This document shows, in pieces, positions 1 to 64,000 of a stretch of 64,000 bases of DNA (position 1 is its first letter; each line of letters opens with the position of its first letter). Both the position numbers and the translations under genes were made by a program. Below the pieces are notes generated by a model. It was not told the DNA's origin. It was given only the letters and a program-made list of their open reading frames with translations, and searched no databases. This DNA comes from Calditrichota bacterium (GTDB lineage: Bacteria; Calditrichota; Calditrichia; RBG-13-44-9; J042). The stretch covers positions 36,336 through 100,335 of the forward strand of contig JAADJD010000017.1 in assembly GCA_013150955.1 (NCBI GenBank), written 5' to 3'.

Positions 1-1518
1 ATTATTGGGATTGTGATTGCCAGCCTCATCGTTCTGGTGGCGGTAGGTGGGTATTTCATGTTTTCCGATTCAGGAGCGGGGACGGAAACGGAGCAGCAGG
101 CGGATGGTCAGTTGTGGACCTGCGGCATGCACCCGGAGGTGATTCTGGACAAACCCGGAAATTGCCCCATTTGTGGTATGAAGCTGGTACCGGTAAAAGG
201 TACGGGCGCGGTTGAAGAAGACATGGGCGACATGCAGCATGAGGACATGGCTGCCGATGCCCAGAAAGAAAAGAAACCCAAAAAAGAACGTAAGATCCTT
301 TACTGGCGGGCTCCCATGGATCCCACCGAAATTTATGATCGACCCGGAAAATCTAAAATGGGAATGGACCTGATCCCCGTTTATGAAGACGAGGCCGAAT
401 TGGGCGCCGGAGGAACGGTTCGCATTGATCCGGTTACCGTTCAGAATATGGGGATTCGAATGGCCCGCGTGGAAAAGCGGGATTTTCACAAAGTGATTCG
501 CACCGTGGGGTACATCGAATACAATGAGAAAACGCTGTACACAGTATCTCCAAAGATTTCCGGCTGGATTGAGCGGTTATATGTGGATTTTACCGGCCAG
601 ATGGTTTATCCCGGTCAGCCATTGCTGGAAATTTATTCTCCGGAACTGGTGACTACTCAGGAAGAATATTTGCTGGCATTGAACAATCTAAAACTGGTAA
701 ATAAAACCTCTTTTCAATCGATCAGGGACGGGGCGGAGTCCCTCTTAAAAGCTTCCCTGCAGCGCCTGAAATACTGGGATATTCCCGATTCGGAAATTCG
801 GCGACTGGAAGAAACGGGCGAGGTTCGGAAGACTCTCCAGTTGCAGGCCCCGGCACGGGGGGTGGTCATTCACAAAAATGCAGTGGAAGGCTCCTACGTG
901 AAGGAGGGACAGCCGCTGTATCAGATCGCGGACCTGTCCACCGTCTGGGTATACGCCACGGTGTACGATCACGAGTTGCCCTGGATTGAACTGGGACAGG
1001 AAGCCAGCATGGAACTGTCCTATTTGCCGGGAAAAACCTTTAAAGGACGTATCATCTATATTTATCCCTATCTGGATAAGAAAGCCCGTGACGTAAAAAT
1101 CCGCATGGAATTCGAGAATCCCGATCTGGAGCTGCGTCCCGGAATGTATGCCAATGTGATGATCAAGGGCAAAACCATTCCCGATGCCCTGGTGATTCCT
1201 TCGGAGGCGGTCATTCGCTCTGGGGTACGGAACATCGTATTTGTGGTGCGCGAACCGGGCAAGTTTGAACCCCGTCAGGTGAAGATCGGGGAAGAAGGGG
1301 AAGATGGCCTGCTGCGGATCCTCTCGGGACTGCTGCCGGGCGAAAAAATTGTGGTGTCCGCGCAGTTCATGCTGGATAGTGAAAGCCGATTACAGGAAGC
1401 CATTCAGAAATTGCTGAAAGAACGCATGAAAAAACAGCAATCGAAAGGTGCAGAATCGCGCCCGGATGAGATGGAAGGAATGGATCATTCGAAACCCATG
1501 AATGAGCATGCGCACTAA
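1..1518 (+). CDS. cusB: CusB-type RND efflux periplasmic adaptor, 5' end cut by the window
   Basis: Membrane-fusion subunit of a copper/silver RND efflux system, linking the inner-membrane pump to an outer-membrane channel. The frame is open to base 1 and encodes the hydrophobic N-terminal anchor, so the true start lies upstream; the first in-window start is GTG at 13 (501 aa from there). Near residue 35 there is a heavy-metal-binding domain (WTCGMHP ... CPICGMKLVP), followed near 95-128 by a second, Cys-less copy (YWRAPMDP ... MGMDLIPVY) as is usual in CusB. Barrel-sandwich and beta-barrel domains follow. The C-terminus ends in a Met/His tail (MDHSKPMNEHAH). It is followed by cusA after 48 bp; the outer-membrane partner is not in the window and may lie upstream. 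Confidence 0.93.
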   Translation: MIGIVIASLIVLVAVGGYFMFSDSGAGTETEQQADGQLWTCGMHPEVILDKPGNCPICGMKLVPVKGTGAVEEDMGDMQHEDMAADAQKEKKPKKERKILYWRAPMDPTEIYDRPGKSKMGMDLIPVYEDEAELGAGGTVRIDPVTVQNMGIRMARVEKRDFHKVIRTVGYIEYNEKTLYTVSPKISGWIERLYVDFTGQMVYPGQPLLEIYSPELVTTQEEYLLALNNLKLVNKTSFQSIRDGAESLLKASLQRLKYWDIPDSEIRRLEETGEVRKTLQLQAPARGVVIHKNAVEGSYVKEGQPLYQIADLSTVWVYATVYDHELPWIELGQEASMELSYLPGKTFKGRIIYIYPYLDKKARDVKIRMEFENPDLELRPGMYANVMIKGKTIPDALVIPSEAVIRSGVRNIVFVVREPGKFEPRQVKIGEEGEDGLLRILSGLLPGEKIVVSAQFMLDSESRLQEAIQKLLKERMKKQQSKGAESRPDEMEGMDHSKPMNEHAH

Positions 1519-1566
1519 TCCCATAGAAATGTGGAAACTGCATAAAGAGAGGATGGAGAGCGACTT

Positions 1567-4500
1567 ATGTTAGAGAAGATCATAGAAGCGTCGGTAAACA
1601 ATCGGTTCCTGGTGATCCTGTTTACCATTATCATTGCGCTGGGTGGCATTTACACCATGTTACAGACACCCGTGGATGCCATCCCGGATTTAAGTGATGT
1701 TCAGGTGATTATTTTCACCGAATATCCTGGTCAGGCCCCCCAGGTGGTGGAGGACCAGGTGACCTATCCCCTGACCAGCGCCATGCTGGCGGTACCATAC
1801 GCCAAAGTGGTGCGGGGGTATTCCTTTTTTGGATTGTCCTTTGTGTACATCATTTTTGAAGATGGCACCGACCTTTACTGGGCCCGAAGCCGGGTTCTGG
1901 AATATTTGAATTACGTTTCCAAGAACTTACCACCGGGAGTCACCCCGTCCCTGGGCCCCGATGCCACCGGTGTGGGATGGGTGTTTGAATACGTGCTGGA
2001 TGGTGGTGATAAATACGATCTGCAGCAACTGCGCTCCATCCAGGACTGGTACCTGCGTTACGAGCTGATGAGCGTTCCCGGTGTGGCCGAAGTGGCCAGC
2101 ATCGGCGGGTACGTAAAGCAATATCAAGTTGAGGTGGATCCCAACAAACTGCTGGCATACAACATCCCCCTAAGCAAGGTCAAAATGGCCATCAAGCGCA
2201 GCAACAACGACGTGGGTGGCCGATTAATCGAAATGGGCGAAACCGAATTCATGGTTCGCGGACTGGGGTACATTCAATCCATCGAAGATGTGGAGAATAT
2301 CCCGGTGGGTGTGGATGAGAACGGTACGCCCATCTTGATTAAAAATATTGCCAACGTTCACATTGGACCGGAATTGCGCCGGGGTCTGGCCGACCTGAAT
2401 GGTGAAGGCGAAGTGGTTGGTGGCATAGTGGTGATGCGCTGGGGCGAAAACGCCCTCAAAACCATTCATGCGGTTAAGGAAAAGCTGAAAGAGCTGGAAA
2501 AAGGGTTACCTGAAGGGGTCAAGATCATTCCGGTATACGACCGTTCCGGCCTGATTGAACGCGCCATCGACAATTTAAAAGAGAAGCTAATCGAAGAAAG
2601 TCTGGTGGTTGCCCTGGTCACCATCATCTTTCTGCTGCATTTCCGAAGTTCACTGGTGGCCATTTTTACCCTCCCCATGGGAATCCTGATGGCCTTCCTG
2701 GTCATGTATTACCAGGGGATTAACGCCAACATCATGTCACTGGGAGGAATTGCGATCGCCATCGGCGCCATGGTCGATGCGGCCATCGTGATGATAGAGA
2801 ATGCCCATAAACACATCGAACGGTACGGTGGTAAAAAGGACCACTGGCAATTGATCATCGATTCTTCCAAGGAAGTGGGACCGGCGCTGTTCTACTCGCT
2901 ATTGATCATTACCCTGTCGTTTTTACCGGTGTTTGCTCTGCAGGCGCAGGAAGGTCGACTGTTTAAGCCGCTGGCGTACACCAAAACTTACGCCATGGCA
3001 GCCGCTGCGCTGCTGTCCATCACCATCGTACCGGTGCTGATGGGATACTTCATCCGCGGCAAGATTATGCCGGAAGAAAAGAATCCCATCAATCGTTTCC
3101 TGATCCGGGTTTACCGGCCCATTATTCACCTGGTTTTGCGATTTAAGTGGACCACCATCATCGTTGCCATCGTCATTCTGCTGATTTCGATCTGGCCGGT
3201 GGAACACATCGGATCCGAATTCATGCCCCCATTGAACGAGGGCGACCTGCTGTACATGCCCACCACGGATCCGGGCATCAGCATCACGAAGGCCAAGGAA
3301 ATTTTACAACAGACGGACAAGATCATTAAAAGTTTTCCTGAGGTGGAAAGTGTGTTCGGAAAGATTGGTCGCGCGGAAACGGCCACCGACCCGGCACCCC
3401 TTTCCATGATCGAAACCACAATCATGCTAAAGCCGAAGGAAGAATGGCGGCCGGGCATGACCATGGACAAGCTGGTCGAGGAACTGGATAAGGCCATTCA
3501 GTTTCCGGGACTGACCAATGCCTGGACCATGCCCATTAAAACCCGAATCGACATGCTTTCCACCGGTATTAAAACCCCTATTGGAATCAAGTTGATGGGG
3601 CCGGATCTGGAGGTGCTATCGGATCTGGGTCGGCGCATCGAAACGGTTATCCGGGAAGTTCCGGGGACGTTGAGTGTCTTTGCCGATAAGACCGTGGGTG
3701 GGAATTATCTGGACTTCAAGATCAAGCGAGAGGAGGCCGCCCGTTACGGCCTGACGGTAGGCGACGTGCAGGATATTATCACCTCGGCCATTGGTGGCAT
3801 GAACGTCACCTATACGGTGGAGGGGCTGGAACGTTATCCCGTAAACGTGCGCTATGCACGGGAATTGCGGGACAATATCGAAGCGCTGAAGCGGGTGTTG
3901 ATTCCCACGCCCACGGGCGCTCAAATTCCCCTGCACTACGTGGCCGACCTCGAAATCAAGAAAGGTCCACCGGTGATCAAGAGCGAAAACGCCCGTAAAA
4001 CCGCCTGGCTGTACGTGGACATTCGGGACATTGACGTGGGAACCTACGTGAAGAATGCCAAAAAGGCAGTTGAGGAAAAAGTGGACTTTCCCGAAGGCTA
4101 CAGTATCGTCTGGAGTGGCCAGTATGAATATATGGAACGTGCCCAGCAGCGACTGCGCCTGGTCATTCCCATTACCCTGGTGATTATCTTCCTTCTGTTG
4201 TATTTCAACTTCAAAAACATTCAGGAAAGCCTGATCGTGATGCTTTCGCTACCGTTTTCGCTGGTCGGTGGTATCTGGTTCATGTACATACTGGATTACA
4301 ACTTTAGCGTGGCTGTGGGGGTGGGCTTTATTGCCCTTGCAGGGGTAGCCGCCGAAACGGGTGTGGTCATGCTCATTTACCTGGATCATGCCTACAAGCA
4401 CCGAAAGTTGCACGGAAAATTGCGATCGCTGAAAGACCTGTACGATGCCATCATCGAAGGGGCTGTGGAGCGTGTGCGTCCCAAGATGATGACCGTAACC

Positions 4501-4728
4501 GCCATCATGGCCGGTCTGTTGCCCATCCTGTGGGGAACGGGTACCGGTTCTCAGGTAATGAAGCGCATTGCGGCACCCATGGTGGGCGGTATGGTGACTT
4601 CGACCATTCTCACCCTGGTGGTTATCCCGGCCATTTACTATCTGTGGAAGAGTCGGGAAGTGAAACGCATCATGGCGGAATTGCAGGAAAACAATGACGA
4701 CAGCAGTGAAGCGAAAGAAGAGAAATAA
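1567..4728 (+). CDS. cusA: CusA-type heavy-metal efflux RND pump
   Basis: Inner-membrane proton-driven pump (1053 aa, full family length) of the Cu(I)/Ag(I) subgroup. The transmembrane-4 motif AIGAMVDAAIVMIEN places the proton-relay Asp at about residue 404. Three methionines in LLYMP, PLSMIETT and RIDMLSTG match the positions I remember for the E. coli CusA metal relay. The start is set by GAGAGGATGGAGAG upstream of the ATG. It sits between cusB and an lgt-like gene, the first steps of a long co-directional run. Divalent-metal CzcA is the alternative, but the transmembrane-4 and Met pattern favours monovalent copper or silver. Confidence 0.95.
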   Translation: MLEKIIEASVNNRFLVILFTIIIALGGIYTMLQTPVDAIPDLSDVQVIIFTEYPGQAPQVVEDQVTYPLTSAMLAVPYAKVVRGYSFFGLSFVYIIFEDGTDLYWARSRVLEYLNYVSKNLPPGVTPSLGPDATGVGWVFEYVLDGGDKYDLQQLRSIQDWYLRYELMSVPGVAEVASIGGYVKQYQVEVDPNKLLAYNIPLSKVKMAIKRSNNDVGGRLIEMGETEFMVRGLGYIQSIEDVENIPVGVDENGTPILIKNIANVHIGPELRRGLADLNGEGEVVGGIVVMRWGENALKTIHAVKEKLKELEKGLPEGVKIIPVYDRSGLIERAIDNLKEKLIEESLVVALVTIIFLLHFRSSLVAIFTLPMGILMAFLVMYYQGINANIMSLGGIAIAIGAMVDAAIVMIENAHKHIERYGGKKDHWQLIIDSSKEVGPALFYSLLIITLSFLPVFALQAQEGRLFKPLAYTKTYAMAAAALLSITIVPVLMGYFIRGKIMPEEKNPINRFLIRVYRPIIHLVLRFKWTTIIVAIVILLISIWPVEHIGSEFMPPLNEGDLLYMPTTDPGISITKAKEILQQTDKIIKSFPEVESVFGKIGRAETATDPAPLSMIETTIMLKPKEEWRPGMTMDKLVEELDKAIQFPGLTNAWTMPIKTRIDMLSTGIKTPIGIKLMGPDLEVLSDLGRRIETVIREVPGTLSVFADKTVGGNYLDFKIKREEAARYGLTVGDVQDIITSAIGGMNVTYTVEGLERYPVNVRYARELRDNIEALKRVLIPTPTGAQIPLHYVADLEIKKGPPVIKSENARKTAWLYVDIRDIDVGTYVKNAKKAVEEKVDFPEGYSIVWSGQYEYMERAQQRLRLVIPITLVIIFLLLYFNFKNIQESLIVMLSLPFSLVGGIWFMYILDYNFSVAVGVGFIALAGVAAETGVVMLIYLDHAYKHRKLHGKLRSLKDLYDAIIEGAVERVRPKMMTVTAIMAGLLPILWGTGTGSQVMKRIAAPMVGGMVTSTILTLVVIPAIYYLWKSREVKRIMAELQENNDDSSEAKEEK

Positions 4729-4734
4729 GATGTT

Positions 4735-4763
4735 CGGGAGAGGATTAGAAGGAACCTCTCCCG
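4735..4763 (+). other. Intercistronic hairpin between cusA and the lgt-like gene
   Basis: CGGGAGAGG at 4735-4743 pairs perfectly with CCTCTCCCG at 4755-4763 over an 11-base loop. There is no T-run after it, so it looks like an mRNA processing or stability element rather than an intrinsic terminator. Confidence 0.55.
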
Positions 4764-4788
4764 GTAAATTCAAGAGGAAGGATACGCA

Positions 4789-5598
4789 ATGATTCCCATA
4801 CTCTTTAAAATCGGGCCCCTTGAGATCGGCAGTTATGGGGTAATGATGGCTATGGCGTTTCTCATAACTGCCCTGGTGCTGGCCAGAGAGCTGCGCCTGC
4901 GCGACATGCCCGCTGAATGGGCATACGAGCTGGTGCTGTGGGCGGCACTGGGTGGCATCATAGGGGCCCGATTGTATTTCATACTGGAGCATTTTCCCGA
5001 ATTTCTGGCCGATCCCCTGGGCATGATCTTCAGCCGGGGTGGACTCACCTGGTACGGAGGGTTTTTCCTGGGGAGTCTGACCGTCCTGTGGAAAATTTCC
5101 CGACTGCCGGTTTCCACCCTGGAGCTGGCCGATATCATTGCCCCGTTGATTTTATTAGGGTATGCGATCGGGCGCATTGGCTGTCTGCTTTCCGGGGATG
5201 GCGATTATGGGGTTCCCACAGACGTGCCCTGGGCCATGGCCTTTCCCAACGGTCTGGTTCCCACAGATGTGCCCGTGCATCCCACGCCGTTGTACGAAAC
5301 CCTGCTCTCGGGATTGTTTTTCCTGATGCTGTGGCGATTTCGGCGGATTGCCACCCGGGGCTGGATGGTCAGTGGTCTGCTCATTTTCTACGGTCTGGAA
5401 CGGTTCATTGTGGAATTCTGGCGTCGGACACCGGCGGTTTTCGGCTGGATGACCATGGCGCAGATCATTAGCATTGGCCTGATTGTAACGGGTACGGCTT
5501 TCGGCGTGTACACCTGGAAGTTAGCTGCACGGCGACGAAAAGAAGAGTTGCAACAATTGGTTCATAAAACAACGGTGAAAGTGCATTCAGCCAGTTAA
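4789..5598 (+). CDS. lgt: Prolipoprotein diacylglyceryl transferase-like membrane protein
   Basis: Integral membrane protein of the Lgt family (269 aa, usual length), which attaches diacylglycerol from phosphatidylglycerol to the lipobox Cys of lipoproteins. Visible motifs are GGLTWYGGFF (84-93), GRIGCLLSGDGDYG (128-141) and LERFIVEFWR (203-212). From memory of E. coli Lgt, its Asn146 and Glu151 correspond here to Cys132 and Asp137, and His103 to Tyr89, so this belongs to a variant subgroup and may be a paralog of the housekeeping enzyme. RBS GAGGAAGG precedes the ATG. It lies 17 bp before the PII-like gene, and the operon encodes a lipoprotein (8299-8574) that could be its substrate. Confidence 0.85.
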   Translation: MIPILFKIGPLEIGSYGVMMAMAFLITALVLARELRLRDMPAEWAYELVLWAALGGIIGARLYFILEHFPEFLADPLGMIFSRGGLTWYGGFFLGSLTVLWKISRLPVSTLELADIIAPLILLGYAIGRIGCLLSGDGDYGVPTDVPWAMAFPNGLVPTDVPVHPTPLYETLLSGLFFLMLWRFRRIATRGWMVSGLLIFYGLERFIVEFWRRTPAVFGWMTMAQIISIGLIVTGTAFGVYTWKLAARRRKEELQQLVHKTTVKVHSAS

Positions 5599-5615
5599 AC
5601 GTTGGGAGAAAAACG

Positions 5616-5957
5616 ATGAAAGAAATCAAAGCCTATATACGCGTGGAAAAAGCCGTGGATGTACTGCGTGCTCTGGACGAAGCCGGCATCGATGGGGTGA
5701 CCCTGATCGATGTCATGGGCATGGGGACGCTGGCCGATCCCCAGCAAACCAAATATTCCATTGAATACGTGGAGAAGTATTCGCGGATTTCCAAACTGGA
5801 AGTGGTCTGTCGCGATGAGGATGTCCACAAGATTGTGGAAACCATTCGTAAGGCGGCGTACACCGGTTTAAAAGGCGACGGCATGATCTATGTCTCTCCC
5901 GTGGATATGGTGGTGAAGATTCGTACGGGAGCGCAGGGAGAAGCCGCGCTATCGTGA
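5616..5957 (+). CDS. PII-like signalling protein, metal-efflux-associated group
   Basis: A 113-aa member of the PII/GlnB superfamily. The nucleotide-binding B-loop is kept (TGLKGDGMIYV, near 83-93) while the T-loop region (MGMGTLADPQQTKYSIEY) lacks the uridylylation motif of nitrogen PII proteins. A PII group encoded beside CusA/CzcA pumps (often called PII-NG) is known, and this context fits it. Presumably it senses adenine nucleotides and modulates the pump or another membrane partner; the target is unknown. The start is ATG after TTGGGAGAAAAACG, 17 bp after the lgt-like gene. A paralog about two-thirds identical lies at 15454-15792. Confidence 0.85.
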   Translation: MKEIKAYIRVEKAVDVLRALDEAGIDGVTLIDVMGMGTLADPQQTKYSIEYVEKYSRISKLEVVCRDEDVHKIVETIRKAAYTGLKGDGMIYVSPVDMVVKIRTGAQGEAALS

Positions 5958-6025
5958 TGCGAACGGCGGATTTCCACTAAGGAAAGCGCGGTTCCACACA
6001 ACCCATCAAAACAAAGGAGGCCGTT

Positions 6026-6523
6026 ATGAAACGGTGGATGCAGTGGATAGGAATTGGCAGTTTGTTGGCATTGGCGCTGTACGTTTTCCCGGGTTCAACG
6101 ACTGCCCAGCAACACATGGGCGGGATGCAACATATGCAGCATCAACAGGGCCAGGGAATGATGAATATGCAGAATATGATGCAGCACATGCAGCAGATGA
6201 TGGCCCGCATGCAGGGTATGATGCAGGGAAGCCAGCATATGCAACACATGCAGGGTCAATCCGGCATGATGCATGGTCAGGGCAACAACCACATGGCGCA
6301 GATGATGCAGCACATGAACACCATGGGCCAGACCATGCAGGAAATGATGCAACAGATGAACGCCATGATGCAGAATGCGGAAATGATGAACAATCCGCAG
6401 ATGAAGGAGCACATGGAGCAAATGCAAAAGCATATGCAGGAAATGATGCAGGCCATGGAAGGGATGATTCAGAACATGGAGCAGATGCATCAGAGCGGTG
6501 GCACGGAAAAGGGTAAAAAGTAG
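6026..6523 (+). CDS. Secreted Met/Gln/His-rich protein, probable periplasmic copper binder
   Basis: A 165-aa low-complexity protein with a signal peptide (hydrophobic 8-22, likely cleavage after TTA near 27). I count 43 methionines, arranged as repeated MM and HM pairs separated by Gln, His and Asn, plus a short Lys tail. Such Met clusters bind Cu(I) in several periplasmic copper proteins, so copper or silver sequestration is the natural inference. It belongs to no domain family I recognise and is predicted to be helical. RBS AAAGGAGG is 6 bases before the ATG. It follows the PII-like gene by 68 bp and precedes a cytochrome c. Composition makes all six frames look open, so overlapping ORFs here are artefacts. 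Confidence 0.85.
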   Translation: MKRWMQWIGIGSLLALALYVFPGSTTAQQHMGGMQHMQHQQGQGMMNMQNMMQHMQQMMARMQGMMQGSQHMQHMQGQSGMMHGQGNNHMAQMMQHMNTMGQTMQEMMQQMNAMMQNAEMMNNPQMKEHMEQMQKHMQEMMQAMEGMIQNMEQMHQSGGTEKGKK

Positions 6524-6551
6524 AAGAGAACGCACGCCTCATCAACCGCAT

Positions 6552-6583
6552 CCGGGGGGGGAAGCCCGATGGTTTCTCCCCGG
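6552..6583 (+). other. GC-rich intercistronic hairpin before the cytochrome c gene
   Basis: CCGGGG at 6552-6557 pairs with CCCCGG at 6578-6583, with weaker pairing inside. It is preceded by CTCATCAACCGC (6538-6549), a 12-mer that recurs upstream of another hairpin at 10191. Confidence 0.45.
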
Positions 6584-6609
6584 GTGTTAAAACGAAAGGA
6601 GAAGCGATC

Positions 6610-7032
6610 ATGAAAACGGTGATTCCTGTTCTGATTGTTTTACTGGCTATTGCGAGCTGGATTCCGATGGCGGACACAACGAGTGATGTTCGAGCCCAGT
6701 CCAGCAAATGGGTGGCGCCCAGCTGGGCAGATACACTGAGCAATCCCTATAAAAACGATGTGAAAGCCACCGAAGCAGGAAAGACCATTTTTAATCAGCT
6801 GTGCGCCATTTGCCATGGCAACTCCGGTAAAGGCGATGGCGTGGCCGGCATGGCACTCAATCCCCGACCGGCCAATTTGACTTCCGATGCGGTGCAAAGT
6901 CAGAGTGACGGCGCCCTTTACTGGAAGATCACCACCGGGCGACCGCCCATGGCGTCGTACCGGGAATCGCTTACGGATGAACAGCGCTGGCAGGTGGTCA
7001 ACTACATCCGGCAGCTGGGTAAAAAGAAATAA
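6610..7032 (+). CDS. Periplasmic monoheme cytochrome c
   Basis: A 140-aa class I cytochrome c with a signal peptide (hydrophobic 4-20, Ala-rich cut near 30). The heme site is CAICH (65-69), and Met114 in GRPPMASY is the likely sixth ligand. The C-terminal helix (DEQRWQVVNYIRQL) is typical. It probably carries electrons in the periplasm for copper or other redox reactions; its donor and acceptor cannot be read from sequence. The start is ATG after GAAAGGAGAAG. The next gene, a porin, begins 36 bp later. Confidence 0.9.
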   Translation: MKTVIPVLIVLLAIASWIPMADTTSDVRAQSSKWVAPSWADTLSNPYKNDVKATEAGKTIFNQLCAICHGNSGKGDGVAGMALNPRPANLTSDAVQSQSDGALYWKITTGRPPMASYRESLTDEQRWQVVNYIRQLGKKK

Positions 7033-7068
7033 TAAATCATCGGAGAACCATTTGGGAAGGAGTGGCTT

Positions 7069-8268
7069 ATGAAACGGAATGCTTTATGGATGGTGGTTGT
7101 TGGCTTATGGTTGGTTATGGGATTTTCGCAAAATGGATTGGCTCAGGATGTGGCATCGGTACAGCAGGAAGTGAAGAAATTGAAACCTGGATTGAGCCGC
7201 TTTTTACTCCGGGGTTATGCCCATTCGGGATTTGAGCGCTACGAGAAGGAAAACAGCTTCGTCGGCGGTAGCTTTAATCCCATTTTTCTGTGGCAACAAT
7301 CCGATCGTCTATTATTTGAAGGAGAGCTGGAAGTGGCCCTGGAGCATGGCAGCACCACAATTGGACTGGAATATGCAAACATGTCCTACATTTTAAACAA
7401 ACGCATGATCATTCGAGTGGGAAAATTCTTGATTCCGTTTGGAATTTTTGCCGAGCGCCTGCATCCCCGTTGGATTAATCGCCTGCCCTCCAATCCACTG
7501 GGATTTGACCACGGGGAGCAGGTTGGCCCGGCAGCGGCGCTGGGTGCGGAGATTCGCGGTGGGGCACCCCTGGGTGCATCCAAAATCAACTATTCGATTT
7601 ATTTGATCAATGGCCCCAGCCTGAACGATGGCAGCGAAAATCCCGAAGAGGCCGGGATGCTCCATTTTGACAATTATGAGGATAACAATACCAACAAGGC
7701 CATCGGCGGGCGCTTTGGATTCCTGCCCTTTTCCAGCTCGGCTCTGGAACTGGGTGTCTCCGCACAGTTTGCCAAGGTGGGCAACGAAAATACCATTTAT
7801 CAGGACGTGGGTGCCCGCTTGTTTGCCCTGGATTTATCCCTGGTCAAAACCATTCCCTCGTTAAAGGGCATTGTGGATGTTAAGGCACAGTACAGCATGA
7901 CTCAGGTGGATGATGCCCGGTATGTCGATCCCGAAAATCCCGGGCAGACCTACACGTTTAAAAACGAAAATGCCGCCTATTTTGTCCGCGGCACATTTAA
8001 ACCCGCATTTGTGGCCAATACGTTCATTCAGAAGCTGGAATTTGCTGGCCGCTATTCCGTGCTAACTCTGGCGGAAGGCGCAGCCTGGGGCGGGGAAAAA
8101 CGCCAGTGGGCCTTCAGTTTAAATTACTGGCTGGATTGGCGCACGGTGGTCAAATTTTCCTACCAGTACACCGACGCCCCGGGTGCAGAAGAAGCAGCAG
8201 TGGAACATGAGGAAGAGGGGACACCGCTGGGTGGGGCGTTCCTGATTCACTGGTCATTTGGATTCTAA
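7069..8268 (+). CDS. Outer-membrane porin-like beta-barrel protein
   Basis: A 399-aa protein with a signal peptide ending near LAQ (residue 25), alternating amphipathic strands and a C-terminal aromatic (SFGF) typical of outer-membrane barrels. The segment RVGKFLIPFGIF followed by RLPSNPLGF resembles the phosphate-selective porin O/P type. It probably forms a channel for small solutes or ions. A short coiled region (VASVQQEVKKLKPG) follows the signal peptide, as in many O/P-type porins. The start is ATG with GGGAAGGAG upstream. It is embedded between two cytochrome c genes in the copper operon. Confidence 0.75.
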   Translation: MKRNALWMVVVGLWLVMGFSQNGLAQDVASVQQEVKKLKPGLSRFLLRGYAHSGFERYEKENSFVGGSFNPIFLWQQSDRLLFEGELEVALEHGSTTIGLEYANMSYILNKRMIIRVGKFLIPFGIFAERLHPRWINRLPSNPLGFDHGEQVGPAAALGAEIRGGAPLGASKINYSIYLINGPSLNDGSENPEEAGMLHFDNYEDNNTNKAIGGRFGFLPFSSSALELGVSAQFAKVGNENTIYQDVGARLFALDLSLVKTIPSLKGIVDVKAQYSMTQVDDARYVDPENPGQTYTFKNENAAYFVRGTFKPAFVANTFIQKLEFAGRYSVLTLAEGAAWGGEKRQWAFSLNYWLDWRTVVKFSYQYTDAPGAEEAAVEHEEEGTPLGGAFLIHWSFGF

Positions 8269-8298
8269 CGGCACGGAATTTAACAAAAGGAGAATATC

Positions 8299-8574
8299 AT
8301 GAATAAACATAAATTGCTTGGCGGGTTGCTGATCCTGGTTGTGGTACTGGTGACCGTCTGGGTCATTGGATGTGCATCCAACAAAACTCTGGTAACCGAA
8401 AAAAGCGGCGCCCAGCTCTGGGGCGAAAATTGTGTGCGATGCCATAACGCGCCATCCCCTCCGGCTTTTAACGACTACCAGTGGGAAACCATTGCCATTC
8501 ATATGCGCGTTCGGGCATCCCTGACGGACGAGGAAGTTCAAAAAATCGTCGAATTTCTAAAAATGGCCAATTGA
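8299..8574 (+). CDS. Small lipoprotein cytochrome c
   Basis: A 91-aa monoheme cytochrome with a type II signal peptide: long hydrophobic core (6-23) then VIGC, with Cys25 as the lipidated residue. Heme site CVRCH is at 45-49, and a Met in IHMRVRA could be the sixth ligand. It is short for cytochrome c but complete, ending with the usual DEEVQKIVEFL helix. It is membrane-anchored and probably exchanges electrons with the soluble cytochrome at 6610. RBS AAAGGAG lies upstream; the next gene starts 15 bp later. It is a possible substrate of the lgt-like enzyme of this operon. Confidence 0.88.
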   Translation: MNKHKLLGGLLILVVVLVTVWVIGCASNKTLVTEKSGAQLWGENCVRCHNAPSPPAFNDYQWETIAIHMRVRASLTDEEVQKIVEFLKMAN

Positions 8575-8589
8575 CGAATCGGATAGGTT

Positions 8590-9459
8590 ATGAAATTCCG
8601 TGGATTAAAAAATATCTTTACCATCGCTCTGATGCTCCTCCTGTGGCTCTTACCTGCTCAAATGGCAGTGGGAGCAGGGAAGTGGTCGCTATTTAGTTAC
8701 CTGTCGTACTATAGTGGTCGGTATTATTTAACGGAGACCACCCGTAGCCTGTATGTTGCGGGTGGACTCCGCTATCGCAGTGACCGCTGGAATGTGTCTT
8801 TCAGTATGCCATGGATTATTCAGAATTCCAATTTGGTACAGCAAACGGGTAACGTGTTTTATCCTATGGGGCCCGATGGAAATGGCCGCTCACACATGGA
8901 TGGCGATGCCATGGGGATGGGAGATGGCTGGCATTCCCGGCACATGAACTTTCAGGCGCCCACCTCGCACATCCTCACCGGTCTGGGGGACGCCTACGGC
9001 TACATCAGCTACCGGCTGTATGGCGGGGGATTTGCCACGTATGCGGTATTTGCTAATATTCAAATCAAAGCACCAACGGCCAGTGTTCAGCGGGGATTTG
9101 GCACCGGGGAGTGGGATTATGGCGGCAGTTTTTCCTTTCAAAAACTTTTTTGGCGGAAATGGGGCGCCATTGTCGAACTGGGAATCCTGGACATTGGCGA
9201 TCCCGATTCCATCACCTTTAAAAATCCGGTTTTTGGAAGCCTGACGCTGAACTGGTTTGTGAACCCAAAAGTAGCTCTAACGCTGTATTACCTGTGGTAC
9301 ACACAGATACAGGATCAGGTGGAGCCACCGCGATATGTAAATGGTGGAGTTCACTATCAGATGTCGAATACCATCACCCTGCTGGTCACAGTGGGGCGGG
9401 GGATGAGTTCCAGTAGCGCGGACTTTAACATGTTTACCAGTTTAGAAGTAACACTTTAA
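8590..9459 (+). CDS. Putative outer-membrane beta-barrel protein with Met/His-rich loop
   Basis: A 289-aa protein with a signal peptide (hydrophobic 9-27, cut near VGA) and repeated amphipathic strands to the C-terminus (SLEVTL). Residues about 95-120 form a Gly/Met/His/Asp-rich loop with MDGDAMGMGDGWHSRHM, which could bind metal. The pattern resembles transporter-like barrels of the phenol-degradation MetA type, but I do not recognise it with certainty. The start is ATG with GGATAGG upstream, 15 bp after the lipoprotein cytochrome. The role is inferred only from its place in the copper operon. Confidence 0.65.
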   Translation: MKFRGLKNIFTIALMLLLWLLPAQMAVGAGKWSLFSYLSYYSGRYYLTETTRSLYVAGGLRYRSDRWNVSFSMPWIIQNSNLVQQTGNVFYPMGPDGNGRSHMDGDAMGMGDGWHSRHMNFQAPTSHILTGLGDAYGYISYRLYGGGFATYAVFANIQIKAPTASVQRGFGTGEWDYGGSFSFQKLFWRKWGAIVELGILDIGDPDSITFKNPVFGSLTLNWFVNPKVALTLYYLWYTQIQDQVEPPRYVNGGVHYQMSNTITLLVTVGRGMSSSSADFNMFTSLEVTL

Positions 9460-9475
9460 AAAAGGAGGCCATCGG

Positions 9476-10117
9476 ATGTTTGATATTACACTGTTGCATC
9501 CCAAAGTGGTGCATTTTCCCATTGCCCTGGTGTTGGTGGCGTTTGTATTCGACATTCTGGGCATGATCAAGAAAAATGAATTTTACTATAGATTTGCCTG
9601 GATCAATCTGGTGCTGGCATTTTTTGCCGCCGTGGTGGCCATTGTTAGCGGACTGCTGGCTGCGAACAACGTGCCGCACAATGATCTGGCCCACGAAACC
9701 ATGGAAACGCACGAGAATCTGGGCTATGTGATCGGGGGAATCCTGGCGGTGCTGGTTTTCTGGCGCTTCCGTCTTAAAGGCGCCTTTCCTGAAAAAGGGA
9801 AATGGATCTACTTGCTTCTCTTTTTTGTCGGTGTGGGGACGGTGGTCATCAGCAGCGATCTGGGAGGCAAAATGGTGTACGAATTTGGCGTGGCGGTGAA
9901 GGCGGTGCCTCAGGTGGAATCGGAAGGGCATTCTCACGATGGCGATGGACATTCCCACGGCGAAAGTGCTTCCCCGTCCATGGAATCGCATGAACACGGG
10001 GAGGGCGAAGATCACCACCAGGCCGGCGCCGAAAGCAAAATGAAGGGCGAGGCCTCCCCGGAAAAGAAGCAGAAAAAGCTTCATAAACACGATGATGGAT
10101 CGGTTCATGAACACTAA
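9476..10117 (+). CDS. DUF2231 membrane protein with His-rich tail
   Basis: A 213-aa inner-membrane protein. The N-terminal LHPKVVHFPIALVLVA motif and four hydrophobic segments (about 15-33, 43-62, 83-100, 110-128) match DUF2231, a family often found beside cytochrome c and copper genes. Conserved His residues in the first helix and the HETMETHENLG loop suggest heme or metal binding. The tail from about 150 is rich in His, Glu and Ser (GHSHDGDGHSHGE), a likely metal-binding extension. RBS AAAAGGAGG precedes the ATG. It ends the tightly spaced part of the operon. Confidence 0.8.
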   Translation: MFDITLLHPKVVHFPIALVLVAFVFDILGMIKKNEFYYRFAWINLVLAFFAAVVAIVSGLLAANNVPHNDLAHETMETHENLGYVIGGILAVLVFWRFRLKGAFPEKGKWIYLLLFFVGVGTVVISSDLGGKMVYEFGVAVKAVPQVESEGHSHDGDGHSHGESASPSMESHEHGEGEDHHQAGAESKMKGEASPEKKQKKLHKHDDGSVHEH

Positions 10118-10190
10118 ACGAAAAACAACGTTGTGCGGAACCCGCATGGGATATTCCTGGATGCAAGAAAAATGGTCTCATCAACCGCTA

Positions 10191-10224
10191 ACGGGGTGCG
10201 ATGGCTGGAAGCCATCCGCCCCGT
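10191..10224 (+). ncRNA. Stable hairpin in the spacer upstream of the DUF302 gene
   Basis: ACGGGG (10191-10196) pairs with CCCCGT (10219-10224), and GATGGCT (10200-10206) pairs with AGCCATC (10210-10216) over a GGA loop. There is no following T-run. It is preceded by CTCATCAACCGC (10178-10189), also found before the hairpin at 6552. Candidate structured leader or processing element; class not recognised. Confidence 0.5.
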
Positions 10225-10283
10225 GGCAAAATGACGACAATCGCATCGCCCACGGGCGGGTGGCCGGGATTTCGAAGATATCG

Positions 10284-10389
10284 GGTAACCCGAACCCATA
10301 TTTACCATCTAATGGTAAAGCGCCAGACGGAAAGTTTGTGGCGCTGAACCGTAAAAATTCATAATGGTAAATGGGTTTCAGGGTTCACC
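10284..10389 (+). ncRNA. Multi-stem inverted-repeat leader before DUF302
   Basis: A bulged inverted repeat of about 25 nt joins 10284-10308 to 10364-10389 (GGGTTACC-like and ATGGTAAA-like arms). Nested inside are TACCAT/ATGGTA (10303-10317), which competes with the outer stem, and AGCGCCA/TGGCGCT (10319-10345). The arrangement of mutually exclusive stems just 20 bases before the RBS suggests a regulatory leader. The 293-bp gap 10118-10410 holds no convincing gene. Confidence 0.5.
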
Positions 10390-10410
10390 ATAACATAAAG
10401 GAGAGGTAAA

Positions 10411-10797
10411 ATGAGTTACTATTTTGCACGTCAGTTCGACGCAGATTTTGATGAAATGATTCAGCGGGTAACCGATGCATTGAAGGAAGAAGGATTCGGC
10501 GTCCTGACGGAAATTGATGTCAAAGAAACGTTAAAGAAAAAGCTGGATGTGGATTTCCGCCGCTATCGCATTCTGGGCGCCTGCAATCCACCGTATGCCT
10601 ACAAGGCCTTACAGGCGGAAGACAAGATCGGTACCATGCTGCCCTGCAATGTGGTTGTCCAGGAACTGGGCGATGGCAGGGTGGAGGTTGCTGCTGTCGA
10701 TCCGGTGGCCTCGATGCAGGCCATCAACAATCCGGCACTGGCAGAAATTGCCAGCGAAATTCGGGCGAAGTTAAAAAAGATTGTCGATTCGTTGTAA
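10411..10797 (+). CDS. DUF302 family protein
   Basis: A 128-aa soluble protein of the DUF302 family: central MLPCNVVVQELGDGRVEVAAVDP strand region with a conserved Cys, preceded by the LGACNPPYAYKAL motif. The family has no firm biochemical role and is common near redox and metal genes. No signal peptide, so cytoplasmic. RBS AAAGGAGAGG is ideal for the ATG at 10411. The unusually structured 293-bp leader upstream suggests expression separate from, or modulated within, the copper operon. Confidence 0.85.
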   Translation: MSYYFARQFDADFDEMIQRVTDALKEEGFGVLTEIDVKETLKKKLDVDFRRYRILGACNPPYAYKALQAEDKIGTMLPCNVVVQELGDGRVEVAAVDPVASMQAINNPALAEIASEIRAKLKKIVDSL

Positions 10798-10845
10798 TGA
10801 AAAGCTTCTTTTTTGCCCTTCACACTCTCCCTCCCTCCCTGACCA

Positions 10846-10881
10846 GAGCAGGTGCTCGGGCTCCCGCCCGGGTGCCTGTTC
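10846..10881 (+). terminator. Hairpin with T-rich tail between DUF302 and SHOCT genes
   Basis: GAGCAGGTGCTCGGGC pairs, with a few GU pairs, with GCCCGGGTGCCTGTTC over a short TCCC loop, followed by CTTATTTT. The polypyrimidine stretch CTCCCTCCCTCCCTG just before it is also unusual. Likely an intrinsic terminator or attenuator; the T-run is imperfect. Confidence 0.5.
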
Positions 10882-10927
10882 CTTATTTTAAAGGAGTGGT
10901 GGGATACAAAACACAAGGGAGTCTACC

Positions 10928-11158
10928 ATGATGGGTGGCGATTGGTTTTGGGGTCACATGGGCTTTGGCTGGTTGTTCTGGCTGGTGATCATCGGGATCA
11001 TCATCTGGGGCATCAGCATGATGAGTCGTTCGCGGGGAACCACCGAACCCCCGGCGAAAAAGGAAACCCCACTGGAAATCTTGAAAAAGCGGTATGCACG
11101 GGGAGAAATTACCCGGGAAGAATATGAACAGATGAAACGCGATTTAACGGAAGATTGA
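10928..11158 (+). CDS. SHOCT-domain small membrane protein
   Basis: A 76-aa protein with one transmembrane segment (about 12-30, Trp-rich: GFGWLFWLVIIGIIIWG) and a C-terminal SHOCT domain (ILKKRYARGEITREEYEQM, 50-68). SHOCT modules are short helical hairpins with an oligomerisation or anchoring role. The start is ATG at 10928 (a second ATG is adjacent), with AAGGGAG upstream. It closes the copper-related run and is followed by interspersed repeats. Such proteins commonly neighbour copper genes; the function is unknown. Confidence 0.8.
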   Translation: MMGGDWFWGHMGFGWLFWLVIIGIIIWGISMMSRSRGTTEPPAKKETPLEILKKRYARGEITREEYEQMKRDLTED

Positions 11159-11242
11159 TCGAACCTTTTGTCCTTGAATGAAGCGCAAAACGGCGATCGA
11201 ACAATTCATTTGTAAATCAAAGATGGGTGGAAAATAGGCTTT

Positions 11243-11406
11243 AAACCCGGATTATGCAATCGCCTACGAATGACACGAATTACCCCAAATAAAACGATAC
11301 CTTGGATTGTGTCTGGATGAAAAAGTGTTCCGGGAGATATTAACAATTTTGTTGATATTTTTGGTTTCAATCGTGTGATTCGCGGTTTAATGCATTAATT
11401 GGGTTT
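11243..11406 (+). repeat. Interspersed inverted-repeat element, full copy (forward)
   Basis: Begins AAACCCGGATTATGCA, contains the centre TTGGATTGTGTCTGG and ends TGCATTAATTGGGTTT. The two ends are imperfect inverted repeats with arms of about 45-50 bp. It fills part of the non-coding gap 11159-11636 and stands 13 bp before a second copy. Confidence 0.85.
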
Positions 11407-11419
11407 ACGATGGCATTTG

Positions 11420-11590
11420 AACCCAGATTATGCAGTAGCCTACGAATTACACGAATTAAAACGAATAAAAATAATAAAATTCCTTTGATGATATCTGGAT
11501 AAAAATGTTTTCCCGGATACATTCGTTATTTTGATGATTTTTTTTTCGATTCATTCGCGTGATTCGCGGTTTAATGCATTATTTGGGTTG
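11420..11590 (+). repeat. Interspersed inverted-repeat element, full copy (forward)
   Basis: Begins AACCCAGATTATGCAGTAG and ends TGCATTATTTGGGTT. Tandem to the copy at 11243 but with the other centre type (TTTTCCCGG instead of GTTCCAGGG). Together they separate the copper operon from the lipoprotein gene at 11637. Confidence 0.85.
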
Positions 11591-11636
11591 AAATTTGCGG
11601 GGATTTGGCAATACCAAAACGACTGGAGAACCTTCC

Positions 11637-12659
11637 ATGGTTTGGAATAGATTCCGGGTTACTGAGTGGCAAATGGTATCCCCCATCGTCGGTATTTTGA
11701 TGGGATTGATGGGGATGGTCTGGCTGTCCTGCCAGAAACCGGGCTCCCAGGAGCCCCGGCTGGATCCGCACCCACCCGAAATCCGGATTGTTTACCCACC
11801 TGACGGCGCCACGTTGACGGATACGGACACCATTCGCGTGGAGGCATCGGATGACGAGGAAATCGAGCGCGTCGAAATTTTCATCGATGGGGAAAAGGTC
11901 GCTGAGCAATCACACCCGCCCTTTCAATACACCTGGTACGTGGGCTACTGGGCGGATGATCAGACCCACACCATTCAGGCCACGGCCTACGACCCGGACG
12001 GCAACCAGGCCAGCAGCGATCCCATTCGAGTAACCATTCCCGCAAGTGCAGCGCTTCAACCGCGGATCTTTGCCCCGCAAAATGATGCCCTCTTCAAAAA
12101 TCCCACGGAAATCCTGCTCCGGTGGTCCAGTCTCCCGGACGCCATTCAGTACGAAGTGCAGGTGGATCGCACCGATGCGTTTGCAAATCCCCAGGAATTT
12201 ACCACCAACACGTACGAATTCTCCTTTACCAACATTCAGGAGGGACTTTTCTACTGGCGGGTTCGGGGGAAAAATTCTCTGGGAAGGCAAAGTCAGTGGA
12301 GTGCTGTGTATCGCTTTGAGATTCGGTTTGTGGTTACCGCGCGGTTTTCGGACATTGAACAAAAGGTGTTTGCCCGGAGCTGTGCATTGAGCAACTGCCA
12401 TACCGGGGATTTTCCGGCGCAGGGATTGGATTTAACGCCGGGACAAGCGTATCAGAACCTGGTGAATGTACCCAGTTTTGAAGTGCCCTCCTGGATGCTG
12501 GTGGAGCCGAACCGCAGCGATCGCAGTTACCTGATTACCAAGCTTGCCGGCGGTGATTCCCTGAAAGGCGGATTAATGCCCTTGAACGGTGCCCCCCTTC
12601 GGCAGGAAGTGATCGATTCCATCCGTGCCTGGATCGACCGCGGTGCGCTGGATAATTAG
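11637..12659 (+). CDS. Lipoprotein with Ig-like/FnIII-like domains and a CX4CH cytochrome-like C-terminus
   Basis: A 340-aa exported protein. The N-terminal hydrophobic segment (15-30) ends in VWLSC, so Cys32 may be lipidated. Residues about 45-135 form a bacterial Ig-like domain (IRIVYPPDGATLTDTDTI ...) and 140-235 a fibronectin-like fold. The C-terminal 100 residues resemble planctomycete-type cytochrome domains: a Cys249-x4-Cys254-His255 site, GLDLTPGQAYQNL, then MPLNGAPL and an AWIDRGAL end. The four-residue spacing departs from the usual CXXCH, so heme attachment is inferred. ATG at 11637 is chosen for GGAGAA upstream, over a TTG at 11595. The gene is bracketed on both sides by tandem interspersed repeats. 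Confidence 0.8.
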   Translation: MVWNRFRVTEWQMVSPIVGILMGLMGMVWLSCQKPGSQEPRLDPHPPEIRIVYPPDGATLTDTDTIRVEASDDEEIERVEIFIDGEKVAEQSHPPFQYTWYVGYWADDQTHTIQATAYDPDGNQASSDPIRVTIPASAALQPRIFAPQNDALFKNPTEILLRWSSLPDAIQYEVQVDRTDAFANPQEFTTNTYEFSFTNIQEGLFYWRVRGKNSLGRQSQWSAVYRFEIRFVVTARFSDIEQKVFARSCALSNCHTGDFPAQGLDLTPGQAYQNLVNVPSFEVPSWMLVEPNRSDRSYLITKLAGGDSLKGGLMPLNGAPLRQEVIDSIRAWIDRGALDN

Positions 12660-12724
12660 CACTCTTCAATAACAGGGCGCATTATTTAGCGCAATTTGCA
12701 GGGACTGCAACAACGATCAGGAAT

Positions 12725-12846
12725 AAACCCAGATTATGCATTAGACCACGAATTTCACGAATTAACACAAATAAAAATAAAATACACTTGATTCTTTCGG
12801 GATGAAAAGGTTTTTCCCGGATGCATTCGTTATTTTGTTGATATGA
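12725..12846 (+). repeat. Interspersed element, right arm missing (forward)
   Basis: Begins AAACCCAGATTATGCATTAG and runs through the TTTTTCCCGG centre to TTTTGTTGATATG, where it abuts the next copy. The right arm is absent. Confidence 0.8.
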
Positions 12847-13015
12847 TCCTAAATTATGCAATAGCCTACGAATTACACGAATTAACACAAATAAAACCAA
12901 TAAAATACATTGGATTGTGTCTGGATGAAAATGTGTTTCAGGGTTTATTTGCGATTTTGTAGGTATTTTTTGTTTTCATTCGTGTGATTTGCGGTTTATC
13001 GCATTATTTGGGTTT
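12847..13015 (+). repeat. Interspersed element, full copy (forward)
   Basis: Begins CCTAAATTATGCAATAGC and ends CGCATTATTTGGGTTT; centre ACATTGGATTGTGTCTGG. With the truncated copy before it, it fills most of the gap 12660-13129. Confidence 0.85.
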
Positions 13016-13059
13016 AACTCGCAACCCACCTTAACCCATCCTAAAATTTCAAAAATTTT

Positions 13060-13088
13060 TGTAAGAAATCCTCCTTCAGGTAATCTAA
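13060..13088 (+). promoter_or_regulatory. Putative ECF-sigma-type promoter
   Basis: TGTAAG (13060-13065) and ATCTAA (13083-13088) are separated by 17 bases, 42 bp before the hydrolase ATG. The pattern resembles TGTAA ... TCTAA promoters of autoregulated ECF sigma factors. The cognate sigma is encoded in the same operon, so autoregulation is inferred. Confidence 0.45.
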
Positions 13089-13129
13089 AGGGTGAGTCAT
13101 CGATAATTTAAACGCAGGAGGATTTCGAT

Positions 13130-14011
13130 ATGTGGCGAATTAAATGGATGTTTCTATTTCTGTGTCTCACCCTGCTCACAGCGCATGCAGGTAGTTCCTC
13201 CGAATACCCATTCCGGGTGGAGGTAAAAGGCAGCGGCCAGCCCGTGCTGTTGATTCCGGGATTGGCCTGCTCCGGTGAGGTGTGGGAACAAACCGTTCAG
13301 GCGTTGCAGGATCGGTACACGTTGCATGTGATCTCCCTGCCGGGATTTGCCGGCCAACCCGCCATGTCGCTAAAGGATGGCTATCTGCCGGTCATTAAAC
13401 GGGCGCTCATTCGCTACATTAAAAATGAACTGTCCGCAAAACCCATCCTCATCGGGCACAGCCTGGGAGGATTTCTGGCTATATCTGTTACCGCTTCGGT
13501 GCCGGATCGGGTGGCGAAGATCGTGGTGGTGGATGCCTATCCCTTTTACACCGCTGCATTCAATCCCCTGGCCACTGCCGAATCCAGCCGGCCCCAGGCC
13601 GAAAATATGCAACAGATGATCTTGCAAACCCCCGATCCCGTTTTCCAGAAACAGCAACAGGCCACCTTAAAAACCATGATCAGCGATTCGAATTTGGTTA
13701 AATTAGCGGTGCGCTGGTCGATGGCATCGGATCGGCCGACCATTGCCCGGGCCATGTACGAAATCATGACCACCGATTTACGGGACAGCGTGGCCAGCAT
13801 TACCTGTCCCATTCTGGTGCTGGGCAGCTGGTACGGCGCCAAAGACGTTGGCATTACCCGGGAAATGGTCGCTGCTAATTTCCAGAACCAGTTTCAGAAA
13901 GCCGAACGGTGCACAGTTAAAATTGCGGAAAAAGCCCGACATTTCATCATGTGGGACGAGCCGGAATGGTTCATCGATCAAGTCCAGGAGTTTCTGGAGC
14001 ATGGAGAATAA
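13130..14011 (+). CDS. Exported alpha/beta hydrolase
   Basis: A 293-aa hydrolase with a signal peptide (MWRIKWMFLFLCLTLLTAHA). The fold is clear: oxyanion region LLIPGLACSGEVW, nucleophile elbow GHSLGG with Ser111, and catalytic His271 in ARHFIMWDEP. The acid residue is probably in the GSWYGAKD strand end. The substrate is unknown; esters or peptides are possible. RBS CAGGAGGATTTCG precedes the ATG. Its last 11 bp overlap the start of the ECF sigma gene, so the two are translationally coupled, implying the hydrolase is part of, or the output of, an envelope-response unit. Confidence 0.85.
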   Translation: MWRIKWMFLFLCLTLLTAHAGSSSEYPFRVEVKGSGQPVLLIPGLACSGEVWEQTVQALQDRYTLHVISLPGFAGQPAMSLKDGYLPVIKRALIRYIKNELSAKPILIGHSLGGFLAISVTASVPDRVAKIVVVDAYPFYTAAFNPLATAESSRPQAENMQQMILQTPDPVFQKQQQATLKTMISDSNLVKLAVRWSMASDRPTIARAMYEIMTTDLRDSVASITCPILVLGSWYGAKDVGITREMVAANFQNQFQKAERCTVKIAEKARHFIMWDEPEWFIDQVQEFLEHGE

Positions 14012-14507
14012 GGAACAGTATTTCTTAGACATTTACCAGCAATTCAAGGATAAACTGTTCCGCCTGTGCCTGGGATTTACCGGCGATACAGGGGAAGCAG
14101 AAAATCTGTTCCAGGAAATCTGGATCAAAATCTGGAATCACCTGGATCAGTTTCGAAACGAAAGTGCCATTGGCACCTGGATATACCGCATTGCCACCAA
14201 TACGGCGTTGCTATATGTCAAACGGCAAAACCGCTATAAGCGGAAGGTTCAATCCATGGAACACCTCCCGGTTGAGCCGGGGGGTGACCCATCAGAAGCC
14301 CAACACATGGAGGAAGCGATTGCCCGGCTGTACCGGGCAATCGCCTCTTTAAAGGAACTGGATCGGATTATCATCGAACTGGTGCTGGAGGGTACCCGAT
14401 ACCGGGACATCGCGGAAATCACCGGTTTGAGCGTGTCCAATGTGGGCGTGCGGATCAACCGCATTAAGAAGGAATTGAAAAACAGGCTTGAGAAAGCAGG
14501 AGAATAG
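14001..14507 (+). CDS. ECF-family RNA polymerase sigma factor
   Basis: A 168-aa group IV sigma factor. Region 2 includes YQQFKDKLFRLCLGF, ENLFQEIWIKIWNHLDQF and GTWIYRIATNTAL; region 4 is LKELDRIIIELVLEG followed by the helix-turn-helix YRDIAEITGLSVSNVGVRI. The start is ATG at 14001, inside the end of the hydrolase gene, the family-length choice. The next gene begins 2 bp after its stop and may encode the anti-sigma factor. A TGTAA/TCTAA promoter-like sequence precedes the operon. Confidence 0.92.
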   Translation: MENKEQYFLDIYQQFKDKLFRLCLGFTGDTGEAENLFQEIWIKIWNHLDQFRNESAIGTWIYRIATNTALLYVKRQNRYKRKVQSMEHLPVEPGGDPSEAQHMEEAIARLYRAIASLKELDRIIIELVLEGTRYRDIAEITGLSVSNVGVRINRIKKELKNRLEKAGE

Positions 14508-14509
14508 AC

Positions 14510-15088
14510 ATGGCCGATGATCTCAAATCCTTACAGGAACTCTGGCAGCGGGGCGGATCCGGAGCCCCGGATGCGTTGAAGTTGCTGCATCAGTTGAACG
14601 CCCTGCGGCGGAAGCACCGGATGGAGAAGATCGGGCTGTTTGTCAGCCTGCTAACCACCATGGCAGTGTTGCTTTTTATTCTTCCGGTGGTCGAGAGCCC
14701 TTATTTTGCCGCAGCCATGGTTTTCATCGGGCTGGCCGTGGTGCTGATTCTGTGGCAGGCCTATCAGATCCGATTTCAGCCGCTGAACGGTGCCCGGCAT
14801 CTTTCCAATAAGGCCTTCCTCGAAAGTTACCTCCAGAACATGGAGAAAAAGGTGCGGTTCACCCGAAAAACCATGTGGGTTTATGCCATTTTGCTGACCC
14901 TGGGATTAAATCTTGCCTATCTGGAGGCGATTCGGTCAATACCAACCATCGGGCGGGTGCTGATCCATCTTGGGATGAGTACATTCCTGATCCTGGGATT
15001 CCGGGTGCTGATTCAAAAGCGGCTGCGGACCTATCAGCAGGAAATCGATCCCCTTTTGAAAACCCTGAGGGATTTGAACGCATCCTGA
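14510..15088 (+). CDS. Putative membrane anti-sigma factor
   Basis: A 192-aa protein with a cytoplasmic N-terminus of about 40 residues (SLQELWQRG ... NALRRKHRMEK) and four hydrophobic segments near 41-60, 64-83, 120-140 and 146-166. I recognise no named domain. The position directly after an ECF sigma gene, with 2 bp spacing, and the short soluble head plus membrane anchor are typical of anti-sigma partners; that role is inference. It has no obvious zinc-binding HxxxCxxC motif. Confidence 0.6.
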   Translation: MADDLKSLQELWQRGGSGAPDALKLLHQLNALRRKHRMEKIGLFVSLLTTMAVLLFILPVVESPYFAAAMVFIGLAVVLILWQAYQIRFQPLNGARHLSNKAFLESYLQNMEKKVRFTRKTMWVYAILLTLGLNLAYLEAIRSIPTIGRVLIHLGMSTFLILGFRVLIQKRLRTYQQEIDPLLKTLRDLNAS

Positions 15089-15138
15089 TGAGAGAAACCG
15101 AGCAATCTCCAGAAACCCGTGCTATCCCCAAAATGTAT

Positions 15139-15309
15139 TAAACCCACATAATGCATTCAACCGCGAATCACGCGAATGAAACCCAAAAATATCAATTAAA
15201 TCGCGAATAAACCTCAAAACAATTTTTTCATACGGATATCGTCCAATGTGTTTTATTTATTTTATTCGTTTTAATTCGTGTAATTCGTAGGCGATTGCTT
15301 GATCTGGGA
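15139..15309 (-). repeat. Interspersed element, full copy (reverse)
   Basis: Reading plus-strand, begins AAACCCACATAATGCATTC and ends GATTGCTTGATCTGGGA, i.e. reverse orientation. Lies in the gap 15089-15453. Confidence 0.85.
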
Positions 15310-15365
15310 TTAATTTTATTCGTGTTCATTCGTGTAATTCGTAGGCGATTGCATCATCCGGGTTT
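15310..15365 (-). repeat. Half element (single arm, reverse)
   Basis: A lone extra arm, TTCGTGTAATTCGTAGGCG ... CATCCGGGTTT, fused to the end of the full copy before it. It repeats the terminal 50 bp of that copy. Confidence 0.75.
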
Positions 15366-15453
15366 ATCTGGCATGGAATTTGAACCCATTTCCGGTGGGA
15401 ATCCTGAAATGCATTTTGGGATTCCCCAAACCGACATACAAGGAGGAAGAGCC

Positions 15454-15792
15454 ATGAAGGCGGTCAAAGCATACATCCGCTGTGAAAAGGCAGAGGAAGT
15501 GGTTTCCGCGCTGGTGGAAAAGGGGATCAGGAGTTTAACGCTGATCAATGTGATGGGCATGGGATTGCTGGCGGATCCCCACACCGCCAAATATTCCATG
15601 GAATGCGTGGAACAGTACTCCAAAGTCGCCAAGCTGGAAATCGTTTGTTCGGACGATCGCGTCCATGAGATCGTGGAAACCATTCGCTCTGCGGCTTACA
15701 CCGGTTTAAAAGGGGACGGGATGATTTACGTAACCCCGGTAGAAATGGCGGTTAAAATCCGCAGTGGCGCAATTGGCGAGGAAGCCGTGTAA
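15454..15792 (+). CDS. PII-like signalling protein, second paralog
   Basis: A 112-aa PII-superfamily protein about two-thirds identical to that at 5616 by direct comparison. The B-loop TGLKGDGMIYV is identical and the T-loop begins VMGMGLLADPHTAKYSMEC. It again lacks the GlnB uridylylation site. The true start is ATG at 15454 with AAGGAGGAAGA; the reading frame extends upstream into the repeat element but has no family match there. It stands alone between repeats and the RseC/CopA cluster, which suggests it serves the second metal system. Confidence 0.88.
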   Translation: MKAVKAYIRCEKAEEVVSALVEKGIRSLTLINVMGMGLLADPHTAKYSMECVEQYSKVAKLEIVCSDDRVHEIVETIRSAAYTGLKGDGMIYVTPVEMAVKIRSGAIGEEAV

Positions 15793-15987
15793 ATGCAGGA
15801 TTGGCGTCAGATTGTAGAATTTTCTTCATTTGAATTTTTGCCCTTTGTAGATTATTATTCAGCGAAATGAAGCGAATGGGGAATAGCAGACGGAATTAAA
15901 GCGCTTCGAACGCGAAACCGGAAAATAAATTTGTGGCATTAATTTTGATTAGTTTTCATTGGGACGGATATAAAGGACGAGGTCATC

Positions 15988-16470
15988 ATGGATCGAGAAG
16001 TTGGCCAGGTGGTGAAGGTCGGGGAAAAAGAGATGGAAATCATGATTCACGCGCCGGCGGGATGCGATTCCTGTTCTGCAAAAGGGGTATGTCACGCGGG
16101 AAGCTCCGATTCCGGTTTCCGGATCATCACCCTGCCACGCATTAACGGTGTTCAACCCGGTCAACAGGTGGTTTTGACCTTTCGCCAGTCATCCAGTCTC
16201 ATTGCGGCAATGATTGTTTTTGTGGTACCCATCCTGTTCGCTCTGATGGGCTATCTGGTTGCGACTACTTTATTCCCCTCCTCGGAGCTCTTCGGTGCAC
16301 TGGGATTAATTGGAGGATTGCTCATTTCGGGTGCGGTGATTTATTTCTTAAATCAAAATTTAAGCCGCTCGAATTTCTTTTTACCCCGGGTGGAAATTCA
16401 AGACCAACCATCCGAATCCCCGGGAATATCCCGGGAGAAAAATGGATTACCACCCATTCACCAAAACTAA
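15988..16470 (+). CDS. RseC/MucC-family membrane protein
   Basis: A 160-aa SoxR-reducing-system/RseC family protein. The cytoplasmic N-terminus has the Cys cluster CDSCSAKGVC (Cys26, 29, 35), followed by two membrane helices (about 70-92 and 98-118) and a short tail. Family members are tied to electron transfer to the membrane (Rnf/SoxR reduction) and to envelope stress. The start is ATG with AAAGGACGAGG upstream. The YHS gene follows 15 bp later, so the two are likely co-transcribed. Confidence 0.85.
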   Translation: MDREVGQVVKVGEKEMEIMIHAPAGCDSCSAKGVCHAGSSDSGFRIITLPRINGVQPGQQVVLTFRQSSSLIAAMIVFVVPILFALMGYLVATTLFPSSELFGALGLIGGLLISGAVIYFLNQNLSRSNFFLPRVEIQDQPSESPGISREKNGLPPIHQN

Positions 16471-16485
16471 GAGGAGGGAACAATC

Positions 16486-16668
16486 ATGGTGAAAGATCTG
16501 GTATGCGGCATGATGGTGGATCAAAAAAATCCACCGGCTCAAACGTTGTACAAAGGCCAGATGTACTATTTTTGCAGCATGGATTGTAAGGTAAAATTCA
16601 GTGAAGATCCCGAAAAGTATTTAAAGGCTCGGGAAAAAGAAGAAAAGGATAAAAAAGCCGAGGATTAA
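16486..16668 (+). CDS. YHS-domain metal-binding protein
   Basis: A 60-aa protein consisting of one YHS domain: DLVCGMMVD (Cys7) and YYFCSMDCKVKFSEDPEKYL with two more Cys, then a charged Lys/Glu tail. YHS (TRASH-like) domains bind copper or other soft metals and often accompany CopA ATPases as separate polypeptides or N-terminal modules. Probably a cytoplasmic copper sensor or chaperone. RBS AGAGGAGGG precedes the ATG. Confidence 0.9.
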   Translation: MVKDLVCGMMVDQKNPPAQTLYKGQMYYFCSMDCKVKFSEDPEKYLKAREKEEKDKKAED

Positions 16669-16731
16669 CAGCGGAAACGGAAATCTGGTGTGTGAGAGGT
16701 TTCTGGAAAGGAATGCGTAAAGGGGATTCCG

Positions 16732-17298
16732 ATGATTTGTCCAAATTGCGGAAAAATTAACGAAAACGATGCCCGATTCTGCAACTATTGCGGCATCAGC
16801 TTAAAAAAGAAACAGCAGAAGGTGTGTCCCAATTGCGGGGAAGAGAATCTACCGGAAGCACGATATTGCGTGTCCTGTGGAACCCGAATTGCCAGTGAAG
16901 CGCGATCCCCAAAAAATCGGGGGAAACGATCAAAAGGCCGGGAGCAGCCGGTGCATTCTTCGCGGACATTTTTACTCACACTGGCGGCGATTGTGGGATT
17001 GTTTTTTGTGGCCATTCTGCTGGTGAAACAATCGGATCAAACGAACTATTCCCGAAATGCATCCAGTCCGGTGGTGAATCCAACCGTTGCCGACCCGGCA
17101 ACCGAGGCACTGGTGGTTGCGGTGGCGGAAAAATTTATCTGTGCCTGTGGGGGATGTCCCCAACTGGATCTGGTCGACTGCGACTGCGATGCCGCAACCC
17201 GGCAAAAGAACTACATTCGCGAGCAATTGCAGCAGGGGCGTTCCATGGAAGAAGTGATTGCCATGGTGAAAACCACCTTCGGTGGGTTCAAAGAGTGA
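16732..17298 (+). CDS. Double zinc ribbon / membrane / CcmH-like cysteine domain protein
   Basis: A 188-aa protein with an unusual architecture. Two zinc ribbons occupy 1-50 (Cys3/6/17/20 and Cys32/35/46/49). A basic linker leads to one membrane helix (80-98), and the outer part ends in CACGGCPQLDLVDCDCD (Cys137, 139, 142, 150, 152) followed by NYIREQLQQGRSMEEVIAM. That last segment resembles the periplasmic redox motif and helix of the CcmH protein encoded at 34167. A thiol or heme-handling role outside the membrane, with a cytoplasmic zinc-ribbon tether, is inferred. The start is ATG with AAAGGGG. It lies 111 bp before copA. Confidence 0.75.
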   Translation: MICPNCGKINENDARFCNYCGISLKKKQQKVCPNCGEENLPEARYCVSCGTRIASEARSPKNRGKRSKGREQPVHSSRTFLLTLAAIVGLFFVAILLVKQSDQTNYSRNASSPVVNPTVADPATEALVVAVAEKFICACGGCPQLDLVDCDCDAATRQKNYIREQLQQGRSMEEVIAMVKTTFGGFKE

Positions 17299-17409
17299 GC
17301 ATCTGACGGCCAGAAAGGCTCAAGTGTGAACAGGATTGAAAGAAACAGAACCTTTTTCCATGATGCGTAACATCTTTCGGATGCGCGTATCCAATTGAGG
17401 AACACGGCA

Positions 17410-19953
17410 ATGAGTGGAGGAAAAATGAGTGCTCATCATCATACAGATGTGGAGATCCGGGTATCGGATACCGATCCCGAAGGCGGTAAGGAGCTGACGT
17501 TACCGGTGGCCGGAATGACCTGTGCTTCCTGTGCGTTTCATGTGGAGAAAGCGTTAAAAAGCGCACCGGGCGTTGCCGATGCACGAGTGAATCTGGCGAC
17601 AGAACATGCGCGGGTGATTTTGAAGACGGATCATCCACAGATGGACAAGCTGGTGGAGGCCATCGAACAGGCTGGATATGAGGTACCCACAGAGACGCTT
17701 TCTTTTCAGGTTGGTGGAATGACCTGTGCCTCCTGTGCCCAGCATGTGGAACGGGCGTTGCGGAAACTTCCCGGCGTACTGGAGGCCAGCGTGAACCTGG
17801 CTACCGAAACCGCACGGGTTACCTACGTTAGGGAGCTGGTGGATTGGTCGGATTTGAAACGCGCCGTCACCGAAGTGGGCTACCAGGTAGTGGAGCCGGA
17901 AACGACTGCCGGAGAGGAAGTGGATGAAACGGAACGCAAAATGCACCAGGCGCGGTTCCGCATGTGGGTGGCCTGGGGATTTACCATTCCCATCATCCTG
18001 TGGATGTTTCTGGAAATGTTTTTCGGGATTTACTGGCCCAGTAAGACCGTTTTTCATCTGGGGATGATTGTCCTGTCCCTGCCGGTATTGTTCTGGGTGG
18101 GACGCCAGACATTTAGCAGCGGTTTTGCGGCCGTGCTGCATGGGCATGCGAACATGGACACGCTGATCATGCTGGGAACCGGTGCGTCCCTGATCACCGG
18201 CCCGGCTTCCTTTTTCTTTCCGGTGGCCAACTACGCCGGTGTTGCGGCCATGATCATGGCCTTTCATCTGACCGGACGTTACATCGAAGAGCGCGCAAAA
18301 GGGAAGGCTTCTCAGGCCATCCGGAAGTTACTGGAATTGGGAGCCAAAACGGCACGGGTTATTCGCAACGGCCGGGAGGTCGAAATTCCCATTGAAGAGG
18401 TTCAGGTCGGCGATATCATGGTCGTGCGCCCCGGGGAAAAAATCCCCACCGATGGGATCATCGTGGAAGGGGAGAGCGCGGTGGACGAATCCATGGCCAC
18501 CGGGGAGAGCATGCCGGTGAATCGCAGACCCGGCGATGAAGTCATCGGTGCTACCATCAATCAGGAAGGACTGCTTAAAATTAAGGCCACGCGGGTGGGG
18601 AAGGATACTTTTCTATCCCAGGTCATCAAGCTGGTGGAAGAGTGCCAGGGCTCCAAGGTTCCCATTCAGGAATTTGCCGATCGAGTGACTGGCATTTTCG
18701 TCCCGGTAGTGATCTTGATCGCCCTGTTTACCGGTGTTCTCTGGCTATTATTTCCGGAAACCATGCGTGCGATGATTGCCTTCGGTGATTTTCTCCCCTG
18801 GGTGAATCCCAATATTGGCATTGCTTCCCTGGCCATTATTTCCATGGTGGCCGTGCTGGTAATTGCCTGTCCCTGTGCACTGGGACTGGCCACCCCCACT
18901 GCCTTGATGGTGGGCAGCGGAATGGGCGCCGAAAGAGGCATTCTGTTCCGTTCCGGAGAGGCCATCCAGTTACTCAAGGACATCCGCATTGTGATTTTTG
19001 ATAAAACGGGCACCATCACCAAAGGCAAACCCGAAGTCACCGATGTGGTGGCGGTTCAGGGCAACGAACTGAATCATGTAGTAAAAATGGCCGCCTCCGT
19101 TGAACAGGGCAGTGAACATCCACTGGGTCAGGCCATCGTAAAGTATGCACAGGGTCTTTCGTTGTCCCTGGTAAAACCGGAGAATTTCCAGAGCATTCGA
19201 GGGAAAGGTGTGGTGGCCGAATTAAATCAGCAGCGGGTAATGGTTGGCAGCCGGAAGTTGATGGAAGACTTTGGAGTGGACGTGCTCCCGGTAGAAACCG
19301 ATCTGCGTCGCCTGGAAGAGGAAGCCAAAACGGCCATGATTGTCGCCGTGGATCACACCGTGATTGGCATTATTGCGGTGGCGGATACGATCAAAGAAGA
19401 TTCCGCGCTGGCCATTGCCGAGCTGCATGAAATGGGCATCAAGACGGCCATGATTACAGGGGATAATCGTCATACCGCAGAGGCCATCGCCCGCCAGGTG
19501 GGCATCGACTATGTGCTGGCAGAAGTATTGCCGGATGGTAAGGTGGAAGAAGTGCGGCGACTGCAGCAGAAATGGGGACGGGTCGCTTTTGTGGGAGATG
19601 GCATCAACGATGCGCCAGCGCTAACCCAGGCCGATGTGGGGATCGCCATCGGCACCGGAACCGACATTGCGATCGAGGCGAGCGATGTGACCCTGGTTCG
19701 GGGAGAACTGGTTCGTGTGGTGGAAGCCATTAAACTCAGCCGGGCCACTTTTCGGAAAATTCGCCAGAACCTGTTCTGGGCCTTCTTTTACAACGTGGCC
19801 ATGATCCCCCTGGCCATGGTGGGATGGATGCATCCCGTGCTTGCCGAAATTGCCATGGCCACATCGTCCATCACGGTGGTTTCCAACGCCAATCTGCTGC
19901 GAAAGGTGGACATTCGTTCCGAGTACCTCCGGGAAAGCGAGGGCGCGGAGTAG
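17410..19953 (+). CDS. copA: CopA copper-exporting P1B-1 ATPase
   Basis: An 847-aa P-type ATPase. Two N-terminal heavy-metal domains carry GMTCASC (Cys38/41 and Cys106/109). The membrane metal site is CPC (487-489), phosphorylation Asp531 is in DKTGTITKG, the nucleotide domain has SEHPLGQA, and GDGINDAP closes the P domain. The C-terminal helices have FFYN and MATSS, as in Cu(I) ATPases. It exports cytoplasmic Cu(I) or Ag(I). Start choice: ATG 17410 (GAGG 9 bases upstream) or ATG 17425 (GGAGG 4 bases upstream). A strong intrinsic terminator follows. Confidence 0.96.
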
Positions 19954-19974
19954 ACGTAAGTTCATCCTGTACTG

Positions 19975-20008
19975 AAAAAAGGCGCACCAAATGGATGCGC
20001 CTTTTTTA
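19975..20008 (+). terminator. Intrinsic terminator after copA
   Basis: AAAAAAGGCGCA and TGCGCCTTTTTT form a perfect stem over CCAAATGGA, ending in a T-run. The A-run on the other side would let it work in both directions. Confidence 0.95.
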
Positions 20009-20194
20009 TCGGCGAAAGTCTGACTCCGCAGGGGTTCCTGTCCGGGCCTTCATCCGCTCGCAGCAAACTTTGTCAAACGACCCAGTTTACCTGAACGGAA
20101 TGTGTATTCTGGAACAAAAATTTTTTATTTTTATTTTTTTAACGCCCTGGACATCCGAAATTAGCGATGAACAAAAAGAGAAAAGGGAGATCCG

Positions 20195-20749
20195 GTGAAA
20201 CTACTCTTTCGAACCTTTTTCATCGCATTTGCCGCCGTGATTTTGCTGGCCTGTAATCCCGCCAGCGATCTGGAACCTTACGTCCCCGCCAGCATTCTTT
20301 CTGTTCCGCTTCAACAGCTGATCAGTGGTAAAGAAGCCGCAAAGATTGTCTCCCGCATGCACGGCAAGGATGTGGCCCCAAAAGAGACCGTCATTGGGAT
20401 TTACGGGGAAAATCGCGAGGTGGCGATTATTTACATCAGCCAGTTTCCCACCGATGGCAAGGCCCGCCGCTATTTGCGGAAAATGTGCCGACGGATGGGC
20501 AAGGGGAGCAGCGGCTTTGGGCACCACGTGGATTTTAAGGTGGACACGCTGGATGTACACTTTGCCGTGGGAATGGGGCAGATCCACTATTTTTACGCCA
20601 TCGAGGATCGACTGTACTGGTTGGCTGTTGACCCTCACATTGCTCGATCGGCACTGGCGGAAGTTCTGGACGTGAAAGAAGACCAGGTTCCCACGTTACA
20701 GGACATCATGAAACAGGCCCTGCAGAGCCAGATGAATCCCGAATTGTAA
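20195..20749 (+). CDS. Lipoprotein of unknown function
   Basis: A 184-aa protein with a type II signal peptide (FIAFAAVILLAC, Cys20). The mature part has a mixed alpha/beta pattern with YGENREVAIIYISQF and FGHHVDFKVDTLDVHF, and I recognise no family. The start is GTG at 20195, supported by AAAAGGGAGA six bases upstream; there is no better ATG. It is a single-gene unit, preceded by the copA terminator and followed by its own. Lipidation would place it at the outer or inner membrane. Confidence 0.75.
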   Translation: MKLLFRTFFIAFAAVILLACNPASDLEPYVPASILSVPLQQLISGKEAAKIVSRMHGKDVAPKETVIGIYGENREVAIIYISQFPTDGKARRYLRKMCRRMGKGSSGFGHHVDFKVDTLDVHFAVGMGQIHYFYAIEDRLYWLAVDPHIARSALAEVLDVKEDQVPTLQDIMKQALQSQMNPEL

Positions 20750-20777
20750 CCGCTGTTTTTCAGCGGCAAGGTATGTC

Positions 20778-20811
20778 CCGGATGAGCGCATGCGGCTCAT
20801 CCGGTTTTTTT
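20778..20811 (+). terminator. Intrinsic terminator after the lipoprotein gene
   Basis: CCGGATGAGC pairs perfectly with GCTCATCCGG over GCATGCG, followed by seven Ts. Confidence 0.95.
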
Positions 20812-20833
20812 GTTTCATCCCGGATGAAGTATT

Positions 20834-20992
20834 AAACCCAAATAATGCACCAAACCACGAATCACGCGAATAAATTCTAAAAATATCAACAAAATAGCGA
20901 ATATATCCGGGAAAACATTTTCATCCAGTTAGAATCCAGTTTTATTGGTGTCCATTCGTGTAATTCGTGGTTCTCATGCATAATCTGGGTTT
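20834..20992 (-). repeat. Interspersed element, full copy (reverse)
   Basis: Begins AAACCCAAATAATGCACC and ends TGCATAATCTGGGTTT on the plus strand. Part of the non-coding gap 20750-21271. Confidence 0.85.
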
Positions 20993-21050
20993 ATTATTTT
21001 TGTTCGCGTTAATTCGTGTTATTCGTAGGCAAAATGCAAAATTTGGGCTA
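20993..21050 (-). repeat. Half element (single arm, reverse)
   Basis: An extra arm (AATTCGTGTTATTCGTAGGC ... AAATTTGGGCT) fused to the preceding copy. The remaining gap 21051-21271 shows no gene. Confidence 0.7.
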
Positions 21051-21271
21051 ATGAAAATTCCCGGAATCATTCACCGAAGTGTGGGCCTGGGTGTCAGGCA
21101 GAATGAAATGGCATTAGATTGGAGAATATTCTCCAGTTCTGGCCGGTTTCCCATCCTCCTCTTTCCACCCATCCCTTGAAAATGCTGATAAACGGGCATT
21201 TCTTAATTCCGGCATTGGATTTGTATGAATCTGTTGCGGAGTGGGGAAAAACACGATCGAGGAGGTTTATC

Positions 21272-21883
21272 ATGCCAGTCGGTATCATTCAAATTTCACA
21301 AAACATTTCCGGGCCATCCCAAACGGGGTTCGACATATCATCCGGGTGGATTTGGTTATTTGGGGCGATTTTCGTAATATTGGGTGTTGGATACTGGTTG
21401 CGGAAGCGATGGCAGCAGCAGTTCTCCCGTGTGCAGCGTCCAGCCAGAGCACCCATTCCCCGTCGACGGTTGATTAACTGGATTATTCAGGGAGGTTTAT
21501 TGGGGTTTCTTGCCAGCGTCCTCTGGCCACTGATTCGCTACATTATTCCCCCGGATGTGGAAGCCGGTGTAACTTCAGGCGTGGTCGAAGCGGGTACACT
21601 GGACGATTTTCCGGTCAACAGTGGCAAGATTATCCGGTTCGGAAATCAGCCGGTGATTGTTATCCGGACGCCGGAAGGCGATGTGCGGGCGTTTAGTGCC
21701 ATCTGTACGCACCTGGCGTGTATTGTACAGTATCGAGCTGACTTGCAGCATATCTGGTGCGCCTGTCACAACGGTCATTATGATTTGACGGGGAAAAACA
21801 TTGCCGGGCCACCGCCCCGGCCATTGCCACCGTATGAAGTTAAAATCAAGGACAATCGGATATTCGTTTCACGGGCAGAATAA
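21272..21883 (+). CDS. Orphan Rieske [2Fe-2S] membrane protein
   Basis: A 203-aa protein ending in a Rieske domain: box 1 CTHLAC and box 2 CACHNGHYD supply the two Cys and two His ligands, followed by PPPRPLPPYEV, as in quinol-cytochrome c reductase QcrA proteins. A membrane anchor at about 72-92 is preceded by RRRLINW, a Tat-like signal. Unusually, there is an N-terminal extension of about 65 residues with another hydrophobic segment (24-43). The start is ATG 21272 with GAGGAGGTTTATC. No cytochrome b gene is adjacent, so its partner is elsewhere or it acts alone. Confidence 0.88.
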   Translation: MPVGIIQISQNISGPSQTGFDISSGWIWLFGAIFVILGVGYWLRKRWQQQFSRVQRPARAPIPRRRLINWIIQGGLLGFLASVLWPLIRYIIPPDVEAGVTSGVVEAGTLDDFPVNSGKIIRFGNQPVIVIRTPEGDVRAFSAICTHLACIVQYRADLQHIWCACHNGHYDLTGKNIAGPPPRPLPPYEVKIKDNRIFVSRAE

Positions 21884-22078
21884 TCAGGGCACCACACCGC
21901 CGAAGTTCCAGGGCGTTCGACCCCGTCGTGATGGACGCCCATTTGCAATCGGCAATCATCTGACCCGGGACGATTCAGTCAAAATACGCGCTGAAATGGC
22001 AATTAGGGGGGATGCGGGCCAGTTCCATTCTGCAAAACGGGATCACCGGTGGGCCGGCAAAGGGAATCCCATGGGTTT

Positions 22079-22115
22079 GAATATGCCACAAAATTTGAAA
22101 ATTTGTAGCATATTC
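22079..22115. promoter_or_regulatory. Long inverted repeat, possible operator
   Basis: GAATATGC ... GCATATTC with the inner AT-rich arms also largely complementary (ACAAA/TTTGT). It lies in the otherwise gene-free gap 21884-22267, about 150 bp upstream of the thioredoxin-fold/copB pair. Could be an operator or a small hairpin. Confidence 0.4.
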
Positions 22116-22267
22116 TACAAACGGCAGAAATCCAGTGCAGACGAATCAATGCGGTTTATCCGACAAATCCCTTTGTTTTACACGCTTTTGAGACCGTTCG
22201 ATCTTTCTGGTATGATATTTGATTCAAAGGGCACCAGCAAACATTAACATAAAAAGGAGTGTTTAAA

Positions 22268-22513
22268 ATGGACGTCATTATTCTGGCAACTCACAACTGT
22301 AATCACCGCCCCATTCTGGAGCGGGAACTGAAAAAGCTATCCATACCTTATCGGGTGGAGTATTTCGAGGACAACATGGATCTGGTTGAAAAATACCAGG
22401 TTCACCATTCACCCAACTTGATTGTGGATGGAAAAGTAGTATTTCAGGCCCAACCCGGGCAATCGTTGCCCAGCGAAACGCAATTAAGGCAAATTTTCGG
22501 GCAGAATCGGTGA
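22268..22513 (+). CDS. Small thioredoxin-fold protein with a single active-site cysteine
   Basis: An 81-aa protein with glutaredoxin/thioredoxin-like order: strand VIILATHNC, helix, YRVEYFEDN, then the cis-Pro-type HHSPNLIVDGKVVF. The active site reads CNHR, so only Cys11 is present and the usual resolving Cys is replaced by Arg. No other Cys occurs in the protein, so a CXXC disulfide cannot form. A monothiol redox or metal-chaperone role is inferred. ATG 22268 is preferred (AAGGAG nine bases upstream) to a GTG overlapping the RBS. The copB gene follows 28 bp later. Confidence 0.75.
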   Translation: MDVIILATHNCNHRPILERELKKLSIPYRVEYFEDNMDLVEKYQVHHSPNLIVDGKVVFQAQPGQSLPSETQLRQIFGQNR

Positions 22514-22541
22514 ATCCCATTTAAAAATGGAGGAAGCAACA

Positions 22542-24788
22542 ATGAGCAAACATCAACACGATGATCATCACAAGCATCATGGTGAGCATAAATCGGAGCC
22601 CCCGGAACACGATCACACCCAGGGTCACGATCATTCCGGTCACTCGAAGGATACCCATCATCATCACGAACAGAAGGCCGGTGAAGATCACAGCCAGCAT
22701 GCCCACACACAGGGGATGGAACATGCCCATCATGAACATGCTGGGCATGCGAAAGCCGATCACCAGAAGGCGCAACATGGCGGTCACGGGGGACATGGAG
22801 AACACGGCGGACACGGAGGCGATGCACACAAAGGGCATCATGATCATCACGCCCACATGATTGCCGATTTCCGGAAACGTTTCTGGATTTCGCTGGTTTT
22901 AACCATTCCCATTCTGCTGCTGGCCCCGATGGTTCAGAAATTTCTGGGACTGGAGGGGCTGCGTTTTGCCGGGGATGTCTTCCTGTCCTTTCTGCTATCC
23001 TCGGTGGTTTTCTTTTACGGTGGCTATCCCTTCCTGAAGGGAATTTTCGATGAGCTGAAAAAGCTCCAGCCAGGAATGATGACCCTGATAGCGCTGGCCA
23101 TTTCCGTTGCCTACTTTTACAGCAGTGCGGTGGTCTTTGGGCTGGAGGGAAAGACGTTTTTCTGGGAACTGGCCACGCTAATTGACATCATGTTGCTGGG
23201 GCACTGGATCGAAATGAAATCCGTCATGGGGGCGTCGCGGGCTCTGGAGGAGCTGGCCAAACTCATGCCCTCGGATGCGCATAAAATCATGCCCGACGGT
23301 AGCGTTCAGGACGTTCCCCTCAGCGAACTGCAGCCGGGCGACCGGGTGCTGGTCAAACCGGGCGAGAAGGTTCCTGCTGACGGCATTGTGGTGGAGGGGC
23401 AAACCTCGGTCAATGAGGCAATGCTTACCGGGGAATCAAAACCGGTGTCGAAAAAATCCGGAGATAAGGTCATCGGTGGCTCTATCAATGGTGAAGGATC
23501 GATCACCATCGAGGTTCAGAAGACGGGCAAGGATTCCTTTCTTTCGCAGGTGATTGATCTGGTACGGGAAGCCCAGGAAAGCAAATCCAAAACCCAGGAT
23601 CTGGCCAATCGCGCTGCCTTCTGGCTGACCATGATCGCCATCGTGGGTGGTGGATTGACGCTGTTCATCTGGCTGGCCATTATGAACAAAGATTTCGCCT
23701 TTGCGCTGGAACGAACGGTTACCGTGATGGTGATTACCTGTCCCCATGCACTGGGATTGGCCGTACCGCTGGTGGTTGCGGTTTCCACTGCCATTTCGGC
23801 GCGAAACGGTTTGCTCATCCGCAACCGGGCAGCGTTTGAAGCCGGGCGCAATATTCAGGCCATCATTTTTGACAAGACCGGTACCCTGACCAAAGGGGAA
23901 TTCGGTGTCACCGATATCATCAACCTGGACAGCAAACTGGACGATTCGGAAATCCTGACGCTGGCGGCTTCCGTTGAGGCCCATTCCGAGCATCCCATTG
24001 CCAGGGGCATTGTAAATTCTTCCCAAAAGGCACTGCCGGTTTCCGATTTTAAGGCCATTCCCGGAAAAGGCGCTCGCGGAAAGGTCGACGGGCAGGAAGT
24101 CATGGTGGTCAGTCCGGGCTACCTGCGGGAAAACAACATTCAACTGGAAAACAAGCAGATCGAGGCCCTGAACGCTCAGGGGAAAACCGTGGTTTATGTG
24201 CTGGTGAATGGATCCGTGGTGGGCGCGATTGCGCTGGCGGATATCATTCGCCCGGAATCGAAGGAAGCCATCCGCCGACTGAAGGAGATGGGGATTCGCA
24301 CCATGATGCTCACCGGAGATAACCGCCAGGTGGCCAAATGGGTGGCCGATGAGCTGGGACTGGATGAATATTTTGCGGAAGTGCTGCCGCAGGAAAAAGC
24401 CGCCAAGGTAAAGGAAGTCCAGGCTCGCGGCTTAACGGTGGCCATGACCGGCGATGGTGTCAACGACGCTCCGGCGCTGGTGCAGGCTGATGTGGGCATA
24501 GCCATTGGTGCCGGCACCGATGTGGCCGTGGAAGCAGCGGATATCGTCCTGGTACGCAGCAATCCACTGGATGTGGTGGCCATCATCGGGTTGGCCAAGG
24601 CCACCTATCGAAAGATGGTACAAAATCTGGCCTGGGCAACGGGCTATAATGCCTTTGCCATTCCACTGGCAGCCGGTGTGCTGTATAGCTATGGCATCCT
24701 GTTAAGCCCGGCCATGGGAGCCGTCCTGATGTCCCTGAGCACGGTGATTGTAGCCATCAACGCCCGATTCCTGAAAGTGGAAAAATAA
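22542..24788 (+). CDS. copB: CopB-type P1B-3 copper/silver ATPase with His-rich N-terminus
   Basis: A 748-aa P-type ATPase. The first 106 residues contain 36 histidines, a metal-binding extension typical of CopB. The membrane metal site is CPH (400-402), the phosphorylation Asp is 444 (DKTGTLTKG), SEHPIARG and GDGVNDAP follow, and the C-terminal helices contain MSLSTVIVAINARFL. This is the P1B-3 subgroup (Cu2+ or Cu+/Ag+), distinct from copA at 17410. ATG 22542 is chosen for GGAGG eight bases upstream, over an ATG at 22527. It is followed by a strong bidirectional terminator. Confidence 0.95.
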   Translation: MSKHQHDDHHKHHGEHKSEPPEHDHTQGHDHSGHSKDTHHHHEQKAGEDHSQHAHTQGMEHAHHEHAGHAKADHQKAQHGGHGGHGEHGGHGGDAHKGHHDHHAHMIADFRKRFWISLVLTIPILLLAPMVQKFLGLEGLRFAGDVFLSFLLSSVVFFYGGYPFLKGIFDELKKLQPGMMTLIALAISVAYFYSSAVVFGLEGKTFFWELATLIDIMLLGHWIEMKSVMGASRALEELAKLMPSDAHKIMPDGSVQDVPLSELQPGDRVLVKPGEKVPADGIVVEGQTSVNEAMLTGESKPVSKKSGDKVIGGSINGEGSITIEVQKTGKDSFLSQVIDLVREAQESKSKTQDLANRAAFWLTMIAIVGGGLTLFIWLAIMNKDFAFALERTVTVMVITCPHALGLAVPLVVAVSTAISARNGLLIRNRAAFEAGRNIQAIIFDKTGTLTKGEFGVTDIINLDSKLDDSEILTLAASVEAHSEHPIARGIVNSSQKALPVSDFKAIPGKGARGKVDGQEVMVVSPGYLRENNIQLENKQIEALNAQGKTVVYVLVNGSVVGAIALADIIRPESKEAIRRLKEMGIRTMMLTGDNRQVAKWVADELGLDEYFAEVLPQEKAAKVKEVQARGLTVAMTGDGVNDAPALVQADVGIAIGAGTDVAVEAADIVLVRSNPLDVVAIIGLAKATYRKMVQNLAWATGYNAFAIPLAAGVLYSYGILLSPAMGAVLMSLSTVIVAINARFLKVEK

Positions 24789-24821
24789 CCCTCGATCCCG
24801 CTGGACGGGGATTTTACATAG

Positions 24822-24863
24822 AAAAAGCCCGCGGGTCGATTGTTGACCGGCGGGCTTTTTTTT
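24822..24863. terminator. Bidirectional intrinsic terminator
   Basis: AAAAAGCCCGC pairs with GCGGGCTTTTT, with GTC/GAC pairing inside. It sits between the convergent copB and S9 peptidase genes and has T-runs for both strands. Confidence 0.93.
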
Positions 24864-24870
24864 CCATCAA

Positions 24871-24958
24871 TCCAGATTATGCATACGCCTGTGAATTACA
24901 CGATTGAATCCTAAAAAGATCCCCAAAACCAATTGTGTAATTCGTCGGTTGCAGATTT
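24871..24958. repeat. Deleted interspersed element (arms only)
   Basis: A left end (TCCAGATTATGCATACGCC) and a second arm (GTGTAATTCGTCGGTTGC) remain, with the centre missing. Confidence 0.6.
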
Positions 24959-24960
24959 GA

Positions 24961-26997
24961 TTAATCGTTGGAAGAAGAAGCTTCCGCATCCTCTTCCTTA
25001 ATCCACTTGTTGAACCATTCCAGATTTCGTATCATCACGTCTTTTAACAGTTTGGGTTCTCTGGGGCCATGGGGGGTACGGGGATATATAACCATTTTCA
25101 CCGGTACACCCTGCTTTTTCAGAGCATTGTAGAGCTGCAAACCCTGTTCCAGTGGCACGCGGGCATCCTTCTCCCCATGTTGAATGAGGGTCGGCGTTTT
25201 CACCCCTTTAATGTTGTAAATGGCCGAATGTTTCAGGTAAACCTCGAGATCATCCCAGAACTCGGCACCAAAATAATCGGGTAAAAAGTCCGGGATGTCC
25301 GCCGTGCCGTTGAAGCTCACCAGATTGGTAACACCAGCTCCCACAGAGGCGGCTCGAAACCGATCGGTCTTGGTGATGATGGTGGAGGTCATGTATCCGC
25401 CATAACTCCAGCCCATCACGCCCAATTTTTCAGGATCGGCCAGTCCCCGTTCAATGACCGCATCCACTCCATTCATCAGATCCAGGTAATCCTTGCCACC
25501 CCAATCGCGGAAGTTGGCATAACGAAAATCTTTGCCATAACCGGAGGAACCGCGAATATTGCAACGCAGGACAAAATAGCCTTCTTCGGCAAAGCTGGCC
25601 ACGGGATAAATATAGCGGTTCCCGATGAATGTCTGGCGAAAAACCCCCGCTGGCCCGCCGTGGACAATCAACAGAAGGGGATACCGTTTACCCGGCTGGT
25701 AATTCCGGGGATAGGTCAATAAACCTTCAATTGTGAAGTCATCTTCAGACGTCCACTGGATGAGCTCCGTACGCGGCACGTCCAGATGGGTTAATGCCTG
25801 ATTGGCTGCGGAGATCTTGATGGGTTTAAACCGTTTAACGCGACTGACATACGCTTCCGGCGGGGTAGATGTGTTCTCCAGCGTAAAGCCCAGATAGGTA
25901 CCGGAGCGATTTAAATTGACACTACCGATCACCCAGTTGCCATCATCCCAGGTGCGATACGGTTTGCCGTTAATGGGCAGTTCCAGAATTCGGGTAATCG
26001 TGTGGTAGGTCTCTGAAACGTAGATCTTTTTGCCATTGGCAGCCCAGCCCAGGATGAATGGGCGCATATCGTAAGTAGGTGCCAGGGCACGCGGCTCTCC
26101 ACCCTGTGCCGGGATAATATGCACCGTTGCGGCAAAGGCCCAGCGCGGTGGAATATCCGACGCCAGATAGGCAATCCACTTTCCATCTGGCGAATAAACG
26201 GGCATGGACTCGGAAGCCTCGCTTTGCACCAGTGGACGAATTTCTCCGGTCTCGACCTTTACTACCGAAATATCGGCCTTTGGCCAATCGTTCACTTTGG
26301 AAGTGGGAGTGTGGGCAAAGACAATTTCTTTACCATCGGGTGACCAATCAAATCCACCAGCAAAGCGCCCGCCAACACTGAAATCGCCCCGGGTAATCTG
26401 ACGCACGGGATATTTCCCGGTGGAGTCCTTTTCCAGGGTCACCAGCCAGAGGTGATTCATTTTCAAATCTTCATCCAGAACGCGGGCATCATCTTTTGCT
26501 TTTTTGCGTTTTTCTTCCGCTTCCGTGGGAGGATCCATCATCACAAAAGCAATGGATCGTCCATCGGGTGACCATTTAAAATCGCTTACCCCCGTCTTCA
26601 CATCGGTTAATGGTTCCGCTTCCCCGCCAAAGGCGCGGATCCGGTAAAGATTATTCTTTCCCGACCGGGAAGAGGTAAACGCAATCCAGCGCCCATCGGG
26701 TGACCAGCGCGGATTCCTGGCCGATTTATCTCCAAAAGTGAATTGAAACGTCTCCTTCCCATCGCTGCTGGCCATCCATATATGCGTTAAATATTCGCTT
26801 TTATCATCGGTCATGACCGCCTCGGTGACGGTATACACGACCCATTTCCCATCCGGGGATACCCGGACACTCCCCACCGATTTGGTGGTCATCTGGACAT
26901 CGGGCGTCCATTTATCCTGTGCCCAGAGCAGGGATGCGGCAGCCCACATTCCCAATATCAACCATCGAAAAACGATGCGAGAAAATCGTACCTGCAT
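24961..26997 (-). CDS. Exported S9-family (prolyl oligopeptidase type) peptidase
   Basis: A 678-aa serine peptidase with a signal peptide (LILGMWAAASLLWAQ). The N-terminal half has WD40-like PD40 repeats (SPDGKWVVYT, SPDGRWIAF, SPDGRSIAF, SPDGKEIVF, SPDGKWIAYL). The C-terminal alpha/beta hydrolase domain has GWSYGGYM with Ser531, HGEKDARVP with the Asp, and TPHGP with the His. It probably cleaves peptides in the periplasm. ATG at 26997 is chosen because AAAGGAGAGG precedes it and it gives a proper signal peptide; an in-frame extension upstream does not. Confidence 0.92.
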   Translation of the reverse strand: MQVRFSRIVFRWLILGMWAAASLLWAQDKWTPDVQMTTKSVGSVRVSPDGKWVVYTVTEAVMTDDKSEYLTHIWMASSDGKETFQFTFGDKSARNPRWSPDGRWIAFTSSRSGKNNLYRIRAFGGEAEPLTDVKTGVSDFKWSPDGRSIAFVMMDPPTEAEEKRKKAKDDARVLDEDLKMNHLWLVTLEKDSTGKYPVRQITRGDFSVGGRFAGGFDWSPDGKEIVFAHTPTSKVNDWPKADISVVKVETGEIRPLVQSEASESMPVYSPDGKWIAYLASDIPPRWAFAATVHIIPAQGGEPRALAPTYDMRPFILGWAANGKKIYVSETYHTITRILELPINGKPYRTWDDGNWVIGSVNLNRSGTYLGFTLENTSTPPEAYVSRVKRFKPIKISAANQALTHLDVPRTELIQWTSEDDFTIEGLLTYPRNYQPGKRYPLLLIVHGGPAGVFRQTFIGNRYIYPVASFAEEGYFVLRCNIRGSSGYGKDFRYANFRDWGGKDYLDLMNGVDAVIERGLADPEKLGVMGWSYGGYMTSTIITKTDRFRAASVGAGVTNLVSFNGTADIPDFLPDYFGAEFWDDLEVYLKHSAIYNIKGVKTPTLIQHGEKDARVPLEQGLQLYNALKKQGVPVKMVIYPRTPHGPREPKLLKDVMIRNLEWFNKWIKEEDAEASSSND

Positions 26998-27078
26998 AGA
27001 CCTCTCCTTTTTGTTTGAATGAATTCTGGATCGTGAATCCCGGTAATTACTGAAATTCATGAATTTACAATCCATGTT

Positions 27079-27234
27079 TTAACCCGGGATTATGCTGTAA
27101 GCCACGAAAGTCACGAATGAGCACAAATAAAACATTGTGTCTGTGAGAAAATGTGTTCCAGGGTTTATTCGCGATTTTGTAGATATTTTTTGGTTTCATT
27201 CGCGTGATTCGCGGTTTAATGCATAATTTGGGTT
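27079..27234 (+). repeat. Interspersed element, full copy (forward)
   Basis: Begins TTAACCCGGGATTATGCTG and ends TGCATAATTTGGGTT. Lies between the peptidase and hydrolase genes. Confidence 0.82.
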
Positions 27235-27250
27235 GAATAAATTGTGGAGC

Positions 27251-28201
27251 TCACTGCTCATTTGATTCCCAATTTTTTTCAACCGGTCTGGCGGGATCCA
27301 GTGAACCGGCTTTATCCATCGCTTTGATTTTCTGCAATCCGTTCTGGAAAAAATCGATAACCAGTGGCGGGAGCACCTCCGTTTGCAAACAGTTGGAATG
27401 CTGGCAATCGTTGATCAGGATAAAGTGCGTGTTTTCAGGATTTGCTCGCTGGATGAGAATGCGAGAATGCTCCGGGGGGACGACTCGATCGTGTGCTCCA
27501 TGGATCAATAGCAATTCGGCGCGGATCTTTGCGATGTTATTCATTGGCGCAATGTCATCCAGACGGGCTCCGATGCGCCATTCAATATATTTGAACAGCA
27601 ACCAGACCAGTGGGAAGTAGGGAATATGCTTTTCTTCAAACCCCTGACGCATGATGTGACCGGGGTGGGAGAATGCCCCGATTGCCACAGCGCGACGGAT
27701 CTCCGGTTCCCGGGAAGTTGCCAGGATAGTTGCCGCCGCCCCGATGGAAAATCCCATCATGCCCACCCACTGAATGCGCTCACCAAACTGGCTCCGGGCA
27801 AACCGAATGGCCGCCTGAGCGTCCTCAGCAAACTTCACCATGGTGGAATATCCATCCGCATCGCTGTTACCATGACTGCGAGAATCGAACGCCAGAAGGT
27901 GAAAACCGGCTTGATGGAGATAGGGAATTAATGGTAACCAGAGGCCTGCATTCTGTCCCCAGCCATGCACTAAAATAAGGAGTGGGGCAGGGGACGGATC
28001 TTCCTTTTCAGCCGGAATCCACCATCCATACAGCTGGCGCCCATGCGCTGTGGGAAAGCGAACTTCCTGGAAGGGAATGCCCAGATGCGCCGGGAACTGT
28101 TGATGAGGTCGTACCGGATTGCGAAAACCACGCAATAGAAAAAATATCGTCAAACCCAGGAAAAGAGTAACACCAACTCCAATACCAAAGACCGTGACCA
28201 T
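27251..28201 (-). CDS. Membrane-anchored alpha/beta hydrolase
   Basis: A 316-aa hydrolase with an N-terminal membrane anchor (6-24). It has LILVHGWGQNAGLW, AFDSRSHGNSD, nucleophile GFSIGA (Ser152), LLIHGAHDRVVP with the catalytic Asp and DCQHSN with the likely His. It resembles the YqkD/BEM46-like anchored hydrolases. The substrate is unknown. The RBS is weak (AAAGTGGG). It is the last gene of a minus-strand run: methyltransferase, a possible 54-aa ORF, then this gene. Confidence 0.85.
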   Translation of the reverse strand: MVTVFGIGVGVTLFLGLTIFFLLRGFRNPVRPHQQFPAHLGIPFQEVRFPTAHGRQLYGWWIPAEKEDPSPAPLLILVHGWGQNAGLWLPLIPYLHQAGFHLLAFDSRSHGNSDADGYSTMVKFAEDAQAAIRFARSQFGERIQWVGMMGFSIGAAATILATSREPEIRRAVAIGAFSHPGHIMRQGFEEKHIPYFPLVWLLFKYIEWRIGARLDDIAPMNNIAKIRAELLLIHGAHDRVVPPEHSRILIQRANPENTHFILINDCQHSNCLQTEVLPPLVIDFFQNGLQKIKAMDKAGSLDPARPVEKNWESNEQ

Positions 28202-28214
28202 TGAAACCCACTTT

Positions 28215-28379
28215 CTAATTCGTTAAAGCCCGTCCTGCCCAACCGCCTATTCGACCTGTCGCCAATCCAACAGGTACCACTAACGCGGCCACCATTACAG
28301 GTACTTTTGTTTTATCTGGATTAGATGACCCAATATCATGGATGGTTACCTGTTTTTTTTTCAGAACCCTGCCGGACAA
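28215..28379 (-). CDS. Possible small single-pass membrane protein (54 aa)
   Basis: An open frame from a TTG at 28379 ends 13 bp before the hydrolase start. It encodes a hydrophobic Gly/Val/Ala-rich stretch (VPVMVAALVVPVGLATGRIG) after a polar head, and ends GRALTN. It exactly fills the gap between two co-directional genes, which is the main reason to consider it. Against it: no recognisable RBS, an unusual start codon, no family known to me, and a nine-A run in the frame. Function unknown. Confidence 0.3.
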   Translation of the reverse strand: MSGRVLKKKQVTIHDIGSSNPDKTKVPVMVAALVVPVGLATGRIGGWAGRALTN

Positions 28380-28385
28380 ATCGGC

Positions 28386-29090
28386 TCAATCGACGGTATT
28401 TTCTGTTTTCTGTTTGCCAGGTATCCGCTGAAACAGGGTATACACATAGGGTCGCGGATTGCCAGAGGGTTGATAATACACATACGGGAACCACTCGAGA
28501 AGACGAAATGTGTTGCCCAGAAATTCGGCCAGTGTCTGTGCACTGTAATTTTTTACCGGTAACCCACTGCACTTTTTTGCCCCTTCCAGAGAGAACGCTG
28601 CAATGCACACATATCCGCCATCCCGAACCCGATGATGCAACACCTTACGGTACATTTGGCGATCGGTTTCATCGACCAGAAAGTGCAACACCGCCCGATC
28701 GTGCCAGAGGTCAATTTCGGGAATATTCCAGACCGCTTCCGGCTGAGTGATATCGTCCTGAATAAACTTTACGGTAGCCCCTTCTGGAATCACCAGGCGC
28801 TTTTTCAGCGTGTCCAGCGCGGTTTGACTAATGTCCACCAGGGTGAGGCGGGTATAGCCCATTTCCAGCAACCGATCGGCAAGGGTTGATGCCCCGCACC
28901 CGATGTCCAGAATATGCCCCTGAAGGGGAAGTTCACAGCGCTGAATCAATTGCAGCGAAGCCGAGGGATCCTCTTCCCACCACCCCAGCTGATCGATGGG
29001 TTTTTGCCGATAGACCTTTTCCCAGTGTTCTTTAATTTCCAAAAAAATTCCCCGAATTAAATGAGAACATGAGAAATATAAGGAATTCAT
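28386..29090 (-). CDS. Class I SAM-dependent methyltransferase
   Basis: A protein of about 234 aa whose core begins KEHWEKVYRQK. Motif I is ILDIGCGAST, followed by LVDIS and DLWHDRAVLHFL. This matches small methyltransferases of the thiopurine/tellurite-resistance-like type, in which the WHDRA motif is conserved; the substrate is unknown. The start is uncertain: ATG 29090 adds 16 residues before the family start, while TTG 29042 fits the family length with GGGGAA upstream. It is divergent from the multiheme cytochrome at 29232. Confidence 0.82.
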   Translation of the reverse strand: MNSLYFSCSHLIRGIFLEIKEHWEKVYRQKPIDQLGWWEEDPSASLQLIQRCELPLQGHILDIGCGASTLADRLLEMGYTRLTLVDISQTALDTLKKRLVIPEGATVKFIQDDITQPEAVWNIPEIDLWHDRAVLHFLVDETDRQMYRKVLHHRVRDGGYVCIAAFSLEGAKKCSGLPVKNYSAQTLAEFLGNTFRLLEWFPYVYYQPSGNPRPYVYTLFQRIPGKQKTENTVD

Positions 29091-29231
29091 GGAACAAATC
29101 AAATTGCCAGAACGGAGAATTCTCAAAAATGGGAATGGCCATTGTGTTGGGGTGATCAAAATTACCGAATCATTCAAGAAAATTGCTCATCATTCGAATA
29201 ACTGAATACATGCTAAATTGCGAGGAGGGCC

Positions 29232-31175
29232 ATGTATCCTTTCCGTTTTTTCACAAGTTTGTGGATGATCGTAACCCTGTGTGCATCTTTTTACGCCCAG
29301 AGCCTGCCCACGGAAACGTCTACCATCTTCAGTGGTTCGGGCAATTGCGCCACCTGCCACGCGCCGGGAGCGCCCAACACTTCCGCACTGCGGGATTCCC
29401 GCGGGAGGGATGTGTCGCCAGTTACCCTGTGGCGATCGACCATGATGGCCAATTCGGCTCGGGATCCATTGTGGCGTGCCAAAGTGAGTGTGGAAACCCT
29501 GCTAACCCCTTCGCTGAAGGCCTACATTGAGGACAAATGCACCACCTGTCACGCACCGATGGGACGTACCGAGGCCATCGCAAACGGTGCACCGTATTAT
29601 TCCATTGCTGAAATGGAAAACGATCCTCTGGCCATGGATGGCGTAAGTTGCACGGTTTGCCATCAAATCAAAGATATTAATCTGGGGCGCTCGGAAAGTT
29701 TTTCCGGCCATTACACCATCGAGAACGATCGCCTGATATACGGCCCTTACACCAACCCGGTAACCGGCCCCATGCAAAACAGCGTCAATTACACTCCCGT
29801 TTACGGCGCCCAAATTCAGCGATCGGAACTTTGCGCGACCTGCCATACGCTCTTCACCACCGCGGTGGATGAAAGTGGACAGCCGGTGGGCGAGCTTCCC
29901 GAACAAACCCCTTACCTGGAATGGAAAAATAGCGTTTACCCTGATCAGGGGATTGAATGCCAGACCTGCCACGTGCCCCAGATTAGTGATCCCATTGTGA
30001 TTTCCAATCGTCCCCAGACCCTGGGTACCCGCACCCCATTCGGGAAGCATTATTTTGTGGGCGGTAATGTATTTATGTTAAGAATTTTGCGGGACAATGG
30101 CGCGGAGCTTGGCGTCACGGCCACGGCCACCCAGTTTGACAGCACCATCCAGCGCACGTTGCGCTTCCTGCAAAATCACACCGCGAAACTCTCCCTGGAA
30201 TATTTCTGGCAATCCGGTGACACCCTGATTTTAAAGCTGGCCGTTCAAAATTTAACCGGGCATAAATTCCCCTCAGGTTACCCCAGCCGCCGGGCCTGGA
30301 TCTACCTGCAACTTTCGGATGCCAATGGCCGCCCGTTGTTTACGTCAGGGGCGTGGGATCCAGCCACGGGAGCCATCCGGCATCTGGACGACGGATATGA
30401 GCCCCATTATCACCAGATCACCGATTCCACTCAGGTGCAGGTGTATGAAGCAGTGATGGGGAACGCTCAGGGAGAGGTTACCTACACCTTGCTGAGGGCA
30501 ACCCAATATCTCAAAGACAATCGGCTGCCACCGGCGGGGTTCACCACCCGGCATGCCACTTACGATTCTATTAAAATCACCGGAAATGCGGCAACGGATC
30601 CCAATTTTAACCGCTCTCCCGATGGAGAGGGCACCGGAATCGATACCGTTTATTACGTTATCCCTGACATTCCCGCGAACGGCACCTATCGCGTAAAGGC
30701 AAAACTGGTGTACCAGACCGTTCCGCCCCGGTTTGCCGCCGATTTGTTCCAGTACAACACGCCCGAAGTGAATCGATTTCAGCAATATTATCAGGCAGCG
30801 GATAAGAATCCGGTAGTCATCGATTCCCTTCAGGCCATCGTGTCAGCCACCCGGATCGATCCGATTAGTCCGGAAACGCTCACACAATCACCACTGCTGG
30901 TTCGGGCATATCCCAATCCCTTTAATCCGGTGGTTTACCTGCATATTCAACTCCAAGCATCCGGTCAACTCTCCGTTCAGATCTTCGATATTTCGGGTCG
31001 GCAGGTGCGCACATTGTATCACCAGCCCACCCCCGCCGGCGATTACCGGTTGCAGTGGGATGGTCAAGATGATCGGGGAGAGCCGGTAAGCAGTGGATTT
31101 TACCTCCTGCGGATCGTCTGGTCAGGGAAAACCAACCGTGTCATGCACACTCAGAAATTGCTTTTATTGCGCTAA
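29232..31175 (+). CDS. Secreted five-heme cytochrome with T9SS sorting domain
   Basis: A 647-aa exported protein with a signal peptide (WMIVTLCASFYAQ). Five CXXCH motifs start at residues 39, 103, 140, 201 and 243, all in the first 250 residues. The middle has a beta-rich region with HKFPSGYPSRRAW, also seen in some multiheme proteins. The last 80 residues form a FlgD-like Ig domain (YPNPFNP ... SGRQVRTL ... GFYLLRI), the type A signal for type IX secretion. It likely works at the cell surface in extracellular electron transfer. RBS GAGGAGGG precedes the ATG. Confidence 0.9.
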   Translation: MYPFRFFTSLWMIVTLCASFYAQSLPTETSTIFSGSGNCATCHAPGAPNTSALRDSRGRDVSPVTLWRSTMMANSARDPLWRAKVSVETLLTPSLKAYIEDKCTTCHAPMGRTEAIANGAPYYSIAEMENDPLAMDGVSCTVCHQIKDINLGRSESFSGHYTIENDRLIYGPYTNPVTGPMQNSVNYTPVYGAQIQRSELCATCHTLFTTAVDESGQPVGELPEQTPYLEWKNSVYPDQGIECQTCHVPQISDPIVISNRPQTLGTRTPFGKHYFVGGNVFMLRILRDNGAELGVTATATQFDSTIQRTLRFLQNHTAKLSLEYFWQSGDTLILKLAVQNLTGHKFPSGYPSRRAWIYLQLSDANGRPLFTSGAWDPATGAIRHLDDGYEPHYHQITDSTQVQVYEAVMGNAQGEVTYTLLRATQYLKDNRLPPAGFTTRHATYDSIKITGNAATDPNFNRSPDGEGTGIDTVYYVIPDIPANGTYRVKAKLVYQTVPPRFAADLFQYNTPEVNRFQQYYQAADKNPVVIDSLQAIVSATRIDPISPETLTQSPLLVRAYPNPFNPVVYLHIQLQASGQLSVQIFDISGRQVRTLYHQPTPAGDYRLQWDGQDDRGEPVSSGFYLLRIVWSGKTNRVMHTQKLLLLR

Positions 31176-31192
31176 TCCATCTGCACACCTGC

Positions 31193-31229
31193 GCCCGAAG
31201 CCACCTCCGTGCTTCGGGCCGGTTCTTTT
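31193..31229 (+). terminator. Terminator-like hairpin after the five-heme cytochrome
   Basis: GCCCGAAGC (31193-31201) pairs with GCTTCGGGC (31211-31219), followed by CGGTTCTTTTC. Confidence 0.75.
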
Positions 31230-31241
31230 CCTGCCAAAGTG

Positions 31242-31282
31242 TATAATATTCTATACCTTCCCTGAATAATATTCTACACTCC
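31242..31282. promoter_or_regulatory. Paired AATATTCTA direct repeats, possible operator
   Basis: TATAATATTCTATA and AATAATATTCTACA stand about 24 bp apart, each partly palindromic (GTATA...TATAC; GAATA-A-TATTC). They lie about 110-150 bp upstream of the Cys-rich protein and the ccm genes. A similar CATATTCTACA occurs at 22109, upstream of copB. Confidence 0.4.
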
Positions 31283-31391
31283 GGAAGCCGTTTTCAGACC
31301 CAGGGGTCTCCAATGCCTGAAAAATCGTCCTCTTTCTGAAAGGGCGGTTTTCGGTATAGTTATTGCTTTCACAAAGTCCGGAGGTGATGAT

Positions 31392-31616
31392 ATGGAAAAG
31401 CAATTATTGCAATACGGATTCACGTTTTTACTGGTGCTGGGAATTGTCTGGTTTCTATTCCGCACCACACGCCAGCTGGTCAAAAGCATTCGCGGCGAAT
31501 CGTCCGGGTGCCATGGCTCTTCCTGCAGTGATGGCAGTTGTTGCAGTAGCCAGCCCCGTGAACAGGCCATTCCCATTCGCCAGCAGGAATGGCAAGAAGA
31601 ACACCGCGGCCTGTGA
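31392..31616 (+). CDS. Small Cys-rich single-pass membrane protein
   Basis: A 74-aa protein with one membrane helix (9-23, FTFLLVLGIVWFLF), a basic stop (RTTRQLVKSIR) and a cytoplasmic Cys/Ser-rich stretch (GCHGSSCSDGSCC). It recalls FeoB-associated Cys-rich membrane proteins in layout, but I cannot assign a family. A metal or heme-related role near the ccm genes is inference. RBS GGAGGTGATGAT is very strong. The stop is 108 bp before ccmE, so it may be the first gene of that operon. Confidence 0.65.
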   Translation: MEKQLLQYGFTFLLVLGIVWFLFRTTRQLVKSIRGESSGCHGSSCSDGSCCSSQPREQAIPIRQQEWQEEHRGL

Positions 31617-31724
31617 CCGCGGGGAAGGGTTCCTCCGGAAATCGCCGGGAAACGTGTCCCTTGCGGACACGGGAGGGTTGTTCGCTGGATGAACGAGCAA
31701 AATTAAAACAAGGAGATGGCGCAT

Positions 31725-32120
31725 ATGAAAAGGAAATTTGTCATCGGCATTGTGGTGCTGGTCAGCGCATTTGGATTTCTGTTCTTCCAGGGACTGGATC
31801 AATCCATGATGGCGTACGTTAACGTTCAGGATCTGGAAACCCATCCCCAGCAGCACACCAACAAGGTCATTCAGGTAACGGGCATTGTGCAGCCGGGATC
31901 GGTGCAGCTGGTTGCTGCCGAGCAAACCTATTATTTCGTGCTGCAGGATCTGGAGGATCCCCGTAGTCAGATCCGGATCGTCTACCGGGGCATTGTACCG
32001 GATAATTTTAAACCGGGCATTCAGGTGGTTGTGCAGGGACAATTTCAACAGGATCGTGGACTCATTCAGGCCGAGCGAATCCTGGTGAAGTGCCCTTCTA
32101 AATACGAAGAAGACGCCTAA
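31725..32120 (+). CDS. ccmE: Heme chaperone CcmE, cysteine type
   Basis: A 131-aa CcmE: N-terminal membrane anchor (5-21) and an OB-fold periplasmic domain that carries heme to the CcmF/H ligase. The heme-binding motif, usually HxxxY, reads CPSKY (Cys123-Tyr127). The cysteine form CxxxY is a known minority variant of System I found in some deltaproteobacteria and archaea. ATG 31725 is chosen (AGGAG nine bases upstream) over an ATG at 31716 that overlaps the RBS. ccmF follows 19 bp later. Confidence 0.9.
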   Translation: MKRKFVIGIVVLVSAFGFLFFQGLDQSMMAYVNVQDLETHPQQHTNKVIQVTGIVQPGSVQLVAAEQTYYFVLQDLEDPRSQIRIVYRGIVPDNFKPGIQVVVQGQFQQDRGLIQAERILVKCPSKYEEDA

Positions 32121-32139
32121 TTTAAAAGGGAGAGAAGCA

Positions 32140-34149
32140 ATGATTGAAATCGGCAAAGTTGCGCTGCTATTTAGCGTGATCCTGTCCTTTTACACCATCG
32201 TGGTATCGTATCTGGGATATCGGCAGCGCCTGGGCTATTTTCTGGAAAGTTCCCGGCGAGCCATGATCAGCAGTTTTGCCCTGTTGACCATTGCCATCAC
32301 GTTACTGAGTTATGCGCTGGTCACCAAAAACTATGAAATCAAATATGTTGCCGAAAATGTAAGCAATAATCTGCCAGCATTTTATGCATTTTCTGCCCTG
32401 TGGGCCGGTCAAAGTGGCTCCCTGTTGCTCTGGGCCTGGTTGTTAAACCTGTTTATTGTGATCGTCATTTTCCAGAATCGGGATCGGCACCTGGTGTTAA
32501 TGCCGTATGTTATCGCAACCCTGGCGGGAATCCTGCTCTTTTTCATGGTATTGCTGGCATTTTTTAGCAATCCCTTTGAACGACTGGGATTTACCGTAAT
32601 GGAGGGGCAGGGATTAAATCCCCTGTTACAAAATCCAGGCATGATGTTCCATCCTCCAACACTGTATCTGGGATACGTGGGGTTTTCGGTGCCGTTCGCC
32701 TTTGCCATTGCCGCTCTGCTCACCCGCAAGCTGGATTCGGAATGGATTGTCTCCACCCGTCGCTGGACGATTTTCTCCTGGCTGTTGCTCACCATTGGCA
32801 TCGTTCTGGGTGCCAAATGGGCGTATGTGGAACTGGGATGGGGCGGCTACTGGGGCTGGGATCCCGTGGAGAATGCCTCCTTTATGCCCTGGTTAACCGG
32901 AACCGCCTTTCTGCATTCGATCATGATTCAGGAACGAAAAGGCATGCTGAAAATCTGGAACGTGTCCCTCATCATCATCACATTTTTGTTGACCATTCTG
33001 GGAACCTTCATTACCCGAAGCGGCATCATCGCCTCCGTGCATTCGTTTGGTGCCTCAAAGCTGGGATATGTGTTTATCGTTTTCCTGGTCACGTCAGCGG
33101 CATTTTCCCTCTATTTAATCCTGACCCGAAAAGACGAACTACGCAGCGAAAATAAACTGGACTCGTTCCTTTCGCGGGAATCCAGCTTTTTATTTAACAA
33201 CTGGATTCTGGTGGGCGCGGCCTTTGCCATTTTCTGGGGAACGCTGTTTCCGGTGATTTCAGAAGCGGTGCGTGGGGTAAAGATCACCGTGGGGCCGCCA
33301 TTTTTTAACACCATCACCATCCCCATTGGCATCCTTCTGATTCTGATTACCGGGATTTGCCCGTTGATTTCCTGGCGAAAGGCCACCCTCAACAATTTTA
33401 TCCGCAATTTCCTGTACCCCGGCGCAGTTTTCGTTCTGTTGCTGATTGGCCTGCTGCTGGCAGGAATCCGCAATCTTTACGCTCTCATGTCATTCAGCCT
33501 GATCGGATTTGTGTTAACCAGCATCGTGATGGAATTTTACCGCGGCGTAAAAGCGCGGCGGCGCTATGATCCTAACGTGCTGGTAGCGTTGAAAAATCTT
33601 GTCTGGAAATTCCGCCGCCGCTACGGTGGCTACATTGTCCACGTGGGGGTCATGCTGGCCTTCGTGGGCATCACGGGATCCTCGGCATTTTCTACCGAAA
33701 AGGATCAGATTCTGAAAAAAGGCGAGATCATGACCATTAAGAACTACCAGCTCAAATTTCTGGGTGTGGATCAGTTTCGCACGGCCAACGCTGAGGTGTT
33801 GAGTGCCTCGTTTGAAGTGTATCAGGACGGCAAACGTCTGGGCATCCTGAATCCGTCCAAGCACTACCACCCATTGCAGGATCAAACCATGACGGAAGTG
33901 GCCATTCGTTCCACCTGGAAAGAGGATCTGTATCTGATTCTGGGCGGTGTCCAATCCGATGGTTCCGTCTTCCTGAAGGTTCACATCAATCCCCTGGTAA
34001 GCTGGATCTGGTGGGGCACCTACATTTTGATCGTGGGTGCATTGATAGCCATGTGGCCGGGTCGACGGCCGGTGGCTTCATCCGCAGGTGCCCGAAAGGC
34101 AGTACAGCCGGATAAGGCCGCATTCGATCTGGTAGAAAACGAAAGTTAG
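32140..34149 (+). CDS. ccmF: CcmF-type cytochrome c heme lyase subunit
   Basis: A 669-aa polytopic membrane protein. The heme-handling WWD motif is WGGYWGWDPVENASFMPW (234-251), and conserved His residues occur in GMMFHPPTLY (His171) and TAFLHS. The C-terminal periplasmic domain (about 520-620) and last helix are present, so it is full length. It ligates heme from CcmE to CXXCH apocytochromes, which this window encodes in several genes. It is part of the ccmE-F-H operon with 17-19 bp spacings. Confidence 0.95.
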   Translation: MIEIGKVALLFSVILSFYTIVVSYLGYRQRLGYFLESSRRAMISSFALLTIAITLLSYALVTKNYEIKYVAENVSNNLPAFYAFSALWAGQSGSLLLWAWLLNLFIVIVIFQNRDRHLVLMPYVIATLAGILLFFMVLLAFFSNPFERLGFTVMEGQGLNPLLQNPGMMFHPPTLYLGYVGFSVPFAFAIAALLTRKLDSEWIVSTRRWTIFSWLLLTIGIVLGAKWAYVELGWGGYWGWDPVENASFMPWLTGTAFLHSIMIQERKGMLKIWNVSLIIITFLLTILGTFITRSGIIASVHSFGASKLGYVFIVFLVTSAAFSLYLILTRKDELRSENKLDSFLSRESSFLFNNWILVGAAFAIFWGTLFPVISEAVRGVKITVGPPFFNTITIPIGILLILITGICPLISWRKATLNNFIRNFLYPGAVFVLLLIGLLLAGIRNLYALMSFSLIGFVLTSIVMEFYRGVKARRRYDPNVLVALKNLVWKFRRRYGGYIVHVGVMLAFVGITGSSAFSTEKDQILKKGEIMTIKNYQLKFLGVDQFRTANAEVLSASFEVYQDGKRLGILNPSKHYHPLQDQTMTEVAIRSTWKEDLYLILGGVQSDGSVFLKVHINPLVSWIWWGTYILIVGALIAMWPGRRPVASSAGARKAVQPDKAAFDLVENES

Positions 34150-34166
34150 GAAGGGGGGAATAGCTT

Positions 34167-34628
34167 ATGACAACCTATCCCAAAATCGCCATATTGCTGT
34201 TGATTGCCACCGGTCTGCTCTGGGGAACCACCACCGTTAGCCAGGTGGAGAAGGAACTAATGTGTACCTGCGGATGCACCATGGCCCTGTACACCTGCGA
34301 ATGCGGGCGTTCTGAAGAAATGCGTGCGGAGATTCAACAAATGATCAATCAAGGTATGGATAAAGAAGCCATTGTGGCATCCTACGTGGCCAAATTCGGC
34401 GAAAAAATCCGATCGGCTCCCACCAAATCGGGTTTCAATCTATTAGCGTGGGTCACTCCATTTCTGGCCCTGCTCATCGTTGGGGTAGCCCTGTATCGAT
34501 TGCTCCAGCGGTGGAGCCGGCACCAGCCCGAGGAACCGGAGCCGGTGCTCCCCCCGGAGCGGCAGGATCAGTACGTCAAGCAACTGGAAAAAGAACTTCA
34601 GGAATTTGAAGAGGGAGAAATCTCATGA
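34167..34628 (+). CDS. ccmH: CcmH-type apocytochrome thioreductase
   Basis: A 153-aa membrane protein. A signal peptide or anchor (5-20) is followed by the redox motif LMCTCGC (Cys33, 35, 37) and CEC (Cys44, 46), more cysteines than the single LRCxxC of typical CcmH. A three-helix domain (MRAEIQQMINQGMDKEAIVA) and a membrane helix (about 92-111) complete it, with a coiled Glu-rich tail. It keeps the heme-site thiols of apocytochromes reduced. Its stop overlaps the next start in ATGA, so translation is coupled. Confidence 0.88.
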   Translation: MTTYPKIAILLLIATGLLWGTTTVSQVEKELMCTCGCTMALYTCECGRSEEMRAEIQQMINQGMDKEAIVASYVAKFGEKIRSAPTKSGFNLLAWVTPFLALLIVGVALYRLLQRWSRHQPEEPEPVLPPERQDQYVKQLEKELQEFEEGEIS

Positions 34629-35083
34629 TCGAAATCCTTTTATTGCTGATGACATTCCTGGTGCTGGGGTATGTGCTGTATCCATTTTACCAGCCTCGAT
34701 ATCGCTGGGCATACGTTCCCACAGAAGAAGGGGATCCCCGAATCCAGCACCTGCAGGAGGCCAAAAAGGAAGTATTGAGTGCCATTAAAGAGATTGAATT
34801 TGAACACCAGATGGGCAAGCTCTCGCTATCCGATTACGAGAAACTACGCAGCGAGTATCAAAAGAAGGCATTGCGGGTACTGCAGGAACTGGATCGGTTG
34901 AACCATCCTTCTGGTGGGGTGGAGCAACTGGAAGAAGAGATTCGCGCTTATCGCTATAAGCTCAAGCAAGGGCAACAGGTTCAGGTGCGTTTTTGTCCGG
35001 AATGTGGTGCCGCCGTGGAACCATTCTACAAATTTTGTGTGCAATGTGGACGTCAACTGCTCCCCACAGAGCGAGGAGGGTAA
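34625..35083 (+). CDS. Membrane-anchored zinc-ribbon protein of the ccm operon
   Basis: A 152-aa protein: one N-terminal helix (2-22), a long coiled region (EAKKEVLSAIKEIEFEHQMG ... YRYKLKQ) and a C-terminal zinc ribbon with FCPECG and FCVQCG. The layout recalls the N-terminal part of CcmI with an added ribbon. It overlaps ccmH by four bases, and the next gene begins one base after its stop, so a role in cytochrome maturation is inferred. Confidence 0.8.
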   Translation: MIEILLLLMTFLVLGYVLYPFYQPRYRWAYVPTEEGDPRIQHLQEAKKEVLSAIKEIEFEHQMGKLSLSDYEKLRSEYQKKALRVLQELDRLNHPSGGVEQLEEEIRAYRYKLKQGQQVQVRFCPECGAAVEPFYKFCVQCGRQLLPTERGG

Positions 35084-35084
35084 C

Positions 35085-36233
35085 ATGAAACGCCATTCCA
35101 GGTGGATCGTTGTTTTCATGCTGTTATTTCAGTCGTATCTCTTTGCCGGTAGCATTTCGGGACGGGTGGTAAACGGTACACAGGGACACACCGTTCCCGA
35201 CACCCTGATGGTTGCGCTGAATGTCTATCTTCCCGACGGTCAGGTAAAAACCCTTCCGGAAACGGTTCCGCTCAAAGCAGACGGTCAGTTTTACTTTGAC
35301 AATCTGGAAGAGAATGCTCAATATACGTACGAGCCCATGGTCATCTATCGGGGGATTAAGTATTATGGCAAGCCGGTTCGTCTGTCCCCAGAAGACGCGT
35401 CGGCAACCACCGAAGTGACCATTTACGAAACCACCCGCAGCGATACGGCCTTACAGGTGGTTCGGCATCACGTTTTGTTTGCCCCGGGAGAAGGTTCGGT
35501 TGCGGTAAAGGAGATGGTGTTTCTGGAGAATCGTGGGGATCGTACCTATATTGGCAAAGAGAAAGCGCCATCCGGCAAATATCGCACGGTCAGTTACAGG
35601 CTTCCACCGGGTGCCAAATCCATTGAACTGGGCGAAGGCACCATGACCTGCTGCATCGAATTCGATGAGAATGGATTTTACGATACGATGGAAATTCCCC
35701 CGGGCAAAAAGCAGGTCATCTTTTCCTATCTGCTGGACAGCGACGGCGAGCAACTGCTGTTTCGCAAGCCGATTACCGTAAAAACGGCAGAGATCGATTT
35801 TATCTCGTTTGATCCCGCGGTGCAGATCACCGGGGAGGGATTGGTGGAGAAACCGCTCCCCAACAACAAATTCAAACGCCAGGTTCTAACCAACCTCCAG
35901 CCGGGACAGACGGCTACCGTAACGCTGGCAGGATTACCGGCCGCGCCTCATGACCTCAGTCTGATCTTTTTTGCTGGATTCCTGGCGGTGTTCGTGGTGG
36001 GAGGCGTTATTGCTTACCGGCGTATCCAGAGGAATGTTGCTCAGCAATCCAATCGCGTGATGGCTACAGAAAAAACGACCCATGTGGATCACACGGTGTT
36101 GAAAGAAAAACTGTTGCGGGAAATTGCCCTGCTGGACGAGGCTTATGAAAGCCAGCGCATTGGGGAAGATGAATATCAGGTAAAGCGAAATCTGCTGCTG
36201 GAAGAATTAAAACATATTGTCAATTCCCGCTAA
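35085..36233 (+). CDS. Exported beta-sandwich membrane protein ending the ccm operon
   Basis: A 382-aa protein with a signal peptide (VVFMLLFQSYLFAGS). Residues about 20-110 look like a carboxypeptidase-regulatory-like beta-sandwich (SGRVVNGTQGHTVPDTLMVA). A second beta-rich region follows, then a membrane helix (about 290-312) and a cytoplasmic helical hairpin (KLLREIALLDEAYES) like that in the preceding gene. The true start is ATG 35085 with GAGGAGGG; the frame runs open upstream inside the previous gene. Similar proteins accompany ccm genes in FCB bacteria. Function unknown. Confidence 0.75.
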   Translation: MKRHSRWIVVFMLLFQSYLFAGSISGRVVNGTQGHTVPDTLMVALNVYLPDGQVKTLPETVPLKADGQFYFDNLEENAQYTYEPMVIYRGIKYYGKPVRLSPEDASATTEVTIYETTRSDTALQVVRHHVLFAPGEGSVAVKEMVFLENRGDRTYIGKEKAPSGKYRTVSYRLPPGAKSIELGEGTMTCCIEFDENGFYDTMEIPPGKKQVIFSYLLDSDGEQLLFRKPITVKTAEIDFISFDPAVQITGEGLVEKPLPNNKFKRQVLTNLQPGQTATVTLAGLPAAPHDLSLIFFAGFLAVFVVGGVIAYRRIQRNVAQQSNRVMATEKTTHVDHTVLKEKLLREIALLDEAYESQRIGEDEYQVKRNLLLEELKHIVNSR

Positions 36234-36281
36234 GCGTGCTATTTTGAAACGGCGGTTGATTGGGCCCACTGACCCGCAAGT

Positions 36282-36323
36282 CGGGGAGTCTGAAGGTATG
36301 CGTGGACTCCCCGCACGATTTTT
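36282..36323 (+). terminator. Intrinsic terminator after the ccm operon
   Basis: CGGGGAGTC (36282-36290) pairs with GACTCCCCG (36305-36313), followed by CACGATTTTT. Confidence 0.8.
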
Positions 36324-36413
36324 CCTGTTGGAGCAGACAACTTTTAAGTAGACACACCAACTCAATTGGCGTGAAGTCACCAGTCATGCGCAATTGGGAA
36401 GAGCGGCGGTGGC

Positions 36414-37052
36414 ATGAAGAGTAAACCCGAAAAAATTCGTTACAATCGCATTGCTCCCATTTACGACTGGCTGGAGTGGTTTCCTGAAACGCTGGCCTTC
36501 CGAAAATGGCGCCAACGATTGTTCCAGTACCTGACCGGAAAGCGAGTGCTGGAGGTCGGACTGGGCACGGGTAAGAATATTCCGTATTATCCACCGGATG
36601 TTCAGCTGGTGGGGATCGACATCAGTCGGCGGATGCTGTCAAGGGCGCGTGAAAAAGCGATGGCTAATTTTCAACCGGTTGGTCTGCTAACCATGGATGC
36701 CCAGCGCCTGGCCTTCCCGGATCAGACCTTCGATCATACCATCAGCACATTTGTGTTTTGCTCTGTGTACGAACCGGTTGAGGGCTTACGCGAATTGTAT
36801 CGGGTACTCAAACCCGGTGGAACGGCTTTGTTCCTGGAGCATGTGCGCCCGGAATCACCTTTACCAGGAAAAGTGTTCGACATGTTAAATCCCCTGATCG
36901 TGCGGATGATGGGCGCAAACATCAATCGCCGCACGGTTGAGAATATCCGCAAGGCCGGATTCGAAATTGAAAAAGAGTGGAATCTCTGGAAAGATATTGT
37001 CAAATTTGTGGTGGCGCGGAAACCCGAAACGGAGAGGAAATCCCATGGTTGA
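36414..37052 (+). CDS. UbiE-like class I methyltransferase
   Basis: A 212-aa SAM-dependent methyltransferase: RYNRIAPIYDWLEW start, motif I VLEVGLGTGKNI, GIDIS acidic loop, DAQRLAFPDQTFD and VLKPGGTALFLEHV. The layout fits the UbiE/MenG and phospholipid methyltransferase group; the substrate is unclear. The start is ATG 36414 with GAGCGGCGG. The cupin gene starts within its last codons, so the pair is translationally coupled. Confidence 0.88.
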   Translation: MKSKPEKIRYNRIAPIYDWLEWFPETLAFRKWRQRLFQYLTGKRVLEVGLGTGKNIPYYPPDVQLVGIDISRRMLSRAREKAMANFQPVGLLTMDAQRLAFPDQTFDHTISTFVFCSVYEPVEGLRELYRVLKPGGTALFLEHVRPESPLPGKVFDMLNPLIVRMMGANINRRTVENIRKAGFEIEKEWNLWKDIVKFVVARKPETERKSHG

Positions 37053-37362
37053 AGTCAAATCCCTGAACGCCCTTATCCAGTACCAGGAAGGAAGCATCGT
37101 CAGCAAGACCCTGCTCAAAGCCGATGGCGGTTCGCTGACGCTGTTCGCCTTCGATAAAGGACAGGAACTAAGTGAGCACACCACGCCTTACGATGCGGGC
37201 ATCATCGTTTTTGATGGCGAAGCCGAAATTTTCATCGATCAAAAAGCGTACACAGTAAAAAGCGGGGAATGGATTCCCCTGCCGGCCAATCGCCCACATG
37301 CGGTAAAAGCCAGCAAACGCTTTAAAATGGCTCTGGCGATGATCAAGTCCCGCCAAACCTGA
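37045..37362 (+). CDS. Small cupin protein
   Basis: A 105-aa single-domain cupin. The first conserved motif reads FAFDKGQELSEHTTPYDAGI (one His instead of the HxH pair) and the second PLPANRPHAVKA supplies another His. A metal-dependent sensor or enzyme role is possible; the family is too broad for a specific call. ATG 37045 is chosen for GAGAGGA upstream; it overlaps the methyltransferase by eight bases. Confidence 0.88.
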   Translation: MVEVKSLNALIQYQEGSIVSKTLLKADGGSLTLFAFDKGQELSEHTTPYDAGIIVFDGEAEIFIDQKAYTVKSGEWIPLPANRPHAVKASKRFKMALAMIKSRQT

Positions 37363-37417
37363 TTTGATTTTTATCCGGGGATTATGTGGGTTAACACAAA
37401 AATCCCAAGTGATGTGT

Positions 37418-37577
37418 CAAACCCAGGTTATGCTTTAGACCGCGGGTGACGCGAATGAAGCCAAAAATATCTGCAAAACCGCGAATAAATCCTGGAACAC
37501 ATTTTCATCCAGATATCATCCAATGGATTTTATTCGTTTTAATTCGTGTAATTCGGTGGCGATTGCATAATCCGGGA
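37418..37577 (-). repeat. Interspersed element, full copy (reverse)
   Basis: Begins AAACCCAGGTTATGCTTTAG and ends GATTGCATAATCCGGGA. It fills the first part of the non-coding gap 37363-38059. Confidence 0.82.
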
Positions 37578-37719
37578 TAAATCGCTGTTTTGTGTTCCGG
37601 CAAACTTTCAGAATGACTGGCCCTTCATTTTCATTTCCCTTCAAGCAACCGCTCCCGTCACCGGTACCAAATGCCTCTTCAAAATTTGGAAATTTGGTTG
37701 GAAATTTCGCTCATTTTTT

Positions 37720-37748
37720 TTGACAAAGTCCCTTAAATTTTTTATATT
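37720..37748 (+). promoter_or_regulatory. Sigma70-like promoter of the molybdenum hydroxylase operon
   Basis: TTGACA (37720-37725) and TATATT (37743-37748) with 17 bp spacing, a near-consensus promoter. It is bracketed by GCTCATTTT (37709-37717) and AAAATGAGC (37764-37772), a perfect inverted repeat that could be a paired operator. The ATG it serves is 300 bp downstream. Confidence 0.65.
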
Positions 37749-37754
37749 TATGGA

Positions 37755-38059
37755 AAATTTTAGAAAATGAGCGACTGAAACGCGTTACCTTTTCTTTCCA
37801 CTTTTCTTCATCAAGACGGGCTGCAGAGCCCGTGGCACCTTTAGAAGCATTATCTGCACCACACGACGGTTGTCGTGAAAAATATCCGTTGAATTTTCAA
37901 GGGAAATAGCAGCACGCGTTAAACAGAAAGGGATTTATGGTTTCCCGGTGTTGGAGACGTAGTCAATTTGAACGGCATTCTGCATGCTTACACCCTTCGC
38001 AGTCCTTTTCACCTGGAGACGTCAACCTTGCATCATCAATACACAGGAGGTTTTGATTT
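37755..38059 (+). ncRNA. Long 5' leader of the coxG-coxM operon with hairpins
   Basis: About 305 nt of non-coding leader. Visible stems are ACGGGCT/AGCCCGT over GCAG (37816-37833) and CACGAC/GTCGTG over GGTT (37862-37877). GGAGACGT occurs twice (near 37952 and 38016). A regulatory RNA is possible upstream of a molybdoenzyme operon, but I could not match it to the Moco riboswitch consensus from memory. Confidence 0.35.
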
Positions 38060-38575
38060 ATGGAATACGAAGGCGAATACATTCTGAACGCCAGTCCAGA
38101 GGTGGTATGGAAACTTCTCATGGATCCCAATGTGTTGGCAAAGGCGACACCGGGCATTCAATATCTGGAACCATTGGATGGTGAGGGAAAGTACCGGGCA
38201 CACTACGATGTTCGCCTGGGATCGGTTGCCGGTAAGTTTGAAGGCATTTTTCACGTAACCGACCGCATCGAAGGAAAGCAATTCACCCTGAAAGTGTTTG
38301 TGAAGGGAAGTCCGGGCACCATGGATGTTACCGGGACAATCCGGCTGGAACCGGCGGCTGAAAACGTGACCCGGGTAAAATTTTCGGGTAAAGCGGTGGC
38401 CACGGATAAACTGGCCCGGTTTGGTCAACGGGTATTGAAAGCATCCGCTCGCATGTTCACCCGCCAGTTCTTCAAAAAACTGGAGAAAGAGTTCATTCCA
38501 TCCAATAAAGAGGGGAAAACTGGTGAGTCCAAACTAAAAAGGAGGATCAAAGAATGGAAATCCCGATCAAACTAA
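38060..38575 (+). CDS. coxG: CoxG-like SRPBCC protein
   Basis: A 171-aa protein of the CoxG/SRPBCC fold: [20 protein letters not shown] and [16 protein letters not shown] motifs, ending in a basic tail ([14 protein letters not shown]). CoxG-type proteins are thought to help assembly or membrane recruitment of CO dehydrogenase-like enzymes. RBS CAGGAGGTTTTG precedes the ATG. Its last 22 bp overlap coxS, so the start of coxS is translationally coupled. Confidence 0.88.
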
Positions 38576-39024
38576 CGGTGAACGGGGAAGTGGTAGAGCG
38601 CCGCGTGGAACCCCGACTGTTGCTGGTGAATTTCCTGCGCGATGTTCTGGGGTTGACGGGTACCCACGTGGGCTGCGATACCAGCAGTTGTGGCGCCTGT
38701 ACTATTTTAATGGATGGGAAAGCGGTAAAGTCCTGTACGCTGCTGGCCGTGCAAGCGGACGGCGCGGAGCTGGTCACTGTAGAAGGGCTGGCGAAAAATG
38801 GCGAATTACATCCCATTCAGGAAGGCTTCTGGCAGGAACACGGGTTGCAATGTGGGTTCTGCACGCCCGGGATGATTATGGCGGCCTATCAGTTACTGGA
38901 AGAAAATCCCAACCCCAGCGAGGAAGAGATCCGGCACGCGCTGGAAGGGAACTACTGCCGATGTACAGGCTATCACAACATCGTTAAATCGGTTCAGTAT
39001 GCAGCGAAAAAATTAAACCGATAG
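38554..39024 (+). CDS. coxS: Molybdenum hydroxylase [2Fe-2S] small subunit
   Basis: A 156-aa iron-sulfur subunit. The plant-ferredoxin cluster is bound by Cys41, 46, 49 and 61 (CDTSSCGAC ... C) and the second cluster by Cys100, 103, 135 and 137 (QCGFC ... CRC). It passes electrons from the molybdenum centre to FAD in the medium subunit. RBS AGGAGGATC lies inside the overlapping coxG end. coxL begins nine bases after the stop. Confidence 0.96.
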
Positions 39025-39033
39025 GAGGCTATT

Positions 39034-41403
39034 ATGGGAAAATTAATTGGTGAAGCCGTCCGGCGGGTGGAAGACCGTCGATTCATCACCGGAAAAGCAA
39101 CCTATACCGACGATATTAAACTGCCGGGAATGACCTACGCCTACATCGTGCGCAGTCCCTACGCGCATGCCCGTATTAAAAAGATTGACACCTCCCGGGC
39201 AAAATCGGCACCCGGCGTCATTGCCGTGTTTACCGGAGAAGATGTCAAGGACGTGAACGGTCTACCCTGCGGATGGCAGGTGAATTTCCGCAATGGGGAT
39301 ACCATGAAGGAACCCAAGCATCCGCTGCTGGTAGCGGATAAAGTGCGCCACGTGGGGGATAATGTGGCCATGATCGTGGCCGAAACCCGGGAACAGGCAA
39401 AAGATGCGGCGGAGTTACTGGATATTGAATACGAAGTCCTGGACGCCGTAACCGATCCCGCAAAGGCCATTGAAGAAGGGGCCCCGCTGGTACACGACGA
39501 TGTGCCAAGGAATATCTGTTTTGACTGGGAAATTGGGGATAAAGCCAAAACCGACGATGCCTTTGCCAAAGCGGATCATGTGGTTTCGCTGGAATTCCGC
39601 AATCAGCGACTGATTCCCAATGCCATCGAACCCCGCAGCGCCATTGGGGTCTACGACGCTGCACGCGACAAGTACACACTGTACACCAGTTCGCAAAATC
39701 CGCACCTGATCCGGTTATTGCTTTGTGCTTTTGTGCTGGGAATCCCGGAACACAAGGTGCGTGTAGTTTCGCCAGATGTTGGTGGGGGATTTGGAAGTAA
39801 GATTTTCCATTATGCAGAGGAAGCCCTGGTAACCTGGGCGGCCAAACAGGTGGGGCGTCCTATTAAGTGGACCGCCGAACGCAGCGAAAGTTTTGTAACC
39901 GATGCCCATGGCCGGGATCACGTCACCAAAGCCGAAATGGCTTTCGACAAAAACGGAAAGATCCTGGGGTTGCGCGTCAGCACCATCGCCAACATGGGGG
40001 CTTATTTATCCACTTTTGCCCCGGCCATTCCCACTTATTTACATGGTACCCTGTTGCAGGGGGTGTATGATACACCCGCCATCTATTGCGAAATTACCGC
40101 CGTCTTTACCCATACCACACCGGTGGATGCGTATCGCGGTGCGGGACGTCCGGAAGCCACCTATCTGCTGGAACGCCTGGTGGATACCGGCGCCCGGGAA
40201 CTGGGGATGGATCCGGCAGAAATTCGACGGAAAAATTTCATCCCACCCTTCGACGGGGTGAAGCAACCCGGTTATCAAACCCAGGTGGCCTTGCAATACG
40301 ATAGCGGGAATTACGAGGCCACGCTAAACAAGGCGCTGGAAATCATCGGTTATGATAAACTGCGCAAGGAACAGGAAGAAGCCCGAAAACAGGGACGCTA
40401 CATTGGGATTGGCTTTTCCACCTACATCGAGGCCTGCGGGATTGCGCCTTCGGCAGTAGTGGGTGCCCTGGGAGCCCGTGCCGGTCTCTACGAATCTTCT
40501 ATAGTCCGGGTTCAACCCACCGGAAAAGTGACGGTTTACACCGGCTCCCATGCTCACGGTCAGGGTCACGAAACCACTTTTGCCCAGATCGTGGCCGATA
40601 CACTGGGTATTCCGCTGGAAGATGTGGAAGTGGTTCATGGCGATACCGATGCCATTCCCTTTGGAATGGGAACATATGGTTCCCGAAGTCTGGCGGTTGG
40701 GGGCAGCGCACTCCGGAAGGGATTGGATAAGGTCATCGAAAAGGGTACGAAGATTGCTGCTCACTTGCTGGAAGCCGCCGAAGAAGACCTGGAATTCGCC
40801 AACGGGGAATGGAAGGTGAAGGGAACCGATAAAAAGATCACCTTCGGTGAAGTGGCACTGGCCGCTTACGTACCTCATAATTTTCCCGAAGGAATGGAAC
40901 CCGGTCTGGAATTTAGCACATTTTACGATCCCGCGAATTTTACCTTCCCCTTCGGAACCCACATTGCGGTGGTAGAAGTGGATCCCGAAACCGGCAAGGT
41001 GACCCTGAAACGGTACGTGGCTGTGGATGACGTGGGCACGGTCATTAACCCGCTGATTGTGGATGGCCAGGTTCATGGAGGAATTGCTCAGGGGATTGGT
41101 CAGGCGTTGCTGGAGGAAGCCGTATACGACGAGAACGGGGAATTGCTGTCCAGCTCGTTCCTGGAATATGCCATACCGCGGGCAGATGATCTGGTTTCTT
41201 TCGAAGTCGATCGTACGGTTACCCCATGTCCGCACAATCCACTGGGGGTGAAGGGTGCTGGAGAAACCGGGACCATTGCTTCCACCGCTGCGGTGGTGAA
41301 TGCTGTTGTGGACGCCCTGGCACCCCTGGGTATTAAGGATTTGCAAATGCCTCTAACACCTCGCCGGGTCTGGGAGGCCATTCAACAAGCCAAGGCATCA
41401 TAA
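39034..41403 (+). CDS. coxL: Molybdenum hydroxylase large subunit, form II CoxL-like
   Basis: A 789-aa Mo-MCD cofactor subunit of the xanthine oxidase family. Motifs include [10 protein letters not shown] and the proton-abstracting Glu744 in GAGETGT. The active-site loop reads AYRGAGR (366-372), the form II signature, not AYxCSFR of true aerobic CO dehydrogenase (form I). The substrate is therefore an unknown aldehyde, purine, N-heterocycle or possibly CO. RBS ATAGGAGG precedes the ATG. coxM follows 18 bp later; coxD/E/F-like accessories lie downstream. Confidence 0.94.
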
Positions 41404-41421
41404 GAAAAAGGAGGACTGACT

Positions 41422-42288
41422 ATGTATCCTGCACCTTTTGAATATCACCGCGCCCGTAGTGTGGATGAAGCCATATCCCTGCTGAGCCAGTATGGTAGCG
41501 ATGCCAAGTTGATTGCCGGTGGGCACAGTTTGCTGCCGATGATGAAACTGCGCCTGGCCACGCCGGCTCATCTCATCGATATTCGCACCATCGATGGCTT
41601 ACAATACATTGAAGATAAGGGAGATTACATTGCCATTGGGGCCGGCACCTCCCATGCAGCCATCGAAAAATCGGATCTTTTAAAACAGAAAATGCCTTTG
41701 CTTCCCCAGGCAGCGGCCGTTATTGGCGATCCTCAGGTGCGGAACATGGGTACCATCGGGGGCAGTCTGGCTCATGCCGATCCCGCCGCCGATTATCCTG
41801 CCGCGGTGCTGGCGGCCGGTGCACAGCTGGTGGCCGTGGGTGAAGATGGCGAACGGGTGATCCCTGCGGAAGAATTTTTCGTCGAACTGTTCCAGACCGA
41901 CCTGGATGAACGGGAGATTTTAACGGAAATCCGGGTGCCGGTCATTTCCGGGAATACCCGTGGGGCGTACCTGAAATTTCCCCATCCCGCTTCCCGCTTT
42001 GCGATTGTGGGATGCGCTGCCCTGGTGACGCTGGAAAATAATGTTTGCAGCGACGTCCGGGTGGCCTTCACCGGGGTGGCCAGCACGGCGTTCAGGGATA
42101 GTGGAGTGGAAGACGCCCTCCGCGGTCAACCCCTGAATGAATCCACCATCCAGAAAGCCGCTGAACAGGCTGCGGAAAGCGATGAACTGGAGATCATGGA
42201 AGACAATTTCGCAAGCGAGGATTACCGAAGACACCTGGCAAAAGTCTACGCGAAACGCACCCTCATGCAAATTGCCAGTGCCTTCTAA
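41422..42288 (+). CDS. coxM: Molybdenum hydroxylase FAD-binding medium subunit
   Basis: A 288-aa FAD subunit. FAD motifs AGGHSLLP (near 32-39) and TIGGSLAHADPAADYP are intact, and the C-terminal CO-dehydrogenase flavoprotein domain is complete. It receives electrons from coxS and passes them to an external acceptor. The start is ATG with AAAAGGAGG. A strong terminator follows immediately, so the structural genes form the unit coxG-S-L-M. Confidence 0.95.
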   Translation: MYPAPFEYHRARSVDEAISLLSQYGSDAKLIAGGHSLLPMMKLRLATPAHLIDIRTIDGLQYIEDKGDYIAIGAGTSHAAIEKSDLLKQKMPLLPQAAAVIGDPQVRNMGTIGGSLAHADPAADYPAAVLAAGAQLVAVGEDGERVIPAEEFFVELFQTDLDEREILTEIRVPVISGNTRGAYLKFPHPASRFAIVGCAALVTLENNVCSDVRVAFTGVASTAFRDSGVEDALRGQPLNESTIQKAAEQAAESDELEIMEDNFASEDYRRHLAKVYAKRTLMQIASAF

Positions 42289-42299
42289 CCACATCTCCA

Positions 42300-42348
42300 C
42301 CATTCCCCTGCCTGGAAAATCCCGGGGCAGGGGAGTGGTATTTTTTTT
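42300..42348 (+). terminator. Intrinsic terminator after coxM
   Basis: CCATTCCCCTGCC pairs with GGCAGGGGAGTGG (one GT), followed by TA and eight Ts. Confidence 0.95.
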
Positions 42349-42393
42349 CCAGGAAAACCAGGCGGTTTCAACGGGTTCAGGTGGGATTTTCTT

Positions 42394-42470
42394 CATTAAT
42401 TGTGCATTCGACCACGAATGACGCGAATGAATACACAAATAAATTCCTGGATGACGATATTTTTGTCGGC
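42394..42470. repeat. Partial interspersed element
   Basis: A degenerate single arm (GACCACGAATGACGCGAATG) with little of the centre. First of two repeat tracts in the gap 42289-42910. Confidence 0.55.
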
Positions 42471-42520
42471 AAAATTTTCTGATGTTTTGAACAAATATTT
42501 TTACTTGAAGTGGTTGACTT

Positions 42521-42682
42521 TAAACCAGATTATGCATTAACCTACGAATTACACGAATTAACACCAATATAAATAATAAAATGCACCTGATTCTATCTGG
42601 ATGAAAATGTTTCCCGGAATATACTCGCGATTTTGTTGATATTATTCGAATTCATTCGTGTGACTCGTGGTTTAATGTATCT
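42521..42682 (+). repeat. Interspersed element, full copy (forward)
   Basis: Begins TAAACCAGATTATGCATTAA and ends GACTCGTGGTTTAATG; the centre is the TTTCCCGG type. The rest of the gap to 42910 shows no gene I can support. Confidence 0.82.
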
Positions 42683-42910
42683 GAAATGGAATGTCACGGG
42701 GACAGGTTAAAGAATGGACACCAAACACGGGTACCGGTTTGCTAACGAGCCTATTCCGTTTTATATTCTGTTCCTGGGAAGAATTTCGCGCGCTTTTTAT
42801 CAGATGCGATTTACAAACACAAACCACATGTAAACAGGGGAAGTCTCCCGGATATTTGATTTGCGGACAGGCTTTCGGGGAAAAGGACGATGGAAACAGG
42901 GAAGGGTACC

Positions 42911-43867
42911 ATGATTCAAAACGAATTGCAGCAAATCCAGGAAATGCTGGACGAACAGGGATACGTGGCCGATCGAGAAATTGTGATGGCCATTTACCTG
43001 GCCATGAAGTTAAATCGCCCTCTGCTGGTCGAAGGGCCGGCAGGGGTGGGGAAAACGGAAATTGCCAAGGTCATGGCCCGGGCGATGAACACCGATCTCA
43101 TTCGCCTGCAATGCTATGAGGGACTGGACAGCACCACCGCCCTGTACGAATGGAATTATCAGCACCAACTGCTGCATATCAAGCTGGAAGAAAATTCCAG
43201 CAAATCCATTGAAGAAAAAGAGGCGGAAATATTCAGCGAAAAATTCCTCCTGAAACGCCCGCTTCTCCAGGCAATCACCCATCATCAACCTCCCGTCCTG
43301 TTGATCGATGAACTGGATCGTGCCGATGAGGAATTTGAATCATTTTTGCTGGAATTGCTGTCCGACTGGCAAATTTCCATTCCAGAGATTGGCACCATTC
43401 GTGCCGCTCACATCCCGTATGTGGTCATTACCAGCAATCGCACCCGGGAGCTGTCCGACGCCGTTCGCCGCCGATGCCTTTATCTCTGGATCGACTATCC
43501 CGATTTTGACAAGGAAGTGGCCATCGTGGAAAGAAAAACTCCGGGGATTGACCGCGAACTGGCTGAGCAAATCACTCGATTCATGGAAACGGTGCGGCAA
43601 ATGAAGCTTTACAAAACACCCGGGGTGGCAGAGACGCTGGACTGGGCACGAGCCCTGGTCACTCTGCATCAAACCGCCTTGAATCCTGATATAGTGGAAC
43701 AAACTCTGGGCGTCATTTTCAAGGATTGGAATGACATCCAGCAGGTGAAAAGCAACCTCTCCCAACTGCTGGAGCAGATTGGGGTATCGACCATCCTGAC
43801 TCCTGAAGCCATTGAAAAGATCCGCCAGGAAAAACGGGCCAGCTCCGATGACGATGTTGCAGAATAA
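42911..43867 (+). CDS. coxD: CoxD/MoxR-type AAA+ ATPase
   Basis: A 318-aa AAA+ protein of the MoxR family. Walker A is EGPAGVGKTE (41-50), Walker B LLIDELDRAD, and the sensor region SNRTRELSDAVRRRCL is conserved. CoxD acts in maturation of the CuSMo or Mo site of CoxL in form I systems; a comparable chaperone role is inferred here. ATG 42911 is chosen for AGGGAAGGG upstream rather than ATG 42890. It overlaps coxE by 20 bp. Confidence 0.9.
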   Translation: MIQNELQQIQEMLDEQGYVADREIVMAIYLAMKLNRPLLVEGPAGVGKTEIAKVMARAMNTDLIRLQCYEGLDSTTALYEWNYQHQLLHIKLEENSSKSIEEKEAEIFSEKFLLKRPLLQAITHHQPPVLLIDELDRADEEFESFLLELLSDWQISIPEIGTIRAAHIPYVVITSNRTRELSDAVRRRCLYLWIDYPDFDKEVAIVERKTPGIDRELAEQITRFMETVRQMKLYKTPGVAETLDWARALVTLHQTALNPDIVEQTLGVIFKDWNDIQQVKSNLSQLLEQIGVSTILTPEAIEKIRQEKRASSDDDVAE

Positions 43868-45107
43868 ACCGTGGCCATCGGACAACGGGCAGGCCGGCAC
43901 CCTTAGCCAGCACCTGGTGGCTTTCTGCCGGCTGCTCCGGGCGCATGGTGTCCAAACCGGCGTAGCCGATGCCATTGAGACGCTGAGAGCGCTACAATGG
44001 ATAGACATTGCCCAAAGGGATCAGTTTTACACCGCCCTGAAATTGTTGCTGGCCAAAAATCAACGGGAAGTGGAACTGTTTGACCGTTTATTTTGGGAAT
44101 TCTGGCTGCAAAAGCCGTCGCGGAAGAAAGCGACGCGGGAGGAAGAAACCTCCCGACAGTCGAAAGCACCACCAGCATCCTCCCGGCAAAAACAGGCCTG
44201 GGAACGTCAGATCTTAAACTGGGCCGATCCAGATCCTGCTGAAGACGAAATGTCCGTAGCCGGCTATAGCCCCATCCGGGTTCTGACTTACCGGGATTTC
44301 AGTCAATTCCGTTTCGATGAAATGCAGGAAATCATCAACCTGATCAACTGGATTGCCCGCAATCTGGCCGTTCAATTTGGCCGCCGATTGCGCCAGACAC
44401 ACCGATTTGACCGATTTGACTTTCGCCGCACCATTCGTCGCAATTTGCGTCGCGGGGGAGAGATTGTCGACCTCTCCTTTCAGACCCGAAAGCGCCAGAA
44501 ATTCCGCCTGCTGTTGCTGTGCGATGTCAGCAAATCCATGGAACTCTACAGTCGATTTTTGCTACAATTCATTTATGCCTTTCAGAATGTCTACCGCAGC
44601 ATCGAAACGTTTGTATTCAGCACCTCGATTCTTCGCATTAGCGAGATTTTGCGCCACGGGGACGCCCAAACGGTGCTGTCCCGCCTGGCAAGGGAGTTCC
44701 CGGAATGGTCGGGTGGCACCCGGATTGGAGAGTCGCTGGAGCAATTCCTTCAGCATTACAGTGGATTTTATCTGGACAGTCGCACCATCGTCATGATTTT
44801 GTCCGACGGCTGGGACACGGGTGAGGTGGAAAAACTTTCCTGTGCGATGGAAGAAATCCAACGACGATCGGCCTATGTTATCTGGTTAAACCCGTTAATG
44901 GGATATGAGGCGTATGAGCCCAGTTGTCGCGGCATGCAGGCTGCCCTGCCGTACGTGGACTTGCTGGCACCGGTTCACAATGTGGAAAGCCTCAAATCGC
45001 TGATCCACACGTTGATTCAAATGCGTCGGAAATCGGGTGTTTTAAAGCGCGCCCGTCGGGTGACTCATCTGGATCTTTCGATTCGCGAAAGGGGCAGTAT
45101 ATCTTGA
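43848..45107 (+). CDS. coxE: CoxE-type VWA-domain protein
   Basis: A 419-aa protein with a C-terminal von Willebrand A domain. The MIDAS motif DVSKS (226-230) in LLLCDVSKSMELYS and the TRIGESLEQF segment are typical of CoxE. The N-terminal part is helical and basic. It forms the usual MoxR-ATPase/VWA pair with coxD for activation of the molybdenum enzyme. The start is uncertain among ATGs at 43812, 43848 and 43854, all inside coxD; 43848 is the middle choice, as no RBS stands out. Confidence 0.88.
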   Translation: MTMLQNKPWPSDNGQAGTLSQHLVAFCRLLRAHGVQTGVADAIETLRALQWIDIAQRDQFYTALKLLLAKNQREVELFDRLFWEFWLQKPSRKKATREEETSRQSKAPPASSRQKQAWERQILNWADPDPAEDEMSVAGYSPIRVLTYRDFSQFRFDEMQEIINLINWIARNLAVQFGRRLRQTHRFDRFDFRRTIRRNLRRGGEIVDLSFQTRKRQKFRLLLLCDVSKSMELYSRFLLQFIYAFQNVYRSIETFVFSTSILRISEILRHGDAQTVLSRLAREFPEWSGGTRIGESLEQFLQHYSGFYLDSRTIVMILSDGWDTGEVEKLSCAMEEIQRRSAYVIWLNPLMGYEAYEPSCRGMQAALPYVDLLAPVHNVESLKSLIHTLIQMRRKSGVLKRARRVTHLDLSIRERGSIS

Positions 45108-45110
45108 ATT

Positions 45111-45287
45111 AAACCCAGATTACGCAGTAGCCTACGAATGACACGAATGAACACCAATAAAAAATAAAAATAATAAAATGCACTGGATTCTATCTGAATG
45201 AAAATGTTTTCCCGGGTATATTCGCTATTTAGTTGTTTTTTTCGAAATCATTCGCGTGATTCGTGGTTTAACGCTTTATTTGGGTTA
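45111..45287 (+). repeat. Interspersed element, full copy (forward)
   Basis: Begins AAACCCAGATTACGCAGTAG and ends GCTTTATTTGGGTT; a slightly long copy due to extra AAAAATAA in the left arm. It starts 3 bp after the coxE stop. Confidence 0.85.
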
Positions 45288-45388
45288 AATTTTTAACAGC
45301 ACAGCAATACGGATCGCTGTAAAAAGAAATGAATCCATTAGAGAATGTTGATTGATCGAGGAAAATTTTAGGTGATTTATTCGGGTTT

Positions 45389-46507
45389 ATGAAAGATTTT
45401 CAGGAAATATTGAGCACCTCGCAAGAATGGATTCGCCAGAAGCGGAAGGCGGTGATGGTCACCGTGGTGCGGGTGGCAGGAAGCACCTATCGTCGTCCGG
45501 GTGCCCGCATGTTGATTGACGCCTCCGGTGAAATGGTTGGCACGGTCAGCGGAGGGTGTCTGGAGGCTGACATCGCCGAACATGCCAAAAAGGTCATCGA
45601 ACAGCAGCAACCCGTTGTTTTAAAATACGATACGATGACCGACGATGGCGGCGTGTGGGGTCTGGGCAGCGGATGCAATGGCATTGTGGAGGTGTTGCTG
45701 GAACCCCTCACAAATCTGGTGCACAAAGAAGATTATTTTGCCTTCTTCCAGTCCATCCAGGCCGGGTACCAGCCTGGCTATTTTGTTACCGTGATCGCCG
45801 CACATGGTGAGCCGGCATATCCGGTGGGGTGCCACCTGGCCATTCATCCCGACGGCAGCGCGCTGGGAGAAATCACCCGTCCCGATTTGTTGGCCTTTGT
45901 TAAACTCAACCTGGAATTCCCGGAAGGGAAAACCTATCGACACCTGGAGTATGCAACCGAAAACGAGCGCTACGAATTACTGGTTGAGCAAATTGTTCCG
46001 CCACCGGAGCTGGTCATATTTGGTGCCGGACAGGACGCTGAACCGGTTGTTGAGCTGGCAGCTTTTTTGGGCTGGCGGGTGGTGGTGGTCGATCACCGTC
46101 CATTATTCGCTCAACCCGATCGTTTCCCTGCAGCCACCCAGGTCTTCCTGGAAGACTATGGGGCCTTTTTAACCAATCGCCCCATTCAACCTGAAAATCT
46201 GGTCATTATAATGACCCATCATTTTCTACATGATCTGACCATCCTGAAACACCTTTGCCAGCATCCACCGGCCTACATCGGGGTGCTGGGGCCCAGACGC
46301 CGGACACAGCAATTGCTGGATCAATTGAAGCAGGAAGGGGAATGGAACGAACAATTTCCAGATCGGTTGTTCAGTCCGGTGGGACTGGACATTGGTTCCG
46401 AAAGTCCCGAGGAAATTGCTCTGTCCATCATCTCCGAAATTCAGGCGGTGCGTGCGCGTCGCAATGGCGGATTCTTAAAATCCCGTAAGGGGCCCATCCA
46501 CCTCTGA
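45389..46507 (+). CDS. xdhC: XdhC/CoxF-family molybdoenzyme maturation protein
   Basis: A 372-aa XdhC-family protein. The N-terminal domain has AGSTYRRPGARMLI, TVSGGCLEAD and GLGSGCNG; the C-terminal Rossmann-like domain has LVIFGAGQDAEPVVELA and IGVLGPRRRT. XdhC binds and protects sulfurated Mo cofactor and hands it to the apoenzyme. It lies downstream of coxE, separated by an interspersed repeat and probably with its own promoter. AGGTGA is 13 bases before the ATG. Confidence 0.92.
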   Translation: MKDFQEILSTSQEWIRQKRKAVMVTVVRVAGSTYRRPGARMLIDASGEMVGTVSGGCLEADIAEHAKKVIEQQQPVVLKYDTMTDDGGVWGLGSGCNGIVEVLLEPLTNLVHKEDYFAFFQSIQAGYQPGYFVTVIAAHGEPAYPVGCHLAIHPDGSALGEITRPDLLAFVKLNLEFPEGKTYRHLEYATENERYELLVEQIVPPPELVIFGAGQDAEPVVELAAFLGWRVVVVDHRPLFAQPDRFPAATQVFLEDYGAFLTNRPIQPENLVIIMTHHFLHDLTILKHLCQHPPAYIGVLGPRRRTQQLLDQLKQEGEWNEQFPDRLFSPVGLDIGSESPEEIALSIISEIQAVRARRNGGFLKSRKGPIHL

Positions 46508-46516
46508 TAGGTTGGT

Positions 46517-46688
46517 AAAATCCAAATAATGCGTTAAACCGCGAATCACGCGAATGAAACCAAGACATATCCATAAAATTGCGAATAAACCACAAAACAC
46601 ATTTTCATCCAGATATCATCCAATGGATTTTATTATTCTTATTCGTTTTAATTCGTGTAATTCGCAGACTATTGTATAATCTGGGTTT
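46517..46688 (-). repeat. Interspersed element, full copy (reverse)
   Basis: Begins AAAATCCAAATAATGCGTTA and ends TGTATAATCTGGGTTT. Separates xdhC from the hicA gene. Confidence 0.85.
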
Positions 46689-46739
46689 ATAATAAATTTT
46701 GGGAAATTTTTATCAGATTAAAAAAATTTAAAATACTTA

Positions 46740-46994
46740 TCATTTAATCAATTTTAACCTGCGAAGGTCTTCTTCTTTCCAACCAATATCCTTAAATAAG
46801 CTTTGAAGGGTTTTAGGTCCATATGTTTTCTTTGGGTGGTGATGAATTGTTACGCGTTTACCGTTTGGTTTAAAATAAACCTGGATTGCTCCACGTTTGA
46901 CATCACGTTGCCAGCCGTCTTTTTCAAGAGCTTTTATTAATTCCTTTGAAGTGATATTTTTTAATTGATCCCAGATGTGTTTTGGAAAGGCCAT
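46740..46994 (-). CDS. hicA: HicA-family toxin
   Basis: An 84-aa HicA-like protein with ELIKALEKDGWQRD, KRVTIHHHPKKTYGP and DIGWKEEDLRRLKLIK. It belongs to the subgroup whose central motif reads KRGAIQVY instead of the classical GSH, so the catalytic His of canonical HicA is not in its usual place; the HHH of the next strand may substitute. The gene starts directly after the hicB stop. The region is clearly more AT-rich than its neighbours, suggesting transfer. Confidence 0.85.
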   Translation of the reverse strand: MAFPKHIWDQLKNITSKELIKALEKDGWQRDVKRGAIQVYFKPNGKRVTIHHHPKKTYGPKTLQSLFKDIGWKEEDLRRLKLIK

Positions 46995-47276
46995 TTAGGC
47001 ATATATGAACATTTTTTCGATATCTTTTTCATTTTCATTAAATTCCTTTACATCTTCTTCATCCAAAACGATATGAATTGGAATGGATTCACCATGTTTT
47101 ATAATGGAATCAATATATGCCGTCAAGGCGTCGGCCATTAGTGCCTCAGCTTCGGCCTTCGTTTTGCCATAAACATGCACCCCTTTCAATGCAGGGGTGT
47201 ATCCATGATAACCTTCACCATCCGCTTCGATAATGACTGGTATTTCTAATTTTAATTTCCTTCTCCTGCCGAACAT
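46995..47276 (-). CDS. hicB: HicB-family antitoxin
   Basis: A 93-aa HicB-like antitoxin with the partial RNase H fold: PVIIEADGEGYHGYTPALKG and KTKAEAEALMADALTAYIDS. No extra DNA-binding domain is evident beyond the C-terminal acidic tail, so autoregulation is uncertain. It is upstream of hicA in the minus-strand operon, with zero spacing. RBS AGGTAGAG precedes the ATG at 47276. Confidence 0.87.
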   Translation of the reverse strand: MFGRRRKLKLEIPVIIEADGEGYHGYTPALKGVHVYGKTKAEAEALMADALTAYIDSIIKHGESIPIHIVLDEEDVKEFNENEKDIEKMFIYA

Positions 47277-47316
47277 GGCACTCTACCTATTTTATTTTGA
47301 TTAAATAAACGTCTAC

Positions 47317-47481
47317 TTAAAAGTAAATCTTTAGAAGGGAATCGTGTTGTAATAAGTCACAAACAATGGCATACCTTTTTAGGTCTCTTGCATCGTCCAT
47401 TGTCCAAATATTGCTTTTTTCAATCCTTTCTTTTAATAAATATACAACTGCCGGCAGAAAAGGGCAAGATGCGGTAAATAT
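47317..47481 (-). pseudogene. Possible truncated coding remnant upstream of hicB
   Basis: An open frame with no proper start reads like protein (AVVYLLKERIEKSNIWTMDD, then RYAIVCDLLQHD) and ends at a TAA at 47317. It is AT-rich like hicBA. Its 5' side ends a few bases from a repeat fragment. It may be the 3' remnant of a gene lost from the island; the family is not recognised. The gap 47277-47601 contains nothing else but the repeat. Confidence 0.3.
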
Positions 47482-47491
47482 TTATTAAAAA

Positions 47492-47603
47492 AATTTGTAG
47501 GCTATTGCATAATCTGGATTCATTCGCGTCATATGCGGTTTAAGGCTTTATTTTTATCCATGTTAATTCGTATAATTCACAGGCGAATACCAGATTTGGG
47601 TTT
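47492..47603 (-). repeat. Composite of three half elements
   Basis: Successive arms TTTGTAGGCTATTGCATAAT, CATTCGCGTCATATGCGGTT and TTAATTCGTATAATTCACAG, ending GATTTGGGTTT, with no intact centre. Confidence 0.65.
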
Positions 47604-48657
47604 ATTCTGGTGTTCTCCTGCGAGCATTCCGCACGGCAACAATCTGGGCCATAATGGAAAGCGCAATTTCCGATGGATTCCGGGCGTCGATGTCCAGTCC
47701 AACCGGTGCATGGATTCGGGAGATGTCCTCCCGGGTAAACCCGGCCTCCAGTAGACGATTCACCCGCTTTTCATGGGTGCGCTGACTTCCCAGGGCACCA
47801 ATGTATGCTACTGGACTTTTCAACAGGATATGCAACGCCGGATCGTCGATTTTAGGGTCGTGGGTTAAGGTGACCGCATAGGTGTCTTCGTGCAGGGGCA
47901 CTTCTTTCAGTGCTTCCTGCGGCCAGCGGTCGTCCAGCACATCCGGCTGCCTGTCAAATCGCTCGGTAGATGTAAAGATGCGCCGGGGATCGATCACCAC
48001 CGTTCGGAAACCCAGTTCCTGTGCAAAATTAATCAGGGGAATGGAAATGTGGGCAGCTCCAATCAGCAGTAGCACCGGTTGTCGGGAAAAATAATGGCAA
48101 AAAATTTCTTCGCCATCGATATCGATTTGCTGGCTTGTTCGTTCCTGCCAGCTGCGGAGAACCGCATTGCGGAGTGGGGATGGGAGAGGGGAGTCGACCG
48201 TTCCATCGGTGATGGCCTCCGGGGTAATCAAAAGGTGGCGGTGATTTTGCGGTGGCAACCAGGTTAACAGCAAAGCCGGTTCGTTGGTGATCATGGCCTG
48301 CTCCAGTTGCTGCCAGATGGATCGATCTTCAGATCGCCCGGTAAATAGAAAGTGCGGTTCCACCAGTACCCGAACGCGTCCTCCACAGGAAAGCCCCACC
48401 GACCAGGCGCGCTCGTCACTGACCCCGAATTCCAGAACCCGGGGCTGTCCGTCTGCAAACACCGATTCGGCTTCCTGAATCACGGCGCCCTCAATGCATC
48501 CGCCGCTTACGGAACCCGCTACCAGTAAATCATCCCGGATCAACATCACCGATCCCGTTTCCCGCGGGGACGATCCCCAGGTCGCGATTACCCTTGCCAT
48601 TACCACGCGGCGCCCATCCGCTAACCAGCGCTGAAGTATCGGGAACACATCACGCAT
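47602..48657 (-). CDS. XdhC-family protein, second paralog
   Basis: A 351-aa XdhC-family protein, distinct from that at 45389. The N-terminal domain has TWGSSPRETGSVMLI and SVSGGCIEGAV; the C-terminal domain has LLLIGAAHISIPLINFA and YIGALGSQRTHEKR, plus APVGLDIDARNPSEIALSIM. Presumably another Mo-cofactor insertion factor for the same or another hydroxylase. ATG 48657 is preferred (GGGAGA upstream) over TTG 48663. It converges on the hicBA island side. Confidence 0.9.
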   Translation of the reverse strand: MRDVFPILQRWLADGRRVVMARVIATWGSSPRETGSVMLIRDDLLVAGSVSGGCIEGAVIQEAESVFADGQPRVLEFGVSDERAWSVGLSCGGRVRVLVEPHFLFTGRSEDRSIWQQLEQAMITNEPALLLTWLPPQNHRHLLITPEAITDGTVDSPLPSPLRNAVLRSWQERTSQQIDIDGEEIFCHYFSRQPVLLLIGAAHISIPLINFAQELGFRTVVIDPRRIFTSTERFDRQPDVLDDRWPQEALKEVPLHEDTYAVTLTHDPKIDDPALHILLKSPVAYIGALGSQRTHEKRVNRLLEAGFTREDISRIHAPVGLDIDARNPSEIALSIMAQIVAVRNARRRTPE

Positions 48658-48853
48658 TTGCAAAATCTCCCATCATCACCCGCCTTAAAAATAGAAGCAT
48701 TCCCGTTCCGCCACAAGGAAAAGTTTACCGGGTAGCCTGAAACGGAAAAGCAGCCCCGTGTGGTTTTCCTGTCGGTCAAGTTTTCTTTCAACTTGATTAA
48801 ATTTTCACAAAAACCTAAATTGGACACGCAATGGGAAAAGCTGGAGGACTGTC

Positions 48854-49084
48854 ATGCCGAAACGGTTTAAGGATCTGAAAGAAGGGGAATGCTTTCGCCT
48901 GGTAGAAAACCCGATTCTTTATTACGGAGAGCCCGTTACCCTGGTTAAGATCCCGGTGTTGCGCAATTACTTTCGAACCACAGGATATGTGCGAAATGCC
49001 CGCTTAAAAGAAGCGCATCGGGTACCATTACAAAAATACTACCACATTAAAGACGATGCTCTGGTGGAAGTGGTAGAAGATTAA
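48854..49084 (+). CDS. Small basic protein of unknown function
   Basis: A 76-aa soluble protein (LKEGECFRLVENPILYYGEP) rich in Arg, Lys, Tyr and Val, with a beta-strand pattern suggestive of a small barrel. I recognise no family. The start is ATG with CTGGAGGAC. It is divergent from the XdhC paralog and followed by the thioesterase gene after 82 bp. The RBS and codon pattern support it as real. Confidence 0.6.
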   Translation: MPKRFKDLKEGECFRLVENPILYYGEPVTLVKIPVLRNYFRTTGYVRNARLKEAHRVPLQKYYHIKDDALVEVVED

Positions 49085-49166
49085 TCAAGATTTGAATATT
49101 TAACCACAACGAAAATCCAAAATAAACGCCACTAAAAATAAATAGTTGAAGTCGGAAGGGAACCTG

Positions 49167-49664
49167 ATGCCATCTCGATTGGATACCCGTAAATTGGAAA
49201 AGCCCATTCAGGAATATTATCCCGACGAACTGGCCCATTGTTATGGATGCGGTCGATTGAATCCTCATGGCTTACAGATCAAGAGTTACTGGAATGGAAA
49301 GGAAGCGGTGGCGTATTTCAGGCCACGTCCGTATCACACTGCGATTCCCGGATTTGTGTACGGGGGATTAATTGCTTCTTTAATTGATTGTCACGGCACC
49401 GGCACGGCAGCCGCCGCTGCCTATCAGGCGCAGGGGCGAATCCCGGGAAAGCCACCCCATTTACGCTTTGTGACTGCCTCCTTACAGGTCAACTATCTGA
49501 AGCCCACTCCCATCGACTGTGAACTGAAACTTATTGCCCGGCCGTCCGAGATCAAAGGACGCAAGGTAATTGTCGATGTGGAATTGTGGGCAAATGACGA
49601 GAAATGCGCAACCGGGCGGGTCATTGCAGTTCAATTACCCGAATCCATGGCATCTGGACAATGA
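49167..49664 (+). CDS. PaaI-type hotdog thioesterase
   Basis: A 165-aa hotdog-fold thioesterase with HCYGCGRLNPHGLQI, GFVYGGLIASLIDCHGTGT and LQVNYLKPTPID. This arrangement fits PaaI-like acyl-CoA thioesterases, with the Asp of IDCHG as the likely catalytic residue. The substrate is unknown. ATG 49167 is chosen for GGAAGGGAA; an upstream TTG in frame lacks an RBS. The gap after it (49665-50011) contains only repeats and unassigned sequence. Confidence 0.85.
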   Translation: MPSRLDTRKLEKPIQEYYPDELAHCYGCGRLNPHGLQIKSYWNGKEAVAYFRPRPYHTAIPGFVYGGLIASLIDCHGTGTAAAAAYQAQGRIPGKPPHLRFVTASLQVNYLKPTPIDCELKLIARPSEIKGRKVIVDVELWANDEKCATGRVIAVQLPESMASGQ

Positions 49665-49786
49665 GGTTGCGGCTGGAATCGTAACTGGCAAACCTTGCCC
49701 GGCGATCGAAGATTTGAATCTGCACGCAAGTCCCAGTGTTCCCACATTCGAACACGAACTCAGCGAACTAAAGACTATCTATAAAC

Positions 49787-50003
49787 CTGTGGATTACAGG
49801 AATTAACGCGAATAAAAATAATGAAATACAATTGATCCCAAATAAAGCGTTAAACCGCGAATCACGCGAATGAAACCAAAAATATCTACAAAATCTCGAA
49901 TAAACCCTGGAACACATTTTCATTCAGACACAATCCAATGTATTTTATTGGTTTTATTTGTGTTAATTCGTGTCATTCGTAGGCCACTGCTTAATCTGGG
50001 TTA
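49787..50003 (-). repeat. Half element plus full interspersed element (reverse)
   Basis: A half arm (AGGAATTAACGCGAATAAA) at 49787-49832, then a full copy from ATCCCAAATAAAGCGTTAAA to CACTGCTTAATCTGGGTT. Confidence 0.8.
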
Positions 50004-50011
50004 AAAATATA

Positions 50012-51025
50012 TTACGGATTCATCTTTAAAACCATCCGGTAACGTGCCGCTCCCTGACGCACTTTATCAATAGCTGCGTTAATCCGGGACACTGGAACCA
50101 CCTCCGTCTTCGCCGTAATGTCATGGAGCGCAGCAAACCGCAACATCTGCATGATCTGGTGACGACTCCCGATCGTGGATGCGCAAACCACAAGATGTCC
50201 TTCTAACAGGTGAGCAGGGGAGAAATTTAACGGTTCACCGGGAGCACCGACAAAGCACAATTTTCCCCGGGGACGCAACAACAGTAAAAATTGTTTCCAG
50301 TCCAGCGGATGATAAACGGTGGACAGGATAAAGTCAAAATATCGTCGATAGGATTTGAATTGTTCTCTATTGTCCAGTTGAATAAAGTGGTGGGCGCCAA
50401 GTTGTTTTACCTCCCGCGCTTTTTCAGGGGAGTGGGATATAGCGGCCACCTCGCAGCCCAGAGCACGCGCGAATTGAATGGCCAGATGTCCCAGTCCACC
50501 CACACCCACCACCGCCACTCGATCTCCGGCAGTAACCTGCCAGGTAACCAGCGGCGAATAGACGGTAATCCCCGCACACAGCAGCGGTGCCGCGACTTCA
50601 GGGGATAGCGATTCTGGCAGGGGAAAGGCAAACCGGCTATCCACCATGAGGCGCTCTGCAAATCCACCGGGTCGGCCCACACAGGTGGCCTCTTCCTGCG
50701 CACATAGGTTTTCCCAACCGGACGCGCACCATTCACAATGCAGGCAACTGCCGGACTGCCAACCCACGCCAACGCGCTGTCCCACCTTCAAATGGCGCAC
50801 TTCCGGGCCACACCGAACAACCGTGCCTACCACTTCGTGACCGGGAACCAGGGGATAGGCGCTGATGCCCCAATCGTTGTCAATCAAATGCACATCGCTA
50901 TGGCAGATGCCGCAATATTCCACCTGAATGTCCACCTCGAAAGGGCGCAACTGATCCGGAAGAGGTAGCGATATAGCTTCCAGTCTGGCGCCCGGTTCGG
51001 ACGCTGCGTAGGCCTGATAATTCAT
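50012..51025 (-). CDS. Zinc-dependent alcohol dehydrogenase (CAD-like)
   Basis: A 337-aa medium-chain dehydrogenase. Catalytic zinc ligands are Cys38 (CGICHSD), His63 (GHEVVG) and Cys150; structural zinc ligands Cys94, 97, 100 and 108. The Rossmann motif is GVGGLGH (174-180). It matches the NADP-dependent cinnamyl alcohol/YahK-like aldehyde reductases. ATG 51025 is chosen for TCAGGAGGATT; an in-frame extension of 20 residues has no RBS. Upstream is a long AT-rich inverted repeat that may be its operator. Confidence 0.92.
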   Translation of the reverse strand: MNYQAYAASEPGARLEAISLPLPDQLRPFEVDIQVEYCGICHSDVHLIDNDWGISAYPLVPGHEVVGTVVRCGPEVRHLKVGQRVGVGWQSGSCLHCEWCASGWENLCAQEEATCVGRPGGFAERLMVDSRFAFPLPESLSPEVAAPLLCAGITVYSPLVTWQVTAGDRVAVVGVGGLGHLAIQFARALGCEVAAISHSPEKAREVKQLGAHHFIQLDNREQFKSYRRYFDFILSTVYHPLDWKQFLLLLRPRGKLCFVGAPGEPLNFSPAHLLEGHLVVCASTIGSRHQIMQMLRFAALHDITAKTEVVPVSRINAAIDKVRQGAARYRMVLKMNP

Positions 51026-51159
51026 TTTAATCCTCCTGAGTGTACGTACTGGCGGAAAATAAAAATGAAATGTCTTCCGGGGCAATGGTTATTTATGTTA
51101 TGACGGGAAGATGGAAAAAAGAGTTGTAACGTCTTTTGAGCATAGGATGAACGCGCATT

Positions 51160-51192
51160 ACAAGTCCTATAATATATATTATGTAAACTTGT
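51160..51192. promoter_or_regulatory. AT-rich inverted repeat upstream of the alcohol dehydrogenase
   Basis: ACAAGT (51160-51165) and ACTTGT (51187-51192) bracket a palindromic ATAATATATATTAT core. It lies 135 bp before the dehydrogenase start and could be an operator overlapping a promoter. Confidence 0.4.
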
Positions 51193-51238
51193 ATTTACGC
51201 CAATTTCCCCTATCCCTACAACAAGACCTCAACCCCAT

Positions 51239-52324
51239 TTAAGTCAGTGAAAACGGTTGCTTGTGCTTCAGAAGAATTTTCTCCATTAAATGGAACTGTT
51301 TCAAATAAGGTGAAATTTCGTCTATGTCGCGGATGAAATCTTCAAACGAATAGTTTGATACCCTGGCCATCAGCTCATTCAATAAATCATTAAACAGCAT
51401 CAGTAAATATTCACTCTGCTCCCCCTGAATATCGGTGTGGAAACTGAATTTTTCCTGAGAATCTCCCTTAAAATGAAGTTCTTGCAGTGCGGGAAACAGC
51501 TCCCGGTATTCCCCAAACTTGGCTTCAAAAATCTGATGAATCACCTCTTCATCCAATTTATCCTGAAAGATGTGGTATAGAAAATAAAATAAATCCGTGA
51601 ACACGTCTTTTAGAGATAATTCGTGAGGATTATCCAGGGCAGCTATAAAATGATGAAAATCCGATGGATGAATCAACGCCTGCTCCACAATAAAATGACC
51701 GTCTGGAAGCTGATTTACATACTCGGTAATCTGCTCCACCGTTTCCCCGGATGCAATCACCTCCTGAATCTTTCCCCGTTGCCACTTTAACAACACTGTT
51801 TTGGAGCGCGGCGTCTGAATCAACACGACCCCTGTAAAATGCTTTTGCTGTAAATAAATCTTCAAAGTTTCGAAGGTGCAATCGGATAAATCCCCCTCCA
51901 GCACCCGTGCATACGCCGAAAAAACTGTCTCCGTTTTAAACGGGATTCGGGCATGATCGAGAAATGTTTTCAGAAATTCATCCGAATTGCCATTTACAGG
52001 GCGTTGACACACGTACACCTGCTCAAGGCCTGCCTCCTTAAAAAACGGCTGAATCGCCTCGGTTTCGTCCAATACAAATACGGGTATGCTGGAACGCTGG
52101 AATACATGTCGCAACGCAAACAATGTCTCAAAACCATCCTTCAGTTCTGCAGGATTGTCCAGAATCAGTCCTACAACAGACCCATTGGTCTCCAGTAACA
52201 GGCGTCCCAAATCCTCGCAATGGGTTCGGGGGTAGCAATCGAAACCCAGTTGGGAAAGTTGATGGCACAAATGGGTTAAAACAGATGGCTGGCGTGAGAT
52301 GACAATGACTTGACCTAAGGACAC
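51239..52324 (-). CDS. Receiver-like / DUF4388 (PATAN) regulatory protein
   Basis: A 361-aa soluble protein. The N-terminal 115 residues look like a response-regulator receiver fold (VIVISRQPSVLTHLCHQL ... GLILDNP ... VFVLDE). The phosphoacceptor position reads LDN, so Asp may be present but the acidic pocket is weak. Residues about 140-230 are a DUF4388/PATAN domain (LEGDLSDCTFETLKIYLQQ ... LKWQRGKIQEV). The rest is helical. Signalling or motility regulation is plausible. The start is GTG with AAAGGAGACAGG. Confidence 0.75.
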   Translation of the reverse strand: MSLGQVIVISRQPSVLTHLCHQLSQLGFDCYPRTHCEDLGRLLLETNGSVVGLILDNPAELKDGFETLFALRHVFQRSSIPVFVLDETEAIQPFFKEAGLEQVYVCQRPVNGNSDEFLKTFLDHARIPFKTETVFSAYARVLEGDLSDCTFETLKIYLQQKHFTGVVLIQTPRSKTVLLKWQRGKIQEVIASGETVEQITEYVNQLPDGHFIVEQALIHPSDFHHFIAALDNPHELSLKDVFTDLFYFLYHIFQDKLDEEVIHQIFEAKFGEYRELFPALQELHFKGDSQEKFSFHTDIQGEQSEYLLMLFNDLLNELMARVSNYSFEDFIRDIDEISPYLKQFHLMEKILLKHKQPFSLT

Positions 52325-52465
52325 TTCCCTGTCTCCTTTTTTAATTTTCAGTTAAATGGGATTATCGACCGGTCACAGGACTTTGGTTAGGGAGAAAATA
52401 TTTTGGAAGCTTTCCGCAATTCTCCCGGAAATAGAAACAAATCATTAATTAGTCCTACTATACTT

Positions 52466-52636
52466 TTACCCAAATTATGCAATAAACCGCGAATCAAGCG
52501 AATAAAACCAAAAAATATCTACAAAATCGCGAATAAACCCTGGAACACATCTTCATCCAGACACAATCCAATGTATTTTATTGGTTTTATTTGTGTGAAT
52601 TCGTGTCATTCGTAGGCTATCGCATAATCTGGGTTT
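52466..52636 (-). repeat. Interspersed element, full copy (reverse)
   Basis: Begins TTACCCAAATTATGCAATAA and ends CGCATAATCTGGGTTT. In the gap 52325-52752. Confidence 0.85.
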
Positions 52637-52696
52637 ATTATTTTCGTTCAGGTTAATTCGTGTGATTCGTAGGTGAGTGCATAATCAGGGATTAAA
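52637..52696 (-). repeat. Half element (single arm, reverse)
   Basis: Extra arm TTAATTCGTGTGATTCGTAG ... GCATAATCAGGGA fused to the preceding copy. Confidence 0.7.
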
Positions 52697-52752
52697 AATT
52701 AAATATGTGATTATGGTGATGACAAGGCATATTCGGAGATGCGGATATGCGA

Positions 52753-53325
52753 CTATTTCAACTCCCGGGCTTTTTGAATAAAATATTCATGAATCCGCAG
52801 GTCATCCGTCAGTTCCGGATGGAAGGTGGCTACCAGTATTCGATCATTTTCGGCCATCACCACATCGTTTTGGTGATATCCAAGGGCCGTCACTCCCTGG
52901 CCAATCTCAATGATCTTTGGTGCCCGAATGAACACCCCTTCGAATGTGTCTGTATGATTGATGGAAACTCTCACCGTATCCACGAACGAATCGATCTGCC
53001 GACCATATGCGTTCCGCTCGACCACGATATCAATTAAATTCAGCGTTTCCAGGTCGTAATTGACGATTTTTCGTGCCAGGGTAATCAATCCTGCACAGGT
53101 GCCAAATATGACGTGATTTTTCGCAAATTCCCGTATTGCATCAAATAAACCAATTTCTTTGAGGAGTTTCACAAAAGTGGTGGACTCCCCTCCCGGCATA
53201 ATCAATCCCATTAATCCGGTCAGATGCTCTGGCTTTCGCACCAGCTGCGTCTCTATCCCCACACGTTGAAGCGCTTTCTGATGAAGGGCAAAATCTCCCT
53301 GAAGTGCCAGTATTCCAAATTTCAT
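52753..53325 (-). CDS. pdxT: PdxT, glutaminase subunit of PLP synthase
   Basis: A 190-aa class I glutaminase. The nucleophile is Cys77 in GTCAGLI, and His169 and Glu171 in FHPEL complete the triad; PGGEST is the family signature. It releases ammonia from glutamine for PdxS in the DXP-independent pyridoxal phosphate pathway. It starts four bases after the pdxS stop in the minus-strand operon. Confidence 0.97.
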   Translation of the reverse strand: MKFGILALQGDFALHQKALQRVGIETQLVRKPEHLTGLMGLIMPGGESTTFVKLLKEIGLFDAIREFAKNHVIFGTCAGLITLARKIVNYDLETLNLIDIVVERNAYGRQIDSFVDTVRVSINHTDTFEGVFIRAPKIIEIGQGVTALGYHQNDVVMAENDRILVATFHPELTDDLRIHEYFIQKARELK

Positions 53326-53329
53326 TCCC

Positions 53330-54214
53330 TTACCAGCCCCGCGTTGCCAGTTTCTCTTCCTCGCTTAATTCGTGAATATCGATTCCCCGCATGGGCTCGC
53401 GGAGGCCTTCCGATACCCGGGCGATCAGATCAAAATCCATATAATGGGTGGTGGCCATGACAATGGCTCGTGCCCGTTTGGGTGGGTCTTCTGACTTAAA
53501 GATGCCGCTGCCCACAAAAACCGCCTCCGCACCCAATTGCATCATCAGGGAAGCATCGGCCGGAGTGGCAATTCCACCGGCAGCAAAATTGGGAACAGGC
53601 AGTTTTCCGTGTTCTTTTACATACTTCACCAGCTCCAGGGGAGCTCCGATGTTCTTTGCATAAATGACCAGCTCTTCATCTCCCAGTGTGGTGATGTGTT
53701 TAATCTCCCGCTGCACGGCTCGCATATGCCGCACGGCCTCAACAATGTTTCCGGTACCGGCTTCTCCTTTCGTGCGCAACAGTGCGGCGCCTTCTGCAAT
53801 CCGCCGCAGTGCCTCACCCAGATTCCGACATCCACACACAAAGGGAATTTTAAACTTGTGTTTGTCAATGTGATATTCCTCGTCTGCCGGGGTTAATACT
53901 TCACTCTCGTCAATGAAATCAATGCCCAGTGCTTCCAGAACCTGAGCTTCGGCAAAATGCCCGATGCGGCACTTCGCCATCACAGGTATGGATACCGCTT
54001 TCTGAATTTCCTTTATCAACTGGGGATCACTCATCCGGGCTACTCCCCCCTGTGCCCGAATATCTGCTGGAATGCGTTCCAAAGCCATTACGGCAACGGC
54101 GCCGGCATCTTCCGCAATTTTGGCCTGCTCGGCGTTGGTGACGTCCATGATCACCCCACCCTTCAACATTTCTGCCAGGCCAACTTTAAGCTTGTAATCT
54201 TTATCCTCTAACAT
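53330..54214 (-). CDS. pdxS: PdxS, PLP synthase subunit
   Basis: A 294-aa (beta/alpha)8 enzyme that makes pyridoxal 5'-phosphate from ribose 5-phosphate, glyceraldehyde 3-phosphate and ammonia. Asp24 and the two catalytic lysines Lys81 (MAKCRIGH) and Lys149 (RTKGEAGTG) are in place. RBS AAGGAGA lies upstream. pdxT is directly downstream. The PLP-dependent RocD is encoded nearby on the same strand, but not in the same unit. Confidence 0.98.
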
Positions 54215-54343
54215 GGCCTCAATCTCCTTCTATTTAACATCAAAAAATTTATTGCTATCCACCGGTAAAAGCAAGGTAATTTCCTTTTGGCACTTCAGCG
54301 GTTGAACGGTTTGATTGCAAAAATTCCATTTCCAGATTCGGGT

Positions 54344-54427
54344 TAAACCCCGATTATGCAATAGACTACGAATGACACGAATGACCACGAATAAACCCAG
54401 ATGACGCATTAGAACCACGAATGTGTT
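54344..54427 (+). repeat. Two half elements in tandem
   Basis: Left ends AAACCCCGATTATGCAATAG and AAACCCAGATGACGCATTAG, each only about 40 bp, directly before a full copy. Confidence 0.7.
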
Positions 54428-54600
54428 GATCCCAGATTATGCATTAGAACCGCGAATTTCACGAATTAATGCCAATAAAAATAATAAGATGCATTAGATT
54501 CTATCTGAATGAAAAGTTTTTCCTGGATATGTTCGTTATTTTGTTGATTTTATTCGAATTCATTCGTGTGATTCGCGGTTTAATGCATTATTTGGGTTGA
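54428..54600 (+). repeat. Interspersed element, full copy (forward)
   Basis: Begins TGATCCCAGATTATGCATTA and ends TGCATTATTTGGGTTG; TTTTTCCTGG-type centre. Confidence 0.85.
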
Positions 54601-54655
54601 TTTTTTTCGAATTCATTCGCGTGATTGCCGGTTTATTGCACTTTTTAGATTAAAA
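54601..54655 (+). repeat. Half element (single arm)
   Basis: A right arm CATTCGCGTGATTGCCGGTT ... TTTTTAGATT appended to the full copy, making a four-part tract in the gap 54215-54759. Confidence 0.65.
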
Positions 54656-54700
54656 CGGGATCCTGATTGAGTAGAAAATTTGTACGGTTCACTACAAACA

Positions 54701-54734
54701 ACCAAAAAGCCCTTCCGCAGAAGGGCCTTTTGGT
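54701..54734 (-). terminator. Intrinsic terminator after serA
   Basis: GCCCTTC/GAAGGGC over CGCA, extended by CCAAAA/TTTTGG pairing. In the minus direction it ends GGGCTTTTTGG, 26 bp after the serA stop. Confidence 0.9.
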
Positions 54735-54759
54735 AAACAGGTGCAATTTTATTAAACAA

Positions 54760-55707
54760 TCAACCGGTGGTATTGACTGCATTGCGAATGCCCTTACCAG
54801 CGAACATGTCCACGAACTGTTCGGCGATCTGAATAGCAACATTTTCCTGAGCTTCTCGAGTGGACGCGCCAATATGCGGTGTACAGATCACTCTGGGATG
54901 CTGAATTAACTGAAAATCGGTGGGAGGTTCATTTTCGTAGACGTCCAGTGCTGCGGCCGCCACCTGTCCCTCGTTTAAGGCGGTCAGCAAATCCGCTTCG
55001 TTCACAATGCCACCACGGGAACAGTTCACAAAAAAGACCCCTTTCTTCATTTTTGCAAATAAATCTCGATTCACAAAATTCATCGTTTCCGGTTTTTTGG
55101 TTAAATGAACCGAAATGTAATCGCTACTGGCCAGCACGCTGTCCAGATCGGCAACCAGTTCAATGCCGTCCTCATCGGTCAGGTTTTTTTTGATTTTGGG
55201 ATCGTAGCACAATACCCGCATTCCCAGTGCCAGCGCCTTTTTTGCCAGACTCCGGCTCACCCGGCCATATCCAAGCAATCCCAGGGTTTTCCCCAGAATT
55301 TCACTGCCCGAAAAAAGCTTCTTTTCCCACTTCTGCGATTTGAGGGAATCCACGGCCGCATAGAAATGGCGTCCCAGTCCCAGCATAAACATCAGGGCCA
55401 GCTCGGCCACTGCATTGGTGTTCCCACCGGGGGTGTTCATTACCACAATGCCCTTTCGGGTCGCGGCGTCCACATCGATGTTGTCCACCCCGCTGCCCGC
55501 CCGGCCAATGACTTTTAAGTTCGTTCCTGCCTCGATGATATCCGCGGTCACCTTGGTGGCGCTGCGGACGATGAGTCCGTGATATTCGGGAATGATCTTC
55601 AGCAATTCCTCCTTGCTAATCCCAAATTTTTCGTCTACCTCATGACCGGCATTGCGGAGAATTTCGGCGCACTTCGGGGAGGTCTTGTCCGTAATCAACA
55701 CCTTCAT
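54760..55707 (-). CDS. serA: D-3-phosphoglycerate dehydrogenase, short form
   Basis: A 315-aa D-2-hydroxyacid dehydrogenase for the first step of serine synthesis. NAD motif LLGYGRVSRSLA (145-155); catalytic Arg231 (NCSRGG), Glu260 and His278 (CTPHIGAST). The C-terminal regulatory ACT domain of long SerA is absent, the usual short type. A related 2-hydroxyacid dehydrogenase is the alternative. ATG 55707 is chosen (AAGGAG upstream); 35 extra in-frame residues upstream have no RBS. Confidence 0.88.
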   Translation of the reverse strand: MKVLITDKTSPKCAEILRNAGHEVDEKFGISKEELLKIIPEYHGLIVRSATKVTADIIEAGTNLKVIGRAGSGVDNIDVDAATRKGIVVMNTPGGNTNAVAELALMFMLGLGRHFYAAVDSLKSQKWEKKLFSGSEILGKTLGLLGYGRVSRSLAKKALALGMRVLCYDPKIKKNLTDEDGIELVADLDSVLASSDYISVHLTKKPETMNFVNRDLFAKMKKGVFFVNCSRGGIVNEADLLTALNEGQVAAAALDVYENEPPTDFQLIQHPRVICTPHIGASTREAQENVAIQIAEQFVDMFAGKGIRNAVNTTG

Positions 55708-55822
55708 AATACACTCCTTGTACTTTTTTTCATGAATATGCCCAAATTTTCCATTTTTGTCAAGAAACGGTTGAAATTCTGCAGGTTTATGCAGTCCCCT
55801 TCCTGTCACCAATGGATAACTT

Positions 55823-57832
55823 TCACCGACGGAGCAGCACCCACTTGAACAACAGCACCGGGCTAAAAAACAGCAACAGGTTCAGTACTGCGGTGATAAA
55901 AACATTGAGCGCCGGTGGTGATTGGGTGGATTGATAGGTTACCGCAAAAGCCCCGCAGCAGGCCTGGGTTTCCCCAATGGTAAATGAATAGTAGTGCGAT
56001 TCCACAAACTGATTATCTGTATCCCATGCCAGTACCTTGTATTTAATGGTGGTACCGGTAGGAGCACCGGGAATGTCTGCACCAAATATGTACGGCGAAA
56101 CGGGCTGCATGATAAGCGTGTCCTGCCGGGTGGTCGCACCAGAAAATTCATAGTAGAGCTTAACCACGGTCACCGTATCTTCATCCACTGCCGACGCATG
56201 AACGGTATAGGGCCCGGCGGTATCGTCCGTATCCTCCGGCTTCTTGACCACCGCAACCAGCGGTTTGTCGGTAATGGCTTCGTTGACGTTCAGACGGCCT
56301 TCTAAAAGCAGTTCACCTTCAAAATCGGGAATGAAATCCACCGCACCAAACAACCGATATTTCACCTCGCGCCAGTTGGTATTGGGATAATAGTATGCCC
56401 AGATTAACCCGGCGGCCCCGGCCACGTGAGGGGTAGCCATGGACGTACCGCTTAACGACTGGTACGTATTGGAAGGAGTGGTGGAATAAATATCCTCACC
56501 CGGTGCAGCCAGATCCACCGTCTGATTCCCCCAGTTGGAAAAGGAAGCCATTGCATCCCGATCCGTGGAGGCCGCCACGGCAATGACGTTTTCCACCTCA
56601 TAATTCGATGGATAATTGGGCGAATCGTCATTGTCTTTACTTTCGTTACCCGCGGCGGCTACAAAAAGCACGCCTTTGTCGCGGGCGTATTCGATCGCAT
56701 CTTTCAACGTCTGCGAGAAACCGCCCCCACCCCAGGAATTGTTGGTGATTAACGCCCCGTTATCCGCAGCGTAGATGATGGCCTCCGCAGCATCGGCAGT
56801 GGAACCGGAACCATTGGCGGACAGAAACTTCAACGCCATCAGCTTCACCGTCCAGTTTACGCCAACCACCCCGCGATTGTTGTTGCCCACGGCGCCCACC
56901 GTTCCCGCCACATGGGTACCATGACGATTATCGTCCATGGGATCGGGATCGTTGTTGATAAAATCGTATCCATGCACATCATCCACGTAACCGTTGTTGT
57001 CGTCATCCTGATTATTATTGGGAATTTCACCGGGATTTGTCCAGATGTTGTCCGCCAGATCCGGGTGATTGTAATCGATCCCGGTATCGATGATGGCAAT
57101 GAGGATTTCCTTACGGCCGGTGGTTTTGTTCCATGCTTCCGGAGCATCGATATCCGCATCGTTTTTACCGCCGGTTTGTCCCGTATTGTGCAATCCCCAT
57201 AGCCGAGAAAAATCTGGATCGTTGGGAACTGTCAACGCATACACCCGGTAATTGGGTTCTGCGTACAGCACATCCGGGCGTTCCCGACAGGCCTTCAGGA
57301 TGCTGTCCAGGTTTTGGGTGGTGGGATATTTGTAAAGCATGGCATTCAATTTTCGGATGCGCTTCACGGATTTAAGATTGAGTTGCTGGGCGATGCTAGC
57401 CATGGCGGCAACTTCTGCCGTGGGTTTAAATTTCACCAGAATTTCCCCCGGAATGATTTCCGGTTCCAGCGGGGCTTTTAACACGGCCGGTTGTTCCGCT
57501 TCTCCGGAGGGAGTATCCTGGGCCATGGCCTGTCCGGGCTTTACGGTGACCTTCTGTTCCAGCTCCACGTATTGGATGATTTTCAACCGCTCCAGGTCTT
57601 CAACCGTCTGGTTTAACCGACCCGTATCGGCAGGCCGGAAACGGTAAACCTGTAATTGCGGAATGGACTTTTCCAGGATCAGACCAAAGCGCTGTTGCAA
57701 ACTATCCAGCTCCTGCTGGGTGGGCCGCTCCTTAAATTTGATTAATAACCGCACCGATTCCGTTTGTTGGCTGGGCAATGCGCTGAGTAGAAACAATACA
57801 CCCAGGATCCACAAAAATTGAATGGATTTCAT
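55823..57832 (-). CDS. Secreted subtilase with duplicated N-terminal prodomain and C-terminal anchor
   Basis: A 669-aa S8 serine protease. After a signal peptide (LWILGVLFLLSALP) come two related prodomain-like units (about 26-95 and 127-200). The catalytic triad is Asp249 (IIDTG), His304 (HGTHVAG) and Ser464 (GTSMATPH), with oxyanion Asn396. A beta-sandwich domain (540-620) follows. The end has ACCG (624-627), a hydrophobic helix and a terminal RR, like a CTERM-type sorting signal. It probably degrades extracellular protein from the cell surface. Confidence 0.93.
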   Translation of the reverse strand: MKSIQFLWILGVLFLLSALPSQQTESVRLLIKFKERPTQQELDSLQQRFGLILEKSIPQLQVYRFRPADTGRLNQTVEDLERLKIIQYVELEQKVTVKPGQAMAQDTPSGEAEQPAVLKAPLEPEIIPGEILVKFKPTAEVAAMASIAQQLNLKSVKRIRKLNAMLYKYPTTQNLDSILKACRERPDVLYAEPNYRVYALTVPNDPDFSRLWGLHNTGQTGGKNDADIDAPEAWNKTTGRKEILIAIIDTGIDYNHPDLADNIWTNPGEIPNNNQDDDNNGYVDDVHGYDFINNDPDPMDDNRHGTHVAGTVGAVGNNNRGVVGVNWTVKLMALKFLSANGSGSTADAAEAIIYAADNGALITNNSWGGGGFSQTLKDAIEYARDKGVLFVAAAGNESKDNDDSPNYPSNYEVENVIAVAASTDRDAMASFSNWGNQTVDLAAPGEDIYSTTPSNTYQSLSGTSMATPHVAGAAGLIWAYYYPNTNWREVKYRLFGAVDFIPDFEGELLLEGRLNVNEAITDKPLVAVVKKPEDTDDTAGPYTVHASAVDEDTVTVVKLYYEFSGATTRQDTLIMQPVSPYIFGADIPGAPTGTTIKYKVLAWDTDNQFVESHYYSFTIGETQACCGAFAVTYQSTQSPPALNVFITAVLNLLLFFSPVLLFKWVLLRR

Positions 57833-58021
57833 AGAGCCCCCTTTACTGCTTTGGTTGGTGTGATTCCGTCCTGGAAGTTTTTCCTGAAAGGCGCTTGAAT
57901 ATTAGAGAATAAATTCGCCAAAATCAAGCCACATTACCCGGTGAACCAAATTTTATAGCCAGGTAGAATACGATGAATTCCTTCGCACGGGCAAATCAGC
58001 GGGATTTTCTTTCAGGATTCC

Positions 58022-58056
58022 CCCGGAACGTTCGGTGGATATGAGAACGTTCCGGG
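58022..58056 (-). terminator. Perfect hairpin after rocD
   Basis: CCCGGAACGTTC pairs perfectly with GAACGTTCCGGG over an 11-base loop, 11 bp beyond the rocD stop. No T-run on the minus strand, so termination may need Rho or the stem may protect the mRNA end. Confidence 0.6.
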
Positions 58057-58066
58057 AGACTACCAA

Positions 58067-59269
58067 TCACAGGGTGGTTAATACTTTTTCGATACGGGGC
58101 ATGGCCCAATCGATCTCCTCACGGGTAATGACCAGTGGTGGAGCGAAGCGGATAACATGTTCGTGGGTTTCTTTAGAGAGAATGCCCTCAGCAGCCAGGG
58201 CTTCACAGAAACGCCGTGCGCCACCGGCCTCCTTCTTCAATTCCACGCCGATCAACAATCCCTTGCCACGGATTTCTTTCACATGCGGGCTTTTGATTTT
58301 TTGTAACTGGCCCATGAAATATTTGCCCATTTCCAGTGCGCGTGCCGGAAGATTCTCTTCCTCCAGTACCTCCAGTGCCGCACGTCCAATGGCTGCTGCC
58401 AGGGGATTCCCTCCAAATGTACTGCCGTGATCACCCGGCTTAAACACCCCCATTAATTCCTCGGTTGCCAGAAACGCCGACACCGGATAAAATCCACCCG
58501 ACAGTGCCTTCCCCACAATCAAACCATCGGGGTGAACGTCTTCGTAATGGTGGGCGAACATTTTCCCCGTCCGTCCAAGTCCGGTCTGGATCTCATCCAC
58601 AACCAGCAGAATCCCATGTTCCCGGCAAACCTGTTCCGCGTTTTTAAGATAGCCCTCCGGGGGCACAATAATGCCGCCTTCCCCCTGAATGGGTTCCACT
58701 AAAAAGGCAGCGGTTTTGGGGGTAATGGCCTGTTTTAATGCTTCGATGTCTCCAAAGGGAATGATTTTGAATCCCGGTGTCAGGGGGCCAAATCCATCCC
58801 GATATTGATCTTCCGTGGAAAAACTGATGATGGTGATGGTGCGGCCGTGAAAATTATTGGCACATACGATGATTTCGGCCTGATTGTCCGGAATGCCTTT
58901 CACTTTATAGGCCCACTTCCGAATGGCCTTCAATGCCGTTTCCACCGCTTCGGCACCCGAATTCATGGGCAACACCTTGGGCATTCCAGAAAGTTGGGCC
59001 AGTTTTTCATAAAACAATCCCAGTTGATCGTTTCGAAATGCCCGTGATGTTAAGGTTAATCGCCGCGCCTGTTCGGCCACGACCGCTGCAATCCTGGGAT
59101 GACAGTGTCCCTGATTGACTGCAGAATAAGCACTTAAACAATCCAGATACTTGTTACCTTCCACATCCCAGACCCAGACGCCTTCTCCCCGTGTTAATAC
59201 CACATCCAGGGGATGATAATTATTGGCACCGTACTGCCGTTCCAGTGCAATATAGTCCTGTGCCTTCAT
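58067..59269 (-). CDS. rocD: Ornithine-oxo-acid aminotransferase
   Basis: A 400-aa PLP-dependent class III aminotransferase. Lys254 ([12 protein letters not shown]) is the Schiff base residue and Asp225 ([11 protein letters not shown]) contacts the pyridine nitrogen. The start [13 protein letters not shown] and [13 protein letters not shown] match RocD. It converts ornithine and 2-oxoglutarate to glutamate semialdehyde and glutamate. RBS GAGGAGG precedes the ATG. Acetylornithine transaminase is the less likely alternative. mdh is upstream on the same strand (89 bp). Confidence 0.94.
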
Positions 59270-59309
59270 CCGTCCTCCTCACCGTTAATGGTTTCGCCAG
59301 ATAAACGTC

Positions 59310-59336
59310 AGGGGAGAAGCTTTCCGCCTCTCCCCT
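59310..59336 (-). terminator. Hairpin between mdh and rocD
   Basis: AGGGGAGA and TCTCCCCT form a stable stem. On the minus strand it follows mdh, with only a weak T stretch (GTTTAT). Confidence 0.5.
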
Positions 59337-59358
59337 GCCCATCGTTTCCGTTATTGGG

Positions 59359-60336
<978 letters not shown>

Positions 60337-60545
60337 TCAGATTTTAAATTCCCAAAATCCGTTTTTACGGGTGATTCGACGAATGCGAATGCGGAGTGGG
60401 ATTGAAAAAGCCGTCGGGTATACGGCTCGTAGTGCTTTATTCCAGGAAACGGAAAAATACTCAATTGAACACTATTTGAAAGGCACCTTTAATCCAGATT
60501 TTTCATTTGCCGACGCGTTCTGAGAATTACCACAGACAAAGATCA

Positions 60546-60714
60546 TTCCAGATTATGAATTCGCCTACGAATTACACGAATTCACACAAATAAAACCTAT
60601 AAAATACATTGGATTGTGTTTGGATGAAAATGTGTTCCAGGGCTTATTCGCGATTTTGCAGATATTTTTTGGCTTCATTCGCGTGATTCGTGGTTTCATG
60701 CATTATTTGGGTTA
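60546..60714 (+). repeat. Interspersed element, full copy (forward)
   Basis: Begins TTCCAGATTATGAATTCGCC and ends TGCATTATTTGGGTTA, with the ACATTGGATTGTGTTTGG centre. It overlaps the stop end of the VIT/VWA gene by a few bases and fills part of the gap 60283-60711. Confidence 0.85.
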
Positions 60715-63072
60715 ATAAATGATTTTCGATCGCAGATTCTGGCGTACTTCCGCTGTTAAATCTTTGATATCTTCTGCAGCGTTCAATACGGTTTTAAAAA
60801 CGAAACCAAACGTTTCGCTCTGTTCTTCCTCAGCGGCTTTTGCAGCTAAAATCCACTTCTCGATCGCCTGCCCGACGAGTCGGCGTAACAGAGAGTCGTA
60901 CCGACGAAGAATGTAATTCCAGATGCGCCTTTGATCTTTGGTAAATCGGGATTGTTTCTGAATCAAAAACGCCATCAGTTTCTTTAAGTTGGATTCAAAT
61001 CCCTGAAGAGATTGTTCGTCTGCTTCCATCTGCGCCAGCAGCCATCCCGCCACAATCAACGATTCCCAGACGGAATTTCGAGGATGAGAAAAAGAGAAGC
61101 GGCCATCCATTTTCTGATAGAGAAACATATCGCACACCACATCTCGAGGTGTTTCATTCTGATAGTGATATACCACAGGCTGAAAACGACAGGTCTGATC
61201 CAAATCAAACAAAACGTCTGCGGAACTATAAAACTTATCTTCACACCACATGTCTGGAAAGTCCACCGGTACCACCTGCACCCGGGAAATCTCCTGAATT
61301 TTTTCATCCCGCTCCCAGAGGGCAATCCAGTCCGTATACGGCGATGGCAATTGTAGATCCAGCGCCAGCTGCTCTAAAAAGGCCGGGGAAACCGCAAGAT
61401 CTTCACTTTCGGGAGAGGCTCGATTCTCCAGCAATTGCTTTCCCCAGAATTTCAACAAACTGTTGTGCACCGCATCGGTTAAATGCTGTTTTTGCACGGG
61501 GATTCGAAGCGTTTCTCCATTTTCCGTATAAAGCAGCAGGGCATCTATCCGGGGCGTTTCACCATTGATTTCAAAAAATAGCAATCGGGTTGTATCCTCG
61601 GCCAGGGGAAATGGCAACATGGGCAGCCATCCGGTTAGCTGGATGGCCTTGCCGGACACTTCCATGGCCATTTGGCGTACCCAGGAAACCCCCAGATTTT
61701 GAAACTGCATATTGACCACTCGTCGGATATCTTCTCCGGGATAAATATACCTGGCCATGACAGGCACCACCCGATGAATGGCCTGAAAGAGCTCCTGATT
61801 GACCACCGTATCGATGCCAAACAGGATCATGCGTCCCTTAAAATTGGATTTTTTAATGGTGCGGGCGATTTCCCATTCGTTTCCAACCATTCCATCTGTT
61901 AACAAAACAATTACGGGCTCCCGGTGGGTATCCGGGTCTCGAAACTGGCGAAGCGCCAGATGCACGGCGGGGAGCAATTCGGTTCCACCTAAGGATTCCA
62001 GTCCATTTAACCAGCGATCGGCCATCTGGATGGTTTTATCGGTCACGGGCACCCATTCGCGCTTCCAGGGATGCAAATCACTCTCAAAAGCAATTAATTG
62101 AAACCGATCGGCAGCACTTAACTTCCGCAGGCACAATTGAACCGCCTTGCGTGTGGTTTTCAGTTTCACACCGGCCATGGATCCAGAAATATCAATCAGA
62201 AAAACAAGATCCTGCGGCCGTTTCTGGCGTTGGGTGCGTGTTTCCGGTGTAAGTGTTGTAGCCAGTATGGACGTATCGTCATAAGTTAAAATGGAGTAGG
62301 TGCTTTCTTGCACCGGTTTTACTTTTATTTTTAAGACGATGTCTTTATTGGCTTTAAGCTCATCCCCCATGAAGGCGTGATAGGAATGGTCGGAAGCAAG
62401 TTGAATCCGAAAGGGATGGGACGGGCTTTCGATGCTTTCGACGGGCAGGTCTCTGGAAATCTCGAAATACGCCTGAACAGAATATGGGGTGGGATCAAAC
62501 GTGAAGGGTGGTGTGATTTCGTCCGCATCGGGCACCTGGGTGGTTGGAAATGCCCACCCCAGGCCTTCACCGACGTCAAGGGGTTCCCCCGGAATGTATC
62601 GCGGCCCGACCACGGTCGGTGTGCGCAGTAAGATTTCCCCATGCTGTATCTCCAAAACCTGCGATAAATGGAAGTCCACCAGCACGCACTCACCGGGTGC
62701 CAGATTTCCAATAGACAGTGAAAAGACATTGCTCCTGTGCTGTTTCAGGTGGACTGCAAAATCCCCCTGTTCCAGATAGGTTTCGTACTCTTTCCGGGCA
62801 TCTTCCCTTTTCACCACACGGGAGGTGATTCGTTTTCCAGAGAGAAAGACGTCGAACGCTTCCAGAATTTGATCCGATGAGAGGGGAAACGTATACACAA
62901 CCTCCAGGGGATTGCGAGCGGTGTTTTCAAAGATTTGGCGGATGTGAAGTTGCGCAACCGGCCAGGTGACCTTTCCCCTTACCTGCCAGCGACGCAGGGC
63001 AATCTCCGAAGCACCGGCTTCCATTTCTTTGCCGGCAACGCTTAACGATGGACGCACTTCATCTTTCATCAT
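60712..63072 (-). CDS. VIT and von Willebrand A domain protein
   Basis: A 786-aa protein without a signal peptide. The VIT domain (about 20-145) has LHIRQIFENTARNPLEVVYTFPL. The VWA domain has MIDAS motif DISGS (294-298) and continues to about 460. The C-terminal 300 residues are helical with no family I recognise. Inter-alpha-trypsin-inhibitor-like VIT-VWA proteins in bacteria have no firm function. ATG 63072 is chosen for GGAGG seven bases upstream; its ATGATGA overlaps the stop of the MerR gene, so they are coupled. Confidence 0.88.
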   Translation of the reverse strand: MMKDEVRPSLSVAGKEMEAGASEIALRRWQVRGKVTWPVAQLHIRQIFENTARNPLEVVYTFPLSSDQILEAFDVFLSGKRITSRVVKREDARKEYETYLEQGDFAVHLKQHRSNVFSLSIGNLAPGECVLVDFHLSQVLEIQHGEILLRTPTVVGPRYIPGEPLDVGEGLGWAFPTTQVPDADEITPPFTFDPTPYSVQAYFEISRDLPVESIESPSHPFRIQLASDHSYHAFMGDELKANKDIVLKIKVKPVQESTYSILTYDDTSILATTLTPETRTQRQKRPQDLVFLIDISGSMAGVKLKTTRKAVQLCLRKLSAADRFQLIAFESDLHPWKREWVPVTDKTIQMADRWLNGLESLGGTELLPAVHLALRQFRDPDTHREPVIVLLTDGMVGNEWEIARTIKKSNFKGRMILFGIDTVVNQELFQAIHRVVPVMARYIYPGEDIRRVVNMQFQNLGVSWVRQMAMEVSGKAIQLTGWLPMLPFPLAEDTTRLLFFEINGETPRIDALLLYTENGETLRIPVQKQHLTDAVHNSLLKFWGKQLLENRASPESEDLAVSPAFLEQLALDLQLPSPYTDWIALWERDEKIQEISRVQVVPVDFPDMWCEDKFYSSADVLFDLDQTCRFQPVVYHYQNETPRDVVCDMFLYQKMDGRFSFSHPRNSVWESLIVAGWLLAQMEADEQSLQGFESNLKKLMAFLIQKQSRFTKDQRRIWNYILRRYDSLLRRLVGQAIEKWILAAKAAEEEQSETFGFVFKTVLNAAEDIKDLTAEVRQNLRSKIIY

Positions 63073-63509
63073 GATGAGTCCTCCAATAATTTTAAAATTT
63101 CGGGTAAATGATTTTCTAAAAAACGCCGCGCTTCTGGAGTTAATGGCCAGTGGACGAATAGCTCCACGCCTGCTGCCAGCTGGATTCGTACCCCGGTTTG
63201 CCGGGGATAGCGATCTTCTGGCCAATCGTGCTGAATCGGATGGGCCGAAAGACGATCAGTTACTGGCTGATCAGGTGCCGAATAGAGTATTTGCTCCAGA
63301 CTCTCCTGATTTAAAATAAATTGAATCTCCTTTAATGAGTAGCGCGCTTTCTGTAGTTGGCGGATTCGTTCCAGTCGCCGCAGGTGTTCCTCGGAATATT
63401 CGTAATTTTTTCCTTTCCCTTTTGGTGGGGGCAGCAATCCGATCTGTGTATAATAATAAATCGTGCGTCGATTGAAGCCACTCCGTTGTATCAATTCCTG
63501 AATTTTCAT
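63069..63509 (-). CDS. MerR-family transcriptional regulator
   Basis: A 146-aa regulator. The N-terminal winged helix is MKIQELIQRSGFNRRTIYYY and the coiled dimer helix ERIRQLQKARYSLKEIQFIL. The C-terminus has no Cys, so it is not a metal or redox sensor of the MerR/CueR kind. ATG 63509 gives the family start with GAGGTGAT. It leads an operon with the VIT/VWA gene and has a palindromic site at its own promoter, suggesting autoregulation. Confidence 0.9.
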   Translation of the reverse strand: MKIQELIQRSGFNRRTIYYYTQIGLLPPPKGKGKNYEYSEEHLRRLERIRQLQKARYSLKEIQFILNQESLEQILYSAPDQPVTDRLSAHPIQHDWPEDRYPRQTGVRIQLAAGVELFVHWPLTPEARRFLENHLPEILKLLEDSS

Positions 63510-63522
63510 AATCACCTCAGTA

Positions 63523-63539
63523 TTACAGTTACACTGTAA
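63523..63539. promoter_or_regulatory. Palindromic operator TTACAGT-N3-ACTGTAA
   Basis: Seven-base perfect arms, with GTTAC/GTAAC also inside. It overlaps the -10 region and the likely transcription start of the MerR gene, 14 bp before its ATG. Probable site for the MerR protein itself. Confidence 0.65.
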
Positions 63540-63566
63540 CATAAATAATTCTTTTTTGCAAATCAA
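63538..63566 (-). promoter_or_regulatory. Promoter of the MerR/VIT-VWA operon
   Basis: On the minus strand TTGATT (63566-63561) and TATGTT (63543-63538) are separated by exactly 17 bp. Confidence 0.6.
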
Positions 63567-63652
63567 GTAAAAAATTTACTCCAACCGATTTTCAGTTGGC
63601 CGTGGGCAGTTAGCAGTATGCAGTTGGCATGGGCGGAGCTGGGCCAGCAGGT

Positions 63653-63770
63653 GATTGAACCTAAAAATACATTAAAACACGAATCACGGGAATGAAACCA
63701 AAAAATATCTACAAAATCGCGAATAACCCTAGAACACATTTTCATCCAGATACAAACCAATGTATTTTTC
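63653..63770 (-). repeat. Interspersed element interrupted by an insertion sequence
   Basis: Begins GAACCTAAAAATACATTAAA and matches other reverse copies to CCAATGTATTTT, where the match stops abruptly and unrelated sequence with short palindromes begins. A microrepetitive GCAGTTRGC stretch precedes it (63594-63640). Confidence 0.7.
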
Positions 63771-64000
63771 TCAAGTTTGACACTTGAAGGGCAATTTTGG
63801 GGTACTTAGGGCACCTAAGTTCAATAAAAACAATACAGGCTTTCCTTCCTCGCCCAAAATCCTGTGGACAACTTTTTGTGATATAATGCAAGAATATGAA
63901 CAATTACCTTTGCATTAAGGGGGACAATTCATTAAATTCCAGCATGTACTTTAAAATCGTGAAATCAAAAGGCTTCGAATATCTCAAACTGGTCGAAACC
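63771..64000 (+). mobile_element. Left end of an insertion sequence (cut by window)
   Basis: The sequence changes at about 63771 from repeat element to TCAAGTTTGACACTTGA and then ACTTAGGgcaCCTAAGT palindromes, followed by a transposase start. The terminal inverted repeat is probably near 63771; the right end is outside the window. Confidence 0.6.
63896..64000 (+). CDS. IS1634/IS4-like transposase, N-terminal fragment
   Basis: An open frame to the window edge encodes MYFKIVKSKGFEYLKLVET from the ATG at 63944, which resembles the start of IS1634-type DDE transposases as I remember them. An in-frame ATG at 63896 would add 16 residues; AAGGGGG upstream of 63944 favours the shorter form. Only about 19-35 residues are visible, so the family call is tentative and completeness is unknown. 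Confidence 0.6.
   Translation, partial: MNNYLCIKGDNSLNSSMYFKIVKSKGFEYLKLVET

Follow-up and report, generated by a model that had tools for sequence, protein, structure and literature searches.

A conserved cytochrome–porin–lipocytochrome triplet in copper operons of Calditrichota: a candidate split Cyc2-like conduit for electrons from Cu(I)

Introduction

The locus studied here raises the question of why the genes of a copper efflux pump should be followed, closely and on the same strand, by two cytochromes c, a porin and further envelope proteins. An earlier note had read the arrangement as a possible coupling of copper(I) oxidation, or of copper export, to an electron chain across the envelope, and had seen no recognisable oxidase or reductase in the set. 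We asked how far the gene set is conserved, whether its link with copper holds across genomes, and which of several functional readings fits best.

Results

The operon and its regulator

The window, by which we mean the whole 64,000-nucleotide stretch analysed (G000:C51:36336-100335), belongs to a genome of 4.07 Mb. The operon start falls outside it and was seen in an overlapping piece of the same contig (L009, G000:C51:28336-46336). From open reading frames and family assignment, the order in the window is cusBA–lgt–PII–MetR–cyt1–porin–lipocyt–FapF-like barrel–DUF2231–DUF302 (Table 1), with gene starts being mechanical calls. On L009 the last part of a histidine kinase gene comes first, followed by the gene for an NtrC-type regulator, a large opposite-strand gene, a 137-aa ORF, cusC, cusB and cusA, so that pump, adaptor and outer-membrane channel of a complete CusCBA stand together. 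Its HMBD domains and neighbouring genes suggest that this system transports Cu(I)/Ag(I), and cusA is ~80-97% identical in many relatives.

All of the genes named in the earlier note, from cusBA to the His-tailed DUF2231 gene, were found in their places on the plus strand and in the expected families, and the tight spacing it described is borne out by gaps of 16-87 nt from PII to DUF2231. Its gene list was incomplete, having overlooked lgt, DUF302, the SHOCT gene, the upstream cusC, the small ORF and the NtrC-type two-component system. As for lgt, the operon copy was seen only within the same family; because a second copy exists (on contig C50) and most relatives' operons lack the gene, the operon copy was rejected as the general lipoprotein enzyme.

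Table 1 Features of the operon and of its candidate control sites (window positions unless L009 is given)
Feature	Position	Strand	Remarks
Perfect palindrome TGTAGAATATTCTACA	159 nt before the sigma-54-type box of the cus–triplet operon
Sigma-54-type box TGGCACGGCAGTTGAT	L009 6187-6202		upstream of first operon gene
cusC, TolC-type	L009 6667-7941		family match; just upstream of window
cusB, periplasmic adaptor with HMBD metal-binding domains	1-1518	+	5' end beyond window; full gene L009 7983-9518
cusA, Cu/Ag-type RND pump	1567-4728	+	L009 9567-12728
lgt paralogue	4789-5598	+	between cusA and PII; family match
PII-family protein	5616-5957	+	family match; place conserved in relatives
MetR, Met/His-rich secreted protein	6026-6523	+	43 Met, 12 His in 165 aa
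cyt1, monohaem class I cytochrome c	6610-7032	+	CAICH; invariant Met114
Porin, 16-strand OprO/OprP fold (model)	7069-8268	+	clade-specific His52, His132, His148, His394
lipocyt, lipoprotein (Cys25) monohaem cytochrome c	8299-8574	+	CVRCH; invariant His68-Met69
FapF/COG4313-like outer-membrane barrel	8590-9459	+	Met/His loop 83-125
DUF2231 membrane protein, His-rich tail	9476-10117	+	12 His in tail; family match
DUF302 protein	10411-10797	+	family match; neighbourhoods of relatives
Strong terminator-like hairpin	10846-10881	+	3' of DUF302; consensus scan only
SHOCT-type small protein	10928-11158	+	ORF; neighbourhoods of relatives
Degenerate palindrome, 2 mismatches	15814-15827		sigma-54-like box 15934-15949; before RseC–CcmH-like–CopA
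Palindrome, 1 mismatch	22104-22119		sigma-54-like box 22208-22222; before thioredoxin–CopB-type ATPase 22527-24788
Tandem degenerate palindromes (31241, 31264)	31241-31277		weak sigma-54-like box 31352; before CcmE–CcmF–CcmH

Conservation of two modules and of the triplet

The neighbourhoods of 15 relatives in the phylum resolve the operon into two modules, PII–MetR–barrel–DUF2231, usually behind cusCBA, and cyt1–porin–lipocyt, here called the triplet. Every one of the ten genomes whose porin is close (E <= 1e-120) has both modules, no more than ~10 kb apart. The DUF2231 proteins of distant relatives carry an additional C-terminal domain with no Pfam match. A literature search for DUF2231 together with cytochrome c gave one marginal match.

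A profile search with lipocyt returned 80 GTDB loci. In 77 of these a porin stands 5' of lipocyt, and in about nine out of ten a cyt1 match comes 5' of the porin in turn; the strand never differs, and most loci that break the pattern are cut contigs. Median gaps within the triplet are 19 nt on both sides. In more than 70 loci, then, the triplet has a fixed order on one strand, and the record titles place it in phyla including Bacteroidota, Chlorobiota/Ignavibacteriota, Balneolota, Rhodothermota, Neomarinimicrobiota and Calditrichota. Judged by this conservation of order in many genomes, the gene set is an association beyond chance. A pattern match recognised a lipobox Cys in 69 of 79 lipocyts; in 9 of the remaining 10 it was seen by eye. 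In the window and at the triplet loci, lipocyt and porin are encoded separately; they are fused in a single frame only in L209 and L210, from two genomes of one other lineage, where a lipocyt-like domain is joined to a related porin. Because many of the genomes were assembled from metagenomes and consist of short contigs, a missing neighbour is weak evidence. A single-sequence scan of genome contigs with the barrel gave no match, whereas the lipocyt profile did succeed. We found no description of the triplet, and no expression or biochemical results for the gene set, in the literature searched, which lay mostly outside subscription journals.

Copper genes around the triplet

Flanking genes were scored with profiles for CusA, CusB, CusC, CopB-type ATPase, multicopper oxidase and HMBD proteins, which were built from these loci and applied unchanged to the controls. 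Triplets were called close when their porin scored at least 250 bits against that of the window, and divergent below that. A metal gene flanks 46 of 57 close triplets (30 of 37 where more than 5 kb is available on both sides), 2 of 20 divergent ones (2 of 10 with full flanks) and 2 of 20 arbitrary 20-kb stretches from four other genomes. For the close loci with full flanks, Fisher tests give p = 4e-7 against the arbitrary stretches and p = 6e-4 against the full-flank divergent triplets, values that overstate independence because the loci are related. On the porin tree the copper label is clustered (8 changes vs 13.6 when shuffled), and 45 of the 49 copper loci fall in one clade of 55 rows. Lewinella cohaerens is a cultivated member of the Bacteroidota whose triplet is accompanied by copper genes.

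The link to copper handling made in the earlier note is well supported for the triplet, and it withstands the outcome that the note named as refuting, a block mostly without metal genes in other genomes: metal genes lie on the same contig in 13 of 13 loci with barrel and triplet (for L139 they were seen in L041, on the same contig), one porin clade consists mostly of copper-linked triplets, and a regulatory site is shared, as described below. Its remark on oxidases is true of the block, within which multicopper oxidase is absent, and fails for the wider regulon, since a two-domain multicopper oxidase on contig C3 of the same genome has the same type of site. Many copper-linked loci also carry a multicopper oxidase. 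A reading of the block as a substitute for a missing multicopper oxidase was rejected because PF07732 matches occur in 17 of 40 genomes of the phylum, several with the oxidase in the same island. A haem-copper oxidase gene is present in 13 of 13 triplet genomes of the phylum vs 20 of 27 others, which is weak evidence for the electron conduit proposed below.

A palindrome paired with sigma-54-type boxes

The pair of palindrome and sigma-54-type box found ahead of the operon also lies 5' of the cus operon in many relatives. Allowing at most one mismatch, the palindrome TGTAGAATATTCTACA occurs at 60 sites in 25 of 40 genomes of the phylum; the reversed pattern, searched as a control in the same 40 genomes, gave 0 sites. 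On manual reading, what follows is a copper, Met-rich, cytochrome-maturation, Rieske or regulator gene at 51 of the 60 sites. The host genome of the window has four sites at this threshold: besides the site 5' of the cus–triplet operon and that before the CopB-type ATPase, one on C3 lies 5' of the two-domain multicopper oxidase with its 397-aa partner, and one on C17 lies 5' of a Met-rich LTXXQ-family protein. With up to two mismatches, five sites were observed in the window vs 0.05 expected. In G034 the triplet stands by itself, outside the cus operon, and is preceded by a palindrome of its own (L304 17717, 1 mismatch) together with a weak sigma-54-like box.

The sigma-54 consensus by itself shows no enrichment and is informative only when paired with the palindrome, and a sigma-70 scan gave no excess. 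The NtrC-type regulator, encoded close upstream of the operon, has a response receiver, a sigma-54 activation domain and a Fis-type HTH, and its position suggests that it binds the palindrome. A search of the literature, again mostly outside subscription journals, found no sigma-54 copper regulon of this kind.

Porin histidines and the Met/His-loop barrel

The porin profile matched no PDB chain by sequence, and relatives were found by fold search only. The model (pLDDT 90.1) has 16 strands, with OprO (4rjw, Z 27.4) and OprP (2o4v, Z 27.2) as best matches in VIA-align. His132, His148 and His394 are conserved at 98-100% in the copper clade and His52 at 81%; the corresponding values in other triplets are 22, 26 and 0% for the first three and 0% for His52. 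The haem ligands of cyt1 and lipocyt, by comparison, are invariant in both groups alike. In the model, His52 (strand 1) and His394 (strand 16) have polar-facing parity on neighbouring strands, and His132 and His148 fall between strands 5 and 6, within an extended segment (122-155). The constriction loop of 16-strand porins occupies the position equivalent to this segment. Strand parity and general porin topology would thus place all four histidines in the lumen. These residues could bind something other than copper.

The barrel has no Pfam family and is FapF/COG4313-like by both profile and fold; FapF ranked first in the fold search and PcoB (7pge) 41st. Its Met/His loop, residues 83-125, is modelled with low confidence.

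Discussion

Sequence shows the triplet to be a unit, places it in a copper context and reveals the control site that is shared. Our preferred reading, to which we give slightly less than even confidence, is that the block is a copper-induced envelope defence in which the triplet draws electrons from Cu(I) and works as a split, Cyc2-like conduit. Cyc2 is an iron oxidase in which a single-haem cytochrome is fused to a 16-strand porin modelled on OprO/OprP, and it passes electrons to periplasmic carriers (PMC8406198). The triplet resembles it in having one haem c beside a modelled 16-strand OprO/OprP-like porin, and differs in its two separate genes, its lipidated cytochrome and its copper rather than iron context. 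The motif AXPXFAR[Q/K][T/Y], which is unique to Cyc2 and lies upstream of CXXCH (PMC8406198), was found in 0 of 79 lipocyts and in neither fusion, and we therefore call the triplet Cyc2-like, not Cyc2. MtrAB, MtoAB and PioAB likewise combine an outer-membrane porin with a cytochrome, but have 26-strand barrels and decahaem cytochromes (PMC8406198), against 16 strands and one CxxCH per cytochrome in the triplet.

Among copper systems, the likeness is to CusCBA and PcoABCD/CueO, with a Cus pump, Met-rich proteins, an outer-membrane barrel and, elsewhere in the regulon, a multicopper oxidase. The block differs from these in adding haem-c proteins and a porin of OprO/OprP fold, in its sigma-54/palindrome control, in lacking a multicopper oxidase in this operon (unlike Pco/CueO), and in a barrel that appears FapF-like rather than PcoB-like. 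That barrel shares fold and profile with FapF/COG4313, but stands in a copper operon and contains the low-confidence Met/His loop.

For the electron donor, the direction of flow, the docking and the substrate of the triplet, we infer the following course. Under copper stress the upstream NtrC-type regulator would bind the palindrome. Lipocyt would dock at the periplasmic mouth of the porin, so that the two make up the Cyc2 design in split form; Cu(I) at the His-lined constriction would pass an electron to the lipocyt haem, cyt1 would take it on to the respiratory chain, and Cu(II) would stay on the outer side. The metal itself would be handled by CusCBA, the Met-rich protein and the barrel. 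Where a multicopper oxidase is also present, as at many copper-linked loci, another Cu(I) oxidase would be in part redundant. Since divergent triplets are found apart from copper genes, the original role may have been a different one; the general role of the triplet may be wider, with copper as a specialised branch marked by the added histidines.

The coupling of copper to an envelope electron chain, as put forward in the earlier note, keeps its copper half, and the chain is plausible given two haem-c proteins and a site of the same type at CcmEFH. That site can also be read differently. Copper damages cytochrome-c maturation, on this argument, and the regulon therefore raises CcmEFH and adds extra cytochromes as backup respiration, with an ordinary porin and with copper not serving as electron donor. 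In agreement with such a backup, the literature counts haem pathways and respiratory complexes among the targets of copper or silver (PMC6247083, PMC7283390). We consider it rather unlikely, as it leaves the strict pairing of porin and lipocyt, the fusion and the copper-clade histidines unexplained.

An identical anatomy would serve the opposite flow, in which electrons of the chain reduce Cu(II) at the outer membrane and yield Cu(I) for export or uptake; sequence cannot tell direction, and Cu(I) is what Cus-type pumps export (PMC12509749). The more toxic Cu(I) is an unlikely goal where the set also has multicopper oxidases, and we regard this reversal as improbable. Slightly more improbable still is that the His-lined porin conducts copper across the outer membrane, with the cytochromes only sensing or gating. 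The clade-specific histidines would suit a channel, and PcoB is described as a copper-handling outer-membrane barrel (PMC9210255); against this, the porin has the OprO/OprP fold, the barrel matches FapF better than PcoB, and two haem proteins would be hard to explain. Chance adjacency, or a general envelope electron carrier merely recruited beside copper genes, could account for the rarity of copper neighbours among divergent triplets (2 of 20), but is very improbable given the clade-wide context, the shared regulatory site and the clade-specific residues.

Returning to the conduit, we put forward only tentatively its fullest form, in which the triplet is a widespread outer-membrane cuprous oxidase with separate porin and lipid-anchored haem parts, split Cyc2-like, delivering electrons from Cu(I) to respiration, so that it would have no need to react with O2 itself, and standing, in Calditrichota, under a sigma-54 copper regulon by which cytochrome-c maturation is raised as well. 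The known forms of periplasmic Cu(I) detoxification by oxidation depend, to our knowledge, on multicopper oxidases. If our reading is true, a haem-based outer-membrane route would connect respiration with metal resistance, and the design of single-haem cytochrome plus porin would no longer be confined to iron. The analysis gives a testable function to a gene set that we did not find described in the literature searched, and, for Calditrichota, it defines a candidate copper regulon. Taking electrons from copper at the outer membrane may be how some bacteria detoxify it.

Additional genes in and around the copper operon

In most relatives the cus operon opens with a small ORF of ~100-140 aa, in which a YTCxYHR-like motif is kept and for which Pfam gives no family. 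In one relative (L041), a gene for a multihaem protein with nine CxxCH motifs and a secretion sorting tail lies between the PII and Met-rich genes. Several DUF2231 proteins carry an additional C-terminal domain of ~200 aa that has no Pfam match; its sequence suggests a beta-sandwich. In the lipoprotein-like Ig-domain protein, a CX4CH motif (CALSNCH) recalls a cytochrome-like domain, and a similar gene is placed after the block in a relative (L034). The double zinc-ribbon protein adjoins CopA in the window and CcmF in a relative (L040). Judged from translations only, the window also holds a molybdenum hydroxylase cluster that includes XdhC-like and AAA/VWA genes.

Coordinates of the additional features (L009, the window genome's own stretch; other L numbers, loci of relatives and further loci)
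Feature	Positions
Small first ORF	L009 6236-6649
Multihaem protein	L041 6650-8371
DUF2231 with C-terminal domain (others too)	L038 8383-9537; L035 3286-4353
Lipoprotein-like, bacterial Ig domain	window 11595-12659; similar gene L034 10812-11813
Double zinc-ribbon, CcmH-like domain	window 16732-17298; counterpart L040 3741-4637
Molybdenum hydroxylase cluster, xanthine/CO dehydrogenase-type	window 38060-48663
Lipocyt-like monohaem domain and porin in one ORF	L209 3147-4610; L210 5595-6791
Distant lipocyt relatives	L211 1711-1971; L213 7897-8172; L214 7872-8171

Cytochrome-porin fusions

The two fusions of a porin with a domain like that of the block's lipoprotein monohaem cytochrome c (lipocyt) look like an independent architecture akin to that of Cyc2, the known iron-oxidising monohaem cytochrome fused to a 16-strand porin. 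The distant relatives of lipocyt sit directly 3' of other outer-membrane-protein-like genes, positions that hint at a wider theme of lipoprotein-cytochrome plus barrel.

Follow-up and report, generated by a model that had tools for sequence, protein, structure and literature searches.

The dense intergenic repeats of the window (the whole stretch of 64,000 nucleotides analysed here) would represent a gene-less MITE that is moved by the resident IS1380 transposase, or by a close relative since lost, and that inserts at WTNAW, a reading to which we assign a probability of roughly 0.93. That the repeats form a transposable element is shown by target duplications and nested insertions, while shared tips and target sites argue strongly that it works like a MITE moved by IS1380, with the IS1380-family transposase of the same genome as the most likely agent.

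Copies in the window and across the genome

The original prediction of a dense repeat family is borne out, as the end motif matches 28 times in the window at up to three mismatches (0.8 expected by chance) and a search with a profile built from the copies returned 26 pieces on both strands. These comprise 13 full copies, one nearly full copy, two clearly truncated copies and 10 half or short pieces, in agreement with the predicted minimum of 14 full and two truncated copies in both orientations. The pieces, in window coordinates, are as follows.

11243..11406 (+), full MITE copy, profile match 140.8 bits
11419..11590 (+), full MITE copy of the TTTTCCCGG type with the 5-bp duplication TTGAA at each side, profile match
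12725..12845 (+), truncated MITE copy, left two-thirds, adjoining the next copy, profile match
12845..13015 (+), full MITE copy, 160.7 bits
15140..15311 (-), full MITE copy, 145.2 bits
15309..15365 (-), left-arm half copy adjoining the full copy 15140..15311, profile match
20834..20992 (-), full MITE copy, 137.9 bits
20990..21048 (-), left-arm half copy, profile match
24868..24935 (+), left-arm half copy, profile match
27079..27235 (+), full MITE copy, 126.3 bits
37419..37579 (-), full MITE copy, 137.3 bits
42399..42453 (+), partial copy, 23 bits
about 42521..42680 (+), nearly full MITE copy, right tip lost, 146.0 bits
45111..45285 (+), full MITE copy with the 5-bp duplication TTAAA at each side, missing in the orthologous gap of G001, profile match
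46518..46688 (-), full MITE copy, missing in the orthologous gap of G001, profile match
47509..47601 (.), two opposed short pieces, profile match
49779..49837 (+), partial copy, profile match
49834..50003 (-), full MITE copy, missing in the orthologous gap of G001, profile match
52466..52636 (-), full MITE copy, 169.0 bits
52634..52692 (-), left-arm half copy, profile match
54347..54395 (+), left half of outer copy, profile match and nested-insertion analysis
54429..54597 (+), full MITE copy nested in the outer copy with the 5-bp duplication TTGAT at each side (C51 90764-90932), profile match and nested-insertion analysis
54596..54647 (+), right half of outer copy, profile match and nested-insertion analysis
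60544..60714 (+), full MITE copy, 167.0 bits
63662..63769 (-), truncated MITE copy, 77.7 bits

The window belongs to a 4.07-Mb draft genome (66 contigs, 99.7% complete), of which 1.256 Mb (31%) was searched with the profile. Further copies, as the prediction required, are found throughout: the searched DNA holds 405 non-overlapping pieces, 187 of them full, which account for 3.7% of its bases, and full copies occur at a near-uniform density of 12-18 per 100 kb on every contig. Extrapolated to the whole genome, these numbers correspond to some 1,300 pieces, of which about 600 are full copies, and short-motif counts over the entire genome agree with this figure (577 right-end matches against 29 for a reversed control, and 529 left-arm matches against none in the control). 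Young identical copies are probably under-counted in the draft, because copies of the MITE or of IS1380 interrupt the assembly. C17 and C29 each start within a MITE copy, and further breaks inside copies of either element are seen at the ends of C12, C13, C14, C18, C19, C21, C27, C35 and C44. Plasmid and phage records gave no match to the MITE consensus. A composite element, in which two distant half copies would surround a transposase, was also considered and rejected, since only scattered pairs with no cargo pattern were present.

The consensus is 165 bp long, which is also the peak of the length distribution, and runs from CCCAGATTATGCA to TGCATTATTTGGG. Its terminal inverted repeats have the tips CCCAGATTATGCATTAG and CCCAAATAATGCATTAA and continue into imperfect arms of about 45 bp, so that the end sequences and the arm length of about 45-50 bp given earlier hold. 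The copies contain no ORF of note, as had been expected of an element that encodes no protein. The two predicted centre types are recovered as two overlapping subfamilies on the first principal component of 188 full copies, about 63 with TTTTCCCGG and 125 with GTTCCAGGG. Divergence among these copies has a pairwise median of 21% and a median to the nearest copy of 9.5% (minimum 1.8%), so that most MITE copies are not recent.

Target duplications and nested insertions

With the element boundaries set as CCC...GGG, 65 of the 188 full copies are flanked by identical 5-mers (shuffled mean 14.1, maximum 26 in 1,000 shuffles), and duplications of other lengths show no excess among the same copies. 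The excess identity is confined to the flank positions -5/+1, -3/+3 and -1/+5, with T at -4/+2 and A at -2/+4 in almost every case; together these patterns indicate a 5-bp duplication with the consensus WTNAW, such as TTTAT, TTTAA, TTAAA or ATAAA.

In 44 full copies, removal of the copy and of one 5-bp duplication rejoins the flanks into a continuous second member of the family, with an exact duplication in 20 of the 44. The nested copies stand in either relative orientation and often occupy one A+T-rich spot of the left arm (model position 50-56). Many half copies are therefore remnants of one outer element that was interrupted when another copy inserted into it; the half copies reported originally are present, but many of them are not independent. 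High copy number, intergenic position, palindromic form and clustering are features that would also fit REP/BIME-type palindromes moved by a RAYT (IS200/IS605-like) transposase. IS200/IS605-type chemistry is not expected to give exact 5-bp target duplications, however, and these are present here, together with tips that match a DDE-type IS1380 element, which makes such an origin extremely improbable.

The nested insertions also served as empty sites, because the intergenic DNA of G001, a genome of the same genus whose syntenic DNA is 68-79% identical, is too diverged for the 5-bp site to be read. The proposed comparison of orthologous sites thus succeeded in part: the elements at window positions 45111, 46518 and 49834 are absent from the corresponding G001 gaps, but the exact 5-bp site is not legible there. 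Left-arm matches number 529 in the present genome and one in G001, and the expansion is taken as a lineage-specific burst. The single G001 element (C15:2432-2752, L153) has arms about 90% identical to those of the MITE (60 bp on the left, 48 bp on the right) and ATAAT at each side, while its centre is wholly different and longer.

Also in the window, two small adjacent ORFs (46740-47276, minus strand) lie between two XdhC-family genes; the upstream ORF shows a weak resemblance to HicB that stays below the Pfam cut-offs, and on inspection by eye the downstream one looks HicA-like. The orthologous G001 gap is only about 160 bp long and does not contain this pair.

A resident IS1380-family element

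The genome contains one match to the IS1380 transposase domain PF13701 (2e-40), on contig C18, where the gene runs off the contig start. This transposase is assigned to the NCBIfam family IS1380 (NF033539) at 219 bits, the curated cut-off being 180, and as assembled (G000:C18:1-1400, L076) it is frameshifted relative to intact relatives; solved structures gave no sequence match to it. A genome search with the IS DNA located four left ends, on C18, C27, C21 and C13, with the same sequence over 86 bp, and a 95% copy at C8. The IS DNA further overlaps the ends of five other contigs by 28-33 bases, and these five carry the right end, identical except for one position. The IS measures about 1.46 kb and occurs in five or more near-identical copies, presumably the reason for the assembly breaks at them.

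The IS tips are CCCAGATTACGCAATAGA on the left and CCCAGATTACGCATTAGAG on the right, summarised as CCCAGATTACGCAWTAGA; next to the IS ends stands the 5-mer TTTAA in seven cases, and TTAAA and ATAAT also occur there. At the left end on C18, an 8-bp repeat of the tip stands in front and is preceded by TTTAT. Two IS copies lie in or directly beside MITE copies (L197, L203). Relatives of the transposase in other bacteria, at up to 62% identity, have CCCAGATTNNNCATTAG-like tips and 5-bp duplications such as ATTAT, ATTAA, TTCAA, TTCAT, TTTAT, ATAAA and TTTAA. Based on this comparison, the tip sequence and the duplication rule are common to the MITE, the resident IS and independent IS1380 elements.

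The MITE and the resident IS are alike in their outer tips (CCCAGATTAYGCAWTAG), their 5-bp WTNAW duplications and their target sites, and differ in that the MITE has no transposase gene and that its inner arms and centre are unmatched in the IS. The match is limited to about the outer 17 bp, and an origin of the MITE by internal deletion of the resident IS is accordingly not supported. Of the other DDE transposases (seven PF01609 loci in the genome, one being the IS1380 gene), none qualifies as a partner, since the MITE copies near them are scattered and do not form the ends of those loci.

It is quite possible, at well short of even odds, that a different and now lost IS1380 relative with CCCAGATTATGCA tips amplified the MITE, and that the present IS came later and at most cross-mobilises it. 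The left tip reads TATGCA in the MITE and TACGCA in the IS, and G001 has one same-arm element but no match to this transposase. The MITE copies are also the older, most of them being 10-20% diverged while the IS ends are near-identical, and the main burst may therefore have used an older IS1380 relative. Nevertheless, the outer tips are still nearly identical, the IS copies use the same targets, including sites in or beside MITE copies, and young identical MITE copies may be under-represented, as the starts of C17 and C29 illustrate. Mobilisation by the resident transposase stays the preferred reading, to which the close lost relative belongs as a variant.

The element is short (below about 500 bp) and gene-less, has inverted repeats and a target duplication of fixed length, and shares its ends with an autonomous element, and with these properties it qualifies as a MITE. 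The family is new, its kind of mobile DNA ordinary, and its copy number unusually high. Of the two explanations offered originally, the abundant non-autonomous mobile element is the one upheld by target duplications, nested insertions, absence at orthologous G001 sites and the matching resident IS.

Position relative to genes and the hairpin

Genes were called with a home-made hexamer caller (916 genes, 82% coding). No MITE cluster of the 233 extends more than 25 bp into a predicted gene, as had been noted for the window copies, and the 21,199 WTNAW sites inside genes hold no cluster. An element is present in 69% of convergent, 26% of tandem and 26% of divergent gaps, and per 100 WTNAW sites outside elements there are 9.3, 4.4 and 1.9 clusters, respectively. 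Within tandem gaps the copies lie nearer to the upstream stop (median 70 bp) than to the downstream start (184 bp), and they show no orientation bias relative to genes (59 vs 66).

The preference for convergent over divergent gaps would also be expected if selection kept the element as a bidirectional terminator or as a hairpin at mRNA 3' ends, with mobility accounting only for its origin. The consensus RNA folds into one long hairpin of -53 kcal/mol (z -6.6), and its near-symmetry would permit function in both orientations. Pairing across the 188 copies nevertheless equals that of shuffled copies: 85.2% of cells are paired compared with 85.1% after shuffling of the 3' partners, and 66 double changes occur in paired columns where 72 are expected. 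This absence of covariation holds for the arms, the centre and both subfamilies, RNAalifold found no consensus structure in the 188 copies, and selection for an RNA or cruciform is thus not supported; the compensatory arm changes that had been looked for do not exceed shuffling. In addition, copies are freely lost or truncated, and selection against promoter insertions would leave the same gap bias. Maintenance as a terminator or 3'-end hairpin is therefore improbable, and the related suggestion of a chromosomally selected transcript-end, recombination or nucleoid site is set aside for lack of arm covariation and of orientation bias and given the one related copy in G001. The stem shows no detectable selection after insertion, though some copies at gene ends may have been co-opted later on.

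Under mobilisation by IS1380, we take the distribution to reflect insertion, after which copies that had landed in genes and promoters were lost. The IS1380 transposase, or its close lost relative, would recognise the MITE tips and place the element in a WTNAW site, where the staggered gap, once repaired, would leave the 5-bp duplication. Selection would then remove insertions in genes and promoters, leaving copies mainly at gene 3' ends, where the survivors would drift neutrally. The family illustrates how widely an element with no gene can multiply in a compact bacterial genome when its copies settle at gene 3' ends.

An inner-arm module shared with other elements

The inner arms (positions 18-60) hold a phased CACNNATT module with three CACNNAT(T) units at 9-11 bp, which can be written as the repeat CCACNNATTN(1-2)CACNNATTN(1-2)CACNNAT (for example at window 12853-12895) and is not part of the resident IS1380. 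The motif occurs in 48 of 385 genomes, many of the same class, while the reversed pattern has few matches in all; several genomes have tens of matches to a version of their own, such as CACGAAT, CACGGAT or CACTGAT. Such loci include L206 and L252-L277 in G027 and L209 and L224-L251 in G016. In G027, which is of the same class, the motif lies inside a different MITE of 123 bp, whose tips are TGAGTTCA...TGGACTCA; 15 of its 25 copies are flanked by an exact duplication of 4 bp (shuffled mean 1.6). The literature library searched contains none of these strings.

As the tips are unrelated, different transposases presumably move these miniature elements, which have the inner arm in common. Either shared descent with swapped tips or a common host factor may explain this. 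It seems rather unlikely, though conceivable, that miniature elements of several transposase families have each made use of the module as a functional site, which might for instance bind a common host protein or form an end structure through which copies at gene 3' ends are tolerated. If true, reuse of the module would explain high copy numbers across the class and in some other lineages, and a phased arm motif common to otherwise unrelated MITEs poses a testable question.

Comparison with known systems

A match to a described family of known function had been named as grounds for refuting the original prediction. An Rfam search of the window gave no match, and a literature search found no paper with the arm strings or describing an IS1380-type MITE. 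The text of a 2024 review of prokaryotic MITEs makes no mention of IS1380 (PMC10969869), and the present family would add an IS1380-linked one to those covered there.

Like the prokaryotic MITEs Correia, ERIC, Chunjie and Nezha (PMC10969869), the element is short, gene-less and intergenic, has inverted repeats, a target duplication and a strong RNA fold, and occurs in nested and truncated copies; it differs from them in its IS1380-type tips and target rule. The review quotes 711 ERIC copies in Photorhabdus and more than 120 Correia copies in Neisseria gonorrhoeae, and about 600 full copies would be near the top of this range (PMC10969869). The TIMEs, miniature elements derived from Tn3 (PMC4133298), are likewise gene-less, with inverted repeats and AT-rich 5-bp duplications, but they have Tn3-type ends of 38-40 bp, whereas the element described here has tips of the IS1380 type.
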